This document shows positions 1-64,000 of a stretch of DNA of 64,000 bases, piece after piece. Positions within the stretch are counted from its first letter, which is position 1. Every line of letters starts with the position of its first letter. The notes below the pieces were generated by a model that made no database searches, was not told where the DNA came from, and saw only the letters and a program-made list of their open reading frames with translations. The position numbers were made by a program, and so were the translations under genes. The DNA is from Plumapathes pennacea (taxonomy: Eukaryota; Cnidaria; Anthozoa; Antipatharia; Myriopathidae), in the NCBI GenBank assembly GCA_964036295.1, contig OZ038464.1, forward strand, positions 14,494,001 through 14,558,000, read 5' to 3'.

Positions 1-333
1 CAAGCCACTGACTTGTAGGTCAGTGTTCCTTCAATTGAAGGTTCAGTTCGATTTGCAACGGCGTTTAGTATTCCCACACCAACTTTTGTATCCACACGAG
101 CAGTCAGAATCTTCCTGTGTATGGGAAGGGGGGGGGGGGATCACATTTTCCATCGAACTTCAAGAAAGAATGTCAAGAATTATTTAGGAAATCTTAATGC
201 GTTTGCTATGGCATTATGGCAATTTCTCATTTGACAAAAGGCGTCATGTATATACTATTCACGATCCAATGTTTCCAACTGTCAGGTCTGAGCTAACGTA
301 ATAAGTTGATTGTGATCACCTGGGTAATGGTAT

Positions 334-485
334 TCTCCAGAAAGACTCTTGTTGGTGGCTGGCGTTTCGACTACCTGAGCGAAAGTCATCTTCAGAGTCA
401 ATCAGAAACCTCTTTACTCGACTCTGAAGATGAGTTCCGGTCAGGCAGTCTAAACATCAGTCACCAACAACAGTCTTCCTGAAGA
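334..485. repeat. Imperfect palindrome, hairpin-type repeat
   Basis: The left arm (334-399) reads AAGACTCTTGTTGGTGGCTG and ends in CATCTTCAGAGTC. The right arm (420-485) is its imperfect reverse complement, starting GACTCTGAAGATGAG and ending CACCAACAACAGTCTT. Arms are about 66 bp with a loop of about 20 bp. It looks like a non-autonomous MITE or foldback remnant. No clear target duplication was seen. Confidence 0.65.
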
Positions 486-1021
486 CTACTCTCACTTACT
501 GTAGACGATCATAACCAACATAATTATACTGTTCAAACTCCAGGATTTCAAATAATTTGGCAAGTAGCATAACATTATAATACTATTTGTGTACAGGTAT
601 ATACATTATATATCCCAAGTCACAACTTCTGTGTGCCTTGTAAATTACACTTAGATGAGGTCGTTGCATTAGGATGTGATCTAGTAAACATCTGTAAGAC
701 AGACGTTATTTACTATTTTACTGAGGGAACGTTATTGTACAGAAAATGGAAGCGAGAGGCGTTAATACGGAACATTAGCATGCATAAACTTTATGTTTGA
801 TTTAAAGGGATGATTCTATTTAAATACTTTTGGTCAACGTCTCAGCAAAGTACTTTGTATCCTCAACTAGTCGAAATAGAGATCAAAGTTTACTACTGAC
901 AGCACTGTATGAAGCATAGAATAAAAGTTATAGGCCACTTTACATAACCTTGTTTTACGATTTCATATTATTGTACCTACAGTAAGAGTCTGTTTTCTAT
1001 ACGGGGCTGTTCGGTATATAC

Positions 1022-1028
1022 TATAAAA
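1022..1028 (+). promoter_or_regulatory. Possible TATA box
   Basis: TATAAAA lies about 125 bases upstream of the ATG at 1151, inside GGTATATACTATAAAAAC. It could place a transcription start near 1050. The region is AT-rich, so chance occurrence is likely. Confidence 0.2.
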
Positions 1029-1150
1029 ACATTGTACTTTATCATACTTTATTTATTCAAATTGTCGACAGTTTTTAAAATTTTGGTAAATGTTTATGAA
1101 AGCAGTCCATTATTTTCGGGTTCTGTAGGTTAACAGATGTACAAGTCACA

Positions 1151-2269
1151 ATGTCAAGTCTGACTGTTTCCCTTAGAAGTTCTCCTGAAAAGACCAACGG
1201 TGCAAAGTTAAGCCGACTTATTATAGACGGTGGGAGAACAGCACTTCAGAAAGCGTTTGACAGTATCCAGCCCCCAGGGACATTGCAAGCGACCCTCAAC
1301 AGCCACCACAGCACTCTTCTCGCACTCCATAAGAAGAGGATACTGAACAAAACACAGTGGAAACTTCTGTTTCCGCCAAGTGGAGCAGCACCTCAATCCA
1401 ATAAATTTGACATAACGTTGCTGTTTGTCCTTCTCCGAAACATTTGTGGACTTAGTCCCCCAGCATGTGGATGGGACAGCAAACCGTCTTTGACTGATAC
1501 ATCATGGGAAGCTAATTTGGCGCGGATTAAATGGTTCAGAAACGAGGTTTATGGCCATGTAACATCAACAGGAATCGATGCTGGTTTATTCAACGCGCAC
1601 TGGGCTGAGTTGTCAAACGCTCTGGTTCAACTCGGTCTTGACCGCACGGAGATCGATCGTCTGAAGAATTCGCCTCTGGATGAAGACTGTTACCTAAACC
1701 TGCTGTCGGAATGGAAGATCCAGGACGACAGCATCAAACAGCAGCTTCAAGAACTAAAGAAGTTGGAGGAACTGAAGAAGCTTGATGAACTAAAGAAGCT
1801 TGAGGAACTGAAGAAACTTGACGAACTGAAGAAGCTTGATGAACTAAAGAAGCTTGACGAACTGAAGAAGCTGGAGGAACTGAAGAAGCTTGACGAACTG
1901 AAGAAGCTGGAGGAACTGAAGAAGCTTGATGAACTAAAGAAGCTTGACGAACTGAAGAAGCTGGAGGAACTGAAGAAGCTTGATGAACTAAAGAAGCTTG
2001 AGGAACTGAAGAAACTTGACGAACTGAAGAAGCTTGATGAACTAAAGAAGCTTGACGAACTGAAGAAGCTGGAGGAACTGAAGAAGCTTGACGAACTGAA
2101 GAAGCTGGAGGAACTGAAGAAGCTTGATGAACTAAAGAAGCTTGACGAACTGAAGAAGCTGGAGGAACTGAAGAAGCTTGATGAACTAAAGAAGCTTGAC
2201 GAACTGAAGAAGCTGGAGGAACTGAAAAAGCTTGATCTACTGGAGAAGCTTGATGTTTTACGGCCAAAA
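1151..2269 (+). CDS. Exon: DZIP3-type HEPN domain plus hexapeptide-repeat helix
   Basis: 373 codons from an ATG with A at -3. Residues about 15-185 match the DZIP3-like HEPN family that is expanded in cnidarians. Recognisable blocks are KKRILNKTQWKLLFP (61-75), FDITLLFVLLRNICGLSPP (86-104) and RIKWFRNEVYGH (125-136). R130 and H136 form the R-N-x4-H signature of catalytically competent HEPN RNases, so metal-independent RNA cleavage is possible; DZIP3-type HEPNs may also act in binding or dimerisation. Residues about 201-361 are the KKLDEL hexad repeat. The frame runs on to a TGA at 2324, but GTAAGC after codon 373 is a good donor in phase 0 and matches the kinase exon. No signal peptide or membrane segment is seen. 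Confidence 0.75.
1751..2235 (+). repeat. 18-bp coding minisatellite with a 198-bp higher-order repeat
   Basis: About 27 tandem copies of an 18-base unit (GAACTGAAGAAGCTTGAC and variants) encode ELKKLD or ELKKLE. The E/D choice follows an 11-unit pattern, E D E D D D E D E D D, that occurs twice and then partly a third time. The nucleotide variants repeat at the same 198-bp spacing (GAACTAAAGAAGCTTGAG near 1787 and 1985), so blocks of 11 units were duplicated. Leucine falls at every third residue, not in the 3-4 spacing of a canonical coiled coil. The product should be a long, strongly helical, charged rod. Confidence 0.9.
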
Positions 2270-3048
2270 GTAAGCATAGAAATACATCTCGTAGATACAA
2301 ATAGACTATTACATAAAAGTTACTGAGTTAGACAGTGTCCATTTCAATAATTGAACAATATGGTTCTAATGCATGCAGTAACAGTAAAAGCTTTGAAAGA
2401 CGAATGTTCTCAGAAAAATGTGAGACAATCGTCGTTGTGCTACTGCACGGCGGTACATCAACGTTTGAACCGCTTTGATACCCCAACGGGCTCATTTATA
2501 CTCGTCTTCATATTATCCCTTTGAGTCACCCTCACCTAAATTCTACACCCCTAGCACCGTCGTTCTCATCCTGCATATTGTATTGTTTAAGAAAGTGTAG
2601 ATGAATGAGGGGCTTTTAAAACCTGGGCGGGGCTTATAACCGGAGGACATTTCTGTTAGCAGATGACGGGCAGGGGGGGGTCTATCCTGTTTAGTGTTTT
2701 GAAGAGTAGAGACTTGTGCGGATGAGGTTTTGTGTCTTAATTATTTTAACGGCTTTCAGTCGTCATGCAACATCACTAAAAGAAATTGTTGTGCAACTTT
2801 AACCACTTAAACTGCAAAAAGAGGAAAAACTATTATGACGTGTTTATAGTCTTTATAGTCTCCTGCCGACTTTTTATTTTGGTTTCTAATTATTGTTGTT
2901 TTTTCGTGTATCAACTGAGTAATTTCGAGCAACACTTCTAATCCAAAATGGTTCTGTGCAGCAGCGTGCGGTTAAATATGTTAATTTTGTGAGCACTTTA
3001 TTGTGGAAACATGGGCTTCTCATTGGTCGAGAAATTTGATCTAAATAA
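2270..3048 (+). other. Intron sequence 5' of a Helitron
   Basis: It follows the GTAAGC donor and runs to the Helitron 5' end. No coding potential, palindrome or polyadenylation signal was recognised. The base before the element is A, as expected for a Helitron target. Confidence 0.45.
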
Positions 3049-3296
3049 TCCCCGAACGAAGTGAGGGAAATACTCACGACGCTAACGCAGTAGTATTATC
3101 GCCTTATCGGAGACTCCAAACGGGTCGCCATCTCGAAATCTAATGTTCGTCTGTCAGTCTGTCGTGCGACCTCGTCCCCAGTTCCTATCGCGTCGCTGCA
3201 GAACCAATAACAAAGGCCGGATCGATCACGTGTGGCCCTGTAGTTTTACTCGCAATTGAACGAAGCAACTACAGTATCGTAGCTGTGTTCACGAAA

Positions 3297-4073
3297 ATGG
3301 AAAACTTGAAAACCGGAAAACTTGAAACACAACAGTCTCGCGAAGCTCGTCTTCAAAAGAGAAGGGAACAGGCACGAGCAAGGCTCGTGAAACGATCAAA
3401 CAGACGGAACTATGACCGAGAGCATCATCAACAGAAGCGTGCCGAAGAAACGACTCCGAAAAGAAAACAGCGCATGAATGCCGATCGAGAGCGACATGAA
3501 GAGAAGCGGGTAACACAGACAACTCCGCAAAAAGAACAGCGCTTGAAAGCGAATCGAGACCTTCAGGAGAAAAAGCGGGCCGAAGAGAAGACTCCGCAAA
3601 GACAACAGCGCATGAACGCCGATCAAAAGAGTCATAAACAGAAGCGGTTGACACAGACAACTCTGCAAAGAGAATCCAATTGCCAGCGAGTAGCTTCCCG
3701 ACGTAGCAATGAATCGTCTGAACAGAATACCCGCAGACTTCAAGCTCAAAATGAAGCCAACACTCGACGCCGACAACAGCGTGCTGCAGTTGTCGAGGAA
3801 CTCACTGCCTTTCACAGCTTTGAGGAAATCTCCGACACTTACGCTGCAAGGTATGCAAAGAAACATGGCCGATCACCAACCGTAGTATGTCCGAGCAGGA
3901 TCAGGACTACACCTGCACCAGGTGTAAGCGCGACAAAAAGATTTCATGTCAATTGTTCTCGGCTGACATGGATCCTGGGACAGTGCCTGCAGAACTACAG
4001 GACCTTACCGAAGTAGAGGAAATGCTGATCGCCAGGGCTTTCCTCACCATGTGTGTTTACCGGAAACACGGCG
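3297..4073 (+). pseudogene. Helitron N-terminal protein, 5' part (broken)
   Basis: From the ATG at 3297 the frame encodes a basic region with spaced T-P-x-R/K-x-Q-R motifs, typical of the N-terminus of animal Helitron helicase-like proteins. A frame change before 3887 leads into a segment with CTRCKRDKK and MDPGTVPAELQDLTEVEEML (positions about 3905-4030), the start of the DUF6570-type domain. The reading frame is then cut inside VYRKHGG by the foldback insertion at 4074. The sibling copy at 60569-61571 is uncut at this point. It is non-functional as it stands. Confidence 0.8.
4070..4073 (+). repeat. Target-site duplication GGCG (left)
   Basis: GGCG here is repeated at 8808-8811, flanking the foldback element. 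The uninterrupted sibling at 61438-61445 has a single AACACGGCGGCCAGCG, so this is a true 4-bp duplication of the target. Confidence 0.85.
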
Positions 4074-4279
4074 AACGTCTTCCAAAGAAGTTTGGGTTTT
4101 TCCAAAATAGGCTTTTTACGCAAAAAGTGACCTCTTTTCGCAGGGCATGAAATTAACAGTCAAATATCTGTTGTATTTTTCTGAAGATTTTAAAATGACC
4201 CTTCAAATAGCTTTATACCACTGACAAAAAAAACGGCACAGTGTAATATGAAGAAACAGGTTATGCCACAGAAATTGGC

Positions 4280-4590
4280 CGCAAAATTCTGCTGCCGCCG
4301 CAAGCCCCAGACAGAAATTCTGTGGCCTCACAATTCGCCGCAAGCCACAGAAATTCAGTGGCCTCACAATTCGTCGCAAACCACAGAAATTCTGTGGCCT
4401 CAAAATTCGCTGCAAGGGACAGAAATTCTGTGGCCTCAAAATTTGCCGCAAGGGACAGAAATTCTGTGGCATCGAAATTCGCCGCAAGGGACAGAAATTC
4501 TGTGGCCTCGAAATTCGCCGCAAGGGAAAGAAATTCTGTGGCCTCAAAATTCGCCGCAAGGGACAGAAATTCTGTGGCGCAAAGTTCTGA
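4280..4590. repeat. 36-bp tandem array, left foldback arm
   Basis: About 8-9 units of 36 bp contain the self-complementary core ACAGAAATTCTGT followed by GGCCTCAAAATTCGCCGC. The unit is a multiple of 3 without stops, so long open frames appear on both strands; these are by-products and not genes. Confidence 0.85.
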
Positions 4591-4888
4591 TAAATAAAAA
4601 ATCATACTCAAACTAAATCCCAAGCTCTAGCATGTATTCAAATCAATAATATTCATAATATTCTTTTGGTCAGGGTTCGTTGGTTATCATTTTCAAATTA
4701 AATTTCGAAATTTTCACTGTTCTGAAATTTACCTATTGGCTGAGAAATGAAGTTAGCCATGCATTATTTGAAAATTTTCAGTCAACTGTTACTTAGAAGT
4801 TCATGACTGCTGTCTAAATTCAAGGGCTTTCAATCCATTATACACACTCAAGGACAAGATAAACGGTCAATTTCATGAACCCTGTTGG

Positions 4889-5077
4889 TTATGACTGAGA
4901 TTGGCTCTCTTCTTCCAATGTACTCTCAACTTGACCCACACTCTCTTCATCTACATCTGCATGCAGCTGTTCTGCAACTCTTCTAAGTATATGCGGCCTA
5001 TCATCCTTCTTAGCTGTGCTGAGCCACACAGCATTCCTTCTTGCTTTAGAGCAGCAACCAAGCATCCTTCTTCCCAC
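4889..5077 (-). pseudogene. ORF remnant in left foldback arm, unknown family
   Basis: A 62-codon frame contains AVWLSTAKKDDRPHILRRVA and ends LEEESQSQS. The right arm (7340-7567, + strand) encodes almost the same peptide, with T replaced by A in VESTLEEE. I do not recognise the family. It may be a captured host fragment or a remnant of an element gene. The similarity may only reflect the near identity of the arms. Confidence 0.4.
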
Positions 5078-6079
5078 TTTCTATATCTCCTTCTCTTGAC
5101 ATGTATTTGACCAACCAAGAGAAGGCTTCTTGTGACAGCTGACCTCTGACGAAATATATATTACAGTAAGGAGAACTTGGCTTTTAATAGATTGCTCAGA
5201 TAGTAGCTGATTAAACTGTGAACTGTCACTACATCACTTATATATTTTCTTCTTAGAAGGTTGGGAGAATCTGCATCTTGAGCTTGGGAGTGAAAGGGTT
5301 AAACAGAGAACTTGGTTTAATTTGCTGGCTCACATAAAATCTGGTAGAACTGGCCAGTATTGCCGGTTAATACTCGCTCGAGTATTGTCAACATTTGAGC
5401 CATTTTCTTCTAGATTTCAAGGAGAATCTACATAGTATGCAAATTGAATATACTAGATGAAAGATTGTCGAATATAAACACTGATATTTTGTGAACTCGT
5501 GAGTGAGGGTGTTTGCCAACCTGATGATATTAATACAACACTCAGCACTGAAATTTCGGCGATTGGCTGAACTTGCTTGTCTAGCTTATGAGAAAAATGA
5601 AGACCCGGAGAGAAAATAATAAAACGGCAGCATACCTCTGCTTTCCTTCTCCTCTGTTTCCGTTCGACGACAAACCCTTGTCTCTGTCTTTGCTCACAAA
5701 TGTGGATTAAACGAGGTGCGGTATAGATGTAAACGGTCACACAGATGTGTTGTAGTGCAGCTTTTCTTAGGCTACAATTACCCGGCATCACGTTAAAGCA
5801 GGTCAGGGGTAAAGTTGTGAATGAATTTGAAAAGAAAAGACGTTTACTTTGTGGGTAACTGGTTTGTAATAACTGTCACAAGATGCTGCGGTATTCTTTT
5901 AGTGCTAATACCTGCTGCGGCTTCCGGTGTTATTGTTTTTTGTTGATCTTTTTTTTCTTTCTTTTTGTTTTTTTTTTTTTTTTTTTATCTCTTTTCTTCT
6001 TCTCCAGCACTGAGGCGAGAAATCAAATATGATTTTGCCGCAGTGCAGAAATAATGCTGAAGACCTTTTTCTTTTTTAT

Positions 6080-6378
6080 CCATTTCTTTGCTTGACTAAA
6101 ACTGTCACAAGATCTTGCGGTATTCTTTTAAGCCAGCGGCTTCCGGCCCTTTTGTTCTTTCTTTTTTCTTTCCTCAGACGCTCCAAGATTTGCAGCAGTA
6201 AAGATCATTTTTGGCCCATTGTTTTCACTCCTTTGATATTCGTTCATTTCGTTTTCTTGGAGACAACGCCTTATACCTAATTTTTGTGCAAAGGTTGACC
6301 CCACGCCGCCTCGATTAGCGGGCACTTCTGTCACTTTTGACCCCTCGCTGAGGCCGTCCGCTAATTTTAAAATAGTCA
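6080..6378. other. Central spacer of the foldback element
   Basis: This is the unique segment at the symmetry axis (centre near 6230), bounded by mirrored sequence carrying GAGGCGAGAAATCAAATATG on the left (6011-6030) and its complement on the right (6431-6450). It is pyrimidine-rich with no clear coding frame. Confidence 0.6.
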
Positions 6379-7339
6379 AACAAAGAAACAAACAAAGGTC
6401 TTCAGAAGTATTTCTGCACTGCAGCAAAATCATATTTGATTTCTCGCCTCAGTGCTGGAGAAGAAGAAAAGAGAAAAAAAACAAAAAAAAAACAAAATAA
6501 CAGATCAACAAAAAACAATAACACCGGAAGCCGCAGCAGGTATTAGCACTAAAAGAATACCGCAGCATCTTGTGACAGTTATTACAAACCAGTTACCCAC
6601 AAAGTAAACGTCTTTTCTTTTCAAATTCATTCACAACTTTACCCCTGACCTGCTATAACGTGATGCTGGGTAATTGTAGCCTAAGAAAAGCTGCACTACA
6701 ACACATCTGTGTGACCGTTTACATCTATACCGCACCTCGTTTAATCCACATTTATGAGCAAGGACAGAGACAAAGGTTTGTCGTCGAACGGAAACAGAGG
6801 AGAAGAAGGAAAGCAAAGGTATGCTGCCGTTTTATTATTTTCTCTCCGGGTCTTCATTTTTCTCATAACCTAAACAAGCAAGTTCAGCCAATCGCCGAAA
6901 TTTCAGTGCTGAGTGTTGTATTAATATCATCAGGTTGGCAAACACCCTCACTCACGAGTTCACAAAATACCAGTGTTTATATTCGACAATCTTTCATCTA
7001 GTAAATTCAATTTGCATACTATGTAGATTCTCCTTGAAATCTAGAAGAAAATGGCTCAAATGTTGACAATACTCGAGCGAGTATTAACCGGCAATACTGG
7101 CCAGTTCTACCAGATTTTATGTGAGCCAGCAAATTAAACCAAGTTCTCTGTTTAACCCTTTCACTCCCAAGCTCAAGATGCAGATTCTCCCAACCTTCTA
7201 AGAAGAAAATATATAAGTGATGTAGTGACAGTTCACAGTTTAATCAGCTACTATCTGAGCAATCTATTAAAAGCCAAGTTCTCCTTACTGTAATATATAT
7301 TTCGTCAGAGGTCAGCTGTCACAAGAAGCCTTCTCTTGG

Positions 7340-7567
7340 TTGGTCAGCTGTCATGTCAAGAGAAGGAGACATAGAAAGTGGGAAGAAGGATGCCTGGTTG
7401 CTGCTCTAAAGCAAGGAAGGAATGCTGTGTGGCTCAGCACAGCTAAGAAGGATGATAGGCCGCATATACTTAGAAGAGTTGCAGAACAGCTGCATGCAGA
7501 TGTAGATGAAGAGAGTGTGGGTCAAGTTGAGAGTGCATTGGAAGAAGAGAGTCAATCTCAGTCATAA
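7340..7567 (+). pseudogene. ORF remnant in right foldback arm, unknown family
   Basis: 75 codons, the mirror partner of 4889-5077. It contains GRNAVWLSTAKKDDRPHILR and QLHADVDEESVGQVESALEE, ending in TAA. The first part differs from the left copy by an indel (CLVAALKQGRN against LGCCSKARRN), so the arms have drifted since they formed. Function is unknown. Confidence 0.4.
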
Positions 7568-7869
7568 CCAACAGGGTTCATGAAATTGACCGCTTATCTT
7601 GCAAAGTCCTTGAGTATGTATAATGGCTTGAAAGCCCTTGAATTTAGACAGCAGTCATGAACTTCTAGGTAACAGTTGACTGAAAATTTTCAAATAATGC
7701 ATGGCTAACTTCATTTCTCAGCCAATAGGTAAATTTCAGAACAGTGAAAATTTCGAAATTTAATTTGAAAATGATAACCAACGAACCCTGACCTAAAGAA
7801 TATTATGAATATTATTGATTTGAATACATGCTAGAGTTTGGGATTTAGTTTGAGTATGATTTGTTATTT

Positions 7870-8247
7870 ATCAGAACTTTGCGCCACAGAATTTCTGTCC
7901 CTTGCGGCGAATTGTGAGGCCACAGAATTTCTGTCCCTTGCGGCGAATTTCGAGGCCACAGAATTTCTGTGGCTTGCGGCGAATTTCGAGGCCACAGAAT
8001 TTCTGTGGTTTGCGACGAATTTTGAGGCCACTGAATTTCTGTAGCTTGCGGCGAATTGTGAGGCCACTGAATTTCTGTGGTTTGCGGCGAATTTTGAGGC
8101 CACTGAATTTCTGTGGCTTGCGGCGAATTTTGAGGCCACTGAATTTCTGTGGCTTGCGGCGAATTGTGAGACCACAGAATTTCCGTGGCTTGCGGCGAAT
8201 TGTGAGGCCACAGAATTTATGTGGCTTGGCTTGTGGCGAACTTTGAG
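7870..8247. repeat. 36-bp tandem array, right foldback arm
   Basis: About 10-11 units, inverted relative to the left array and with more copies, so the arms differ in length. Core ACAGAAATTCTGT is often degraded to TGAATTTCTGT in the inner units. Confidence 0.85.
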
Positions 8248-8807
8248 GCCACGTAGTAAAAAATGTAATTTTTGAATGAGTGTATTGATTTTGTGATGTT
8301 TGCATTAAACCTTTTCCTGAAGCCTTAAAATGTCACGCGTGTCTTGGGTTGTTTTAGAAGAATAAAGAGGGGATAAAGGAGATGTCAGCGAAACTTTGAA
8401 CGTTTGAACGTTTTCAACAAACCTGAACTCAGTTTAGAATGATTTTGACAGAAAAAATATGTTCGTCCGTGAAAGTAGTTTGTTTGAACTTAGGAAATAA
8501 TACATTGCTCGAACCTTCGGAGAAAAACGAGTGATAAGATACCTCAAGATTTTGAAGAAAATGTCATTCCTCAAAATGTTGCCTCACCATAGTTTTCAAA
8601 AATATATTGGAATCCGCTAATCTCTTAACGTTTTGGTGAGAAACAATTTGTTTGTCCGTTTGATTATATGGTTTTATTTGAAGATTTTTGTTTTGACAAC
8701 GAAAAGCAGTTGATTTTAGCAGAGTCGTGCTCAAAAATCTCCTAAAATCCATCGATATTTGCGGAAATAGCTATTTTGGAAAAACCCAAACTTCTTTGGA
8801 AGACGTT

Positions 8808-8811
8808 GGCG
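8808..8811 (+). repeat. Target-site duplication GGCG (right)
   Basis: Right copy of the 4-bp duplication bounding the foldback element. The Helitron protein frame resumes after it with GCCAGCGTGGG. Confidence 0.85.
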
Positions 8812-8937
8812 GCCAGCGTGGGTACAAAGGTCATTTCCTCAACTTGCCACATGATGTTCAGGGATTTCTCAGCACTCTTCCAGCCAATGTAAATGATCTG
8901 CCCGTTCTTCTCATCAGGAAGCAAGGGGCAGGTAAGA
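8812..8937 (+). pseudogene. Helitron N-terminal protein, 3' part (displaced by the foldback)
   Basis: This continues the DUF6570-type segment as GYKGHFLNLPHDVQGFLSTL ... DLPVLLIRKQGAG. It ends at a good splice donor, GCAG|GTAAGA, that is also kept in copy 3. A full-length Helitron protein would continue into more of the domain, then Rep and helicase; none of that is present. Confidence 0.75.
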
Positions 8938-9175
8938 ACTGAAAACTATTCTGTATGGCTTTTATGGTTGTGTTTACATTTTTGACCTCTGTGTATTGAT
9001 GGCCAAATTTGAACAATTATGCATTAATTGCAATACGGCCATTCTTTGTCATTGTTTATTTTCAACGAATAACAGCTGAACAAAGGATGCATGGTGAAAT
9101 TTTGTTTTATCTGAATTCCTGTTGTACGATCTCTTTATCACACATTCGTCAACTAAATATTGCTATCACCTACAG

Positions 9176-9312
9176 TGTACTGTGAAAAACTTTAGAATGT
9201 ACTCAAGAATTTAGGACCTATTCGTGTTAACATTCCAGGACAACAAGTATTTATTTACAGTGCACCAGATCTTTTGCAGCATCCTTTCAAGATTTATGTC
9301 AATTGTGGATGA
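9176..9312 (+). pseudogene. Exon-like segment in Helitron copy 1 (mutated)
   Basis: It follows CACCTACAG and reads in phase 1 from the preceding donor. An in-frame TAG replaces TAC of copy 3 after seven codons. The rest matches copy 3, encoding IPGQQVFIYSAPD and ending at TGA. Family unknown. Confidence 0.4.
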
Positions 9313-9411
9313 ATAGTACAGGTTAGCTATGAAAGTGCATTGTAATGTGTACATCATTGTGAATTATCTCATCATCCTCTTGAAAATTTGGTGCCTTTCT
9401 GATTTTTGTAG

Positions 9412-9486
9412 GAGCAAACAGAGAGGTTCCTTGGCTAAACCTACACTTCGGTCCAAGTGGAAGTTCAATTTCTGTGTTGTTTATAG
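9412..9486 (+). CDS. Exon-like 75-nt segment in Helitron copy 1
   Basis: A pyrimidine-rich TTTTTGTAG precedes it and GTAAGTAC follows. It is open in phase 1-1 for 25 codons (A N R E V P W L N L H F G P S G ...). Copy 3 keeps the same borders with three base differences, one synonymous and two replacing G with S and I with T. It may be part of a captured host gene or a lineage-specific Helitron exon. The product is not recognised. Confidence 0.4.
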
Positions 9487-10033
9487 GTAAGTACTGTACA
9501 ATAAATTGCAACAATATGTAGTGAAGACAAAAACCTGAATATGTGTTTTCATCTCCAAAAAGATCATGGTAAAGGAAATGTTCAAGTGAAGAAATCAGGC
9601 TGAGAAGTCAACTCCTGTGCAGTTAAAGGATCCTCGTATACCAAGTCACTGACATCATGAAAGTGTAAGATTGTCAGGAACCAAAAATGAACTCCATGGT
9701 GATGTCTTTAACAAGAATGCCAAAGGAAAATGTTCTCAAGGACACTGGCCTGTATACTCTGTCAAATAACCCCAAGAAAAATTATATCTGGGTGTTTTCT
9801 TAGAATTTAGAATGGTACTGTATTGTGCTCAAGTGGACGACATGCTCAGAGCCAAGTATTTTTTCTGTGTTCCCTTCTGACACAAGGTTTTGTTAGTTAC
9901 TTATTTGTTAGAGGTTGTTTGCTTTTTATGAAGGAAAACTTCAGTTCAGTTAATATGTAATATAAGTGGCAATAACATGTGAGTAAGACCAGCACCAAGG
10001 TAGACAGTAACCAACATTGTAACAACAAGTTTA

Positions 10034-10257
10034 AACCCTTTCACACCCAGGAGTGATCAAATTCAATTTTCTCCTTCAGTTGGAAATGTACTGTATTGTA
10101 CAGTAAAGAGAATACAGCATTTTATACTGTGTTGTTTAGATGAATGCTGACTGAACTGTCACTTCTCACTACATATTTTATATAATATTAATTTATATAA
10201 TTTCTTTTGAAATTAAAGCTGAAAGATTCTGCATTTAAACTTGGGAGTGAAAGGGTT
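10034..10257. mobile_element. MITE with AACCCTTTCA ends
   Basis: 224 bp, starting AACCCTTTCACACCCA and ending TGGGAGTGAAAGGGTT. The same insert sits at 62649-62872 in Helitron copy 3, so it entered the Helitron before the copies separated. A truncated relative occurs in each foldback arm (near 5265-5300 and 7154-7195). Confidence 0.7.
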
Positions 10258-10550
10258 GTTTACCTGTATTAAGTTCATGATAGTTGTTATACTCTTATCC
10301 TCCAAGGGACTGTGTAGCAAAAGTGTTAAAATTTTTTTTAACATGCTTGCCCCATCAACTACACAAAGTTGGTAACATTAAGGGTGTAGACACAAACTTC
10401 CATGTTTTTTTGTTTGTTTGTTTGTTTGTTTTTGTTTTTTTGCGTCGAAACTTTATTAAAAGGCAGAGCAAAAGGCTGCTGTTGTTGAGCTACCAAAACA
10501 ATATATGCCAGGCCAGAGTGAGGGGATATCTGCGATTATCGTATTTCTAG

Positions 10551-11413
10551 TAATACGCTAAGCAGCCGCTGGCTCGGCTGATGTGTCTGTCAGTAACGCT
10601 CTTTCCCAGGCCTCCTCATAAAAATCCAATATGGCTGCCACTAGGAGCGAAAAAAAGTATAAATACTGGCCTTGTATGCCGACCATCGTTCTTTTGAAAA
10701 TCGGAAATGAGTTTAGAAAAAATATTTTGAGCTGTCAGGTTACTAAATATGAGGCCTATGCTGATGTCGATCGATTGGCAATTCGCCGGGTCGGGTACGG
10801 TCGAGTGGTACACGCACTGCAGAGAGGTTTGTACCTGTTGTTGGAATGGAATGATCAGGAGGACGACATCAAAATGCAGACAAAATCTTAACAAAATCAG
10901 CAAAATCGTCGGAGCAGAAACAAAATTCATGGCGAAATTTTGATAGTTTTATTACCTCCGCTCTCTGCTCCAACGATTTTATCTGAAACTTGGTTGAAAT
11001 ATGTATTAAGTCAATATAAGCTGATTCCAGAAATTAACAAAAATATACCAACAACATTTTTCACTAGGTGAGATTTTGTTCAAGAAGTGCTGTCCACTTT
11101 AGTTATAATATCACTGGAAACAGTTTTCCCCAGTTAAATCGAATTATATCATATTATTGCTGAATGATAGCTGCAATGTTCCTTATGGTTTTATAGGAAT
11201 CGCATAAAAAGCAAAAAAATTATGATCCAAAGTTTATCATGAACGAGTGCGCCCGATGAAACTCAGGAGGCACCTTAATGTCACAAGTACAGACAAAAAA
11301 AATAATACTTCAAATTTCATTCCGGTTTCATCGACAAAAGCCCCCTGTTGAAACATTGCACTAAGTGGGTCTGCGCTTATTTCACCACGACTAATGTATT
11401 CCTTTTATTTTAG
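10551..11413 (+). other. Intron sequence upstream of the kinase exon
   Basis: No supported exon was found. A small hairpin lies at 10902-10980, with AAAATCGTCGGAGCAGA and its near complement TCTGCTCCAACGATTTT. An 86-codon open frame at 10631 resembles no family I know. The stretch ends in TTCCTTTTATTTTAG, the acceptor for the kinase exon. Confidence 0.5.
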
Positions 11414-12223
11414 AATGAAGGATTTATCGGTGATATCGAATGTCGTGAAGATGAAGCACGTGTGATTGGCAAGGGAAGCAAAGGCACTCTAGTGTATTCA
11501 GGAAAGTTTTTACCTTCTGACCAGAGTGTAGCTGTCAAACGGATGTTCGCTGGAATGTTTGACCTGAGAGAAGCCAAGCGACTGAGACAGCTGCAACACC
11601 CAAACATAATCCAGTGCTTTGCAGTTGAGAAGAGAGGTGACTTCATCTATTTGGCACTAGAGCTCTGCAAAAAAACACTGAGAAATTGCATGGATGAGAA
11701 CGACTTTATTAGGAAGGAGAGTGGCGTTGAGAGGCTTAAGTGCCTGAAGGAAATCACCGCAGCGGTAGAATACCTGCACAAACGTAAAATCTGTCATCGT
11801 GACATCAAACCGGACAACATACTAATGTCAGTCTCGGATCCCAAGCGGTTTGTTTTGGCCGACTTCAACACTTCGAAAGAAGTAAGCTCGACTGAGTCAG
11901 CCTCAACGCAATTTGGTAGTGCTGTTGGAACCACCGGTTACATTGCGCCTGAGGTGTACAGGCCTGGTGAAACAGTAACTGTCAAGGCTGATATATTTTC
12001 ACTTGGATGTGTATTTTATTATACTCTAACAGGCAAAAGTCATCCCTTTGGTTCAGTACAACATTTGAAACGATGCCAAGCAAATATCAATAGTGGTCAG
12101 GATCCAACTCTTAAGGAGGCTGAATTCCTTGAGCACACCTGGACCAGATACATAATTACAGCAATGATTTTGATTCATCCTGATAAGCGGCCAAATGCTA
12201 CAGATGTCATGGAAGCTCTCGAG
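11414..12223 (+). CDS. Exon: IRE1/RNase L-like protein kinase domain
   Basis: 270 codons, phase 0 at both ends. In exon numbering: glycine loop GKGSKG (19-24), VAVK lysine (42), ELCKKTL hinge region, HRDIKPDN (128-135), DFN where kinases have DFG (150-152), APE (178-180) and DIFSLGCVFYY in helix F. The spacing and the motifs ELC..TL and DIFS.GCVFYY..G.SHPFG place it with IRE1 and RNase L. The catalytic K, HRD aspartate and Mg-binding D are kept, so nucleotide binding is likely; the DFG glycine is lost, as in RNase L, and kinase activity is uncertain. The IRE1-type KEN nuclease does not follow: the next exons are low-complexity linkers. The exon is complete, from an acceptor (TTTTAG) to a donor (GAG|GTATTA). 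Confidence 0.88.
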
Positions 12224-12394
12224 GTATTACAATATTTTTACTTCCTTGTTTTAGCTTCTTAAAGTAATATATTGTGCAGTTGTCTGGAGTATATTTTAGG
12301 ACTATAAGAGTTTTGATTAGCCTAGCGAAATTAACGTACGTGTAAATTGATCTTAAACATTTCATCTTTTCCTGTCTCTTATTCTCGACACCAG

Positions 12395-12467
12395 AAACCA
12401 GGAGATAGTTTCGAGATGCTCAAAAATAGATTACAAACAGTGGCAAAGGAAAGGAGCACTACGACAG
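12395..12467 (+). CDS. Exon: linker 1 after the kinase
   Basis: 73 nt, phase 0 to 1. It follows TTCTCGACACCAG and ends ACGACAG|GTAGCG. It encodes KPGDSFEMLKNRLQTVAKER and STTT, probably the helical tail of the kinase C-lobe. It sets phase 1 for all later joins. Confidence 0.65.
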
Positions 12468-12895
12468 GTAGCGAAAGATTTGTAGAGATTTCTCCATTGT
12501 ATGCAATTAGATATAACTATTTCTGGAATAGCCTTGTAACAATTTTTTGTCACACTGAATCTAGTGTCGAGTATTAAACGCCGTAAAACCGGGAGGGCGA
12601 GTCGAGGGATTTCGTCAAAGCAAATACTGATCGAGTTTTCAGGTTTTCGGTACGGGTTGTGCTCACGAAGAGATCATCACGCCCTGTGGGGGTACTAATC
12701 GCAACACTGCCTCGCATTTTGTAGGGGACGGTTTAGGCCAGCGCGGTAACCTTAAGTATATGTATTGTGTAAATATTTAAAACAAAATCTTTTGTCTTGA
12801 CTTAGGGTCTTCTACATTTGTTGTGTAATCGGCTAATGTTTTCCTTTCTTTTCTTTCATTTTACGTGTGATTTCTGTTTGATGTTCAACATGAAG

Positions 12896-12994
12896 GAGAT
12901 GGTTTCACGACGAACAATGACGTGAAATTTCCTACAAGAGTCGAAGAGAAACGAAGCACTCTAGGAGTAGCGGGACGAATCTCAGCTAGGATCG
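12896..12994 (+). CDS. Exon: linker 2
   Basis: 99 nt, phase 1-1. The upstream tract is pyrimidine-rich, with an AAG|G acceptor, and the donor is ATCG|GTAAGG. It encodes GDGFTTNNDVKFPTRVEEKR and STLGVAGRISARI. Polar and probably disordered. No domain is recognised. Confidence 0.6.
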
Positions 12995-13620
12995 GTAAGG
13001 ATTCTTCTATTTTATTGCACTGTTTCAGGGATAAAATTTTTACTGTGCAATTCTGAGTTCGGTCTTGTTTCTGCATACTTTGCAAAGAATCAGCGGAGTG
13101 ATTCATCAGTCTGCCTGCCAAGTTTTATTAACAGTTGGCCCACCAGCATATCTCGCCTCCCTAACTGCGCATGATATTTTTGTGATTATAACGATAGCTC
13201 AAAGAAACTAGAGTACAAATTTGGATGCTGAGAATAAATTAATACCGACAAAATGTTTGCACTTTAACATCACTGCTTTCGTTGCCATCATGACAGCACT
13301 CGTTCTTTTTGTCTACTGCCCCTGCGCAAGTAGACACTATGCTATCGAGTGTGTAAGTAATGTAATGTGAGGTAAGAATCAATAAATGGTCGCGCGCTAA
13401 TATTTGGAACTAATCAAAGCAGCAATGGTTTGTTCGTGAATTCGGAACGATTGCCGACCGTATGTCAATTTTACCACTGGCCAGAATGTTTGCGGATAAA
13501 AGCCATGCCGTCACAAAGTTCTTCTTTGCGATTTCAATTTGGCTTGAATCACAGCTTTTAAAAATGTTTATGTCGAAGACCTTTGAATGAAATTCTAGGC
13601 AAACAATACAATTCAAGTCA
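12995..13620 (+). other. Intron sequence
   Basis: No exon or repeat family was recognised. From about 13621 the sequence is shared with 34680-35799. Confidence 0.5.
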
Positions 13621-14208
13621 AGTGTGAACGCAAAGAAAGGATAAAAATGGAAATACGTCACAAAACCTCTTGTACGGTCTTTCTTTACACTTGACTTGTA
13701 AAATTTGAAGCGATGCAGGGAGGTGGGAGCTAATGCATACACTACTCGTGGTAAATGCCAATTTTTTTTATGCAAAAAAATGCAGTAGACACATACCTTC
13801 CGGCGCCTATTTTTTTGGCTGTGAAAAGGCAAGTTTATGGTACTAGTTTACTTTGGTCCTCGAGGATTTTTTTAAAGGAGCCAGGAAAAAATCTTCCCAA
13901 AATATACAGTAAACAACTAAAGCGCATCAGTCCCTGATGCCAACAAAGCAGTTCAAAAGGGTGTGGCCATTCAGAGAACTTTGGGGTTCAATTGGACAAA
14001 TTCATATTTTCGCTTAAACAAATTTCCTTTTAGAGCTATGTGTTTGATTATTGCATCCTATGACAAAAGCAGACATCTGCTGAATTACAGTTGCACATGG
14101 CTACACCCTGAAGTAACAATGAAAAAATTTAATTGCGTACTGTAGTAGATGTTCAAAACCATAAAAGACATTCGTCTGATTGGAAACGTTTTGTCTTCTG
14201 CTTCACAT

Positions 14209-14433
14209 TTAGCCTGTGTAGCTGGCGGTCTCATTCGATGCGGTTGCGCTACGGTTGAACAGTGTTCATGGGCGCCATTTTGTACTGATGGCAAATTGGA
14301 GACTGAGGCGAGTGACAAAATTACGGGGCGGGCGGAGGGGGGTCTCCCATTTGCCATCAGTACAAAATGGCGCCCGTGAACACCGGAGCGCAACCGCATC
14401 GAATGAGACCGCCAGCTACGCAGGCTACTTCAC
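14209..14433. mobile_element. Palindromic MITE in the duplicated block
   Basis: Arms of about 90 bp (14209-14302 and 14345-14433): AGCTGGCGGTCTCATTCG pairs with CGAATGAGACCGCCAGCT, and GCGCCATTTTGTACTGAT pairs with its complement. The loop is GC-rich. A second copy is at 35279-35502. Confidence 0.8.
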
Positions 14434-14553
14434 ATTGTTTGAGTGTTGATAGAGACTTTACTGACATCTATAACTACTGAAGGTAGAATAAGATAAGATA
14501 CAACATTCATTGAACAGGAAACTAATGAAAAGTCCTACCTCTCTCCTCTTCAG

Positions 14554-14631
14554 CCGGGATTTTCAAGAAAGATCAGCGAGCTGAGCCGGGAGAAGGTTTA
14601 GCAACAGCTTACCAGGACAATGCCCGTGTCG
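14554..14631 (+). CDS. Exon: linker 3 (copy 1)
   Basis: 78 nt, phase 1-1, acceptor CTCTCCTCTTCAG and donor GTCG|GTGAGG. It encodes AGIFKKDQRAEPGEGLATAY then QDNARV. In phase it can splice directly to any ankyrin exon, giving a glycine at the junction. A duplicate at 35626-35712 has three extra codons. Confidence 0.65.
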
Positions 14632-14843
14632 GTGAGGATTCAAATATATTGCTTTGTTGTACTACAGATCGTTTTCTGAAACTCGTACTTTCCTTTTTTC
14701 GCGCTCTTTCTTTTTTGTGGTGGTACTTCCGCAACATTGCACGCAACAATTACACAGTGTTTCCATCCAATTGCGTGCAGCATTGTGCGGGACAACTGCG
14801 TCGTGTGTCCCATAGTGTTAAAACTTCATAAAGTATCAACTTT

Positions 14844-17273
14844 TTACGAGATGGCAGCATGAATATAAGAGTGCTGTTGATAAGTGTTTACAAAAGTCCC
14901 CTCGCAGCAAGTTACAGCAAAAAAAATTAAACGTATTAAAATATGACAAAGTGTTCGCTGTACCACCCGCCTGGATTTCAGTTTCAAAAAGTTGTCACCA
15001 TCCTTCTCAGCGAAATCAATGTGTATCCGCTGCCATATTCGGGTAGGCCATCTCCATGGGTACAATGGTGCCCTTGGGGCTGCTTTCTGTACTGACTGGC
15101 ACACCTCACAGCTTTTCACCTTCAGCTCAATCTCAGCATCCAACTTAGGCCACCAAATATAGCTTCGAGCGATGGATTTCATAGCAACAATCCCTGGATG
15201 TTCCTCATGTAGCTCTTCTAACAGCCTGGTCCTTAACGCTGGTGGAATGATGACCCGCATTCCCCAAAGGATACATCCTTGCTCTGCGGTTAGCTCATGC
15301 CTTCGTGTGAAGTATGGCTTCAGTTCCTCATCAGATACTGCATTAGGCCATCCCGCAAGGGTGTAATTCAATACCCTTGCTAACACTGGATCCTTCCTGG
15401 TGTATCCGCTAATGTCCCTGGCGTCAACTGGTAGTTCCTCAAGGCCTGAGAAGAACAAGATTTCAGCCTCTTCCTTCATGGGTTTGGTGTCACAAGGAAG
15501 GCGTGACAGTGCATCGGCGTTTCCATGTTCAGTTGATGCTCGGTATTCCACCTGGTAATTGTATGCCTGCAAAATCACCGCCCAGCGTTGCATCCTTGCA
15601 GCTGCTAGAGTTGGCACTGCTGTCTTGGGTCCCAGAATGGTCAATAAGGGTTTGTGGTCTGTCAATAGCTGGAACTTGCGCCCATACAAGTACTTGTGGA
15701 ACTTCCTGACTCCAAATATGATTCCTAGGGCCTCTTTCTCGATCTGAGAATAGTTCCTTTTGCTCTTGGTGAGAGTTCTTGATACAAAAGCAATGGGGCG
15801 TTCTTCCCCATTATCCATGGTATGAGATAGGACTGCTCCTACCCCATATGGGGATGCGTCACATGCTAGAATCAGCTTCCTGTTTTCGTCGTACGGAACA
15901 AGTACTTGGCTGGCTAGAAGCTCCGACTTGCTCTTCTTGAAGGTCTCTTCACATGCATCTGTCCATGCCCACTTAACTCCCTTATGGAATAGTTCATGCA
16001 ATGGCTGTAGCACGGTGGAGAGATTGGCTATGAAGTTCCCATAGTAGTTGAGCAATCCCAAAGAGGAACGAAGTTCTGCTAGGTTCTTTGGACTTGGAGC
16101 TTCCACGATAGCTGCAATCTTCTCAGTGAGAGGATGACGACCTTCTCCGTCTACGCGGTACCCCAGGTACTCTACACTTGGTACCATGAATTCACACTTG
16201 GACCACTTGGCCAGGATGCCCTGTTTCTCCAGCCTGGTCAACACCTCATCTAATACTTGCAAGTGTTCATGGGGTTCCGTTCTGATCAATATGTCGTCAA
16301 TCCTGCAGCGTACTTTGTCCATTCCCAGCAATATCTGGTCCATCGTTGACTGGAAGAGTGCTGGAGCAGAGGCTATACCATAGGTCAACCGCTGATAGGC
16401 ATATAATCCCTTGTGAGTGTTCACCGTGAGGTACTGTTGGCTCTCAGGGCCCAATTCCATCTGCTGATATGCGTTGGACAAGTCAATCTTGCTGAACACC
16501 GTTCCGCTTCCAAATGTGGCAAATAGATCTTCAGTGTCTGGTAAGGGGTATGGGTTGTCGAGAAGCACGCGGTTTACTGACACCTTGAAATCACCACAGA
16601 TGCGTGTGCTTCCATCTTTCTTGGGTACGCATACGATTGGAGATGCCCAGTCACTGCGTTCCACCCTCTTGACCACTCCTTGGCTCTCCAGTCGGTTTAA
16701 TTCTTCTTCAACTTTAGGGCGTAGGGCGTAGGGTACTGGCCGAGCCTTACAGAATATTGGCTTGGCACCATCTTGCAATTTAATCTCCGCTTTGAAACCT
16801 TTAATGGTGCCCAGTCCTTTGCTGAACACGTTTTTGTGTCTATCTAACACATCCGACAAGGTTTCAATCTTGCTCACTTGGAAAATGTTGTGCCAATTCA
16901 GCTTGAGGCTCTCTAACCAATTTCGCCCAAGAAGTGCAGGCCCATCTCCTTCCACTACGATCAATGGCAGTACCATTTCCTGTTGCTCAGATGTCACGGT
17001 AAGATGCACTTCTCCATATACCAGAATCTGCGCTCCACTATAGGCCTTTAGTTTGATCCTGCTACGTTTCAAAGGATGGTGGCTAAACTGCTTGTCGTAC
17101 AAGGTCTTGGACATGATTGACACTGTGGCTCCTGTATCCAGCTGCATCTGACAGTGCTGTCCATCCAACTTTACTGACATGCAAATGGGTGTTTGTCCAC
17201 CCTTTTCAGAACTCCTGGTTGTAAAGATGCCTAGCACATCTTCCTCCTCAGTGTCATCGACGTCTTCTTCCAC
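14844..17273 (-). pseudogene. Gypsy pol: protease, RT, RNase H, partial integrase
   Basis: Of 809 codons, protease LDTGA is at about 45-49. RT runs about 200-380, with VPKKDGSTRICGDF and the active site as RIDD (324-327), where most Gypsy RTs have an aromatic residue before x-D-D. RNase H has D472, E512 and D539. The integrase zinc finger is H689, H692, C722 and C725, and the first core aspartate lies in RIHIDF (about 753). After about residue 762 the sequence is unrelated and ends at a stop, so the core's other two acidic residues are lost. The frame is -1 relative to gag and stays open upstream of the GTG at 17273, consistent with gag-pol frameshifting. Confidence 0.85.
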
Positions 17274-18106
17274 ATACCTTGTGTATCGAGTCTCAGCCTT
17301 TCTGCTATTTTCCCACTGGTAGCACCACGGTCATTGTTAGACTTGCATGTTACTGCAAAATGGCCCTTCTTGTTACACCTTCCACATACAGCTTGGCGTG
17401 CGGGACAACATTTATCTCTGCTAAAATGTCCCTCTCTATCACATCGGTAGCATCGTCCCTTCACTGACTTCGGAGGTTGTGTGCTGAGGTTTTGGAAGAC
17501 CTTGTTCACCTCTAGCGACTCAGTGCTGGTTGAACTCCCTCCCATTTTCTTGGAATGCAGGTCTACCACCTCCATAGCTCGTGCTAAATCTTGCACCTTT
17601 TTCAGAGTAAGATCCTCCTTCCCCAATAGTTTTCTTCTCAACAATGATGACCGACATTTATCAATGACTTGATCCCTTATGTCAACATCCGCGTTGGCGA
17701 AATTACAATTCTCTGCCTGTTTCCTGAGTTTGGCTATGAATTGATCAACCGTTTCCGCCTCCTGTTGGGCCATGTTTCTAAACACATGTCTCTCGTACGG
17801 TTCGTTAACTTTGGTGACAAAATACGCGTTCAGCGTACGTACCGTTTTCTCGAATTCCGTCGCTTCGTCTTCTTCTACTCCTGCCCCCGGACCTGGGTCT
17901 GTCAGCGTTTCGTACAACTCTTGTACTTCTTTTCCCGCTGTGTGAAGGAGCAAGGCTTTTCTTTGTGCGTCATTCGCCACTCCCTTGGCCACCAGAAAGT
18001 ATTGAAATGACTTCAGCCACGTTTTCCATCGCGGTGCCAGTGCTGACGAATTGCCTTTGCAATCGAACGGAGCTACCGCTTGAATTTCAATATTTACAAC
18101 CGCCAT
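17231..18106 (-). CDS. Gypsy gag polyprotein
   Basis: 291 codons from an ATG. The N-terminal half carries the retrotransposon gag capsid fold signature (WKTWLKSFQYFLVAKG near 27-42; ETVDQFIAKLRKQAE near 116-130). Two CCHC knuckles follow near the C-terminus, CYRC....H.....C and CGRC....H....C; the first has an extra residue before its last cysteine. It overlaps pol by more than 40 bases in the -1 frame. Confidence 0.85.
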   Translation of the reverse strand: MAVVNIEIQAVAPFDCKGNSSALAPRWKTWLKSFQYFLVAKGVANDAQRKALLLHTAGKEVQELYETLTDPGPGAGVEEDEATEFEKTVRTLNAYFVTKVNEPYERHVFRNMAQQEAETVDQFIAKLRKQAENCNFANADVDIRDQVIDKCRSSLLRRKLLGKEDLTLKKVQDLARAMEVVDLHSKKMGGSSTSTESLEVNKVFQNLSTQPPKSVKGRCYRCDREGHFSRDKCCPARQAVCGRCNKKGHFAVTCKSNNDRGATSGKIAERLRLDTQGMWKKTSMTLRRKMC

Positions 18107-18418
18107 TCCTCGTTATGTTCCTCGTTATATCCTCGTCGCTCAGCTGTGCTTCTGTTTCTGGCAAAGTGCAACAAAATATAAGCAAATGAGCGAGCGTTCA
18201 GCAGGAACACTGCTTTTGGCGTTGGTACAAGAAGATCAAAAGGGGGTTTTACCTTCGAGCAAAATCATCAAAATCAAAATATATGTTAATACATCACTAT
18301 AAAAATATGGTAAATAGCACATTTTGGTTAAAGATACACGTATTCTAAATATTCTGATGAGAGAGTTATTGCAGATTGGTTTTTCGAGAATTACAGATTT
18401 CCACAGGATAGTAGGTGA

Positions 18419-18527
18419 AACGGCTTCTTTAAGAAATTGTTCTTTGGACAAAGGATTTGAGATTGACTGCGTTTACAATCAAGCTCTTGTATCCGAGCCA
18501 TCGCCGTAACTTTCCTGCTGTCAAAAG
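18419..18527 (+). pseudogene. Degenerate ankyrin exon
   Basis: TTGGACAAAGGATTTGAGAT matches the middle of the 198-nt ankyrin exon, and the end CTGCTGTCAAAAG|GTAATGGG is identical. Its 5' half is unrecognisable, and the frame is broken before the donor (reads SEPSP then stop). Unit-like intron continues to about 18840. It is the most decayed member and lies outside the arrays. Confidence 0.75.
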
Positions 18528-18849
18528 GTAATGGGTTATATGTTTTGGGTTCATCTAAGCGAGTGTTGCGAGGGTGTAAAGGATGTCGTTTATGTCAGTT
18601 GGATAAAAATTTGTCGTTTAGAGGTCCAAAATACTGGTAAACCGCGGAATTGATCACTTTTAATATCATGAGTTTCTTGAGCATTTATTTTTTTATTTTT
18701 TATTTTATTTTTTGTGATATCTGGTTTTATAAACGTGATGGTTTTGATTATTAAAAAGCCCACCGGTGTCGTCATCCTGATGTACTCATTTATGCCGGAA
18801 CTATAGTTGGGACAAAGATATTCCACGACGACTCGCTACTTTGGCAACA

Positions 18850-20262
18850 CACAGACCGAGAGATGATAATGATAAAGATATCCGAAATATGAGCTATATA
18901 ATAAAATTTCCAACTAACGGTAACTAGTATCAGAATGAGTTCAGAAGAAAAAATATTAGATACAGGTCATGTATTTACGAGTGTTTTACTTAAGCAATAT
19001 AACACGAGTTTCCATGTCTATGTACTCTTATATAAACACGCGGGATGTTGGGAGAACACGAGAAAAAGTTCAAAATCACGAGCCGCTTCGGCGAGTGATT
19101 TTGAACTTTTTCGAGTGTTCTCACAACATCCCAAGTGTTTATATAAGAGTACATAGACATGGAAACGAGTGTCATATTGCTTTTATAAAATAACGAAGCT
19201 TTTATTACCTGAAAGAACTTATTGAAAATGATCAAGTTCAAGATTCTCCCGAAAACCGTCAAAACGCACGCTCGTCCAATCGGAAAGTCTGTTTCACGGC
19301 ACTTCACTCAAGTCAGTCCATGAATGAAAACGGAAAACCACTCCCGTTCACTTGAAAAACTTGACAGGCTACTAAATGAAGCTGAATTTCGCAAGAAATG
19401 TGTCGGATATTAGTACCACTGTTTGTCAAGAATTCAAAATAACCGGCGAGAATGTTTTGAGCCGTCAGGTTTCAACTTTCAGGACAACGGTGTCACTCGA
19501 CGTAAACATGTCTGCACAACAACACTATTCTGCTTAAGAAGGTAGTTTGTACATTTGTTTGCTTTACTTGAGCATTACTTGAACTCTGCCGGACGACAGT
19601 CAACTCCATTGAATTGACTCAACAGCTTTTGTGCCACCGAGCCGACAGCCGAGACAGACTCATTAGCAAAGACTGTTTGTGCCTTCATCACCATAAACCT
19701 ACAATTATTCGTGTGAAACTCCGGTGATCTAGTCCATCTAGTTACTAGCTACGAGCCACAGGAGCTAACGAAGGTATAAAGGATAGAAACTTTAGAGAAT
19801 GTTCTTTGACTGTGTAATTGTTGGCTTTCTATCTCACGGTTTCCGAATTAAATTTCATGCAATATTCGGACAACTTTTCTTCACGCTGCTTCACTAATTG
19901 CACATGATTTGCACACGGCTTCACTATTTGCTCTAATAGCCCACTGCAGTTTCTGTAAAACATGAATCTTTGAAGTAGGGGACGACACGCAGTCTTTTTA
20001 TTTCAGGATTCGTCATTTCCATGTCTTTGTACTTATTTATAAAATGTTTTTTTAACCAATCAGAGCGCACGTAGTATCATAGTTATTTTATAATGGAAAA
20101 TATACCGTGCGTAAAATCCATACGAAACTACATCCGGGACCCGAGTGGCATATTTTCCATATCCTCACTAGTGAGGATATCGTTGGCATCATTTCCCGCT
20201 TTTGCACGGTTGTTTGTGCAATTTCTCGTAAAACACTTGTGTCTAATATAATAAAAAGAAAA
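18850..20262 (+). other. Intron sequence with palindromic repeats
   Basis: Apart from the palindrome at 18994-19180, no exon was recognised. Several cohesive hairpins and an imperfect repeat (ATATCCTCACTAGTGAGGATAT near 20158-20179) are present. Confidence 0.5.
18994..19180. mobile_element. Long palindrome, hairpin MITE
   Basis: Arms of about 85-90 bp start GCAATATAACACGAG and end with the complement at GAGTGTCATATTGC. The centre is CACGAGCCGCTTCGGCGAGTG. Nearly complete self-complementarity across 187 bp. No coding content. Confidence 0.85.
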
Positions 20263-20264
20263 TT

Positions 20265-20398
20265 ACACGGCGGCTTGAAGATATGGATTTTATTTTCTCC
20301 TTGTAAAAACAATATTTTACTCACTCGCGAAGCGCTCGTTCGTAAAATATTGTTTTTACCACTCGAAAATAAAATTCATATCTTCGCGCCGCCGTGTG
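20265..20398. mobile_element. Palindromic MITE
   Basis: ACACGGCGGCTTGAAGATAT at the left pairs with ATATCTTCGCGCCGCCGTGT at the right. The centre includes ACAATATTTTACTCACTCGC and its complement. Confidence 0.8.
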
Positions 20399-20407
20399 AT
20401 ATCCTAT

Positions 20408-20411
20408 ATAT

Positions 20412-20487
<76 letters not shown>

Positions 20488-20500
20488 TACATATATATAT
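20408..20500. repeat. (TA)n microsatellite
   Basis: About 90 bases of nearly pure TA dinucleotide, continuing interrupted to 20505. A second TA run at 20774-20800 separates the two adjacent MITEs. Confidence 0.95.
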
Positions 20501-20505
20501 ATATA

Positions 20506-20770
20506 CAGTCAATCCCGAAAAGGTTGTCCAGTCTAAATATATAAATATACAAATATATCTGTCACGTGACGACCTAAAACTATCGTGTTTTAAACTGGAA
20601 ATACTCCAAATGCTCTTGGTTTTACCATTCTAATGTCTAGCAACCATAAAATTATATAAACATGCTGAATTAATGCATTTCTTTGTCGTTATACGGTGTT
20701 TCTGAGTGGTCACCTGATAGATATAATTGCATAAATATATATTTCAACTGGACAACCTTTTCGGGATTGA

Positions 20771-20773
<3 letters not shown>
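20506..20773. mobile_element. Tc1/mariner-like MITE, copy 1
   Basis: Ends CAGTCAATCCCGAAAAGG and CCTTTTCGGGATTGACTG, about 268 bp, in TA sequence. The TA tract hides the target duplication, so the superfamily is inferred from size, ends and TA context. Confidence 0.7.
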
Positions 20774-20800
<27 letters not shown>

Positions 20801-20801
<1 letters not shown>

Positions 20802-21066
20802 CAGTCAATCCCGAAAACGTTGTCCAGTTTAATTATATGATTAGGTAATTATATCACGTGACTACTGCGAAACTCCGTATATCTATGAAAAAATAAATTA
20901 TATAAGCATGTTTATATAATTTTATGGTTGCCAGTTATTTAAATGGTAAAACCAAGGGCATCTGGAGTATTTCCAGCTCAAAACACGATAGTTTCATGTG
21001 GTCACGTGACAGATATATTTGTATATTTATATATTTTGACTGGACAACCTTTTTGGGATTGACAGT
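20801..21066. mobile_element. Tc1/mariner-like MITE, copy 2 (inverted)
   Basis: The reverse complement of copy 1 with moderate divergence; it shares GCATGTTTATATAATTTTAT and AAAACACGATAGTTT on the opposite strand. Its right end reads ACAGT where the left end predicts ACTGT. Confidence 0.7.
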
Positions 21067-21861
21067 ATATATATATAATAACAAATGCATAATAATGATA
21101 GTAACTAATAATACATTTTTACATCCGTTAACGACTACCTTTGAATATGAAGTAAATCTTTTTTTCTGGAACAGCTAGGGTCAGACTGTTATAAAATGTT
21201 GCTGTCGTTAATTAATGTACACCTCTAAAAAGAAAACCCTCGATATTTGATAGTTTATGGATTATAGTAGGATAGTAAAAGCCATCATGAGCGGGATTTG
21301 GCGCAATCAATAAGTCGTTGTGAGAAGCGCTTTTTAACTTACTAGATACGGAGTTGTAACTGCTGCTGGTCCTACTTTATCTTCCTTTTTTTTCTTTCAT
21401 ATTATTTTAACCATTGGTGACTTTCCGTGAGAAGTTGGAATACGCGCTATTAGAAAGGAGCAGGGGAAAGTGAAGAAGGAATTATTTAGCCACTTTTACA
21501 GTCATGAGCAGTAGCTAATGAAACTTTTTTATTTCCGTTAACGACTACCCTTGAACACGAAGTAAATGTTCTTGAGTTTAAGTTTTTGCCGAATTGAGAG
21601 GATGTCCCTACTCTGCCTGGCAAATTTGCTTGTGAAGGGGCCCACCAAAATATCTCAGGCTCGCCAGCTGCGCATGAGTGTGAACTTGGTTTGTTTAAAC
21701 CTCCTATTATACGAAAAGAAATATTGTCAGCTAAACAAACCTTCACCAACCGGCGATGTAGTTTTAGAAATTGTTAGATGAAGGCTGTTTTACCAGAATC
21801 CAGCCTCTTATGCAATGTATGTGAGTTCACATTAAAGTTAATTACTTTGCTTTTATTGAAG

Positions 21862-22059
21862 GTGCTGATCTTCATCCTGTTTCGTCTCTCGGTCGGAACG
21901 CCCTTCACTATGCGTGTCAGTCTGGTGACGTGGCGAAGATAGAATTTTTTTTGGATAAAGGATTTAAGATTAACTGCGTTGACAAGGAAGGTTACACCCC
22001 ACTCCTGGTTGCAGCGCTGTCTGGCCATGCGAACACTGTAACTTTCCTGCTGTCAAAAG
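21862..22059 (+). CDS. Ankyrin exon 1-1
   Basis: 198 nt, phase 1-1, acceptor TTTTATTGAAG, donor AAAAG|GTAATG. It encodes two 33-residue ankyrin repeats with the TPLLVAA helix motif in the second. Distinguishing residues: LHPVSS in place of LHAVSS, ACQSGDVAKIE and DKEGYTPLL. The two repeats have the ankyrin core pattern (ALHYA, TPLLVAA, HANTVTFLL). Confidence 0.82.
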
Positions 22060-23177
22060 GTAATGGGTCCATCTAAGCGAGTGTTGCAAGTCAAAAGAGT
22101 TATTATCGTTTTACGTCAGTTGGATAACAATTTGTCGTTTTGAAGGTCCAAAATACCGGTAAACCGTGGATTTAGATCAGTTCCAATAGTGTGACGTTTT
22201 TGAGCACATGTTTTGCACAAGACTTTCACATTTTGAGTCTTAACGAAGAGAAACCGTGTGTCAACATCCTGGTGTAACGTAGTGTCACTTATGGGGAGCC
22301 GGGACTGTACTTGGGATATTAAGATATTTGACGATATATAGTTCGGCGACATAGACCAAAAGAGACTGAGGAGCGTGACGTGTCTAGTTGTGACCAAGAC
22401 TTTCACATTTTGAGTCTTAACGAAGAGAAATAAAAAATATAAAACACCTAATATAGGAGCAACCTACTCATGCTTGGAACAGCTAGGGTCAAAGTGTTAT
22501 AAAATGTTGCTGTCGTTAATTAATGTACACCTCTAAAAGGAACACCCTCGATATTTGATAGTTTATGGATTATAGTAGGATACTAAAAGCCATCATGAGC
22601 GGGATTTGGCGCAATCAGTAAGTCGTTGTGAGAAGCGCTTTTTAACTTACTAGATACGGAGTTGTAACTGCTATACTGGTCCTATTTTATCTTTCTTATT
22701 TTTCTTTCATATTAATTTTAACCATTGGTGACTTTCCGTTAGAAGTTGGAATACGCGCTATTAGAGAGGAGCACGGGAAAGTAAAGATACAAATTATTTA
22801 GCCACTTTTACAGTCATGAGCAGTAGCTAATGAAACTTTTTGATTTCCGTTAACAATTTACCTTGAACATGAAGTAAATGTTTTTTTCTGAGTTTAAGTT
22901 TTTGTCGAATTGAGCGGATGTCCCGACTCTGCCTGGCAAGTTTGTACTGTGAAGGGGCCCACCAAAATATCTCAGCCTCGCCAACTGCGCATGAGTGTGA
23001 ACTTGGTTTGTCTAAACCTCATATAATACCAAAAGGAATATTGTCAGCTAAACAAACCTTCACCAACGGGCGATGTAGTTTTAGAAATTGTTAGATGAAG
23101 GATGTTTTACCAGAATCCAGCCTCTTATGCAATGTATGTGAATTCTCATCAAGTTAATTACTTTGCTTTTATTGAAG

Positions 23178-23375
23178 GTGCTGATCTTCATGCTGTTTCG
23201 TCTCTCGGTGAGAACGCCCTTCACTATGCGTGTTACTCTGGTGACGTGGCGACGATAGAATTTTTTTTGGATAAAGGATTTAAGATTAATTGCGTTGACA
23301 AGGAAGGTTCCACCCCACTCCTGGTTGCAGCGCTGTCTGGCCATGCGAACACTGTAACTTTCCTGCTGTCAAAAG
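23178..23375 (+). CDS. Ankyrin exon 1-2
   Basis: 198 nt, phase 1-1. Distinguishing residues: SSLGENALHYACYSGD and DKEGSTPLL. The peptide is identical to exon 1-4, although exon 1-3 between them differs. Confidence 0.82.
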
Positions 23376-24500
23376 GTAATGGGTCCATCTAAGCGAGTGT
23401 TGCAAGTCAAAAGGGTTATTATCGTTTTACGTCAGTTGGATAACAATTTGTCGTTTTGAAGGTCCAAAATACCGGTAAACCGTGGATTTAGATCAGTTCC
23501 AATAGTGGGACGTTTCTGAGCACATGTTTTGCGATTTCTTGTTAAAAAACATGGTGTTTTCGTTTCTAGAAACTAAGCCCAGTGGTGTCAATATCCTGGT
23601 GTAACGTAGTGTCACTTATGGGGAGCCGGGACTGTACTTGGGATATTAAGATATTTGACGATATATAGTTCGGCGACATAGACCAAAAGAGACTGAGGAG
23701 CGTGACGTGTCTAGTTGTGACCAAGACTTCCACATTTTGAGTCTTAACGAAGAGAAAAAAATATATAAAACACCTAATATAGGAGCAACCTACTCATGCT
23801 TGGAACAGCTAGGGTCAAAGTGTTATAAAATGGTGCTGTCGTTAATTAATGTACACCTCTAAAAGGAACACCCTCGATATTTGATAGTTTATGGATTATA
23901 GTAGGATACTAAAAGCTATCATGAGCGGGATTTGGCGCAATCAGTAAGTCGTTGTGAGAAGCGCTTTTTAACTTACTAGATACGGAGTTGTAACTGCTAC
24001 TGGTCCTACTTTATCTTTCTTATTTATCTTTCATATTAATTTTAACCATTGGTGACTTTCCGTGAGAAGTTGGAATACGCGCTACTAGAGAGGAGCACGG
24101 GAAAGTAAAGAAGGAATTATTTAGCCACTTTTACAGTCATGAGCAGTAGCTAATGAAACTTTTTGATTTCCGTTAACAATTTACCTTGAACATGAAGTAA
24201 ATGTTTTTTCTGAGTTTAAGTTTTTGTCGAATTGAGCGGATGTCCCGACTCTGCCTGGCAAGTTTGTACTGTGAAGGGGCCCACCTAAATATCTCAGCCT
24301 CGCCAACTGCGCATGAGTGTGAACTTGGTTTGTCTAAACCTCATATAATACCAAGAGGAATATTGTCAGCTAAACAAACCTTCACCAACGGGCGATGTAG
24401 TTTTAGAAATTGTTAGATGAAGGATGTTTTACCAGAATCCAGCCTCTTATGCAATGTATGTGAGTTCACATTAAAGTTAATTACTTTGCTTTTATTGAAG

Positions 24501-24698
24501 GTGCTGATCTTCATGCTGTTTCGTCTCTCGGTCGGAACGCCCTTCACTATGCGTGTCACTCTGGTGACGTGGCGACGATCGAATTTTTTTTGGATAAAGG
24601 ATTTAAGATTAACTGCGTTGACAAGAAAGGTTCCACCCCACTCGTGGTTGCAGCGCTGTCTGGCCATGCGAACACTGTAACTTTCCTGCTGTCAAAAG
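24501..24698 (+). CDS. Ankyrin exon 1-3
   Basis: 198 nt, phase 1-1. Distinguishing residues: LGRNALHYACHSGD, DKKGSTPLVVAA. Confidence 0.82.
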
Positions 24699-25826
24699 GT
24701 AATGGGTCCATCTAAGCGAGTGTTGCAAGTCAAAAGAGTTATTATCGTTTTACGTCAGTTGGATAACAATTTGTCGTTTTGAAGGTCCAAAATACCGGTA
24801 AACCGTGGATTTAGATCAGTTCCAATAGTGGGACGTTTTTGAGCACATGTTTTGCGATTTCGGGATTAAAAAACATGCTGTTTTCGTCACTAGAAACTAA
24901 GCCCAGTGGTGTCAATATCCTGGTGTAACGTAGTGTCACTTATGGGGAGCCGGGACTGTACTTGGGATATTAAGATATTTGACGATATATAGTTCTACGA
25001 CATAGACCAAAAGAGACTGAGGAGCGTGACGTGTCTAGTTGTGACCAAGACTTTCACATTTTGAGTCTTAACGAAGAGAAATAAAAAATATAAAACACCT
25101 AATATAGGAGCAACCTACTCATGCTTGGAACAGCTAGGGTCAAAGTGTTATAAAATGTTGCTGTCGTTAATTAATGTACACCTCTAAAAGGAACACCCTC
25201 GATATTTGATAGTTTATGGATTATAGTAGGATATTAAAAGCCATCATGAGCGGGATTTGGCGCAATCAGTAACTCGTTGTGAGAAGCGCTTTTTAACTTA
25301 CTAGATACGGAGTTGTAACTGCTATACTGGTCCTATTTTATCTTTCTTATTTTTCTTTCATATTATTTTAACCATTGGTGACTTTCCGTTAGAAGTTGGA
25401 ATACGCGCTATTAGAGAGGAGCACGGGAAAGTAAAGATACAAATTATTTAGCCACTTTTACAGTCATGAGCAGTAGCTAATGAAGCTTTTTGATTTCCGT
25501 TAACAATTTACCTTGAACATGAAGTAAATGTTTTTTTCTGAGTTTAAGTTTTTGTCGAATTGAGCGGATGTCCCGACTCTGCCTGGCAAGTTTGTACTGT
25601 GAAGGGGCCCACCAAAATATCTCAGCCTCGCCAACTGCGCATGAGTGTGAACTTGGTTTGTCTAAACCTCATATAAACCAAGAGGAATATTGTCAGCTAA
25701 ACAAACCTTCAACAACGGGCGATGTAGTTTTAGAAATTGTTAGATGAAGGATGTTTTACCAGAATCCAGCCTCTTATGCAATGTATCTGAATTCTCATAA
25801 AGTTAATTACTTTGCTTTTATTGAAG

Positions 25827-26024
25827 GTGCTGATCTTCATGCTGTTTCGTCTCTCGGTGAGAACGCCCTTCACTATGCGTGTTACTCTGGTGACGTGGCG
25901 ACGATAGAATTTTTTTTGGATAAAGGATTTAAGATTAACTGCGTTGACAAGGAAGGTTCCACCCCACTCCTGGTTGCAGCGCTGTCTGGCCATGCGAACA
26001 CTGTAACTTTCCTGCTGTCAAAAG
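25827..26024 (+). CDS. Ankyrin exon 1-4
   Basis: 198 nt, phase 1-1. Peptide identical to exon 1-2, which points to duplication of a two-unit block or gene conversion. Confidence 0.82.
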
Positions 26025-27151
26025 GTAATGGGTCCATCTAAGCGAGTGTTGCAAGTCAAAAGGGTTATTATCGTTTTACGTCAGTTGGATAACAATTTGT
26101 CGTTTTGAAGGTCCAAAATACCGGTAAACCGTGGATTTAGATCAGTTCCAATAGTGGGACGTTTCTGAGCACATGTTTTGCGATTTCTGGTTAAAAAACA
26201 TGGTGTTTTCGTTTCTAGAAACTAAGCCCAGTGGTGTCAATATCCTGGTGTAACGTAGTGTCACTTATGGGGAGCCGGGACTGTACTTGGGATATTAAGA
26301 TATTTGACGATATATAGTTCGGCGACATAGACCAAAAGAGACTGAGGAGCGTGACGTGTCTAGTTGTGACCAAGACTTTCACATTTTGAGTCTTAACGAA
26401 GAGAAAAAAATATATAAAACACCTAATATAGGAGCAACCTACTCATGCTTGGAACAGCTAGGGTCAAAGTGTTATAAAATGTTGCTGTCGTTAATTAATG
26501 TACACCTCTAAAAAGAACACCCTCGATATTTGATAGTTTATGGATTATAGTAGGATACTAAAAGCCATCATGAGCGGGATTTGGCGCAATCAGTAAGTCG
26601 TTGTGAGAAGCGCTTTTTAACTTACTAGATACGGAGTTGTAACTGCTACTGGTCCTACTTTATCTTTCTTATTTATCTTTCATATTAATTTTAACCATTG
26701 GTGACTTTCCGTTAGAAGTTGGAATACGCGCTATTAGAGAGGAGCACGGGAAAGTAAAGATTGAAATTATTTAGCCACTTTTACAGTCATGAGCAGTAGC
26801 TAATGAAACTTTTTGATTTCCGTTAACAATTTACCTTGAACATGAAGTAAATGTTTTTTTCTGAGTTTAAGTTTTTGTCGAATTGAGCGGATGTCCCGAC
26901 TCTGCCTGGCAAGTTTGTACTGTGAAGGGGCCCACCAAAATATCTCAGCCTCGCCAACTGCGCATGAGTGTGAACTTGGTTTGTCTAAACCTCATATAAT
27001 ACCAAGAGGAATATTGTCAGCTAAACAAACCTTTACCAACGGGCGATGTAGTTTTAGAAATTGTTAGATGAAGGATGTTTTACCAGAATCCAGCCTCTTA
27101 TGCAATGTATGTGAGTTCACATTAAAGTTAATTACTTTGCTTTTATTGAAG

Positions 27152-27349
27152 GTGCTGATCTTCATGCTGTTTCTTCTCTCGGTCGGAACGCCCTTCACTA
27201 TGCCTGTCACTCTGGTGACGTGGCGACGATAGAATTTTTTTTGGATAAAGGATTTAAGATTAACTGCGTTGACAAGCAAGGTTCCACCCCACTCCTGGTT
27301 GCAGCGGGAAAAGGCCATGCGAACACTGTAACTTTCCTGCTGTCAAAAG
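27152..27349 (+). CDS. Ankyrin exon 1-5
   Basis: 198 nt, phase 1-1. Distinguishing residues: DKQGSTPLLVAAGKGHAN, with GK in place of LS before GHAN. Its downstream intron holds the extra 177-bp duplication. Confidence 0.82.
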
Positions 27350-28652
27350 GTAATGGGTCCATCTAAGCGAGTGTTGCAAGTCAAAAGGGTTATTATCGTT
27401 TTACGTCAGTTGGATAACAATTTGTCGTTTTGAAGGTCCAAAATACCGGTAAACCGTGGATTTAGATCAGTTCCAATAGTGTGACGTTTCTGAGCACATG
27501 TTTTGCGATTTCTGGATTAAAAAACATGGTGTTTTTGTTACTAGAAAACCCAGTGGTGTCATCATTCTGGTGTAGCCTAGTGTCACTTATGGAGAGCCGG
27601 GACTGTACTTGAGATATTAAGATATTCGACGATAATATATAGTTCGGCGACATAGACCAAAAGAGACTGAGGACCGTGACTCCTCTAGTTGTGAACAAGA
27701 CTTTCACATTTTGAGTCTTAACGAAGAGAAACCGTGAGTCAACATTCTGGTGTAACGTAGTGTCACTTATGGGGAGCCGGGACTGTACTTGGGATATTAA
27801 GACAGTTGACGATATATAGTTCGGCGACATAGACCAAAAGAGACTGAGGAGCGTTACGTGTCTAGTTGTGACCAAGACTTTCACATTTTGAGTCTTAACG
27901 AAGAGAAAAAAATATATAAAACACCTAATATAGGAACAACCTACTCATGCTTGGAACAGCTAGGGTCAAAGTGTTATAAAATGTTGCTGTCGTTAATTAA
28001 TGTACACCTCTAAAAAGAACACCCTCGATATTTGATAGTTTATGGATTATAGTAGGATACTAAAAGCCATCATGAGCGGTATTTGGCGCAATCAGTAAGT
28101 CGTTGTGAGAAGCGCTTTTTAACTTACTATAGATACGGAGTTGTAACTGCTACTGGTCCTACTTTATCTTTCTTATTTATCTTTCATATTATTTTAACCA
28201 TTGGTGACTTTCCGTGAGAAGTTGGAATACGCGCTACTAGAGAGAAGCACGGGAAAGTAAAGAAGGAATTATTTAGCCACTTTTACAGTCATGAGCAGTA
28301 GCTAATGAAACTTTTTGATTTCCGTTAACAATTTACCTTGAACATGAAGTAAATGTTTTTTCTGAGTTTAAGTTTTTGTCGAATTGAGCGGATGTCCCGA
28401 CTCTGCCTGGCAAGTTTGTACTGTGAAGGGGCCCACCAAAATATCTCAGCCTCGCCAACTGCGCATGAGTGTGAACTTGGTTTTTCTAAACCTCATATAA
28501 TACCAAGAGGAATATTGTCAGCTAAACAAACCTTCACCAACGGGCGATGTAGTTTTAGAAATTGTTAGATGAAGGATGTTTTACCAGAATCCAGCCTCTT
28601 ATGCAATGTATGTGAGTTCACATTAAAGTTAATTACTTTGCTTTTATTGAAG

Positions 28653-28850
28653 GTGCTGATCTTCATGCTGTTTCGTCTCTCGGTCGGAACGCCCTTCACT
28701 ATGCGTGTCACTCTGGTGACGTGGCGAAGATAGAATTTTTTTTGGATAAAGGATTTAAGATTAACTGCGTTGACAAGAAAGGTTACACTCCACTCCTGGT
28801 TGCAGCGCTGTCTGGCCATGCGAACACTGTAACTTTCCTGCTGTCAAAAG
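28653..28850 (+). CDS. Ankyrin exon 1-6
   Basis: 198 nt, phase 1-1. Distinguishing residues: SGDVAKIEFF and DKKGYTPLL. The donor is GTAATTGG, a variant. The downstream intron shares the 177-bp duplication with unit 5. Confidence 0.8.
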
Positions 28851-30152
28851 GTAATTGGTCCATCTAAGGGAGTGTTCCAAGTCCAAAGAGTTATTATTGT
28901 TTTACGTCAGTTGGATAACAATTTGTCGTTTTGAAGGTCCTAAATACCGGTAAACCGTGGATTTAGATCAGTTCCAATAGTGTGACGTTTTTGAGCACTT
29001 GTTTTGCGATTTCTGGATTAAAAAACATGGTGTCTTCGTTACTAGAAAGCCCAGTGGTGTCAACATTCTGGTGTAGCGTAGTGTCACTTATGGGGAGCCG
29101 GGACTGTACTTGGGATATTAAGATATTCGACGATAATATATAGTTCGGCAACACAGACCAAAAGAGACTGAGGACCGTGACTCCTCTAGTTGTGAACAAG
29201 ACTTTCACATTTTGAGTCTTAAGGAAGAGAAACCGTGAGTCAACATTCTGGTGTAACGTAATGTCAATTATGGGGAGCCGGGACTGTACTTGGGATATTA
29301 AGATATTTGACGATATATAGTTCGGCGACATAGACCAAAAGAGACTGAGGAGCGTGACGTGTCTAGTTGTGACCAAGACTTGCACATTTTGAGTCTTAAC
29401 GAAGAGAAAAAAATATATAAAACACCTAATATAGGAGCAACCTACTCATGCTTGGAACAGCTAGGGTCAAAGTGTTATAAAATGGTGCTGTCGTTAATTA
29501 ATGTACACCTCTAAAAAGAACACCCTCGATATTTGATAGTTTATGGATTATAGTAGGATACTAAAAGCCATCATTTGCGGGATTTGGCGCAATCAGTAAG
29601 TCGTTGTGAGAAGCGCTTTTTAACTTACTTGATACGGAGTTGTAACTTCTACTGGTCCTACTTTATCTTTCTTATTTATCTTTCATATTATTTTAACCAT
29701 TGGTGACTTTCCGTGAGAAGTTGGAATACGCGTTGTTAGAGAGGAGCACGGGAGAGTAAAGAAGGAATTGTTTAGCCACTTTTACAGTCATGAGCAGTAG
29801 CTAATGAAACTTTTTGATTTCCGTTAACAATTTACCTTGAACATGAAGTAAATGTTTTTTTCTGAGTTTAAGTTTTTGTCGAATTGAGCGGATGTCCCGA
29901 CTCTGCCTGGCAAGTTTGTACTGTGAAGGGGCCCACCAAAATATCTCAGCCTCGCCAACTGCGCATGAGTGTGAACTTGGCTTGTCTAAACCTCATATAA
30001 TACCAAGAGGAATATTGTCAGCTAAACAAACCTTCACCAACGGGCGATGTAGTTTTAGAAATTGTTAGATGAAGGATGTTTTACCAGAATCCAGCCTCTT
30101 ATGCAATGTATGTGAGTTCACATTAAAGTTAATTACTTTGCTTTTATTGAAG

Positions 30153-30350
30153 GTGCTGATCTTCATGCTGTTTCGTCTTACGGTCGGAGCGCCCTTCACT
30201 ATGCGTGTCACTCCGGTGACGTGGCGAAGATAGAATTGTTTTTGGATATAGGAATTAAGATTAACTGCGTTGACAAGCAAGGTTTCACCCCACTCCTGGT
30301 TGCAGCGCTGTTTGGCCATGCGAACACTGTAACTTTCCTGCTGTCAAAAG
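30153..30350 (+). CDS. Ankyrin exon 1-7
   Basis: 198 nt, phase 1-1. Distinguishing residues: SSYGRSALHYACHSGD, LDIGIKINC, DKQGFTPLLVAALFGHAN. Peptide identical to exon 1-8. Confidence 0.82.
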
Positions 30351-31475
30351 GTAATGGGTCCATCTAAGCGAGTGTTGCAAGCCAAAAGAGTTTTTATCGT
30401 TTTACGTCAGTTGGATAACAATTTGTCGTTTTGAAGGTCCAAAATACCGGTAAACCGTGGATTTAGGTTAGTTCCAATAGTGTGACGTTTTTGAGCACAT
30501 TTTTTGCGATTTCTGGATTAAAAAACATGGTGTTTTCGTTACTAGAAACTAAGCCCAGTGGTGTCAATATCCTGGTGTAGCGTACTGTCACTTATGGAGA
30601 GCCGGGACTGTACTTGGGATATTAAGATATTTGACGATATATAGTTCGGCGACATAGACCAAAAGAGACTGAGGAGCGTGACGTGTCTAGTTGTGACCAA
30701 GACTTGCACATTTTGAGTCTTAACGAAGAGAAAAAAATATATAAAACACCTAATATAGGAGCAACCTACTCATGCTTGGAACAGCTAGGGTCAGAGTGTT
30801 ATAAAATGTTGCTGTCGTTAATTAATGTACACCTCTAAAAAGAACACCCTCGATGTTTGATAGTTTATGGATTATAGTAGGATACTAAAAGCCATCATTT
30901 GCGGGATTTGGCGCAATCAGTAAGTCGTTGTGAGAAGCGCTTTTTAACTTACTAGATACGGAGTTGTAACTGCTACTGGTCCTACTTTATCTTTCTTATT
31001 TATCTTTCATATTATTTTAACCATTGGTGACTTTCCGTGAGAAGTTGGAATACGCGCTGTTAGAGAGGAGCACGGGAGAGTAAAGAAGGAATTATTTAGC
31101 CACTTTACAGTCATGAGCAGTAGCTAATGAAACTTTTTGATTTCCGTTAACAATTTACCTTGAACATGAAGTAAATGTTTTTTTCTGAGTTTAAGTTTTT
31201 GTCGAATTGAGCGGATGTCCCGACTCTGCCTGGCAAGTTTGTACTGTGAAGGGGCCCACCAAAATATCTCAGCCTCGCCAACTGCGCATGAGTGTGAACT
31301 TGGCTTGTCTAAACCTCATATAATACCAAGAGGAATATTGTCAGCTAAACAAACCTTCACCAACGGGCGATGTAGTTTTAAAAATTGTTAGATGAAGGAT
31401 GTTTTACCAGAATCCAGCCTCTTATGCAATGTATGTGAGTTCACATTAAAGTTAATTACTTTGCTTTTATTGAAG

Positions 31476-31673
31476 GTGCTGATCTTCATGCTGTTTCGTC
31501 TTACGGTCGGAGCGCCCTTCACTATGCGTGTCACTCCGGTGACGTGGCGAAGATAGAATTGTTTTTGGATATAGGAATTAAGATTAACTGCGTTGACAAG
31601 CAAGGTTTCACCCCACTCCTGGTTGCAGCGCTGTTTGGCCATGCGAACACTGTAACTTTCCTGCTGTCAAAAG
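31476..31673 (+). CDS. Ankyrin exon 1-8
   Basis: 198 nt, phase 1-1. Near-exact copy of exon 1-7, introns included: the youngest duplication in array 1. Confidence 0.82.
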
Positions 31674-32008
31674 GTAATGGGTCCATCTAAGCGAGTGTTG
31701 CAAGTCAAAAGAGTTTTTATCGTTTTACGTCAGTTGGATAACAATTTGTCGTTTTGAAGCCAAAATACCGGTAAACCGTGGATTTAGGTTAGTTCCAATA
31801 GTGTGACGTTTTTGAGCACATGTTTTGCGATTTTTGGATTAAAAAACATGGTGTTTTCGTTACTAGAAACTAAGCCCAGTGGTGTCAATATCCTGGTGTA
31901 GCGTAGTGTCACTTATGGAGAGCCGGGACTGTACTTGGGATATTAAGATATTTGACGATATATAGTTCGGCGACATAGACCAAAAGAGACTGAGGAGCGT
32001 GACGTGTC

Positions 32009-32263
32009 TTTTCCTTAATGTGCTTGCATTGCACTTTTTTCACGGACGTACATCTTTTGTACTGCTTTTGTGCTTTCGTCGCTCGTGAAAACCAGACTTT
32101 AGCAGCCATGTTGTCGGTTTTCGTTTTCCGGCTGGAGATCTTGCCAAGGTTCAGTTAGTAGTAGTGTGGCGACTTTGCTATAAAAATATTCGTATAACAA
32201 ATAATTTATAATGTTTCAAGTATCCTCAAGTATCGTTACTCTTACTGATATGCTAAGAATCAG
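32009..32263 (+). other. Intron sequence after array 1
   Basis: Unit homology ends and nothing is recognised. A run of codons on the minus strand (MAAKVWFSRATKAQKQYKRC) is probably fortuitous. Confidence 0.4.
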
Positions 32264-32440
32264 AATGATAGCAGAAATGCATTGATGCTTGCTTCAGAGA
32301 AAGGAAACAATCACTTTACTACTGGATAAAGGACTCAACATTGATAAGAAAACGAATAATGGCAGAAATGCATTGATGCTTGCTTTAGATAAAGGGAACA
32401 TAGCAGCGGCAGAATATCTCTTGTCACGTGAGGAAGTTGG
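32264..32440 (+). pseudogene. Broken divergent ankyrin exon
   Basis: It reads TITLLLDKGLNIDKKTNNGR and NALMLALDKGNIAAAEYLLS, close to the second half of exon 32954-33157, and ends by a GTAAAT donor. The first half is missing; in its place GGCAGAAATGCATTGATGCT-like sequence is duplicated (32268 and 32363). It is a rearranged, probably dead copy. Confidence 0.65.
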
Positions 32441-32953
32441 GTAAATTAGTGCTCATTAATCGGTATATCTAGGTTCCAGAGGTCCTCATCTTACTCCTTC
32501 AAGAGTTTTCCAATTATTGGCAAGCGAGAAACCTCTGGAACCAGAGTAGCACTAATTCTGCCAACATATAGAAGTATTACCCTTTCGATTACGCTCACAG
32601 CCCTTGTATAACTGTTTTCCGTACCGATCAGGTGTTACGAAAGAACTGAAAGTCGGATTTTAGCATCTTCTGGATTTCCTGTACTCGATATATGTATATG
32701 TATATGTATAACTTATTGAATATCTTTCAACTTTTTGTAATTTGACGCATTAGTCTATATCACTACATTCCTAACATGTCTTTGTGCCGTTCATTTCATT
32801 TCAAAAACTTCAAGAGGGAGTTAATTGTTTAGTTTTGATTTCAGTCGATTCTAAGTACTCACACTTACACCATCAAAGTCGGCTTTGCATCTCGTGACGT
32901 CAACATATTATTAGTGGTCATACTTACCTTTTTTTGCTTCTGTTTCTCCAAAG
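32441..32953 (+). other. Intron sequence
   Basis: Nothing coding is seen. A hairpin lies at 32470-32555 with GGTTCCAGAGGT and ACCTCTGGAACC arms, and a short TATATG repeat near 32690. Confidence 0.45.
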
Positions 32954-33157
32954 GCGCTGATCTTTATGCTAAGGATAATAATGGATGGACTGCAGTACAT
33001 TTCGCAGCACTGTCTGGTAATGTGGAAACACTCACTCTACTGCTGGATAAGGGATGCAACATCAATGAGAAGACCAATGATGGCAAAAATGCTTTGATGA
33101 TTGCTACGATGAATAGAAGAGAAGCTGTGGCAGAGTATCTGATGTCACGTGCTGAAG
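32954..33157 (+). CDS. Divergent ankyrin exon
   Basis: 204 nt, phase 1-1, acceptor TTTCTCCAAAG and donor GAAG|GTAAAT. It encodes two ankyrin repeats with canonical features (GADLYAKDNNGWTAVHFAAL and TLLLDKGCNINEKTNDGKNA). It is closer to the general ankyrin consensus than the array exons, so it may represent the older part of the domain. Confidence 0.8.
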
Positions 33158-33325
33158 GTAAATATAAAACTCATCATTTGTAAATTATACGGACCGTTAT
33201 TAGAGCAGGTGTTTGTGTGTGTGTGTGGTTTGTGCATGGTTGTGTACTTGCACTCGATATTCAGCTTTGTGAGATTTTTCCTTGTAAAATTGTTAGCCAG
33301 CTAAAATTTTGCCATTTGTTGATTA

Positions 33326-33855
33326 GCTCGCGAATCCCACTTTGTGGGATTTGCGAGGTATAGTAATCACTTTCCCTTCCCTACTTCCCTATTCCCTCTA
33401 TTGTCAACAATGGATTTCCAAATAAAGCAGTTGCGGTTTTTCAAATTTGGGCATGATGAAGGCGCGTAACAGGGTGTGTCAAACAACGCAGTTTAAAAGC
33501 AAGATGTCGTAGTTCTTGCGACCATATTTTGTTCGGAACGTGTTCTCATTTTGAAGGTTTTCATGTGTTCGAAGTTTGTTTGGCCATTGATTCTGAGCTT
33601 GGTTGTGTTTCACTCTGTTGTTTTGCGTTGTTATTGCTACATTTTGGCGCGGTGCCATGAAGGTCAAACAATCAGTGGCACCGATGGCGTTATCGCAAAC
33701 AAATCTGAAGCCGTTGGTTTAATATCCACCAAACTTTCTGTAGTGACAGTAAATACGGCTTGGAAGATACTAGGCCGAAAGATATTGAATCTCGGCTTAA
33801 AAAAAAAAACAAAAATATTCATTTTCGGTGAATGTTTAGAACCTATGCCGTAAAA
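33326..33855 (+). mobile_element. Family B-like Helitron fragment with gene fragment
   Basis: It starts with a GC-rich hairpin, CTCGCGAATCCCAC TTT GTGGGAT TTGCGAG, in the position of the 5' hairpin of family B elements. It contains a frame with ISTKLSVVTVNTAWKILGRK, related to PTKLSVATRNTFGKITGRK in the element at 42251. No CTAG end was found before the LINE begins. Confidence 0.5.
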
Positions 33856-33879
33856 CCAGCAGACAAATTTCAGTTTTAA

Positions 33880-34655
33880 ACAGGCTTAAACGTCTTGTTC
33901 CCATGGATGCAAAACTGAAACTTTATAACTCCTTCTTTCTATCGCATCTAAATTACTGTTCTACTTGTCTGGCACTTTTGTCTGAAAAGAGATTCGGATA
34001 AAATTGAAAAACTAAATGAAAGAGCACTGAGAAGCATATTTCAAGACAGATCAAGTGATTACGGCACATTGTTAAAGATGGCAGGAAAGACCACACTATA
34101 CAATCGTCGAGTCCAAGACATTGCTCTACTGGTCTATAAGGCACTACACGATCAATCGCCGCAATATATCAAAGACTTGTTTAAACTGCGGATCTCAAAC
34201 TATAACCTTAGAGGAACGGACATCCTGACTCTTCCCAAGCCAAGAACCACTACCTTTGGATTACAGTCACTTAGATACATGGGACCTAAAATATGGAACA
34301 CTCTTGCAAACAAAATAAGATCGGCCGAAAACATTGAAGTTTTTAAAAAGAGTATTCGTAAATGTACTTTTTAACTTTTATAGATTATCTTTTTTAGAGA
34401 AGGTTGGAGGGGGGGAGGTTCAGGGGCTTTTGTAATTAGTATACCTTTGTGATTATAATTAGATATTTTAGGCTTAATTTAACTAGTATTTAGTATTCTA
34501 GTATTACTTTTAACTTACATTTTAAAATTTTATAGTAAATTAGTTTACCTTTGTTATCACTTTGAATATTTTAGGCTCAGTCTAACTAGCACATATGTGC
34601 TATATTACATTACTGAGGGTAAATAAAGATTATTATTATTATTATTATTTTTTTT
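33880..34655 (+). mobile_element. LINE 3' end (jockey/CR1-like), truncated
   Basis: The frames encode the last part of a non-LTR reverse transcriptase ORF: LKLYNSFFLSHLNYCST near 33918, then from 34069 RVQDIALLVYKALHDQSPQY, NYNLRGTDILTLPKPRTTTF and YMGPKIWNTLANKI. A frame break near 33985 separates the two parts. A non-coding tail follows, ending in AATAAAGATTATTATTATT and T-rich sequence. 5' truncated as usual for LINEs. Confidence 0.8.
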
Positions 34656-35278
34656 TTTTTTTTGAGTTTTTTTAAGTAAAGTGTGAACGCAAAGAAAGGA
34701 TAAAAATGGAAATACGTCACAAAACCTCTTGTACGGTCTTTCCTTACACTTGACTTGTAAAATTTGAAGCGATGCAAGGAAGGTGGGAGCTAATGCATAC
34801 ACTACTCGTGGTAAATGCCTTTTTTTTTTCATGCAAAAAAATGCAGTAGACACATACCTTCCGGCGCCTATTTTTTTGGCAGTGAAAAGATAGTTTATGG
34901 TACTAGTTTACTTTGGTCCTCGAGGATTTTTTTAAGGGAGTCAGGAAAAAATCTTCCCAAAATATACAGTAAACAACTAAAGCGCATCAGTCCCTGATGC
35001 CAACGAAGCAGTTCAGAAGGGTGTGGCAATTCGGAGAACTTTGGGGTTCAATTGGACAAATTCATATTTTCCTTTTTTTTTCACTTAAACAAATCTCCTT
35101 TTAGAGCTATGTGTTTGATTATTGCATCCTATGACAAAAGCAGACATCTGCTGAATTACAGTTGCACATGACTTCACCCTGAAGTAACAATGAAACAATT
35201 TAACTGCGTACTGTAGTAGATGTTCAAAACAATAAAAGACATTCGTCTGATTGGAAACGTCTTGTCTTCTGCTTCACA

Positions 35279-35502
35279 TTTAGCCTGTGTAGCTGGCGGT
35301 CTCATTCGATGCGGTTGCCCTCCGGTTGAACAGTGTTCATGGACGCCATTTTGTAATGATTGCAAATGGGAGACTGAGGCCGAGTGACAAAATTACGGGG
35401 CGGGCGGAGGGGGGTCTCCCATTTGTCTTCAGTAAAAAATGGCGCCCGTGAACACCGGAGCACAACCGCATCGAATGAGACCGCCAGCTACGCAGGCTAC
35501 TT
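35279..35502. mobile_element. Palindromic MITE, second copy
   Basis: Partner of 14209-14433, with small changes in the arms (for example GACGCCATTTTGTAATGAT). It arrived by the segmental duplication, not by a new insertion. Confidence 0.75.
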
Positions 35503-35625
35503 TACATTGTTTGAGTGTTGATAGAGACTTGACTGACATCTGTAACTCCTGAAGGTAGAATAAGATAAGATACAACATTCACTGAACAGGAAACTAATGA
35601 AAAGTCCTACCTCTCTCCTCTTCAG

Positions 35626-35712
35626 CCGGGATTTTCAAGAAAAATAAGAAAGATCAGCGAGCTGAGCCGGGAGAAGGTTTAGCAACAGCTTACCAGGACA
35701 ATGCCCGTGTCG
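35626..35712 (+). CDS. Exon: linker 3' (duplicate)
   Basis: 87 nt, phase 1-1, with the same splice sites as exon 14554-14631. It has nine extra bases (AAA AAT AAG) after AGIFK, so the frame is kept and the basic stretch grows. It remains open after duplication. Confidence 0.6.
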
Positions 35713-35799
35713 GTGAGGATTCAAATATATTCCTTTGTTGCACCACAGATCGTTTTCTGAAACTCGTACTTTCCTTTTTCGCGCTCTTTCTTTTTTGTG

Positions 35800-36699
35800 G
35801 GCGTAACCACGATTCAGTAGCATGTTGCAAGCTTGAGTCCGTGTCGAGTTACTTGATTGTCGATTATCGTCCGAGATTCCGAATCGGCAAATCACAGGAA
35901 AAACAAGGTCAGCAGTGACAGATTAACTTCCCGCCGTCGTCATCGAGGTCAGCCGTGCTCGATCTTGAGGCAGTCTCTGTTAACACAATTGTACAGTATG
36001 TCGATATGTGTCTGTACCACTCTTTTCTTCGACATCGACCAGATTCAAGGTTCGCCGTGCTGAACATGCAATACGCCTAAAACAATTCCGAAAACCGTCA
36101 TTTTACATCCAAAACCAATTGAAGGAAAAAATGAATAAATGAGTTTGGGGTAAAACGTGCGAAACTGTGTTTGAACGGAATGCGACGTGCGGAACAAGTT
36201 TATATTGAAATGCACTGTCAGGCGTTATTGCTTCGCCTTTCACAGTCTAATCTAATAGCAGGTTTGACCTTTTGTCTTTTCTAGAGTTTATGCGACAGTA
36301 CGGTGCAGTGATCGATGCATAGTAGTCCGTTGAAAGCTTGATTCCTTGTTGAATTAGATTGTCTATTTTCACCCCAGAAACAGGAGTCGGCAAATCGCAA
36401 GAAAATCAAGGCTGACAACAGCTACAGAGAAATTTCCAGTTATCATTTGGGGTAGTTCATTCGCCGTCATTTCTCACCTGGATTTGAATCTTGCTATAGA
36501 ACCGGGACTGTTTCAGTCCAGACGTAGTCTTGAAATTTTCACACACCAAAAATAATTCCAGATAACAAGTGACAACAAGTGTGTGATACGAGTAACGGCC
36601 AAACTCTAATAATTGATGTCTAATAATTGATGACAGGAAATATTTGTTCTTTTTAATCTTTTGTAGTAATACTCCTTTATCTTAATCTTTAATTTTCAG
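35800..36699 (+). other. Intron sequence
   Basis: No exon is seen. Two diverged copies of a segment of about 100 bp (TCGGCAAATCACAGGAAAA near 35884 and GTCGGCAAATCGCAAGAAA near 36386) suggest an old local duplication. The end is a pyrimidine-rich acceptor, TTTAATTTTCAG. Confidence 0.45.
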
Positions 36700-36909
36700 A
36701 AAAGCCTTCCACTTATCAGTTCATCGAAACTGATGCTAAAGGTTGGAGCACATTTCATCACGCATGCGCTCGAGGGAATGTAAAGTTGATTAAGATGCAT
36801 CTGCAAAAAGGAGTGGACATCAATCTTACCGCTAATAACGGCGAAACCCCACTGTTGTGTGCAGCACTTAATGGCCATGTTGATGCAATCAGCCTTCTCC
36901 TTTCCGAAG
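36700..36909 (+). CDS. Divergent ankyrin exon
   Basis: 210 nt, phase 1-1, donor GAAG|GTACCG. It encodes KPSTYQFIETDAKGWSTFHH and two ankyrin-type repeats, with NGETPLLCAALNGHVDAIS in the second. It is distinct from both arrays and from 32954-33157. Confidence 0.75.
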
Positions 36910-39366
36910 GTACCGTGTGTTTTTCGTCCTTTTTAGCAACACACTGTAAAATAATGTACAAGATGTGTGGCAGGTTAGGAGCAGTAGTGAAGCAAATTGT
37001 GGAATCACTCGAGGAAATGTAGCAAAATGAATGTAAAGTCATGGATCGAGTTATGGAAATGGAAAATAATGTTAGTGACATGCATTTGTGAATTCAAAGT
37101 GCATAGTTATCAAGTCGAAAGTAACTGGCTAGCATTTCAGCAGTTTGGATTCCTCGCGTCTGTCGCACCTTTCCTACATCAATTGAGCTCGCCAAACGAT
37201 ATAATCTGTTTTGTTTGTGTGCCGTTGTCTATCGCTGCTATTCAAGTTGTTGATATTGACTTCATCGCGCAGAATGCCCATTGTTCTCGGGACATTTACT
37301 TCCAGTTGATGGAATTCTTAGGTCGGTCATAATGTTATTGTTATTTTAATAAGAGTGAGCGGCGCGAATCTCATTGGTTAACAAAAACGCGCACTATCCT
37401 CTGCAGGGAATACAGGCTTTGCTCATTAACTTGGAGGGGGCGGATCACTGAAATAATGAACCTTTTCGTGCTATTGTATATCTCATTCGCACCTCTAAAA
37501 GTCAATTTAGAAGTAAATTTACCGCTTTCACAAACACACAACTGTCTGGAAAAAATCTAAAGAAGAAATTGTCATTGATCCGTTTAAAAGAAAACAACTC
37601 GCGTGCCCCTAACCTTATCGCCGCACGTATTCAAAACAACATTGTGCCGGTTCGCAGCGTTGCGTCAAAATCCTTCGGTTTGGTTGGTGTATATAAAGAA
37701 ATGGTTTGCGTTGTTTCGCCAAACTGAACACTATTTTTAAGTACTGCTTCAAAGAATACTAACGTCATGTATTTCTTGAATTCCGCTCGCTCGTTTCTAT
37801 TGAAAATATTGTTTGATTTGGTGAAAAAATGAAGCACTGATCGGGAGTTCAGCGAGCTCTGAATAAAGCTCCCGATCACTGTCTTCAGCGCTTTTGCTTT
37901 CCTTGGCGACGTTCATCCCGAAGACTTGTAACACTGACTACTGCGAGACAGCTGAGTCGTTTCAAATTTGGCGGCAGATTATAATTAGGTGCCAAGTGCG
38001 AAAGTTGTTTCGATCGAGTGGCTTTCATGAATAGAGTCCCGTTTGATTGACAGGGTCATTGTTATGCAGCCGCGCATTAATAATGATACGAGGGGTTTTC
38101 TCGCGTGGCAAACGGAGGTACACACGGGATCAGGCCAGTCAAGCTCTTCTCATTTTCCAGACTTTAATTACAAGTCTTCACGCATATTGTTACAGGTCTG
38201 GGTTTGGTTCTCTCTGGCAAAACTAGGTGTGCGCGCCCTTAAATACGGACGCTAACTCTAACTCTAATTAGCTGTCCATCAAGCACATGGAAACAATAAG
38301 GATAAGGTAGAACGTCACTACTTAGCGACAGAAAGGCTAAACGAAAGGGACGCGCACTTCTGACTAACTCGAACTTTAACAGCTTACAGATAGGTAGAGA
38401 TACTCAATGTACTAAATGTTACACTTGTCTATAGAGCGACAAGCGCGTTACGACTGGCTGTAAAAATAATAAAGTCTTAATTAGTAAGAGATATAAAAAG
38501 TCCTTGACTACTAAAGTTGCGTAGTCAATAAAACTGACCAGATAACATTACGTAAGTGTTTTGGAGCTCTAAACTAAACTCCACCCTCAAAATGAGAGTG
38601 CAACTTTGTCGTAAACAACTTAATTAAGGGATTAAGGACAGCGCACTTGTTTGAACAATGAGACCATTGAACAATACATACTTACATAACCGGATAATTG
38701 GTAACAAAAGAATTGTACACTACAACAAAAGGCCAGTACACTTAATTAAATTCAGTCCAGGCTGCATTGGTCGATCAGGTTAAAAACTCAATTAGTTAGG
38801 CCAGGTAAGATTTGGCCGACCGGATATACAGATATGCCCGTAATGCTAAGGTATTGTTCCGACCGTGGGAACCAACTTCTAGGCCAAACGGCTGATAGTG
38901 AAATATCCGAAAGTGCCGTACAGAACTGTACTAACTTGGCACCAAGAGTGACACTGGATCTAAACTTAGACTTGTGGCGGACACTTGGATTGAGAGTAAC
39001 CTAGACCTTTTTGTAGCCTGAACTTCGCTAAGTTGAAACTAATTATCTTACGAGTAATGCCTCCAAACACTAGAAGAATCAATTTGAAAAGTAGAGTATT
39101 AAACCACGTCCTCAAAATTATGAATATTAATCATACTAAGTGGTGAATATTAATCGACTAGATCTCTTCCGTAACAATAACAATAGCTTATCGGCTCAGA
39201 ATGCGCCAAGTTTGAAGGAAAGTTCAACCCGCGATTTTCAAACACGAAAAGAGAGTGGTTAACGTGCAGTATTTGATAACATTAAGATGAATTCTGTTAG
39301 GGAAACGATCCCTCTCCCGTTTCCCGTATGTCGATTGCTGTGAATCTTCACAACTTCTTTACTAGG
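36910..39366 (+). other. Long non-coding stretch between ankyrin exons
   Basis: No exon was recognised. A hairpin lies at 37838-37878 (TGATCGGGAG and CTCCCGATCA). From about 38040 to 39240 the base composition is uniform and repeat-like, perhaps a decayed LTR or other element, but no paired ends or coding frame were found. Confidence 0.45.
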
Positions 39367-39660
39367 AGGCAGTGTGGCCGAGTGGTTAGGGCGCCGGACT
39401 TGAAATCCGGAGATCCCAGGTTCAAGTCCCGTTCTGACCACTAGCTGAATTTGCAACACGGTAGCCCTGAGTTCAAATCCTCGGCCACACTATGTAAATA
39501 GCCAACTGGTTAGCCTCCGACCAGTTGGGATTCTTAACAAATTTGTGTTCAGTTTATGATATTTCGTTTCTGCATTTTCAAGTCTCCCCAATTAGCACGG
39601 CAGTGCTAAATACATCGAGACTTAAATAAAGTGATTTATTTATTTATTTTATTTATTTTT
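39367..39660 (+). mobile_element. tRNA-derived SINE
   Basis: The first 75 bases resemble a tRNA with A box TGGCCGAGTGGTTAGGGCG and B box GGTTCAAGTCC and an anticodon-like loop CTTGAAA. The acceptor and T stems are badly mispaired, so this is a SINE head and not a tRNA gene. A second B-box-like word (GAGTTCAAATCC) and a body with CCAACTGGTTAGCCTCCGAC follow, then a TTTA-rich tail. No target duplication was found. Confidence 0.8.
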
Positions 39661-40676
39661 TATTTTCTAAGAAAAACGTCTCTGAAGTCGGCTGCCATAC
39701 TGAAAAAGTGCCATTTTGGTGGGTTTTCAAGCCCAAAAAAATAGTCCTGATCCGTGGTATAACTACCTGATTTGATGACCAAACGAAAGCTACACTATTA
39801 ATGATCACGATGCCGTGTGTCGATTAATCAGTGAGTACACCGGACGTGCAGAAGGAAGAGTTTTATCGATGCTACTTTGCCAATTTGGGCCCTTTCTTCT
39901 CTTATGCGCGCGCGTTCGCATTGAAGTCTCATGAATAATTAACGATGTCCAGGCATTCTATGCGTTTTCTGAGTCGCTGCTGCTTAAAAATACTGCAATA
40001 CCCGGAAACGTATCTGAGCTGACAAAATCACGTTTGAAACTAACACAATAACCGAGAAAATCTGCCTGACAAAAGAGTTCTCACGAGTAACCACACCGAA
40101 CATAACAAATACTCTGTTAGTGTACAATTAACAGCGGTTACTCGTGGTATCTCTGTACATTCACAGCAAATCGTTTTCACTGTGAGCACAAATTATGTGT
40201 TTTGCGAAGCTTTTCAACCGACTAAGCGTTTAACTCTGTTCTTGCTCGGAATTTTGCGTATTAAAGTGAAATATTGTCCACCATCACTTAATTCACGGGT
40301 AACCACAGAGGTCTCACGTTTCTCTGGCTCAGTGTCCTTGCTTTTGTCGGTGTAATATGAAACTGCAGAAAGAGCACAATCTTGCATAAAATCTTCGATC
40401 AAACTCCAATTCAAAAGGTTCAATGAAATTTACGTCTAATACGTTGCGTCCGCTTCACCCTCGTGCATCATTCAAACCGCGCAAAGTGACTAAATTGACC
40501 TTTGGACGTACATGTTTATTAATCATTGAATAAGAAACCAAATCGCGAACTCCTTATAAATTGGGACCATAAATAATATAGGGTATCCTATTTCGTCGGA
40601 TTTAGCAGAAAAACGCAAGTCTCTCCCCCGGCTGAAACTTATAGATTACGAATAAAATGATACACGTACTCTCAGA
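39661..40676 (+). other. Non-coding stretch before array 2
   Basis: No exon is supported. A hairpin lies at about 40080-40147 (ACGAGTAACCAC and GGTTACTCGT). A 69-codon minus-strand frame at 40214-40423 resembles no known family and is probably chance. Confidence 0.4.
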
Positions 40677-40933
40677 CAATCAGTGACAAAAGTTCTTGGG
40701 ACACTTTCAAAAACTGAAGTATCTCAGACACAAGTCACTGACTAAGCGTACTGAAATGCACGAAACCATTATTCTACCCCCTCCCCTCTCTATAATGTTG
40801 CGTGTGTTTGGAAAAAACAGGTTCAGGCCAATTTCAACATTCAACGGGGGGAGGTGAGAGTTGTCTTTCAACTCAAACAGTAGAAAAAATTACTGAAACT
40901 GTGTGAGTGTCCCAAGAATTTTGTCACTGATTG
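40677..40933. mobile_element. MITE with CAATCAGTGACAAAA ends, abutting array 2
   Basis: 257 bp. The left end CAATCAGTGACAAAAGTTCT pairs with the right end, AGAATTTTGTCACTGATTG, with one mismatch. Inside, a CCCCCTCCCC run faces GGGGGGAGG, as in the MITE at 45867. The right flank is TAGGTTTAGAGTG, the array unit; the left flank is not unit sequence, so the array's left border coincides with this element. Confidence 0.75.
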
Positions 40934-41460
40934 TAGGTTTAGAGTGTTATACAATTTTGCTGTCGTTAATTAATGTACATCCTTAAAAAGAAAACCCTCG
41001 AGAATTAAAAGTTTATCAATAATATTATAGTAGCATACTAAAAGCCATCATAAGCGGGATTTGGCGAAATTAATAAGTCGCTGTGAGAAGCGCGTTTTAA
41101 CGTACTAGATACGGAGTTGTAACTCCTACCGGTCTTAATTTATCCTTTTTCTTTTCTGTGTAATACTATTTTAACCGTTGGCGACTTTCCGTGAGAAGAT
41201 TGAATACGTGCTATTAGAAAGGAGCAAGGGAAAGTAAAGCAGGAATTATTTAGCCACTTTTACAGTCATGAGCAGTAGCTAATAAAACCTTTTGATTTCC
41301 GTTAACGACTAATTTTAAACATGAAGTATATCTTTATTCTTCATACTTGGAACAGCTAGGTTCAGAGTGTTCTAAGATTAAGGCTGTTTTACCAGAATCT
41401 AGCCTCTTACGCAATGAATGTGAGTTCACATTAAAGATAATTACTTTGCTTTTATTCAAG

Positions 41461-41658
41461 GTGCTGATCTTCATGCTGTTGGGTCGGTCGGTCAGAACGC
41501 CCTTCACTATGCGTGTGAGTCTGATGATGTGGCGACGATACAATTGTTTTTGGACAAAGAATTTAAGATTGAGTGCGTTGACAAGAATGGTGCCACCCCA
41601 CTGCTGCTTTCAGCTCTTTTCAGCCATGCGAACACTGTAACTTTCCTGCTGTCAAAAG
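41461..41658 (+). CDS. Ankyrin exon 2-1
   Basis: 198 nt, phase 1-1, acceptor TTTATTCAAG. Outlier of the array: HAVGSVGQNALHYACESDD, LDKEFKIEC, LLLSALFSHAN. The upstream intron is shortened by a fusion near 41340. Confidence 0.8.
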
Positions 41659-42250
41659 GTAATGGGTCCATCTAAGCGAGTGTTGCAAGTCAAAAGGATT
41701 ATTGTCGTTTTACGTCAGTTGGATAGAAATTTGTCGTTTTGGAGGTCCAAAATACCGGTAAACCGTGGATTAGATCCTTCTAATATTATAACGTTTTTGA
41801 GCAGATTTTTGGCGATTTCTGGATTTAAATACATGGCCTTTTTGTTATTAAAAATCCCAGTGGTGTCAACACCCTGGTGTAACGTAGTGCCACTTATGCA
41901 GAGCCGGGACTGAACTTGGGATATTAAGATATTCGACGATATATAGTTCGGCGACATAGACAAAAAGAGACTGAGGAGCGTGACGCCTCGACTTGTGACC
42001 AAGACTTTCACATTTCGAGGCTTAGCGAAGAGAAAAAAATAAAAAATAAAACGCCTAATCATGAGCAACCTACTCATGCTTGGAACAGCTACGTCCAGAG
42101 TGTTATAAAATTTTGCTGTCGTCAATTTATGTACATCCCTAAAAAGAAAACCCTCGAGAAGTAACAGTTAATGAACTATAGTAGGATACTAAAAGCCATC
42201 ATGAGCGGGATTTGGCGCTATTAATAAATCGCTGTGAGAAGTGCTTTTTT

Positions 42251-43390
42251 GCTCGCGAGGGCCTGGGGCCCAAGCGAGCTTAACAACGGAAATTTTATTT
42301 TTTTATTTTTTTCCTTTTAGTGGGTCGAGAATCAGCACAAGGTGATTGGTTCATATTATCACGTGCTGGGCGATGACGTAATTGACTTCGCTAAACAACT
42401 CGAGATGTGGCCAGTGAATTGCTCGTTACTTGTGTGTAAAAGTTAACTGCATCCCATCCAAACTCAACACCATTTGGCTCTGTGGAATAAGCACGGATAA
42501 ACTGGATTTTCAGGAACGATTTTGGCTCGCGTTCACCGCGGAAGCTTTGAGAATAGCCGTAAACAAATATTTGATGGATACCGCTGTCGCTGATAAATAT
42601 TTAGTCCCGACGAAACTTTCTGTGGCGACACGAAATACTTTTGGGAAGATAACAGGGCGAAAACAGAAACCAAAGCTACGGTGAGCTTTAGCCGTAAAAC
42701 AATGACGCTTTATGCTTTACTCTGTACATGACATCTGCTGCCTCATAAAATTCTTCTGCGTATCGTACATTGCCTGTTGAAGTGTTTCTTTCATTCGATC
42801 ATGTAGCCTTTGTTTAGCAGTGGTCATTGAATACCAGAAATGAAAAATACACCGAAATAGTTCTGAGCATTGAGTTTGCAGTCACAAATGGATTGAACAC
42901 ACTGTGAACAAAAGCGCAATAATATTGTAAACATCTCTCGTGTTACATTCCTCGCTTTCAATTTTATATTTGTTACAGGGCACGAATACTCGAAAGCCTG
43001 ATAGAAAGAAACGTATTGAGTTAATAAAAGAAAACACATAAGTAGTGAAGGGAAGGCTGGATTAATCGTGGCCTCTGATTAGAAATAAGAGTCGAGGTCA
43101 AAATGTCAAAAATCGATTGTGCATAAAAAGATATGTAACGCATTCTCAAAATTCAGGGTCGCTCTCCTTTAAGAAGCAAGTGTATGAGTGTTGTAATAAT
43201 AATTTTTTAGTTTAATCAAGGTGTCAAAAGAGCAAGGTGTCAAAAGCCAAGTTCTCTATACTGTGTGATATTTTCATGGTGAGAAATTGGAAGTCTCTCT
43301 TGGGAGTTCCGCTCTTGTCCCCTACTTTCCATTTTATATTCTGGTCTCGACCCAACTCACGCCGCGAGCTCACTGGCAAGGCCAGTCTAG
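42251..43390 (+). mobile_element. Helitron-like element, family B copy 1
   Basis: The 5' end is a hairpin, GCTCGC GAGGGCC TGGGGCCCAA GCGAGC, after a T run. The 3' end is ACTGGCAAGGCCAGT, a 6-bp stem with a 3-base loop, directly followed by CTAG. Neighbouring units have the empty site GTGCTTTTTTAGCTTAC, so insertion was within Ts, as described for Helitron2/Helentron-type elements. It carries a gene fragment in its own sense (42430-42684). No Rep or helicase is present. Confidence 0.75.
42430..42684 (+). pseudogene. Captured gene fragment in family B Helitron, unknown family
   Basis: An open frame of 84 codons with KLNTIWLCGISTDKLDFQER and RFWLAFTAEALRIAVNKYLM, then PTKLSVATRNTFGKITGRK. Relatives occur in the same sense in the elements at 47189, 33326 and 63250. 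It is tryptophan- and basic-rich. The source gene is not recognised. No start context or splice site makes it a gene on its own. Confidence 0.45.
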
Positions 43391-43913
43391 TTTAGCTTAC
43401 TAGATACGGAGTCGTAACTTCTACTGATCCTACTTAATCCTTTTTTTCTGTTTGATATTATTTTAACCACTTGTGACTTTAAGTGAGAAGATGGAATACG
43501 CGCTATTAGAAAGGAGCAGGGGAAAGTAAAGAAGGAATTATTTAGCCACTTTTACAGTCATGAAAAGTAGCTAATAACACTTTTTGATTTCCGTTAATGA
43601 CTACTTTTCAACATGAAGTAAATCTTTCTGAGTTAAATTTTTTGTCGAATTGAGCTGATGTCCCGACTCTGCCTGGCAAGTTTGATTGTCAAGTGGCCCG
43701 CCAAAATATCTCAGCCTCGCCAACGGCGCATGAGTGTGAACGTGATTTTTTTCAAACCTCCTTTAATACCAAAAGAAATATTATGAGTTAAACAAACCTT
43801 CACCAAACCGGCGATGGAGTTTTAGAAATTCTAAGATTAAGGCTGTTTTACCAGAATCTAGCCTCTTACGCAATGAATGTGAGTTCACATTAAAGTTAAT
43901 GCTTTTATTCAAG

Positions 43914-44111
43914 GTGCTGATATTCATGCTGTTGACTTACTCGGTCGGAACGCCCTTCACTATGCGTGTGAGTCTGATGATGTGGCGACGATACAATTGT
44001 TTTTGGACAAAGGATTTAAGATTGAGTGCGTTGACAATAATGGTGCCACCCCACTGCTGCTTGCAGCGCTAGAAGGCCATGCGAACACTGTAACTTTCCT
44101 GCTGTCAAAAG
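43914..44111 (+). CDS. Ankyrin exon 2-2 (alpha)
   Basis: 198 nt, phase 1-1. GADIHAVDLLGRN, DNNGATPLL, ALEGHAN. Confidence 0.82.
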
Positions 44112-45233
44112 GTAATGGGTCCATCTAAGCGAGTGTTGCAAGTCAAAAGAGTTATTGTCGTTTTACGTCAGTTGGATAGAAATTTGTCGTTTTGGAGGTC
44201 CAAAATACCGGTAAACCGTGCATTAGATCACTTCCAATATTGTGACGTTTTTGAGCAGATTGGCGATTTCTGGATTAAAAAACATGGTGTTTTTGTTATT
44301 AAAAAGCCCAGTGGTGTCAACAGCTTGCTTTAACGTAGTGCCACTTATGCAGAGCCGGGACTGAACTTGGGGTATTAAGATATTCGACGATATATAGTTC
44401 GGCGACGTAGACCAAAATAGACAGAGGAGCGTGACGCCTCGACTTGTGACCAAGACTTTCACATTTCGAGGCTTAGCGAAGAGAAAAAAATAAAAAATAA
44501 AACGCCTAATCATGAGCAACCTACTCATGCTTGGAACAGCTAGGTTCAGAGTGTTATAAAATTTTGCTGTCGTCAATTAATGTATATCCCTAAAAAGAAA
44601 ACCTTCGAGAAGTAACAGTTTATGAATTATAGTAGGATACTAAAAGCCATCATGAGCGGGATTTGGCGCTATTAATAAATCGCTGTGAGAAGTGCTTTTT
44701 TAGCTTACTAGATACGGAGTCGTAACTGTTACTGATCCTACTTAATCCTTTTTTTTTTTTCTGTTTGATATTGTTTTAACCACTGGTGACTTTGAGTGAG
44801 AAGATGGAAAACGCGCTATTAGAAAGGAGCAGGGGAAAGTAAAGAAGGAATTATTTAGCCACTTTTACAGTCATGAGAAGTAACTAATAAGACTTTTTGA
44901 TTTCCGTTAACGACTACTTTTGAACATGAAGTAAATCTTTATTCTTAGTTAATTTTTCATCGAATTGAGCGGATGTCCCGACTCTGCCTGGCAATTTTGA
45001 TTGTCAAGTGGCCCGCCAAAATATCTCAGCCTCGCCAACGGCGCATGAGTGTCTACGTGGCTTTTTTTAAACCTCCTATAATACCAAAAGAAATATTATG
45101 AGTTAAACAAACCTTCACCAACCGGCGATGTAGTTTTAGAATTTCTAAGATTAAGGCTGTTTTACCAGAATCTAGCCTCTTACGCAATGAATGTGAGTTC
45201 ACATTAAAGTTAATTACTTTTCTTTTATTCAAG

Positions 45234-45431
45234 GTGCTGATCTTCATGCTGTTGGGTTGTTCAGTATGAACGCCCTTCACTATGCGTCTGAGTCTGATGA
45301 TGTGGCGACGATACAATTGTTTTTGGACAAAGGATTTAAGATTGAGTGCGTTGACAATAATGGTGCCACCCCACTGCTGCTTGCAGCGCTAAAAGGCCAT
45401 GCGAACACTGTAACTTTCATGCTGTCAAAAG
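45234..45431 (+). CDS. Ankyrin exon 2-3 (beta)
   Basis: 198 nt, phase 1-1. HAVGLFSMNALHYASESDD, VTFMLSKG. The cysteine common in ALHYAC is serine here. Confidence 0.82.
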
Positions 45432-45866
45432 GTAATGGGTCCATCTAAGCGAGTGTTGCAAGTCAAAAGAGTTATTGTCGTTTTACGTCAGTTGGATAGA
45501 AGTTTGTCGTTTTGGAGGTCCAAAATACCGGTAAACCGTGGCGATTAAATCACTTTTAATATTTTGACGTTTTTGAGCAGGTTTGTGTCGATTTCTGGAT
45601 TAAAAGACATGATGGTTTCGTTATTAAAAAGCCCAGTGGTGTCAACATCCTGGTGTAACGTAGTGCCACTTATGCAGAGGCGGGACGAAACTTGGGATAT
45701 TAAGATATTCGACGATATATAGTTCGGCGACATAGACCAAAAGAGACTGAGGAGCGTGACACCTCGACTTGTGACCAAGACTTTCACATTTCGAGGCTTA
45801 GCGAAGAGAAACAAATAAAATAAAACACCTAATATAAGAGTAATCTACTCATGCTTGGAACAGCTA

Positions 45867-46109
45867 CAATCCCGGACAAAATGTGTTGACACATGCTTTA
45901 AATGTCGTACTTTTGTCAGAACTACCATGCTGTGAGTCACGAGTTCCGAAGAAAACTGCTTTTAATTACCCCCTCCCCCGTATCAATGTTGTAGCTTGAA
46001 TTTGGAAGAGTTCCGGTAAGACTTTGACGGAAAATCGTTGCTAAATAATTAATTTATCAACATTGAATGGGGGGAGGGGGGAATGTGTCAACACTTTTGT
46101 CCAATATTG
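45867..46109. mobile_element. TA-target MITE
   Basis: 243 bp, flanked by TA on both sides (45865-45866, 46110-46111). Ends CAATCCCGGACAAAATGTG and CACTTTTGTCCAATATTG pair with a few mismatches. The empty site CAGCTAGGTTCAGAG is present in the equivalent beta unit near 51840. The internal C-run and G-run arms make it a relative of the MITE at 40677. Probably mobilised by a Tc1/mariner-type transposase. Confidence 0.85.
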
Positions 46110-46799
46110 TAGGTTCAACGTGTTATAAAATTTTGCTGTCGTCAATTAATGTATATCCCTAAAAAGGAAACCCTCGAGAAGTAACAGTTTATGAATTATA
46201 GTAGGATACTAAAAGCCATCATGAGCGGGATTTGGCGCTATTAATAAATTGCTGTGAGAAGTGCTTTTTTAGCTTACTAGATACGGAGTCGTAACTGCTA
46301 CTGATCCTACTTAATCCTTTTTTTTTCTGTTTGATATTATTTTAACCACTTGGGACTTTAAGTGAGAAGATAGAATACGCGCTATTAGAAAGGAGCAGGG
46401 GAAAGTAAAGAAGGAATTATTTAGCCACTTTTACAGTCATGAGAAGTAGCTCATAAGACTTTTTGATTTCCGTTAACGACTGCTTTTGAACATGAAGTAA
46501 ATCTTTATTCTTAGCTAAAATTTTTGTCGAATTGAGCGGATGTCCCGACTCTGCCTGGCAAGTTTGATTGTCAAGTGGCCCGCCAAAATATCTCAGCCTC
46601 GCCAACGGCGCATGAGTGTGAACGTGGTTTTTTAAAACCTCCTATAATACCAAAAGAAATATTATGAGTTAAACAAACCTTCACCAACCAGCGATGTAGT
46701 TTTAGAAATTCTAAGATTAAGGCTGTTTTACCAGAATCCAGCCTCTTACGCAATGAACGTGAGTTCACATTAAAGTTAATTACTTTGCTTTTATTCAAG

Positions 46800-46997
46800 G
46801 TGCTGATATTCATGCTGTTGACTTACTCGGTCGGAACGCCCTTCACTATGCGTGTGAGTCTGATGATGTGGCGACGATACAATTGTTTTTGGACAAAGGA
46901 TTTAAGATTGAGTGCGTTGATAAGAATGGTGCCACCCCACTGCTGCTTGTAGCGCTAGAAGGCCATGCGAATACTGTAACTTTCCTGCTTTCAAAAG
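46800..46997 (+). CDS. Ankyrin exon 2-4 (alpha)
   Basis: 198 nt, phase 1-1. GADIHAVDLLGRN as in 2-2, DKNGATPLLLVALEGHAN. Confidence 0.82.
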
Positions 46998-47188
46998 GTA
47001 ATGGGTCCATCTAAGCGAGTGTTGCAAGTCAAAAGGGTTATTGTCGTTGTACGTCAGTTGGATAGATATTTGTCGTTTTGGAGGTCCAAAATACCGGTAA
47101 ACCGTGCATTAGATCACTTCCAATATTGTGAAGTTTTTGAGCAGATTGGCGATTTCTGGATTAAAAAATATGGTGATTTTGTTATTAA

Positions 47189-48958
47189 CTAGACTGGCCT
47201 TGCCAGTGAGCTCGCGGCGTGAGTTGGGTCGAGACCAGACTATAAAATGGAAAGTAGGGGACAAGAGCGGAACTCCCAAGAGAGACTTCCAATTTCTCAC
47301 CATAAAAATATCACACAGTATAGAGAACTTGGCTTTTGACACCTTGCTCTTTTGACACCTTGATTAAACTAAAAATTATTATTACAACACTCATACATTT
47401 GCTTCTTAAAGGTTGAGCGACCCTGCATCTTGAGAATGCGTGACATATCTTTTTATGCACAATCGATTATGACAGTTTGACCTTGACTCATATTTCTAAT
47501 CAGAGGCCACGATTAATCCAGCCTTCGCTTTACTACTTATGTGTTTTCTTTTGTTAACTCAATACGTTTCTTCTATCAGGCTTTCGAGTATTCGTGCTCT
47601 GTAACAAATATAAAATTGACAGCGAGGAATGTCACACGAGAGATGTTTACAATATTATTGCGCTTTTGTTCACAGTGTGTTCAGTCCATTTGTGACTGCA
47701 AACTCAATCCTCAGAATTATTTCGGTGTATTTTTCATTTCTGGTATTTAATGAACATTGCGAAACAAAGACTACATCATCGAATGAAAGAAACACTTCAA
47801 CAGGCAATGTACGATACGCAGAAGAATTTTATGAGGCAACAGCTGTCATGTACAAAGTAAAGCAGAAAGCGTCATTGTTTTACGGCTAAAGCTCACCGTA
47901 GCTTTGGTTTCTATTTTCGCCCTGTTATCTTCCCAAAAGTATTTCGTGTCGCCACAGAAAGTTTCGTCGGGACTAAATACTTATCGGCGACAGAGATATT
48001 TGCAATACCCCAGAAGTACCATCAAACATTTGTTTACGGCTATTCTCAAAGCTTGTGCGGTGAACGCGAGCCAAAATCTTTTCCTAAAATCCAGTTTATC
48101 CGTGCGTATTCCACAGAGCCAGATGGCGTTGAATTTGAATGGATACAGTTTACTTTTTCGCTTCACTACTTATGTGTTTTCTTTTATTAACTCAATACGT
48201 TTCTTTCTATCAGGCTTTCGAGTATTCGTGCTCTGTAACAAATATAAAATTGACAGCGAGGAATGTCACACGAGAGATGTTTACAATATTATTGCGCTTT
48301 TGTTCACAGTGTGTTCAGTCCATTTGTGACTGCAAACTCAATCCTCAGAATTATTTTGGTGTATTTTTTCATTTCTGGTATTCACTGACCATTGCGAAAC
48401 AAAGCTTACATGATCGAATGAAAGAAACACTTCAACAGGCAATGTACGATACGCAGAAGAATTTTATGAGGCAGCAGATGTCATGTACAGAGTAAAGCAT
48501 AAAGCGTCATTGTTTTACGGCTAAAGCTCACCGTAGCTTTGGTTTCTGTTTTCGCCCTGTTATCTTCCCAAAAGTATTTCGTGTCGCCACAGAAAGTTTC
48601 GTCGGGACTAAAGATTTATCGGCGACAGCGGTACCATCAAATATTTGTTTACGGCTATTCTCTAAGCTTCCGCGGTGAACGCGAGCCAAAATCGTTCCCG
48701 AAAATCCAGTTTATCCGTGCTTATTCCACAGAGCCAAATGGTGTTGAGTTTGGATGGGATGCAGTTAACTTTTACACACAAGTAACGAGCAATTCACTGG
48801 CCACATCTCGAGTTGTTTAGCGAAGTCAATTACGTCATCGCCCAGCACGTGATAATATGAACCAATCACCGTGTGCTGATTCTCGACCCACAAAAAGGAA
48901 AAAAATAAAATAAAAATTCCCATTTTTAAGCTCTCGTGGGCCCCAGGCCCCCGCGAGC
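47189..48958 (-). mobile_element. Helitron-like element, family B copy 2 (minus strand)
   Basis: The reverse complement of family B: it starts CTAGACTGGCCTTGCCAGT (3' end) and finishes GGGCCCCAGGCCCCCGCGAGC (5' hairpin). The empty site GTTATTAAAAAGCCCAGTGG is seen in other units. About 600 bp is repeated inside (47541-47889 and 48139-48500 regions), so the gene fragment occurs twice, the better copy at 47981-48166 on the minus strand (IWLCGIRTDKLDFRKRFWLA). Confidence 0.75.
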
Positions 48959-49889
48959 AAAAAGCCCAGTGGTATCAACATCCTGGTGTAACGTAGCGCC
49001 ACTGATGCAGAGCCGGGACTGAACTTGGGGTATTAAGATATTCGACATATATAGTTCGGCGACATAGACCAAAAGAGACTGAGGAACGTGACGCCTCGAC
49101 TTGTGACCAAGACTTTCACATTTCGAGGCTTAGCGAAGAGAAAAAAAAATAAAATAAAACACCTAATATAGGAGCAACCTACTCATGCTTGGAACAGCTA
49201 GGTTCAGAGTGTTATAAAATTTTGCTGTCGTCAATTAATGTACATCCCTAAAAAGGAAACCCTCGAGAAGTAAGAGTTTATGAATTATAGTAGGATACTA
49301 AAAGCCATCATGAGCGGGATTTGGCGCTTTTAATAAATCGCTGTGAGAAGTGCTTTTTTTAGCTTACTAGATACGGAGTCGTAACTGCTACTGATTCTAC
49401 TTAATCCTTCTTTTTTTCTGTTTGATATTATTTTAACCGCTGCTGACTTTGAGTGAGAAGGTGGAATACGCGCTATTAGAAAGGAGCAGGGGAAAGTAAA
49501 GAAGGAATTATTTGGCTACTTTTACAGTCATGAGAAGTAGCTAATAAGACTTTTTGATTCCATTAACGACTACTTTTGAACATGAAGTAAATCTTTATTC
49601 TGAGATAAAATTTTTGTCGAATTGAGCGGATGTCCCGACCCTGCCTGGCAAGTTTGATTGTCAAGTGGCCCGCCAAAATATCTCAGCCTCGCCAACGGCG
49701 CATGAGTGTGAACGTGGTTTTTTTAAACCTCCTATAATACCAAAAGAAATATTATGAGTTAAACAAACCTTCACCAACCGGTGATGTAGTTTTAGAAATA
49801 CTAAGATTAAGGCTGTTTTACCAGAATCCAGCCTCTTACGCAATGAATGTGAGTTCACATTAAAATTAATTACTTTGCTTTTATTCAAG

Positions 49890-50087
49890 GTGCTGATCTT
49901 CATGCTGTTGACTTACTCGGTCGGAACGCCCTTCACTATGCGTGTGAGTCTGATGATGTGGCGACGATACAATTGTTTTTGGACAAAGGATTTAAGATTG
50001 AGTGCGTTGACAAGAAAGGTAGCACCCCACTGCTGCTTGCAGCGCTAAAAGGCCATGCGAACACTGTAACTTTCCTGCTGTCAAAAG
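49890..50087 (+). CDS. Ankyrin exon 2-5 (alpha)
   Basis: 198 nt, phase 1-1. DLLGRN, DKKGSTPLLLAALKGHAN. Confidence 0.82.
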
Positions 50088-51210
50088 GTAATGGGTCCAT
50101 CTAAGCGAGTGTTGCAAGTCAAAGAGTTATTGTCGTTGTACGTCAATTGGTTAGAAATTTGTCGTTTTGGAGGACCAAAATACCGGTAAACCGTGCATTA
50201 GATCACTTCCAATATTGTGAAGTTTTTGAGCAGATTGGCGATTTCTGGATTAAAAAATATGGTGTTTTTGTTATTAAAAAGCCCAGTGGTGTCAACATCC
50301 TGGTGTAACGTAGTGCCACTTATGCAGAGCTGGGACTGAACTTGGGGTATTAAGATATTCGACGATATATAGTTTGGCGACATAGACCAAAAGAGACTGA
50401 GGAGCGTGACGCCTCGACTTGTGACCAAGACTTTCACATTTCGAGGCTTAGCGAAGAGAAAAAAATAAAATAAAACACCTAACATAGGAGCAACCTACTC
50501 ATGCTTAGAACAGCTAGGTTCAGATTGTTATAAAATTTTGCTGTCGTCAATTAATGTACATCCCTTAAAAGAAAACCCTCGAGAAGTAAGAGTTTATGAA
50601 TTATAGTAGGATACTAAAAGCCATCATGAGCGGGATTTGGCGCTATTAATAAATCGCTGTGAGAAGTGCTTTTTTTAGCTTACTAGATACGGAGTCGTAA
50701 CTGCTACTGATCCTACTTAATCCCTTTTTTTTTTTTTCTGTTTGATATTATTTTAACCGCTGCTGACTTTGAGTGAGAAGGTGGAATACGCGCTATTAGA
50801 AAGGAGCAGGGGAAAGTAAAGAAGGAATTATTTAGCCACTTTTACAGTCATGAGAAGTAGCTCATAAGACTTTTTGATTTCCGTTAACGACTGCTTTTGA
50901 ACATGAAGTAAATCTTTATTCTGAGATAAAATTTTTGTCGAATTGAGCGGATGTCCCGACTCTGCCTGGCAAGTTTGATTGTCAAGTGGCCCGCCAAAAT
51001 ATCTCCGCCTCGCCAACGGCGCATGAGTGTGAACGTGGTTTTTTTAAACCTTCTATAATACCAAAAGAAATATTATGAGTTAAAGAAATCTTCACCAACC
51101 GGCGATGGAGTTTTAGAAATTCTAAGATTAAGGCTGTTTTACCAGAATCTAGCTTCTTACGCAATGAATGTGAGTTCATATTAAAGTTAATTACTTTGCT
51201 TTTATTAAAG

Positions 51211-51408
51211 GTGCTGATCTTCATGCTGTTGGGTTGTTCGGTATGAACGCCCTTCACTATGCGTGTGAGTCTGATAATGTGGCGACGATACAATTGTTTT
51301 TGGACAAAGGATTTAAGATTGAGTGCGTTGACAATAATGGTGCCACCCCACTGCTGCTTGCAGCGCTAAAAGGCCATGCGAACGCTGTAACTTTCATGCT
51401 GTCAAAAG
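51211..51408 (+). CDS. Ankyrin exon 2-6 (beta)
   Basis: 198 nt, phase 1-1, acceptor TTATTAAAG (variant). HAVGLFGMN, ESDNVATIQ, GHANAVTFMLSKG. The beta intron with GGCGATTAAATCAC follows. Confidence 0.82.
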
Positions 51409-52504
51409 GTAATGGGTCCATCTAAGCGAGTGTTGCAAGTCAAAAGAGTTATTGTCGTTTTACGTCAGTTGGATAGAAATTTGTCGTTTTGGAGGTCCAA
51501 AATACCGGTAAACCGTGGCGATTAAATCACTTTTAATATTTTGACGTTTTTGAGCGGGTTTTTGTTAATTTCTGGATTAAAAGACATGATAGTTTCGTTA
51601 TTAAAAAGCCCAGTGGTGTCAACATCCTGGTGTAACGTAGTGCCACTTATGTAGAGGCGGCACTAAACTTGGGATATTAAGATATTCGACGATATATAGT
51701 TCGGCGACATAGACCAAAAGAGACTGAGGAGCGTGACACCTCGACTTGTGACCAAGACTTTCACATTTCGAGGCTTAGCGAAGAGAAAAAAATAAAATAA
51801 AACACCTAATATAAGAGTAATCTACTCATGCTTGGAACAGCTAGGTTCAGAGTGTTATAAAATTTTGCTGTCGTCAATTAATTAATGTATTTCCCTAAAA
51901 AGGAAACCCTCGAGAAGTAACAGTTTATGAATTATAGTAGGATACTAAAAGAGCCATCATGAGCGGGATTTGGCGCTAAACATAAATCGCTGCGAGAAGT
52001 ACTTTTTTAGCTTACTAGATACGGAGTCATAATTGTTTGATATTATTTTAACCGCTGTTGACTTTAAGTGAGAAGATTGAATACTCACTATTAGAAAGGA
52101 GCAGAGAAAAGTAAAGAAGGAATTATTTAGCCACTTTTACAGTCATGAGAAGTTGCTCATAAGACTTTTTGATTTCCGTTAACGACTGCTTTTGAACATG
52201 AAGTAAATCTTTATTCTGAGTTAAAATTTTTGTCGAATTGAGCGGATGTCCCGACTCTGCCTGGCAAGTTTGCTTGTCAAGTGGCCCGCCAAAATATCTC
52301 AGCCTCGCCAACGGCGCATGAGTGTGAACGTGGTTTTTTAAACCTCCTATAATACCAAAAGAAATATTATGAGTTAATCAAACCTTCACCAACCAGCGAT
52401 GTAGTTTTAGAAATACTAAGATTAAGGCTGTTTTACCAGAATCCAGCCTCTTACGCAATGAATGTGAGTTCACATTAAAGTTAATTACTTTGCTTTCATT
52501 CAAG

Positions 52505-52702
52505 GTGCTGATCTTCATGCTGTTGACTTACTCGGTCGGAACGCCCTTCACTATGCGTGGGAGTCTGATGATGTGGTGACGATACAATTGTTTTTGGACA
52601 AAGGATTTAAGATTGAGTGCGTTGATAAGAATGGTGCCACCCCACTGCTGCTTGCAGCGCTAAAAGGCCATGCGAACACTGTAACTTTCCTGCTGTCAAA
52701 AG
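52505..52702 (+). CDS. Ankyrin exon 2-7 (alpha)
   Basis: 198 nt, phase 1-1. ALHYAWESDDVVTIQ: tryptophan replaces the usual cysteine. Confidence 0.82.
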
Positions 52703-52969
52703 GTAATGGGTCCATCTAAGCGAGTGTTGCAAGTCAAAAGGGTTATTGTCGTTGTACGTCAGTTGGATAGAAATTTGTCATTTTGGAGGTCCAAAATACC
52801 GGTAAACCGTGCATTAGATCACTTCTAATATTGTGACGTTTTTGAGCTGATTGGCGATTTCTGGATTAAAAAATATGGTGTTTTTGTTATTAAAAAGCCC
52901 AGTGGTGTCAACATCCTGGTGTAACGTAGTGCCACTTATGCAGAGCCGGGACTGAACTTGGGGTATTAA

Positions 52970-55900
52970 GAGCGGGTTGCTGTAAATATCGACTACTGGT
53001 ATGCAAGATAGAAAAATCCGATTTTCTCAAACTTTGCCATATTAAAGGCCAAAAATCATACAAGAAGAATTTGCTGTACAACTCTCGCATTCATGCTTTG
53101 AAGATCTACAGTTAAATAGGTTAAAGAATCATGATGTAAAAGCTTTTTGCAACAAGCTTGTGGTTGTCAATCATAAAATGGCCGCCCCGGATGTGATGTC
53201 ATGGAAAAATGGCGCGAGAGACTGGCAACTCACTGCAGCAATAAATTCATTAAAAAAATTTTTTTTTTCCTCTTCTTCAACTAGACTGCTGACAAGTTTT
53301 TGTTCAATGTACATTTTCGCACGTGTGCAGGCGGCTAGCAGGTTACTTGTCACCATGTTCTGGTCCCTAGTTTTGCATTGCGCATCTTTAGTGCGCATAA
53401 CACTTTTGAGATGGTGGACATTGAGAACCACTGAAATTTCAAGATCGAAAGTTTTTTTACACTCTTTACGCAAATAAGTTTTATTTTTCATTGTTCCTTG
53501 TGGGAGCAGCCACCTTGAAAGTTGAAAGTCGTCCCAGTCCCCTCTCGGAAAGACGTATTTTGAAGTGAATATTCGCCTTTTCCTGACAAATGCGCAAAAA
53601 CGAGCACGGTGACCCCCTTTTTTATTACAAAATTTTAATAAGAACAGTGTCCCCAGTAAAACAGGAAAAAATAGGCAGAAATCTATGAGCAGATTTTGCG
53701 CAGTTGAAAGAAATGCTACGGATTGGGCCACTTTTGGTTGAAGATAGCACATCAACTTCCCACCAATTTTGTTGTTAAAATAGATTTGCTATTCACATAC
53801 GTTTTTCTGTGACATAGATGAATAGTCAATAGAATAAAGTTGAAAGTTTGGTGATATTTCAGACTGCATTGAAAATCATCGACCTTATTTCCCAGTATCG
53901 GGGTGCGCAAAACAGGCGCTAGAACATCATAATTCGTCAGCTTGTGCCGTAAAAACGAACACGGCGGCCCCTTGTTTTTATTGCATCATTGTGACTCACT
54001 TGAGTTGTTGTACAATCGTGCCAAGTTTCATTACAGATCTATGACAGATTCTTTTTCTAGGGAATCACCTCAAGCAATGCACAGCGTTGTCGCAACACCT
54101 ACCATACGGTGCTTTATTTTGCAGCGGACAGCTTTGGAGACACTCCGCAAATATAAACGTTGCTGCAAATATAGAGCCGTGTTCGCATGTCTGTCGAAAG
54201 TAATTGTTTGATTGCTTTGGTTTTGCGTTTGCTACACTTTCCAATTGGTCCAAACACTGTAGTTTAGCAACATTCTTGGCCAATCAAGGACGAAAGCAAA
54301 ACCTGGTTGCGATATTCTCACGCGAGAAAGCAAATGACGATCGCGTGTTCTCGCCCTACTGATTGGTTAGTAAAACCAATCGCAATTATTTGGTCACTAA
54401 CTTATCAACTTCCTAAAAAAACGGCGTTACGTTTCTTTTTCTCTCTAATATAATGGTACTAGAAATACGATGATTGCAGATATCCCCTCGCTTTGTAGTG
54501 ACTTTTGGTAAGCGGAATTCTTGTCTATTTTCCGCTCGGATGTTATTGCTCGTTTTTACAAACCATAGTTGCATAGCGAAGTCACCAGTCGGCCGGAAAA
54601 AAATGTTTGTCGCAGGGCAGTCTGGTTTAGTTCAGACAACGTGCCGTGGTGCGTTTTCAAGTTTTCGTGTACAAGTAGTAAACTCAACTTTCTACACCAA
54701 CTACAGAATACATCCAAGACTGTCTAAGGAAAGTGTAATTAGAATCGCGACTCTATCAGTTTTGCACAGTAAAGGAAAAGTCGCTCTTCGACACCGATTC
54801 TTTATTATTATTACTTTAACAGAAGCCGCGATTGTTCCAGCCAACGCTGCGTCCTAACCAAATACGTGCTGTTTCTTCTTTTTTTTTTTTTTTAATAAAT
54901 CACGTTTCTTCGAGTTAATGTCTCAGTCACACGATTTAAGACGATTTAAGATAACGGGCACCTGGCGGAAAAAATGATCTTGCACGAAGGCACTCTGAAA
55001 TAGCTCAAAATTTAGCGAAATGTTCTATATATATGTATATAATCCTACTTGGCCTTCATCACAGTTTCGGAGCATGTTAAAATACACAACTGAAAAGACG
55101 TTTGCAGTTATTATACTGTATGCCTACTGTAATTATTAAACTCAACGGTTCCTGATAGTCTTAGTTTTTAGTTATTTTCCAGCAAATCCAGCAAAACCTC
55201 AAACGTTATCGTCTACGTTATCCCTTCAGTGATTTCGAAATGTAGAGCGGCCCCCATACGGTACGAAAATTCAAAATTCAAATTTTAGATAGGCCGAGGG
55301 GCGCTAATTCGAAGGGGGCGTTCATTCGATAGGGTGGGGCATGTATTGTTCAAAACCGTATAGTTCTAGTAGCAACACTGAAAGTCATCTAACATCGTTT
55401 ATTGGAGGATTTGCCATTTGAGCAAAACCATCGACTATATAAAGGGGGAGGCGCTTATTTCAAATTTCTGAGAAGGAGGGCTTATCCGAGGAATTACGGG
55501 GAATTTTTTTTGCTGCAATGAGTTTTCTCGCACCATTTCCATGACATCACATCCGGGGCGGCCATTTTTTGATTGACAACCACATTGCATAGCAAGTTGG
55601 ATAAAGTTCCCAAGCTTGTTGCAAAAAGCTTTTACATCATGATTGTTTAACATATTTAACTGTAGACCTTCAAAGCATGAATGCGAGAGTTGTGCAGTAA
55701 ATTTTTCTTGTATGATCTCGGTTAATCGTTAACTTTGCAACCGCTAAACGCCGCGGCTGGGACGAATTCGACATGACAGCTGCACCTTCTGCGACAACAG
55801 TGGCTGCATTTACCGGCCGGAAATAGCTTTTTACGGTAAGATGTATCAGATAGTGTCCAGCTTTTTGGTATTTGATCCACTTTTTTACGATTTGTACGTT

Positions 55901-56674
55901 TAACCGGACAGAAGCGATTATGTTGTGATGGATTAGTGTCGCTGAGAAAATGTAAATTAGGGTAAGTTTCAAAATAAACGTCTGTAGATCCACACAAACG
56001 CGAGTTTTAGTTCCAGGGGTTTGAAACACCCTTGATATTCGTTTTGTCGTGATTTAAAGCGGAAATTATAAACATATTGGAACGTCCGACCGCTAATTTC
56101 CGATAAAGTCAAAGATCAAAGAATGCGTTGTTTTGGTCACGTAACCCGACTTCAAACCGTTCCCGAAATCCGCCATTTAATTTACCCCAATTTTTTATTT
56201 GCTATATGTTTAGTTCAAGGGATGGTCCTTCCCTGGGGTAAATTCTCAGTGGTCGAAGCGATGAACCAGAGTGCGATTTTTGGCTTTGAATTGACCTATA
56301 TTTTAAGGTCAGGCATCACTGTCACGGTCATGAATTTTACAAATTTACCAAAAATTCAGGCTTCGGTAACACTGCAATCTGACAGCACTAGTTAACAGAG
56401 GAGAGATATTGTTTACTTTGTAGGACTCAATTTTCTGTAAAACGGTCTTTACCATCGTGAGGGAGCTTTCGAAAAACTTGGTATTTTAGTGTTGAATTTG
56501 CCAAATTCCACGCGCGAACACAAAAAAATTCACCAAAAATAGATAAAGAATCAAAACAACCTCGGACCTATATTTTTGGTAATAGTTACTGAAGGCCTTT
56601 AATATGGCAAAGTTTGAGAAAATCGGATTTTTCTATCTTGCATACCTATAGTCGATATTTACAGCAACCCGCTC
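52970..56674. mobile_element. TTAA-target DNA transposon, non-autonomous, 3.7 kb
   Basis: Flanked by TTAA at 52966-52969 and 56675-56678; the empty site GGTATTAAGATATTCGACG is present in the other units. The inverted ends begin GAGCGGGTTGCTGTAAATAT. The left 52970-53215 pairs with the right in two blocks (56590-56674 and 55517-55715), because about 870 bp interrupts the right arm. TTAA duplication is the piggyBac hallmark, though the ends do not begin with CCC. No transposase was recognised. A minus-strand Helitron fragment sits inside. Confidence 0.82.
54459..55090 (-). mobile_element. Family A Helitron fragment (minus strand), nested in TTAA element
   Basis: CTAGAAATACGATGATTGCA with A before CTAG is the reverse complement of the family A 3' end. 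The following 600 bases mirror the 3' part of the Helitron at 57070-58801, including the shared GTCTGGTTTAGTTCAGACAA. No 5' TCCCCGAACG end was found, so it is truncated. Confidence 0.75.
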
Positions 56675-57069
56675 TTAAGATATTCGACGATATATAGTTC
56701 GGCGACATAGACCAAAAGAGACTGAGGAGCGTGACGCCTCGACTTGTGACCAAGACTTTCACATTTCGAGGCTTAGCGAAGAGAAAAAATTAAAATAAAA
56801 CACCTAATATAGGAGCAACCTACTCATGCTTGGAACAGCTAGGTTCAGAGTGTTATAAAATTTTGCTGTCGTCAATTAATGTACATCCCTAAAAAGAAAA
56901 CCCTCGAGAAGTAACAGTTTATGAATTATAGTAGGATACTAAAAGCCATCATGAGCGGGATTTGGCGCTATTAATAAATCGCTGTGAGAAGTGCTTTTTT
57001 TAGCTTACTAGATACGGAGTCGTAACTGCTACTGATCCTACTTAATCCTTCTTTTTTTTTTTTGTTTGA

Positions 57070-58801
57070 TCCCCGAACGAAGTGAGGGAAATATTCACGA
57101 CGCTAATGCAGTAGTATTATCGCCTTATCGGAGACTCCAAGCGTGTCGCCATCTCGAAATCTAATGTTCGTGTGTTTGTCTGTTTGTGCCATACGACCTC
57201 GTCCCAAGGCCCTCCGCGTCGAGCGAACACAGCAGGCGAGGTTACATCGGCAGCTTAACTGTAAACCGCCATTTTCTTGGAGACATGCGATAGAGTACGA
57301 ACTGAAGTGATTTTGTACAACAAGATGCAGATACAAGGCCAAGCAGTTCGACGGACGGCTGTAAATTGCCCGGATATTTTGCCAGTGCATGGGAGGCAAG
57401 CTTTACTAGACGTAAAACGGATTCTTTAAGGCCCAACTGGTTGACCTGAACACTAATCCCAGACGCCAGTATTGTGTTAAAACGCAGACACTTCTTCAGA
57501 AAGGAATAGCAAAATACAGTCGGTGGAAATCGAACAATCACTGTTGCAAATTTCGCCTTTCGCAATAACAGGAATGCAGTTTTCAGAATCCAAGTTTGAC
57601 AAGATGACAACACAATACAATGGAAAGTGGAATTTTCGTACTGTATGAGGACTGCTCTATACGGTGTATTTTGAAATCATTGAAGACGTAAACAATAGTG
57701 TTTTGGGTTTTGTTTCCTTTGCTGGAAAAGAGCTAAAGCTATGGCTTTCAGGAACCGGTGAGTTTTGAAAATTTACATCAATTAACGTTAAATACACTTT
57801 TGTTAAACGACGGTCGTGTTATCATTGGTATTTCAACAATTGCCGTATATTTTGTCGTTTGATGCCCCGGGAACTGTGATGAAGGCCAAGTAGGATTATA
57901 CTGTGATCTTTTCGCTGGTTTTCAAAGCTATTTTTAAAATGCCTTCGTGCAAGATTGTGTCATCCGATTCCTGACATGTTTGCATAATTTCATTGACAGT
58001 CTGACACATGCTGTGAAGTTTTGTCGCCGCGTTTGTTGGCACACTGATAAAATGTAACCGGGTTAAAATGCTTTTGCTTTTTGAAGGCTATTAAAGTAGA
58101 AAATATCCGGCCACTGCTTTCCAAATTAAACAATATGTCTACTAGCGGGACCCCCGTAAGATACTCACTCAACACAATCGGACTTTGTATTATTTAGTGA
58201 CCGGGTTTCCTCGCTCAATAAAATCGGACCTTGTATTATTTAGTGACTTGATTTCTTTTTTCTGTCAAAGATTTTAAAATCGTCAAACGCAGTTTGAAAA
58301 GTTGTTGTGTTCAAAATTGAATCCCTGCCAAAATTCACACGATTCCGAGACTTCGAAAGCGTGTAAACAAGCGACTCGCTTTTACGGTTCTAAATTTGGC
58401 ACACACGCAAAAAAACAAACATACACGTATGTGGTTAGGATAAAGCATTGGCTGGAGAAATCGCGGCTTTTCTTGAAATTCATAAAAACTTCGGTGTCCA
58501 AGATCGACTTTGCTTGGCTTTCAAGCCTCGGGAGTATTCTGTAGTTGCGTGTAAATGTTTTCTCAGCGAATTTTGAAGTTCAGCTAGTGTCTACGAAAAT
58601 TGCAGACTGTGCACGTTGTCTGAACTAAACCAGACTGCCGTGTGACAAAGATTTTTTTAGCGGCCGACTGGTGACGTCGCTACACAGCCGTGGTTTGCTG
58701 AAAAAAAATTAAATAATGTCCGAACGGAAAATAAACAAGAATCCCGCTTTCCGAAAACCCACTACTGAGCGAGGGGATATCTGCGATTATCGTATTTCTA
58801 G
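57070..58801 (+). mobile_element. Helitron, family A copy 2, in array 2
   Basis: 1732 bp, TCCCCGAACGAAGTGAGG to TATTTCTAG, inserted between A and T: flanks TTTGTTTGA and TATTATTTT join to the empty site TTTGATATTATTTTAACC of other units. It lacks the Helitron protein segment of copies 1 and 3. No gene was recognised inside, so it is non-autonomous. Confidence 0.9.
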
Positions 58802-59265
58802 TATTATTTTAACCGCTGCTGACTTTGAGTGAGAAGGTGGAATACGCGCTATTAGAAAGGAGCAGGGAAAAGTAAAGAAGGAATTATTTGGCCACTTTTA
58901 CAGTCATGAGAAGTAGCTAATAAGACTTTTTGATTTCATTAACGACTACTTTTGAACATGAAGTAAATCTTTATTCTGAGATAAAATTTTTGTCGAATTG
59001 AGCGGATGTCCCGACTCTGCCTGGCAAGCTTGATTGTCAAGTGGCCCGCCAAAATATCTCAGCCTCGCCAACGGCGCATGAGTGTGAACGTGGTTTTTTT
59101 AAACCTCCTATAATACCAAAAGAAATATTATGAGTTAAACAAACCTTCACCAACCGGTGATGTAGTTTTAGAAATACTAAGATTAAGGCTGTTTTACCAG
59201 AATCCAGCCTCTTACGCAATGAATGTGAGTTCACATTAAAGTTAATTACTTTGCTTTTATTCAAG

Positions 59266-59463
59266 GTGCTGATCTTCATGCTGTTGACTTACTCGGTCGG
59301 AACGCCCTTCACTATGCGTGTGAGTCTGATGATGTGGCGACGATACAATTGTTTTTGGACAAAGGATTTAAGATTGAGTGCGTTGACAAGGATGGTGCCA
59401 CCCCACTGCTGCTTGCAGCGCTAAAAGGCCATGCGAATACTGTAACTTTCCTGTTGTCAAAAG
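59266..59463 (+). CDS. Ankyrin exon 2-8 (alpha)
   Basis: 198 nt, phase 1-1. DLLGRN, DKDGATPLLLAALKGHAN. The last ankyrin exon in the window; the unit after it is cut off near 60280. Confidence 0.82.
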
Positions 59464-60568
59464 GTAATGGGTCCATCTAAGCGAGTGTTGCAAGTCAAAA
59501 GGGTTATTGTCGTTGTACGTCAGTTGGATAGAAATTTGTCGTTTTGGAGGTCCAAAATACCGGTAAACCGTGCATTAGATCACTTCCAATATTGTGACGT
59601 TTTTGAGCAGATTGGCGATTTCTGGATTAAAAAATATGGTGTTTTTATTATTGAAAAGCCAATTGGTGTCAACATCCTGGTGTAACGTAGTGCCACTTAT
59701 GCAGAGCTGGGACTGAACTTGGGGTATTAAGATATTCGACGATATATAGTTTGGCGACATAGACCAAAAGAGACTGAGGAGCGTGACGCCTCGACTTGTG
59801 ACCAAGACTTTCACATTTCGAGGCTTAGCGAAGAGAAAAAAATAAATAAATAAAACACCTAATATAGGAGCAACCTACTCATGCTTGGAACAGCTAGGTT
59901 CAGAGTGTTATAAAATTTTGCTGTCGTCTTTTTAATGTACATCCCTAAAAAGAAAACCCTCGAGAAGAACAGTTTATGAATTACAGTAGGATACTAAAAG
60001 CCATCATGAGCGTGATTTGGCGCTATTAATAAATCGCTGTGAGAAGTGCTTTTTTTAGCTTACTAGATACGGAGTCGTAACTGCTACTGATCCTACTTAA
60101 TGTTTTTTTTTTTTTTGTTTGATATTATTTTAACCACTGGTGACTTTCAGTGAGAAGATGGAATACGCGCTATTAGAAAGGAGCAGGGGAAAGTAAAGAA
60201 GGAATTATTTAGCCACTTTTACAGTCATGAGAAGTAGCTAATAAGACTTTTTGATTTCCGATAACGACTATTTTTGAACTTGGCAGTTCCGCTCTTGTCC
60301 CTAATTTCCATTTTCCCCGAACGAAGTGAGGGAAATAATCACGACGCTAATGCATTAATTCGAAGACTCCAAGCGTGTCACCATCTCGAAATTTAATGTT
60401 CGTGTGTGTGTGTGTGTGTGCGATGCGACCTTTTTAGGCCAGGTGCCTAAGGCAAAGTCCTAATAAGGCAATTACGTAATCATTGTCGATTATCGATTAG
60501 CGTCTCCGCCAGTGTTTTTAAGAAAGATTTGAACGAAGCAACAATTGTATGTAACTGCGTTCACGAAA

Positions 60569-61571
60569 ATGAATTTGAAAACTAGAAAACTTGAAACAGA
60601 ACGGTCTCGCGAAGCTCGTCTTCAAAAGAGAAGGGGACAGGCACGGGCAAGGCGAAATCGTGAAACGATCGAACAGCGCCAAATACGTCTAGAGAAAGGA
60701 CGACAATCACGTGCCGACGAAAAGACTCCACAAAGAGAACAGCGCTTGAAAGCAAAACGGGAGCTTCAGAAGTACAATCGGGCCGAAGAAAGACTCCACA
60801 AAGAGAACAACACTTGAAAGCAAAACGGGAGCTTCAGAAGCAAAAGCGAGTCGAAGAAAAGACTGTACAAAGAGAAGAACGCTTGAAAGCAAATCGGGAA
60901 CTTCAGAAACAAAGGCGGGCCAAGCAGAGAACTCCGCAAAGAGAATCCAATCGCCAGCGAGTAGCTTCTCGACGTGCCAATGAATCGTCTGAACAGAATA
61001 CCCGCAGGCTTCAAGCTCAAAATGGAGCCAACACTCGACGTCGACAGTAACGTGCTGCAGTTGTCGAAGAACGTCGCAAACAGAAACAACAATATTTGCA
61101 TAACCGTGGGTGGGCAAATCCAGAAACTCCTCCATTTCACGAACAAGAGTGGGTACAGGAGGAACTCACTGCCTTTCACTGCTTTGAGGAAAATCTCCGA
61201 CACTTGCGCTGCAAGGTATGCAAAGAAACATGATGGCCGATCACCAACCAAAGTATGTCCGAGCAGAACTACACCTGCACCAGGTGCAAGCGCGACAAAA
61301 AGACTTCGTGTCGATTGTTCTCGGCTGACAACGACATGGATCCTGGAACAGTGCCTGCAGAACTACAGGACCTCACCGAATTAGAGGAAATGTTGATCGC
61401 CAGAGCTTTCCCCATCATGTGTGTTTACCGGAAACACGGCGGCCAGCGTAGGTACAAAGGCCATGTCCTCAGCTTGCCACAGGATGTTCAGGGATTTCTC
61501 AGCACTCTTCCAGCCAATGTGAGTGATCTGCCCGTTCTTATCATCAGAAAGCAAGGGGCAGGTAAGAATTG
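60569..61571 (+). pseudogene. Helitron N-terminal protein (frameshifted, no foldback)
   Basis: ATG at 60569 starts the basic region with repeated TPQREQRLKAKRELQK-like motifs, then frame changes near 60800, 61050 and 61250. The DUF6570-type part reads NYTCTRCKRDKKTSCRLF, MDPGTVPAELQDLTELEEML, VYRKHGGQRRYKGHVLSLPQ and DLPVLIIRKQGAG. It supplies the unbroken target site of the foldback insertion in copy 1. It ends at the same GCAG|GTAAGA donor. Confidence 0.8.
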
Positions 61572-61792
61572 AAAACTATTCTGTATGGCTTTTATGGTTA
61601 TGTTTACATTTTTGACCTCTGTGTATTGATGGCCAAATACATTTGAACAATTATGCATTCATTATGCATTGTTTATTTTCAACGAATAACAGCTGAACAA
61701 AAGATGCATGGTGAAATTTTGTTTTATCTGAATTCCTGTTGTACAATATCTTTATCACACATTCTTCAACTACATATTGCTATCACTTACAG

Positions 61793-61928
61793 TGTACTGT
61801 GAAACACTTTACAATGTACTCAAGAATTTAGAACCTATTCGTGTTAACATTCCAGGACAACAAGTATTTATTTACAGTGCGCCAGATCCTTTGCAGCATC
61901 CTTTCAAGATTTATGTCAATTGTGGATG
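61793..61928 (+). CDS. Exon-like segment in Helitron copy 3
   Basis: Acceptor TATCACTTACAG. In phase 1 from the preceding donor it reads VYCETLYNVLKNLEPIRVNI and PGQQVFIYSAPDPLQHPFKI, ending at TGA. Copy 1 has a stop in the same frame. It may be a captured host exon or an element-specific 3' end. Family unknown. Confidence 0.4.
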
Positions 61929-62028
61929 AATAGTACAGGTTAGCTATGAAAGTGCATTGTAATGTGTACATCATTGTGAATTATCTCATCATCCTCTTGA
62001 AAATTTGGTGTCTTTCTGATTTTTGTAG

Positions 62029-62103
62029 GAGCAAACAGAGAGGTTCCTTGGCTAAACTTACACTTCAGTCCAAGTGGAAGTTCAATTTCTGTGTTGTTTA
62101 CAG
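62029..62103 (+). CDS. Exon-like 75-nt segment in Helitron copy 3
   Basis: Counterpart of 9412-9486 with the same TTTTTGTAG acceptor and GTAAGTAC donor, open in phase 1-1. Two residue changes separate the copies (G to S, I to T). Confidence 0.4.
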
Positions 62104-62648
62104 GTAAGTACTGTACAATAAATTGCAACAATATGTAGTGAAGACAAAAACCTGAATATGTGTTTTCATCTTCAAAAAGATCATGGTAAAGGAATGTTCA
62201 AGTGAAGAAATCAGGCTGAGAAGTCAACTCCTGTGCAGTTAAAGGATCCTCGTATACCAAGTCACTGACATCATGAAAGTGTAAGATTGTCAGGAGCCGA
62301 AAATGAACTCGATGGTGATGTCTCTAACAAGAATGCCAAAGGAAAATGTTCTCAAGGACACTGGCTTGTATACTCTGTCAAGTAACCCCAAGAAAAATTA
62401 TATCTGGGTGTTTTCTTAAAATTTAGAATGGTACTGTATTGTGCTCAAGTGGACGACATGCTCAGAGCCAAGTATTTTTTCTGTGTTCCCTTCTGACACA
62501 AGGTTTGTTAGTTACTTATTTGTTAGAGGTTGTTTGCTTTTAATGAAGGAAAACTTCAGTTCAGTTAATATGTAATATAAGTGGCAATAACATGTGAGTA
62601 AGACCAGCACCAAGGTAGACAGTAACCAATATTGTAACAACAAGTTTA

Positions 62649-62872
62649 AACCCTTTCACACCCAAGAGTGATCAAATTCAATTTTCTCCTTCAGTGGAAA
62701 TGTACTGTATTGTACAGTAAAGAGAATGCAGCTTTTTATACCGTGTTGGTTAAATGAATGCTGACTGAACTGTCACTTCTCATTACATATTTTATATAAT
62801 ATTAATTTATATAATTTCTTTTGAAATTAAAGCTGAACGATTCTACATTTTAAACTTGGAAGTGAAAGGGTT
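62649..62872. mobile_element. MITE with AACCCTTTCA ends, copy in Helitron 3
   Basis: Same position and ends as 10034-10257, with minor differences (GAAGTGAAAGGGTT at the right end). It was inherited with the Helitron. Confidence 0.7.
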
Positions 62873-63184
62873 GTTTACCTGTATTAAGGGTTGTTTACCC
62901 TTATCATCCAAGGGATTGTGTAGCAAAAGTGTTATTTTTTTTAACCTGCTTGCCCCATCAACTACAAAAAGTTGGTAACATTAAGGCCTCATAAAATACC
63001 AGACACAAACTTCAATGTTTTTGTTTTGTTTTTGTTTGTTTTGTTTTTTTTGTTTTTTTTTTTGTTTTGTTTTTTATTTTTTTATTTTTTTTGCGTCGAA
63101 ACTTTTAGACTGCTGTTGTTGAGCTACCAAAACAATATGTGCCAGGCCAGAGTGAGGGGATATCTGCGATTATCGTATTTCTAG

Positions 63185-63837
63185 TAGTATTTCTGGTCTC
63201 GACCCAACTCACGCCGCGAACTCAGGCAAAGTCAGTCTAGTCATTTCTAGTATACAGTGACCACTGAGAAACAAAGGCTGCATGATCGAGTGGAAAAACA
63301 TTTCAACAGGCAATGTACGATAAGCAGAAGCATTTTATGAGGCAACATATGTCATGTACAATGTAAAGCATAAATCGGCATTGTTTTACGTCTAAAGCTC
63401 ATCGTAGCTTTGGTTTCCGTTTTCGGCCTGTTATCTTCCCAGAAGTATTTCGTGTCGTCACAGAAAGTTTCGTCGGGACTAACTAATAGCGGCGACAGAG
63501 TTATTTGCAAGCCCGTAGCGGTATCCATCAAATATCGAATCCACCAAATTTCCGCGGTGAACTCAGGAACGCAAGCCAAAATCATTCCCTAAAACAGTTT
63601 ATCCGTGCATGTTCCACAGAGCCAAACGGTGATGAGTTTGGATGGGATGCAGTTAACTTAACACACAAGTAATGAACAATTCAATAGCCCATATCCCTAT
63701 GGAGGGCGATCCCCGCCAAAATTAAACATGGCATTATTCAATGCCAAAGTTTCATTATTCAGTGCTAAAGTTTCATGTTGCAATCCATCAGTCACATAAT
63801 TACGTCCTGGCTTTTTAAATGGCTCAATTATATTATA
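63185..63837. mobile_element. Rearranged family B Helitron-like fragments
   Basis: A decayed family B 3' end (ACTCAGGCAAAGTCAGTCTAG, near 63222-63241) is followed by family B internal sequence in the opposite orientation, with the gene fragment on the minus strand (around 63352-63585, frameshifted). The order shows rearrangement and is not one intact element. Confidence 0.6.
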
Positions 63838-64000
63838 CTAGAAATACGATAATCGCAGATATCCCCTCGCTCAGTAGTGGGTTTTCGGAAAGCGGGATTC
63901 TTGTTTATTTTCCGTTCGGAGATTATTTAAATTTTCTTTTGCAAACCACGGCTGTGTAGCGACGTCACCAGTCGGCCGCTAAAAATAATCTTTGTCACAC
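63838..64000 (-). mobile_element. Family A Helitron 3' end (minus strand), runs off the window
   Basis: CTAGAAATACGATAATCGCA, preceded by A (T on the element strand). The body matches the 3' part of the copy at 57070-58801, including CACCAGTCGGCCGCTAAAAA. The 5' end lies beyond the window. Confidence 0.8.

Follow-up and report, generated by a model that had tools for sequence, protein, structure and literature searches.

A multi-copy coral gene family that looks like an immune sensor on RNase L logic, with its predicted domains in the opposite order

The coral Plumapathes pennacea carries copies of a multi-copy anthozoan family whose HEPN, IRE1-like kinase and ankyrin domains very probably form the architecture of one gene family. 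We analyzed one copy within a window of 64,000 nucleotides (positions 14,494,001 to 14,558,000 of contig OZ038464.1), together with its paralogs. We judge it about two-thirds probable (roughly 0.66) that the family is a diversified intracellular receptor, in which ankyrins would serve as the sensor, the IRE1-like kinase as the switch, and the N-terminal HEPN domain as an RNase.

Layout and state of the window copy

The initial annotation placed a HEPN domain, a rod of hexads, an IRE1/RNase L-like kinase, linkers and ankyrins on one strand, and both Pfam matches and exon mapping agree. In window coordinates, the features are:

1151..2269, + strand: exon 1, with the start codon, HEPN_DZIP3 (∼1274-1687) and the rod; phase-0 donor at 2270
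1538..1558, + strand: RNEVYGH, the Rx4-6H RNase motif of HEPN
1743..2253, + strand: 18-bp minisatellite encoding (LKKLEE/LKKLDE)n; a pattern count gives 26 hexads
11414..12223, + strand: IRE1-like kinase exon, phase 0/0; VAVK, HRD and the D of DFN present
12395..12467, + strand: linker exon L1, phase 0 in and 1 out; splice sites as in three paralogs, length change in frame
12896..12994, + strand: linker exon L2, phase 1/1, from splice phase and paralog comparison
14554..14631, + strand: linker exon L3, phase 1/1, from splice phase and paralog comparison
14844..18112, − strand: LTR-retrotransposon ORFs (RT, RNase H, integrase, gag zinc knuckle)
21862..31673, + strand: ankyrin array A, eight exons of 198 bp (starts 21862, 23178, 24501, 25827, 27152, 28653, 30153 and 31476)
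32286..32441, + strand: remnant of a T1-type ankyrin exon, its 5' part absent relative to the paralog
32954..33157, + strand: T2-type exon that ends the ankyrins of array A; splice borders are our reading
35626..35712, + strand: second L3 exon, the start of a headless partial duplicate (array B)
36693..37019, + strand: open frame of the "FSEKP" exon, with which the ankyrins begin in fetched paralogs
41461..59463, + strand: ankyrin array B, eight exons of 198 bp (starts 41461, 43914, 45234, 46800, 49890, 51211, 52505 and 59266)

The junction phases proposed earlier were reproduced: 0/0 at 2269/11414 and at 12223/12395, and phase 1 thereafter. All 16 array exons (21862-59463) are exactly 198 bp, in phase 1/1, with two repeats each; Ank models were confirmed on 2 of the 16 and on the FSEKP exon. 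The gene runs on to end ∼4 kb past the window edge, with its terminal ankyrin exon at ∼67667 and its stop exon at ∼68044 when the window numbering is continued.

The window copy is a mosaic: the second L3 exon (35626) and the FSEKP exon (36693) mark the array from ∼34.8 kb on as a partial tandem duplicate without a head, and this rearrangement makes the exact transcript of the window copy uncertain. One alternative, with odds of roughly one in three, is that the family is real and the window copy a decaying mosaic, either a pseudogene or able to encode only a shortened protein. Such decay would fit the retrotransposon ORFs, which occupy the region holding the FSEKP exon in paralogs, as well as the broken T1 exon, a headless array B, and an array A that lacks its usual first ankyrin exon and has no recognizable stop exon behind its T2 exon. 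It would also fit the rod, whose expansion to 26 hexads is peculiar to the window copy (14 paralogs have 0 to 5), a comparison that rules out the rod as a conserved functional spacer. Decay is harder to reconcile with the HEPN, kinase, linker and 16 array exons, which contain no stops and retain intact splice dinucleotides, or with dN/dS ratios below 1 for HEPN and kinase; moreover, because L2, L3 and the array exons are all phase 1/1, gain or loss of any of them preserves the frame. For L2 and L3, pN/pS values of 2.0 and 2.7 reflect very few changes and lend no support to coding; the case for coding is made by their splice sites and by length changes that keep the frame. A PADLOC methyltransferase match in the rod was taken as low complexity and set aside.

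The HEPN and kinase domains

The window HEPN domain scored 171.5 bits against Pfam PF18738 (HEPN_DZIP3), for which the curated cutoff is 27. The Rx4-6H motif, described in PMC3710099 as the mostly conserved RNase motif of HEPN domains, is present in all 18 family HEPN exons examined, including copies only ∼37% identical to the window HEPN. Comparisons with the window copy gave HEPN dN/dS ratios of 0.07 to 0.65 (13 of 17 pairs computable). A ColabFold model of the HEPN domain (pLDDT 74.8) gave no real PDB match: Foldseek returned 58 matches, the best with an E value of 2.0, and sequence searches found no PDB chain below an E value of 0.7. The HEPN assignment rests on Pfam.

The kinase exon scored 143.9 bits against Pkinase, and its best solved relatives are IRE1 structures (147 bits; next class, 81 bits). 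VAVK/IAVK, HRD and LAD motifs occur in 16 of 16 kinases, and all 16 keep the active-site Lys, the HRD Asp and the DFG Asp; this retention of K and both D residues rules out a pseudokinase through loss of catalytic residues. The DFG glycine, on the other hand, is replaced in every one, giving DFN, DCN or DFS. Against the window copy, kinase dN/dS was 0.11 to 0.33 in 15 of 15 pairs; one close kinase pair gave 1.39, from six changes only. A conserved acceptor, and no start codon, marks the beginning of the exon; a separate start codon was among the refuting observations named in the initial annotation.

That annotation also reported no KEN domain after the kinase. We searched open frames of ≥20 amino acids from the window and from loci L001-L033 and detected none, the lowest E values being 3.1 and 0.15. 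With a complete KEN protein as control, the E value was 4e-19; the search employed a local KEN model, which a KEN domain divided among short exons could escape. In the kinase tree, KEN-bearing IRE1s cluster (91/90) separately from the HEPN-kinase family kinases, while the tree leaves unsettled whether all family kinases form a single clade. Relatives in ENA sequences, among the 120 matches listed of 3,832, share 63 to 74% identity with the kinase, and three of them sit among the paralogs on the tree. PADLOC matches to the kinase spanned several defense families and were set aside.

These residues also bear on whether the kinase itself is the effector, with HEPN only an RNA binder or scaffold and signaling by phosphorylation instead of RNA decay. 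Motif-less HEPN domains that are probably only RNA binding are on record (PMC3710099), and the kept catalytic residues would suit such a role; however, the occurrence of Rx4-6H in every HEPN exon examined, even those with ∼37% identity, and the universal replacement of the DFG glycine argue against it, and we consider it unlikely, at about one chance in four. A mechanism in which HEPN cuts RNA has, in our estimate, slightly better than even odds.

Diversification of the ankyrin exons

The ankyrin exons are homogenized inside arrays and hypervariable at ten codons predicted to contact ligand (8, 9, 11, 19, 20, 41, 42, 44, 52 and 53 of the 65-aa exon unit). Identity is 91 to 99% within array A, as it is among its 1.3-kb units, 89 to 97% within array B, and 83 to 88% between A and B. 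Mean entropy is 1.68 bits at contact codons versus 0.49 at others (permutation p<1e-5; 30 exons, two others of different length being excluded). Tree-based dN/dS is 1.85 at contact codons versus 0.77 elsewhere (Fisher p 0.016; 28 exons, a misaligned T1 exon and a duplicate having been dropped). Relative to intron divergence, pN at contact codons is 4.3 for array A, 1.3 for array B and 2.7 for A versus B; the corresponding values at other codons are 0.40, 0.23 and 0.51.

Concerted repeats with an excess of replacements on the predicted binding face are the pattern of diversifying repeat receptors of the fungal-NLR type. In Podospora, the ANK repeats of NLRs have high internal identity and turn over, and their concave face is under positive selection (PMC4986451). 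The coral family resembles them in high internal repeat identity and apparent selection on the binding face, but Podospora NLRs have a NACHT switch and other effectors.

Contact positions in ankyrins at large are under loose constraint. Relaxed constraint, instead of selection for new binding, could account for variable contact codons here; the tree-based excess is by itself weak (binomial p 0.045), synonymous differences are raised at contact codons too, and array B exceeds its introns only slightly (1.3). Still, replacement divergence at contact codons is 4.3 times that of flanking introns in array A and 2.7 times between arrays. Relaxed constraint by itself is not expected to yield such an excess, and we put this explanation at only about one chance in five. 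A receptor with a diversifying ankyrin sensor is, on the pattern of codon changes, the probable reading, and the initial annotation's division into sensor, switch and effector is consistent with that selection pattern.

Recurrence, related systems and significance

The pairing of HEPN and kinase recurs on five contigs. Among 22 strong HEPN exons, 21 have the same kinase behind them in the same orientation and no more than 10 kb away (match distances, 311 to 9,673 bp; only matches of at least 200 bits counted, for HEPN and kinase alike); the one on C11 has no kinase behind it. On C3, 14 of 14 HEPN exons are paired, whereas 10,000 draws under the null averaged 1.8 and never exceeded 8. Two further HEPN matches on C10, of ∼102 bits, likewise precede kinases. 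Of 38 strong kinase matches, 17 lack a strong HEPN in the 10 kb before them, or 15 if the ∼102-bit HEPNs are counted; for two others of the 17, no HEPN was found in the 8 kb upstream that were examined. In 15 of 17 loci, a phase-0 donor candidate follows HEPN at the corresponding position; in L013 and L014 the clearest candidate is phase 1.

The C5 copy, the sole strong kinase match on its contig, carries on one strand HEPN, kinase, L3, the FSEKP ankyrin exon, five more ankyrin exons and T1. The domain order opposite to that of RNase L, as claimed in the initial annotation, is thus found in paralogs, including one standing alone on another contig. Ankyrin exons after the kinase were seen in the fetched C3 and C5 copies only; the two C10 copies tested have an OTU exon in place of ankyrins. 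A cluster of 1.9 Mb contains 29 strong kinase matches and at least 150 matches to two-repeat ankyrin exons. In the window exons scanned against Pfam, neither NACHT nor NB-ARC appeared. That HEPN, kinase and ankyrin are three adjacent genes, duplicated together and not spliced together, is very improbable: the HEPN-less kinase loci and the 9.1-kb repeat-bearing intron between HEPN and kinase in the window would suit it, but the distances down to 311 bp, the phase-0 donor candidates, the conserved kinase acceptor without a start codon, and the full order retained by C5 outside the cluster speak against it.

RNase L combines ankyrins, an IRE1-type kinase fold and a HEPN-class nuclease in one chain, and its kinase is a member of the IRE1 family (PMC3710099). 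The coral family shares these elements, the kinase fold by sequence, in one predicted chain. It differs in that its ankyrins are C-terminal, whereas those of RNase L are N-terminal; its predicted nuclease is an N-terminal DZIP3-type HEPN instead of a KEN directly after the kinase; and it has tens of paralogs with hypervariable ankyrins. The earlier suggestion that it arose independently of RNase L holds for the HEPN family, which differs from KEN, but less well for the kinase, whose closest relative in sequence is IRE1. From IRE1 itself the coral kinase differs by lacking a detected KEN and by the change of DFG to DFN, DCN or DFS.

Cnidarian NLRs, as described in PMC8260672 and PMC10236652, combine a DZIP3-type HEPN and NACHT with a C-terminal repeat domain and are expanded in anthozoans. 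HEPN family, C-terminal repeats and anthozoan expansion are common to both, but the coral family has an IRE1-like kinase where NLRs have a NACHT switch, and ankyrins in place of LRR, WD40 or TPR. TRADD-N lineage-specific expansions in marine sessile animals pair a constant switch with variable HEPN, ankyrin or kinase domains (PMC8195603); the coral family likewise has a constant switch module with variable domains, but those expansions center on TRADD-N, and a HEPN/IRE1-like kinase/ankyrin chain is absent from the available part of that paper.

The claim of a new architecture holds in part. PMC3710099 had already described HEPN_DZIP3 fused with ankyrin, NACHT, CARD and LRR, and Stylophora LOC111344551 is a predicted protein with HEPN and then ankyrins but no kinase; a chain of HEPN, IRE1-like kinase and ankyrins is not described in the open-access full texts, listings and passages searched. 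Nor did searches of public proteins find the combination: no protein with HEPN_DZIP3 and kinase was among the matches listed for the HEPN-kinase-ankyrin search (120 of 840), the long kinase-linker model (120 of 2,035) or the kinase profile (120 of 3,832). Length windows were applied, and candidates were capped at 7,995 for the first search and 7,990 for the last, so such a protein may have been missed.

The receptor that we favor would be a single chain, translated from a single mRNA. It would start with a DZIP3-type HEPN whose RNase motif is intact and continue into a KEN-less kinase of the IRE1 family; members of the C3/C5 branch would add a long solenoid of ankyrins. The ankyrin array would bind a variable non-self or stress ligand; binding would bring chains together by way of their kinase domains, the switch being phosphorylation or the binding of a nucleotide, and HEPN domains so paired would cut RNA. 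More tentatively, at somewhat under one chance in three, interchangeable two-repeat exons may recombine into new binding surfaces, in the manner of a DARPin library, forming an ankyrin-based recognition repertoire tied to an RNA-decay effector. Alternative splicing would possibly be a further source of such surfaces, and the repertoire would be convergent with RNase L in its parts and with fungal NLRs in its mode of diversification.

RNase L is the textbook fusion of a sensor, a switch and an RNA-cutting effector. The coral family looks like an immune sensor on the same logic in opposite order. If this is true, the same three functions have been rebuilt in reverse, with another nuclease family and in a large cluster, in an early-branching animal, which would show the ease with which RNase L-type logic evolves. 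The domain and codon patterns also point to a receptor class whose recognition part may be under diversifying selection, and this would make germline recognition of many microbes by cnidarians directly testable.

Exons and mosaic structure of the window copy

The window copy reads from a HEPN_DZIP3 exon through a kinase exon and three linker exons (L1, L2, and L3) to 16 ankyrin exons, each exactly 198 bp. Re-examination of the window recovered the splice phases that the initial annotation had stated for its junctions, and its claim that no KEN domain (the nuclease domain of RNase L and IRE1) follows the kinase held up: none was detected in the open frames of the window and fetched loci L001-L033.

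1151-2269, plus strand: exon 1, with the HEPN_DZIP3 domain (171.5 bits)
11414-12223, plus strand: kinase exon, closest in PDB to IRE1
About 67667 (window numbering, past the window's end): T2 terminal ankyrin exon of the second array
About 68044 (same numbering): short exon with stop codon, second array

Against PDB, the kinase scored 147 bits with IRE1 and 81 bits with the next class, calcium-dependent kinases. After HEPN_DZIP3, exon 1 carries an 18-bp minisatellite coding LKKLEE/LKKLDE hexads; this rod is specific to the window copy (26 hexads, versus 0-5 in 14 other copies). A 36-bp minisatellite occurs twice in the HEPN-kinase intron, in opposite orientations (4310-4578 and 7883-8228). An open frame rich in Lys, Arg, and Gln and containing 69-bp tandem repeats recurs at 3144-4016 (a copy with no Pfam match), at 60713-60945, and in locus L033 at about 5345-5665; it resembles a mobile-element fragment.

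The window copy has a mosaic structure. Array A, the first ankyrin array, directly follows L3; the FSEKP exon (the first ankyrin exon in the fetched paralogs) expected there is absent, and its region holds retrotransposon open frames. The T1 ankyrin exon of array A is broken, and a stop-exon region was not found behind the first T2 when two paralogs were compared; it was located only at 68 kb. Beginning at about 34.8 kb, part of the L2-L3 intron, L3, and FSEKP occur a second time, together with a second array (array B); this partial duplicate lacks both HEPN and kinase. Since the exons involved are phase 1/1, a transcript through both arrays would keep its frame. A tRNA-Ser-like gene at 39368-39439 heads a 300-bp block, possibly a tRNA-derived SINE, that shares 88% identity with one lying downstream of the ankyrin exons of the copy on contig C5.

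Pairing of HEPN and kinase across paralogs

Kinase matches of at least 200 bits number 38 in the 290-Mb assembly, 29 of them on C3 at 14.04-15.95 Mb; C3 is the contig of the window, which spans 14,494,001-14,558,000 on it. HEPN matches of at least 200 bits number 22, and 21 of these, on C2, C3, C5, C10, and C11, have a kinase downstream on the same strand within 10 kb (gaps of 311 bp to 9.7 kb); the sole strong HEPN with no kinase behind it lies on C11. Within the C3 cluster, 14 of 14 were paired, versus a mean of 1.8 and a maximum of 8 under random placement in that cluster. Of 17 loci, 15 have a phase-0 donor candidate at the corresponding position after HEPN; the clearest candidate in the other two, L013 and L014, is phase 1. 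Counting against a single-gene reading, 17 of the 38 kinases lack a strong HEPN in the 10 kb upstream; for two of these there is a weaker HEPN match (about 102 bits), and in two others HEPN was absent from the 8 kb fetched upstream. Among the matches listed for the window HEPN, 11 of 120 bear an organism name, all stony corals. Between HEPN and kinase, L014 has a reverse-strand open frame (2014-2592) that matches TRADD-like_N below threshold (19.3 bits; cutoff, 23.7).

The proposed effector (HEPN) and switch (kinase) are both conserved. All 18 HEPN exons examined carry the Rx4-6H motif; 16 of 16 kinases keep the kinase lysine and the HRD and DFG aspartates, with the DFG glycine replaced by Asn or Ser in every one. 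Relative to the window copy, dN/dS was 0.07-0.65 for HEPN, where 13 of 17 pairs could be computed, and 0.11-0.33 for the kinase, where all 15 could; a value of 1.39 came from one close kinase pair with six changes. In a tree of 33 kinases, KEN-bearing IRE1s cluster (91/90) apart from the family. The window type forms one group (99/99) with copies from C2, C3, C5, and C11; three ENA sequences fall inside it, which suggests that the kinase types predate Plumapathes pennacea. The C10 type and the remaining ENA sequences branch off separately, in no supported order.

FSEKP continues the fetched C3 copies (L020 and L022-L028) and the C5 copy, followed by two-repeat ankyrin exons wherever the fetched stretch was long enough. 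One copy, at 15.416 Mb, has both T1 and T2. C5 has a single strong kinase match, and the copy there combines on one strand HEPN, kinase, L3, FSEKP, five more ankyrin exons, and T1. The best 150 of 836 candidate matches to the window ankyrin exon all lie on C3, and the two on the minus strand stand behind a minus-strand HEPN-kinase pair. No ankyrin was seen in the stretch fetched for C2 and C11 copies. Five copies lie on C10; in the two that were tested, the kinase is followed by an OTU-protease exon (60-63 bits) rather than by ankyrins.

C10, about 14.01-14.04 Mb: L010 and L012, HEPN-kinase, then OTU-like cysteine protease exon

With their OTU exons, these paralogs suggest a HEPN-kinase head that can be reused with different tails. 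Further downstream in L010, on the same strand, lies an ApoL-like open frame (32.7 bits).

Ankyrin diversification and the proposed receptor

Contact positions x2, x3, x5, x13, and x14 of the ankyrin repeat, which we take to be those randomised in DARPins, were mapped to ten codons of the ankyrin exon. Mean entropy there was 1.68 bits versus 0.49 elsewhere (p below 1e-5) in an exon set that included one misaligned exon; with that exon left out, parsimony on a 28-exon tree gave dN/dS of 1.85 at contact codons versus 0.77 (Fisher p, 0.016; binomial p, 0.045). With flanking introns as a second yardstick, the ratio of replacement to intron divergence was 4.3 (array A), 1.3 (array B), and 2.7 (between arrays) at the ten contact codons, and 0.40, 0.23, and 0.51, respectively, at other codons. 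Synonymous differences are also elevated at the contact codons, a rise for which we cannot fully account. Units are more alike within arrays (91-99% identity in A, 89-97% in B) than between them (83-88%), a sign of concerted evolution. By these measures the proposed ankyrin sensor is diversifying; fungal NLR ankyrins show similar behaviour (PMC4986451).

The partners of HEPN_DZIP3 enumerated in the accessible part of Anantharaman et al. 2013 (PMC3710099) are TPR, Zn-ribbon, RING, ankyrin, CARD, NACHT, DEATH, and LRR, with no kinase among them. Other papers describe expansions of HEPN combined with NACHT in anthozoans (PMC8260672) and marine expansions around TRADD-N that mix HEPN, ankyrins, or kinases (PMC8195603). 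Among public proteins, P0121 (ENA; 1044 aa) has an LRR region, two IRE1/RNase L-like kinase domains with a DFD motif, and a C-terminal KEN, another unusual receptor-like architecture; P0309 (Daphnia carinata), with an IRE1-like kinase, then ankyrin repeats, and no KEN among its listed domains, is an arthropod case of kinase-ankyrin pairing.

The architecture is best read as an intracellular receptor: the ankyrins would bind a variable ligand, as the selection pattern supports; the kinase would then assemble and switch; and HEPN would cut RNA, as its motif conservation supports. That these steps are coupled we infer from IRE1 and RNase L. Tests for KEN and for N-terminal ankyrins found neither, so the family is no RNase L member, yet on the best reading it would work like RNase L.
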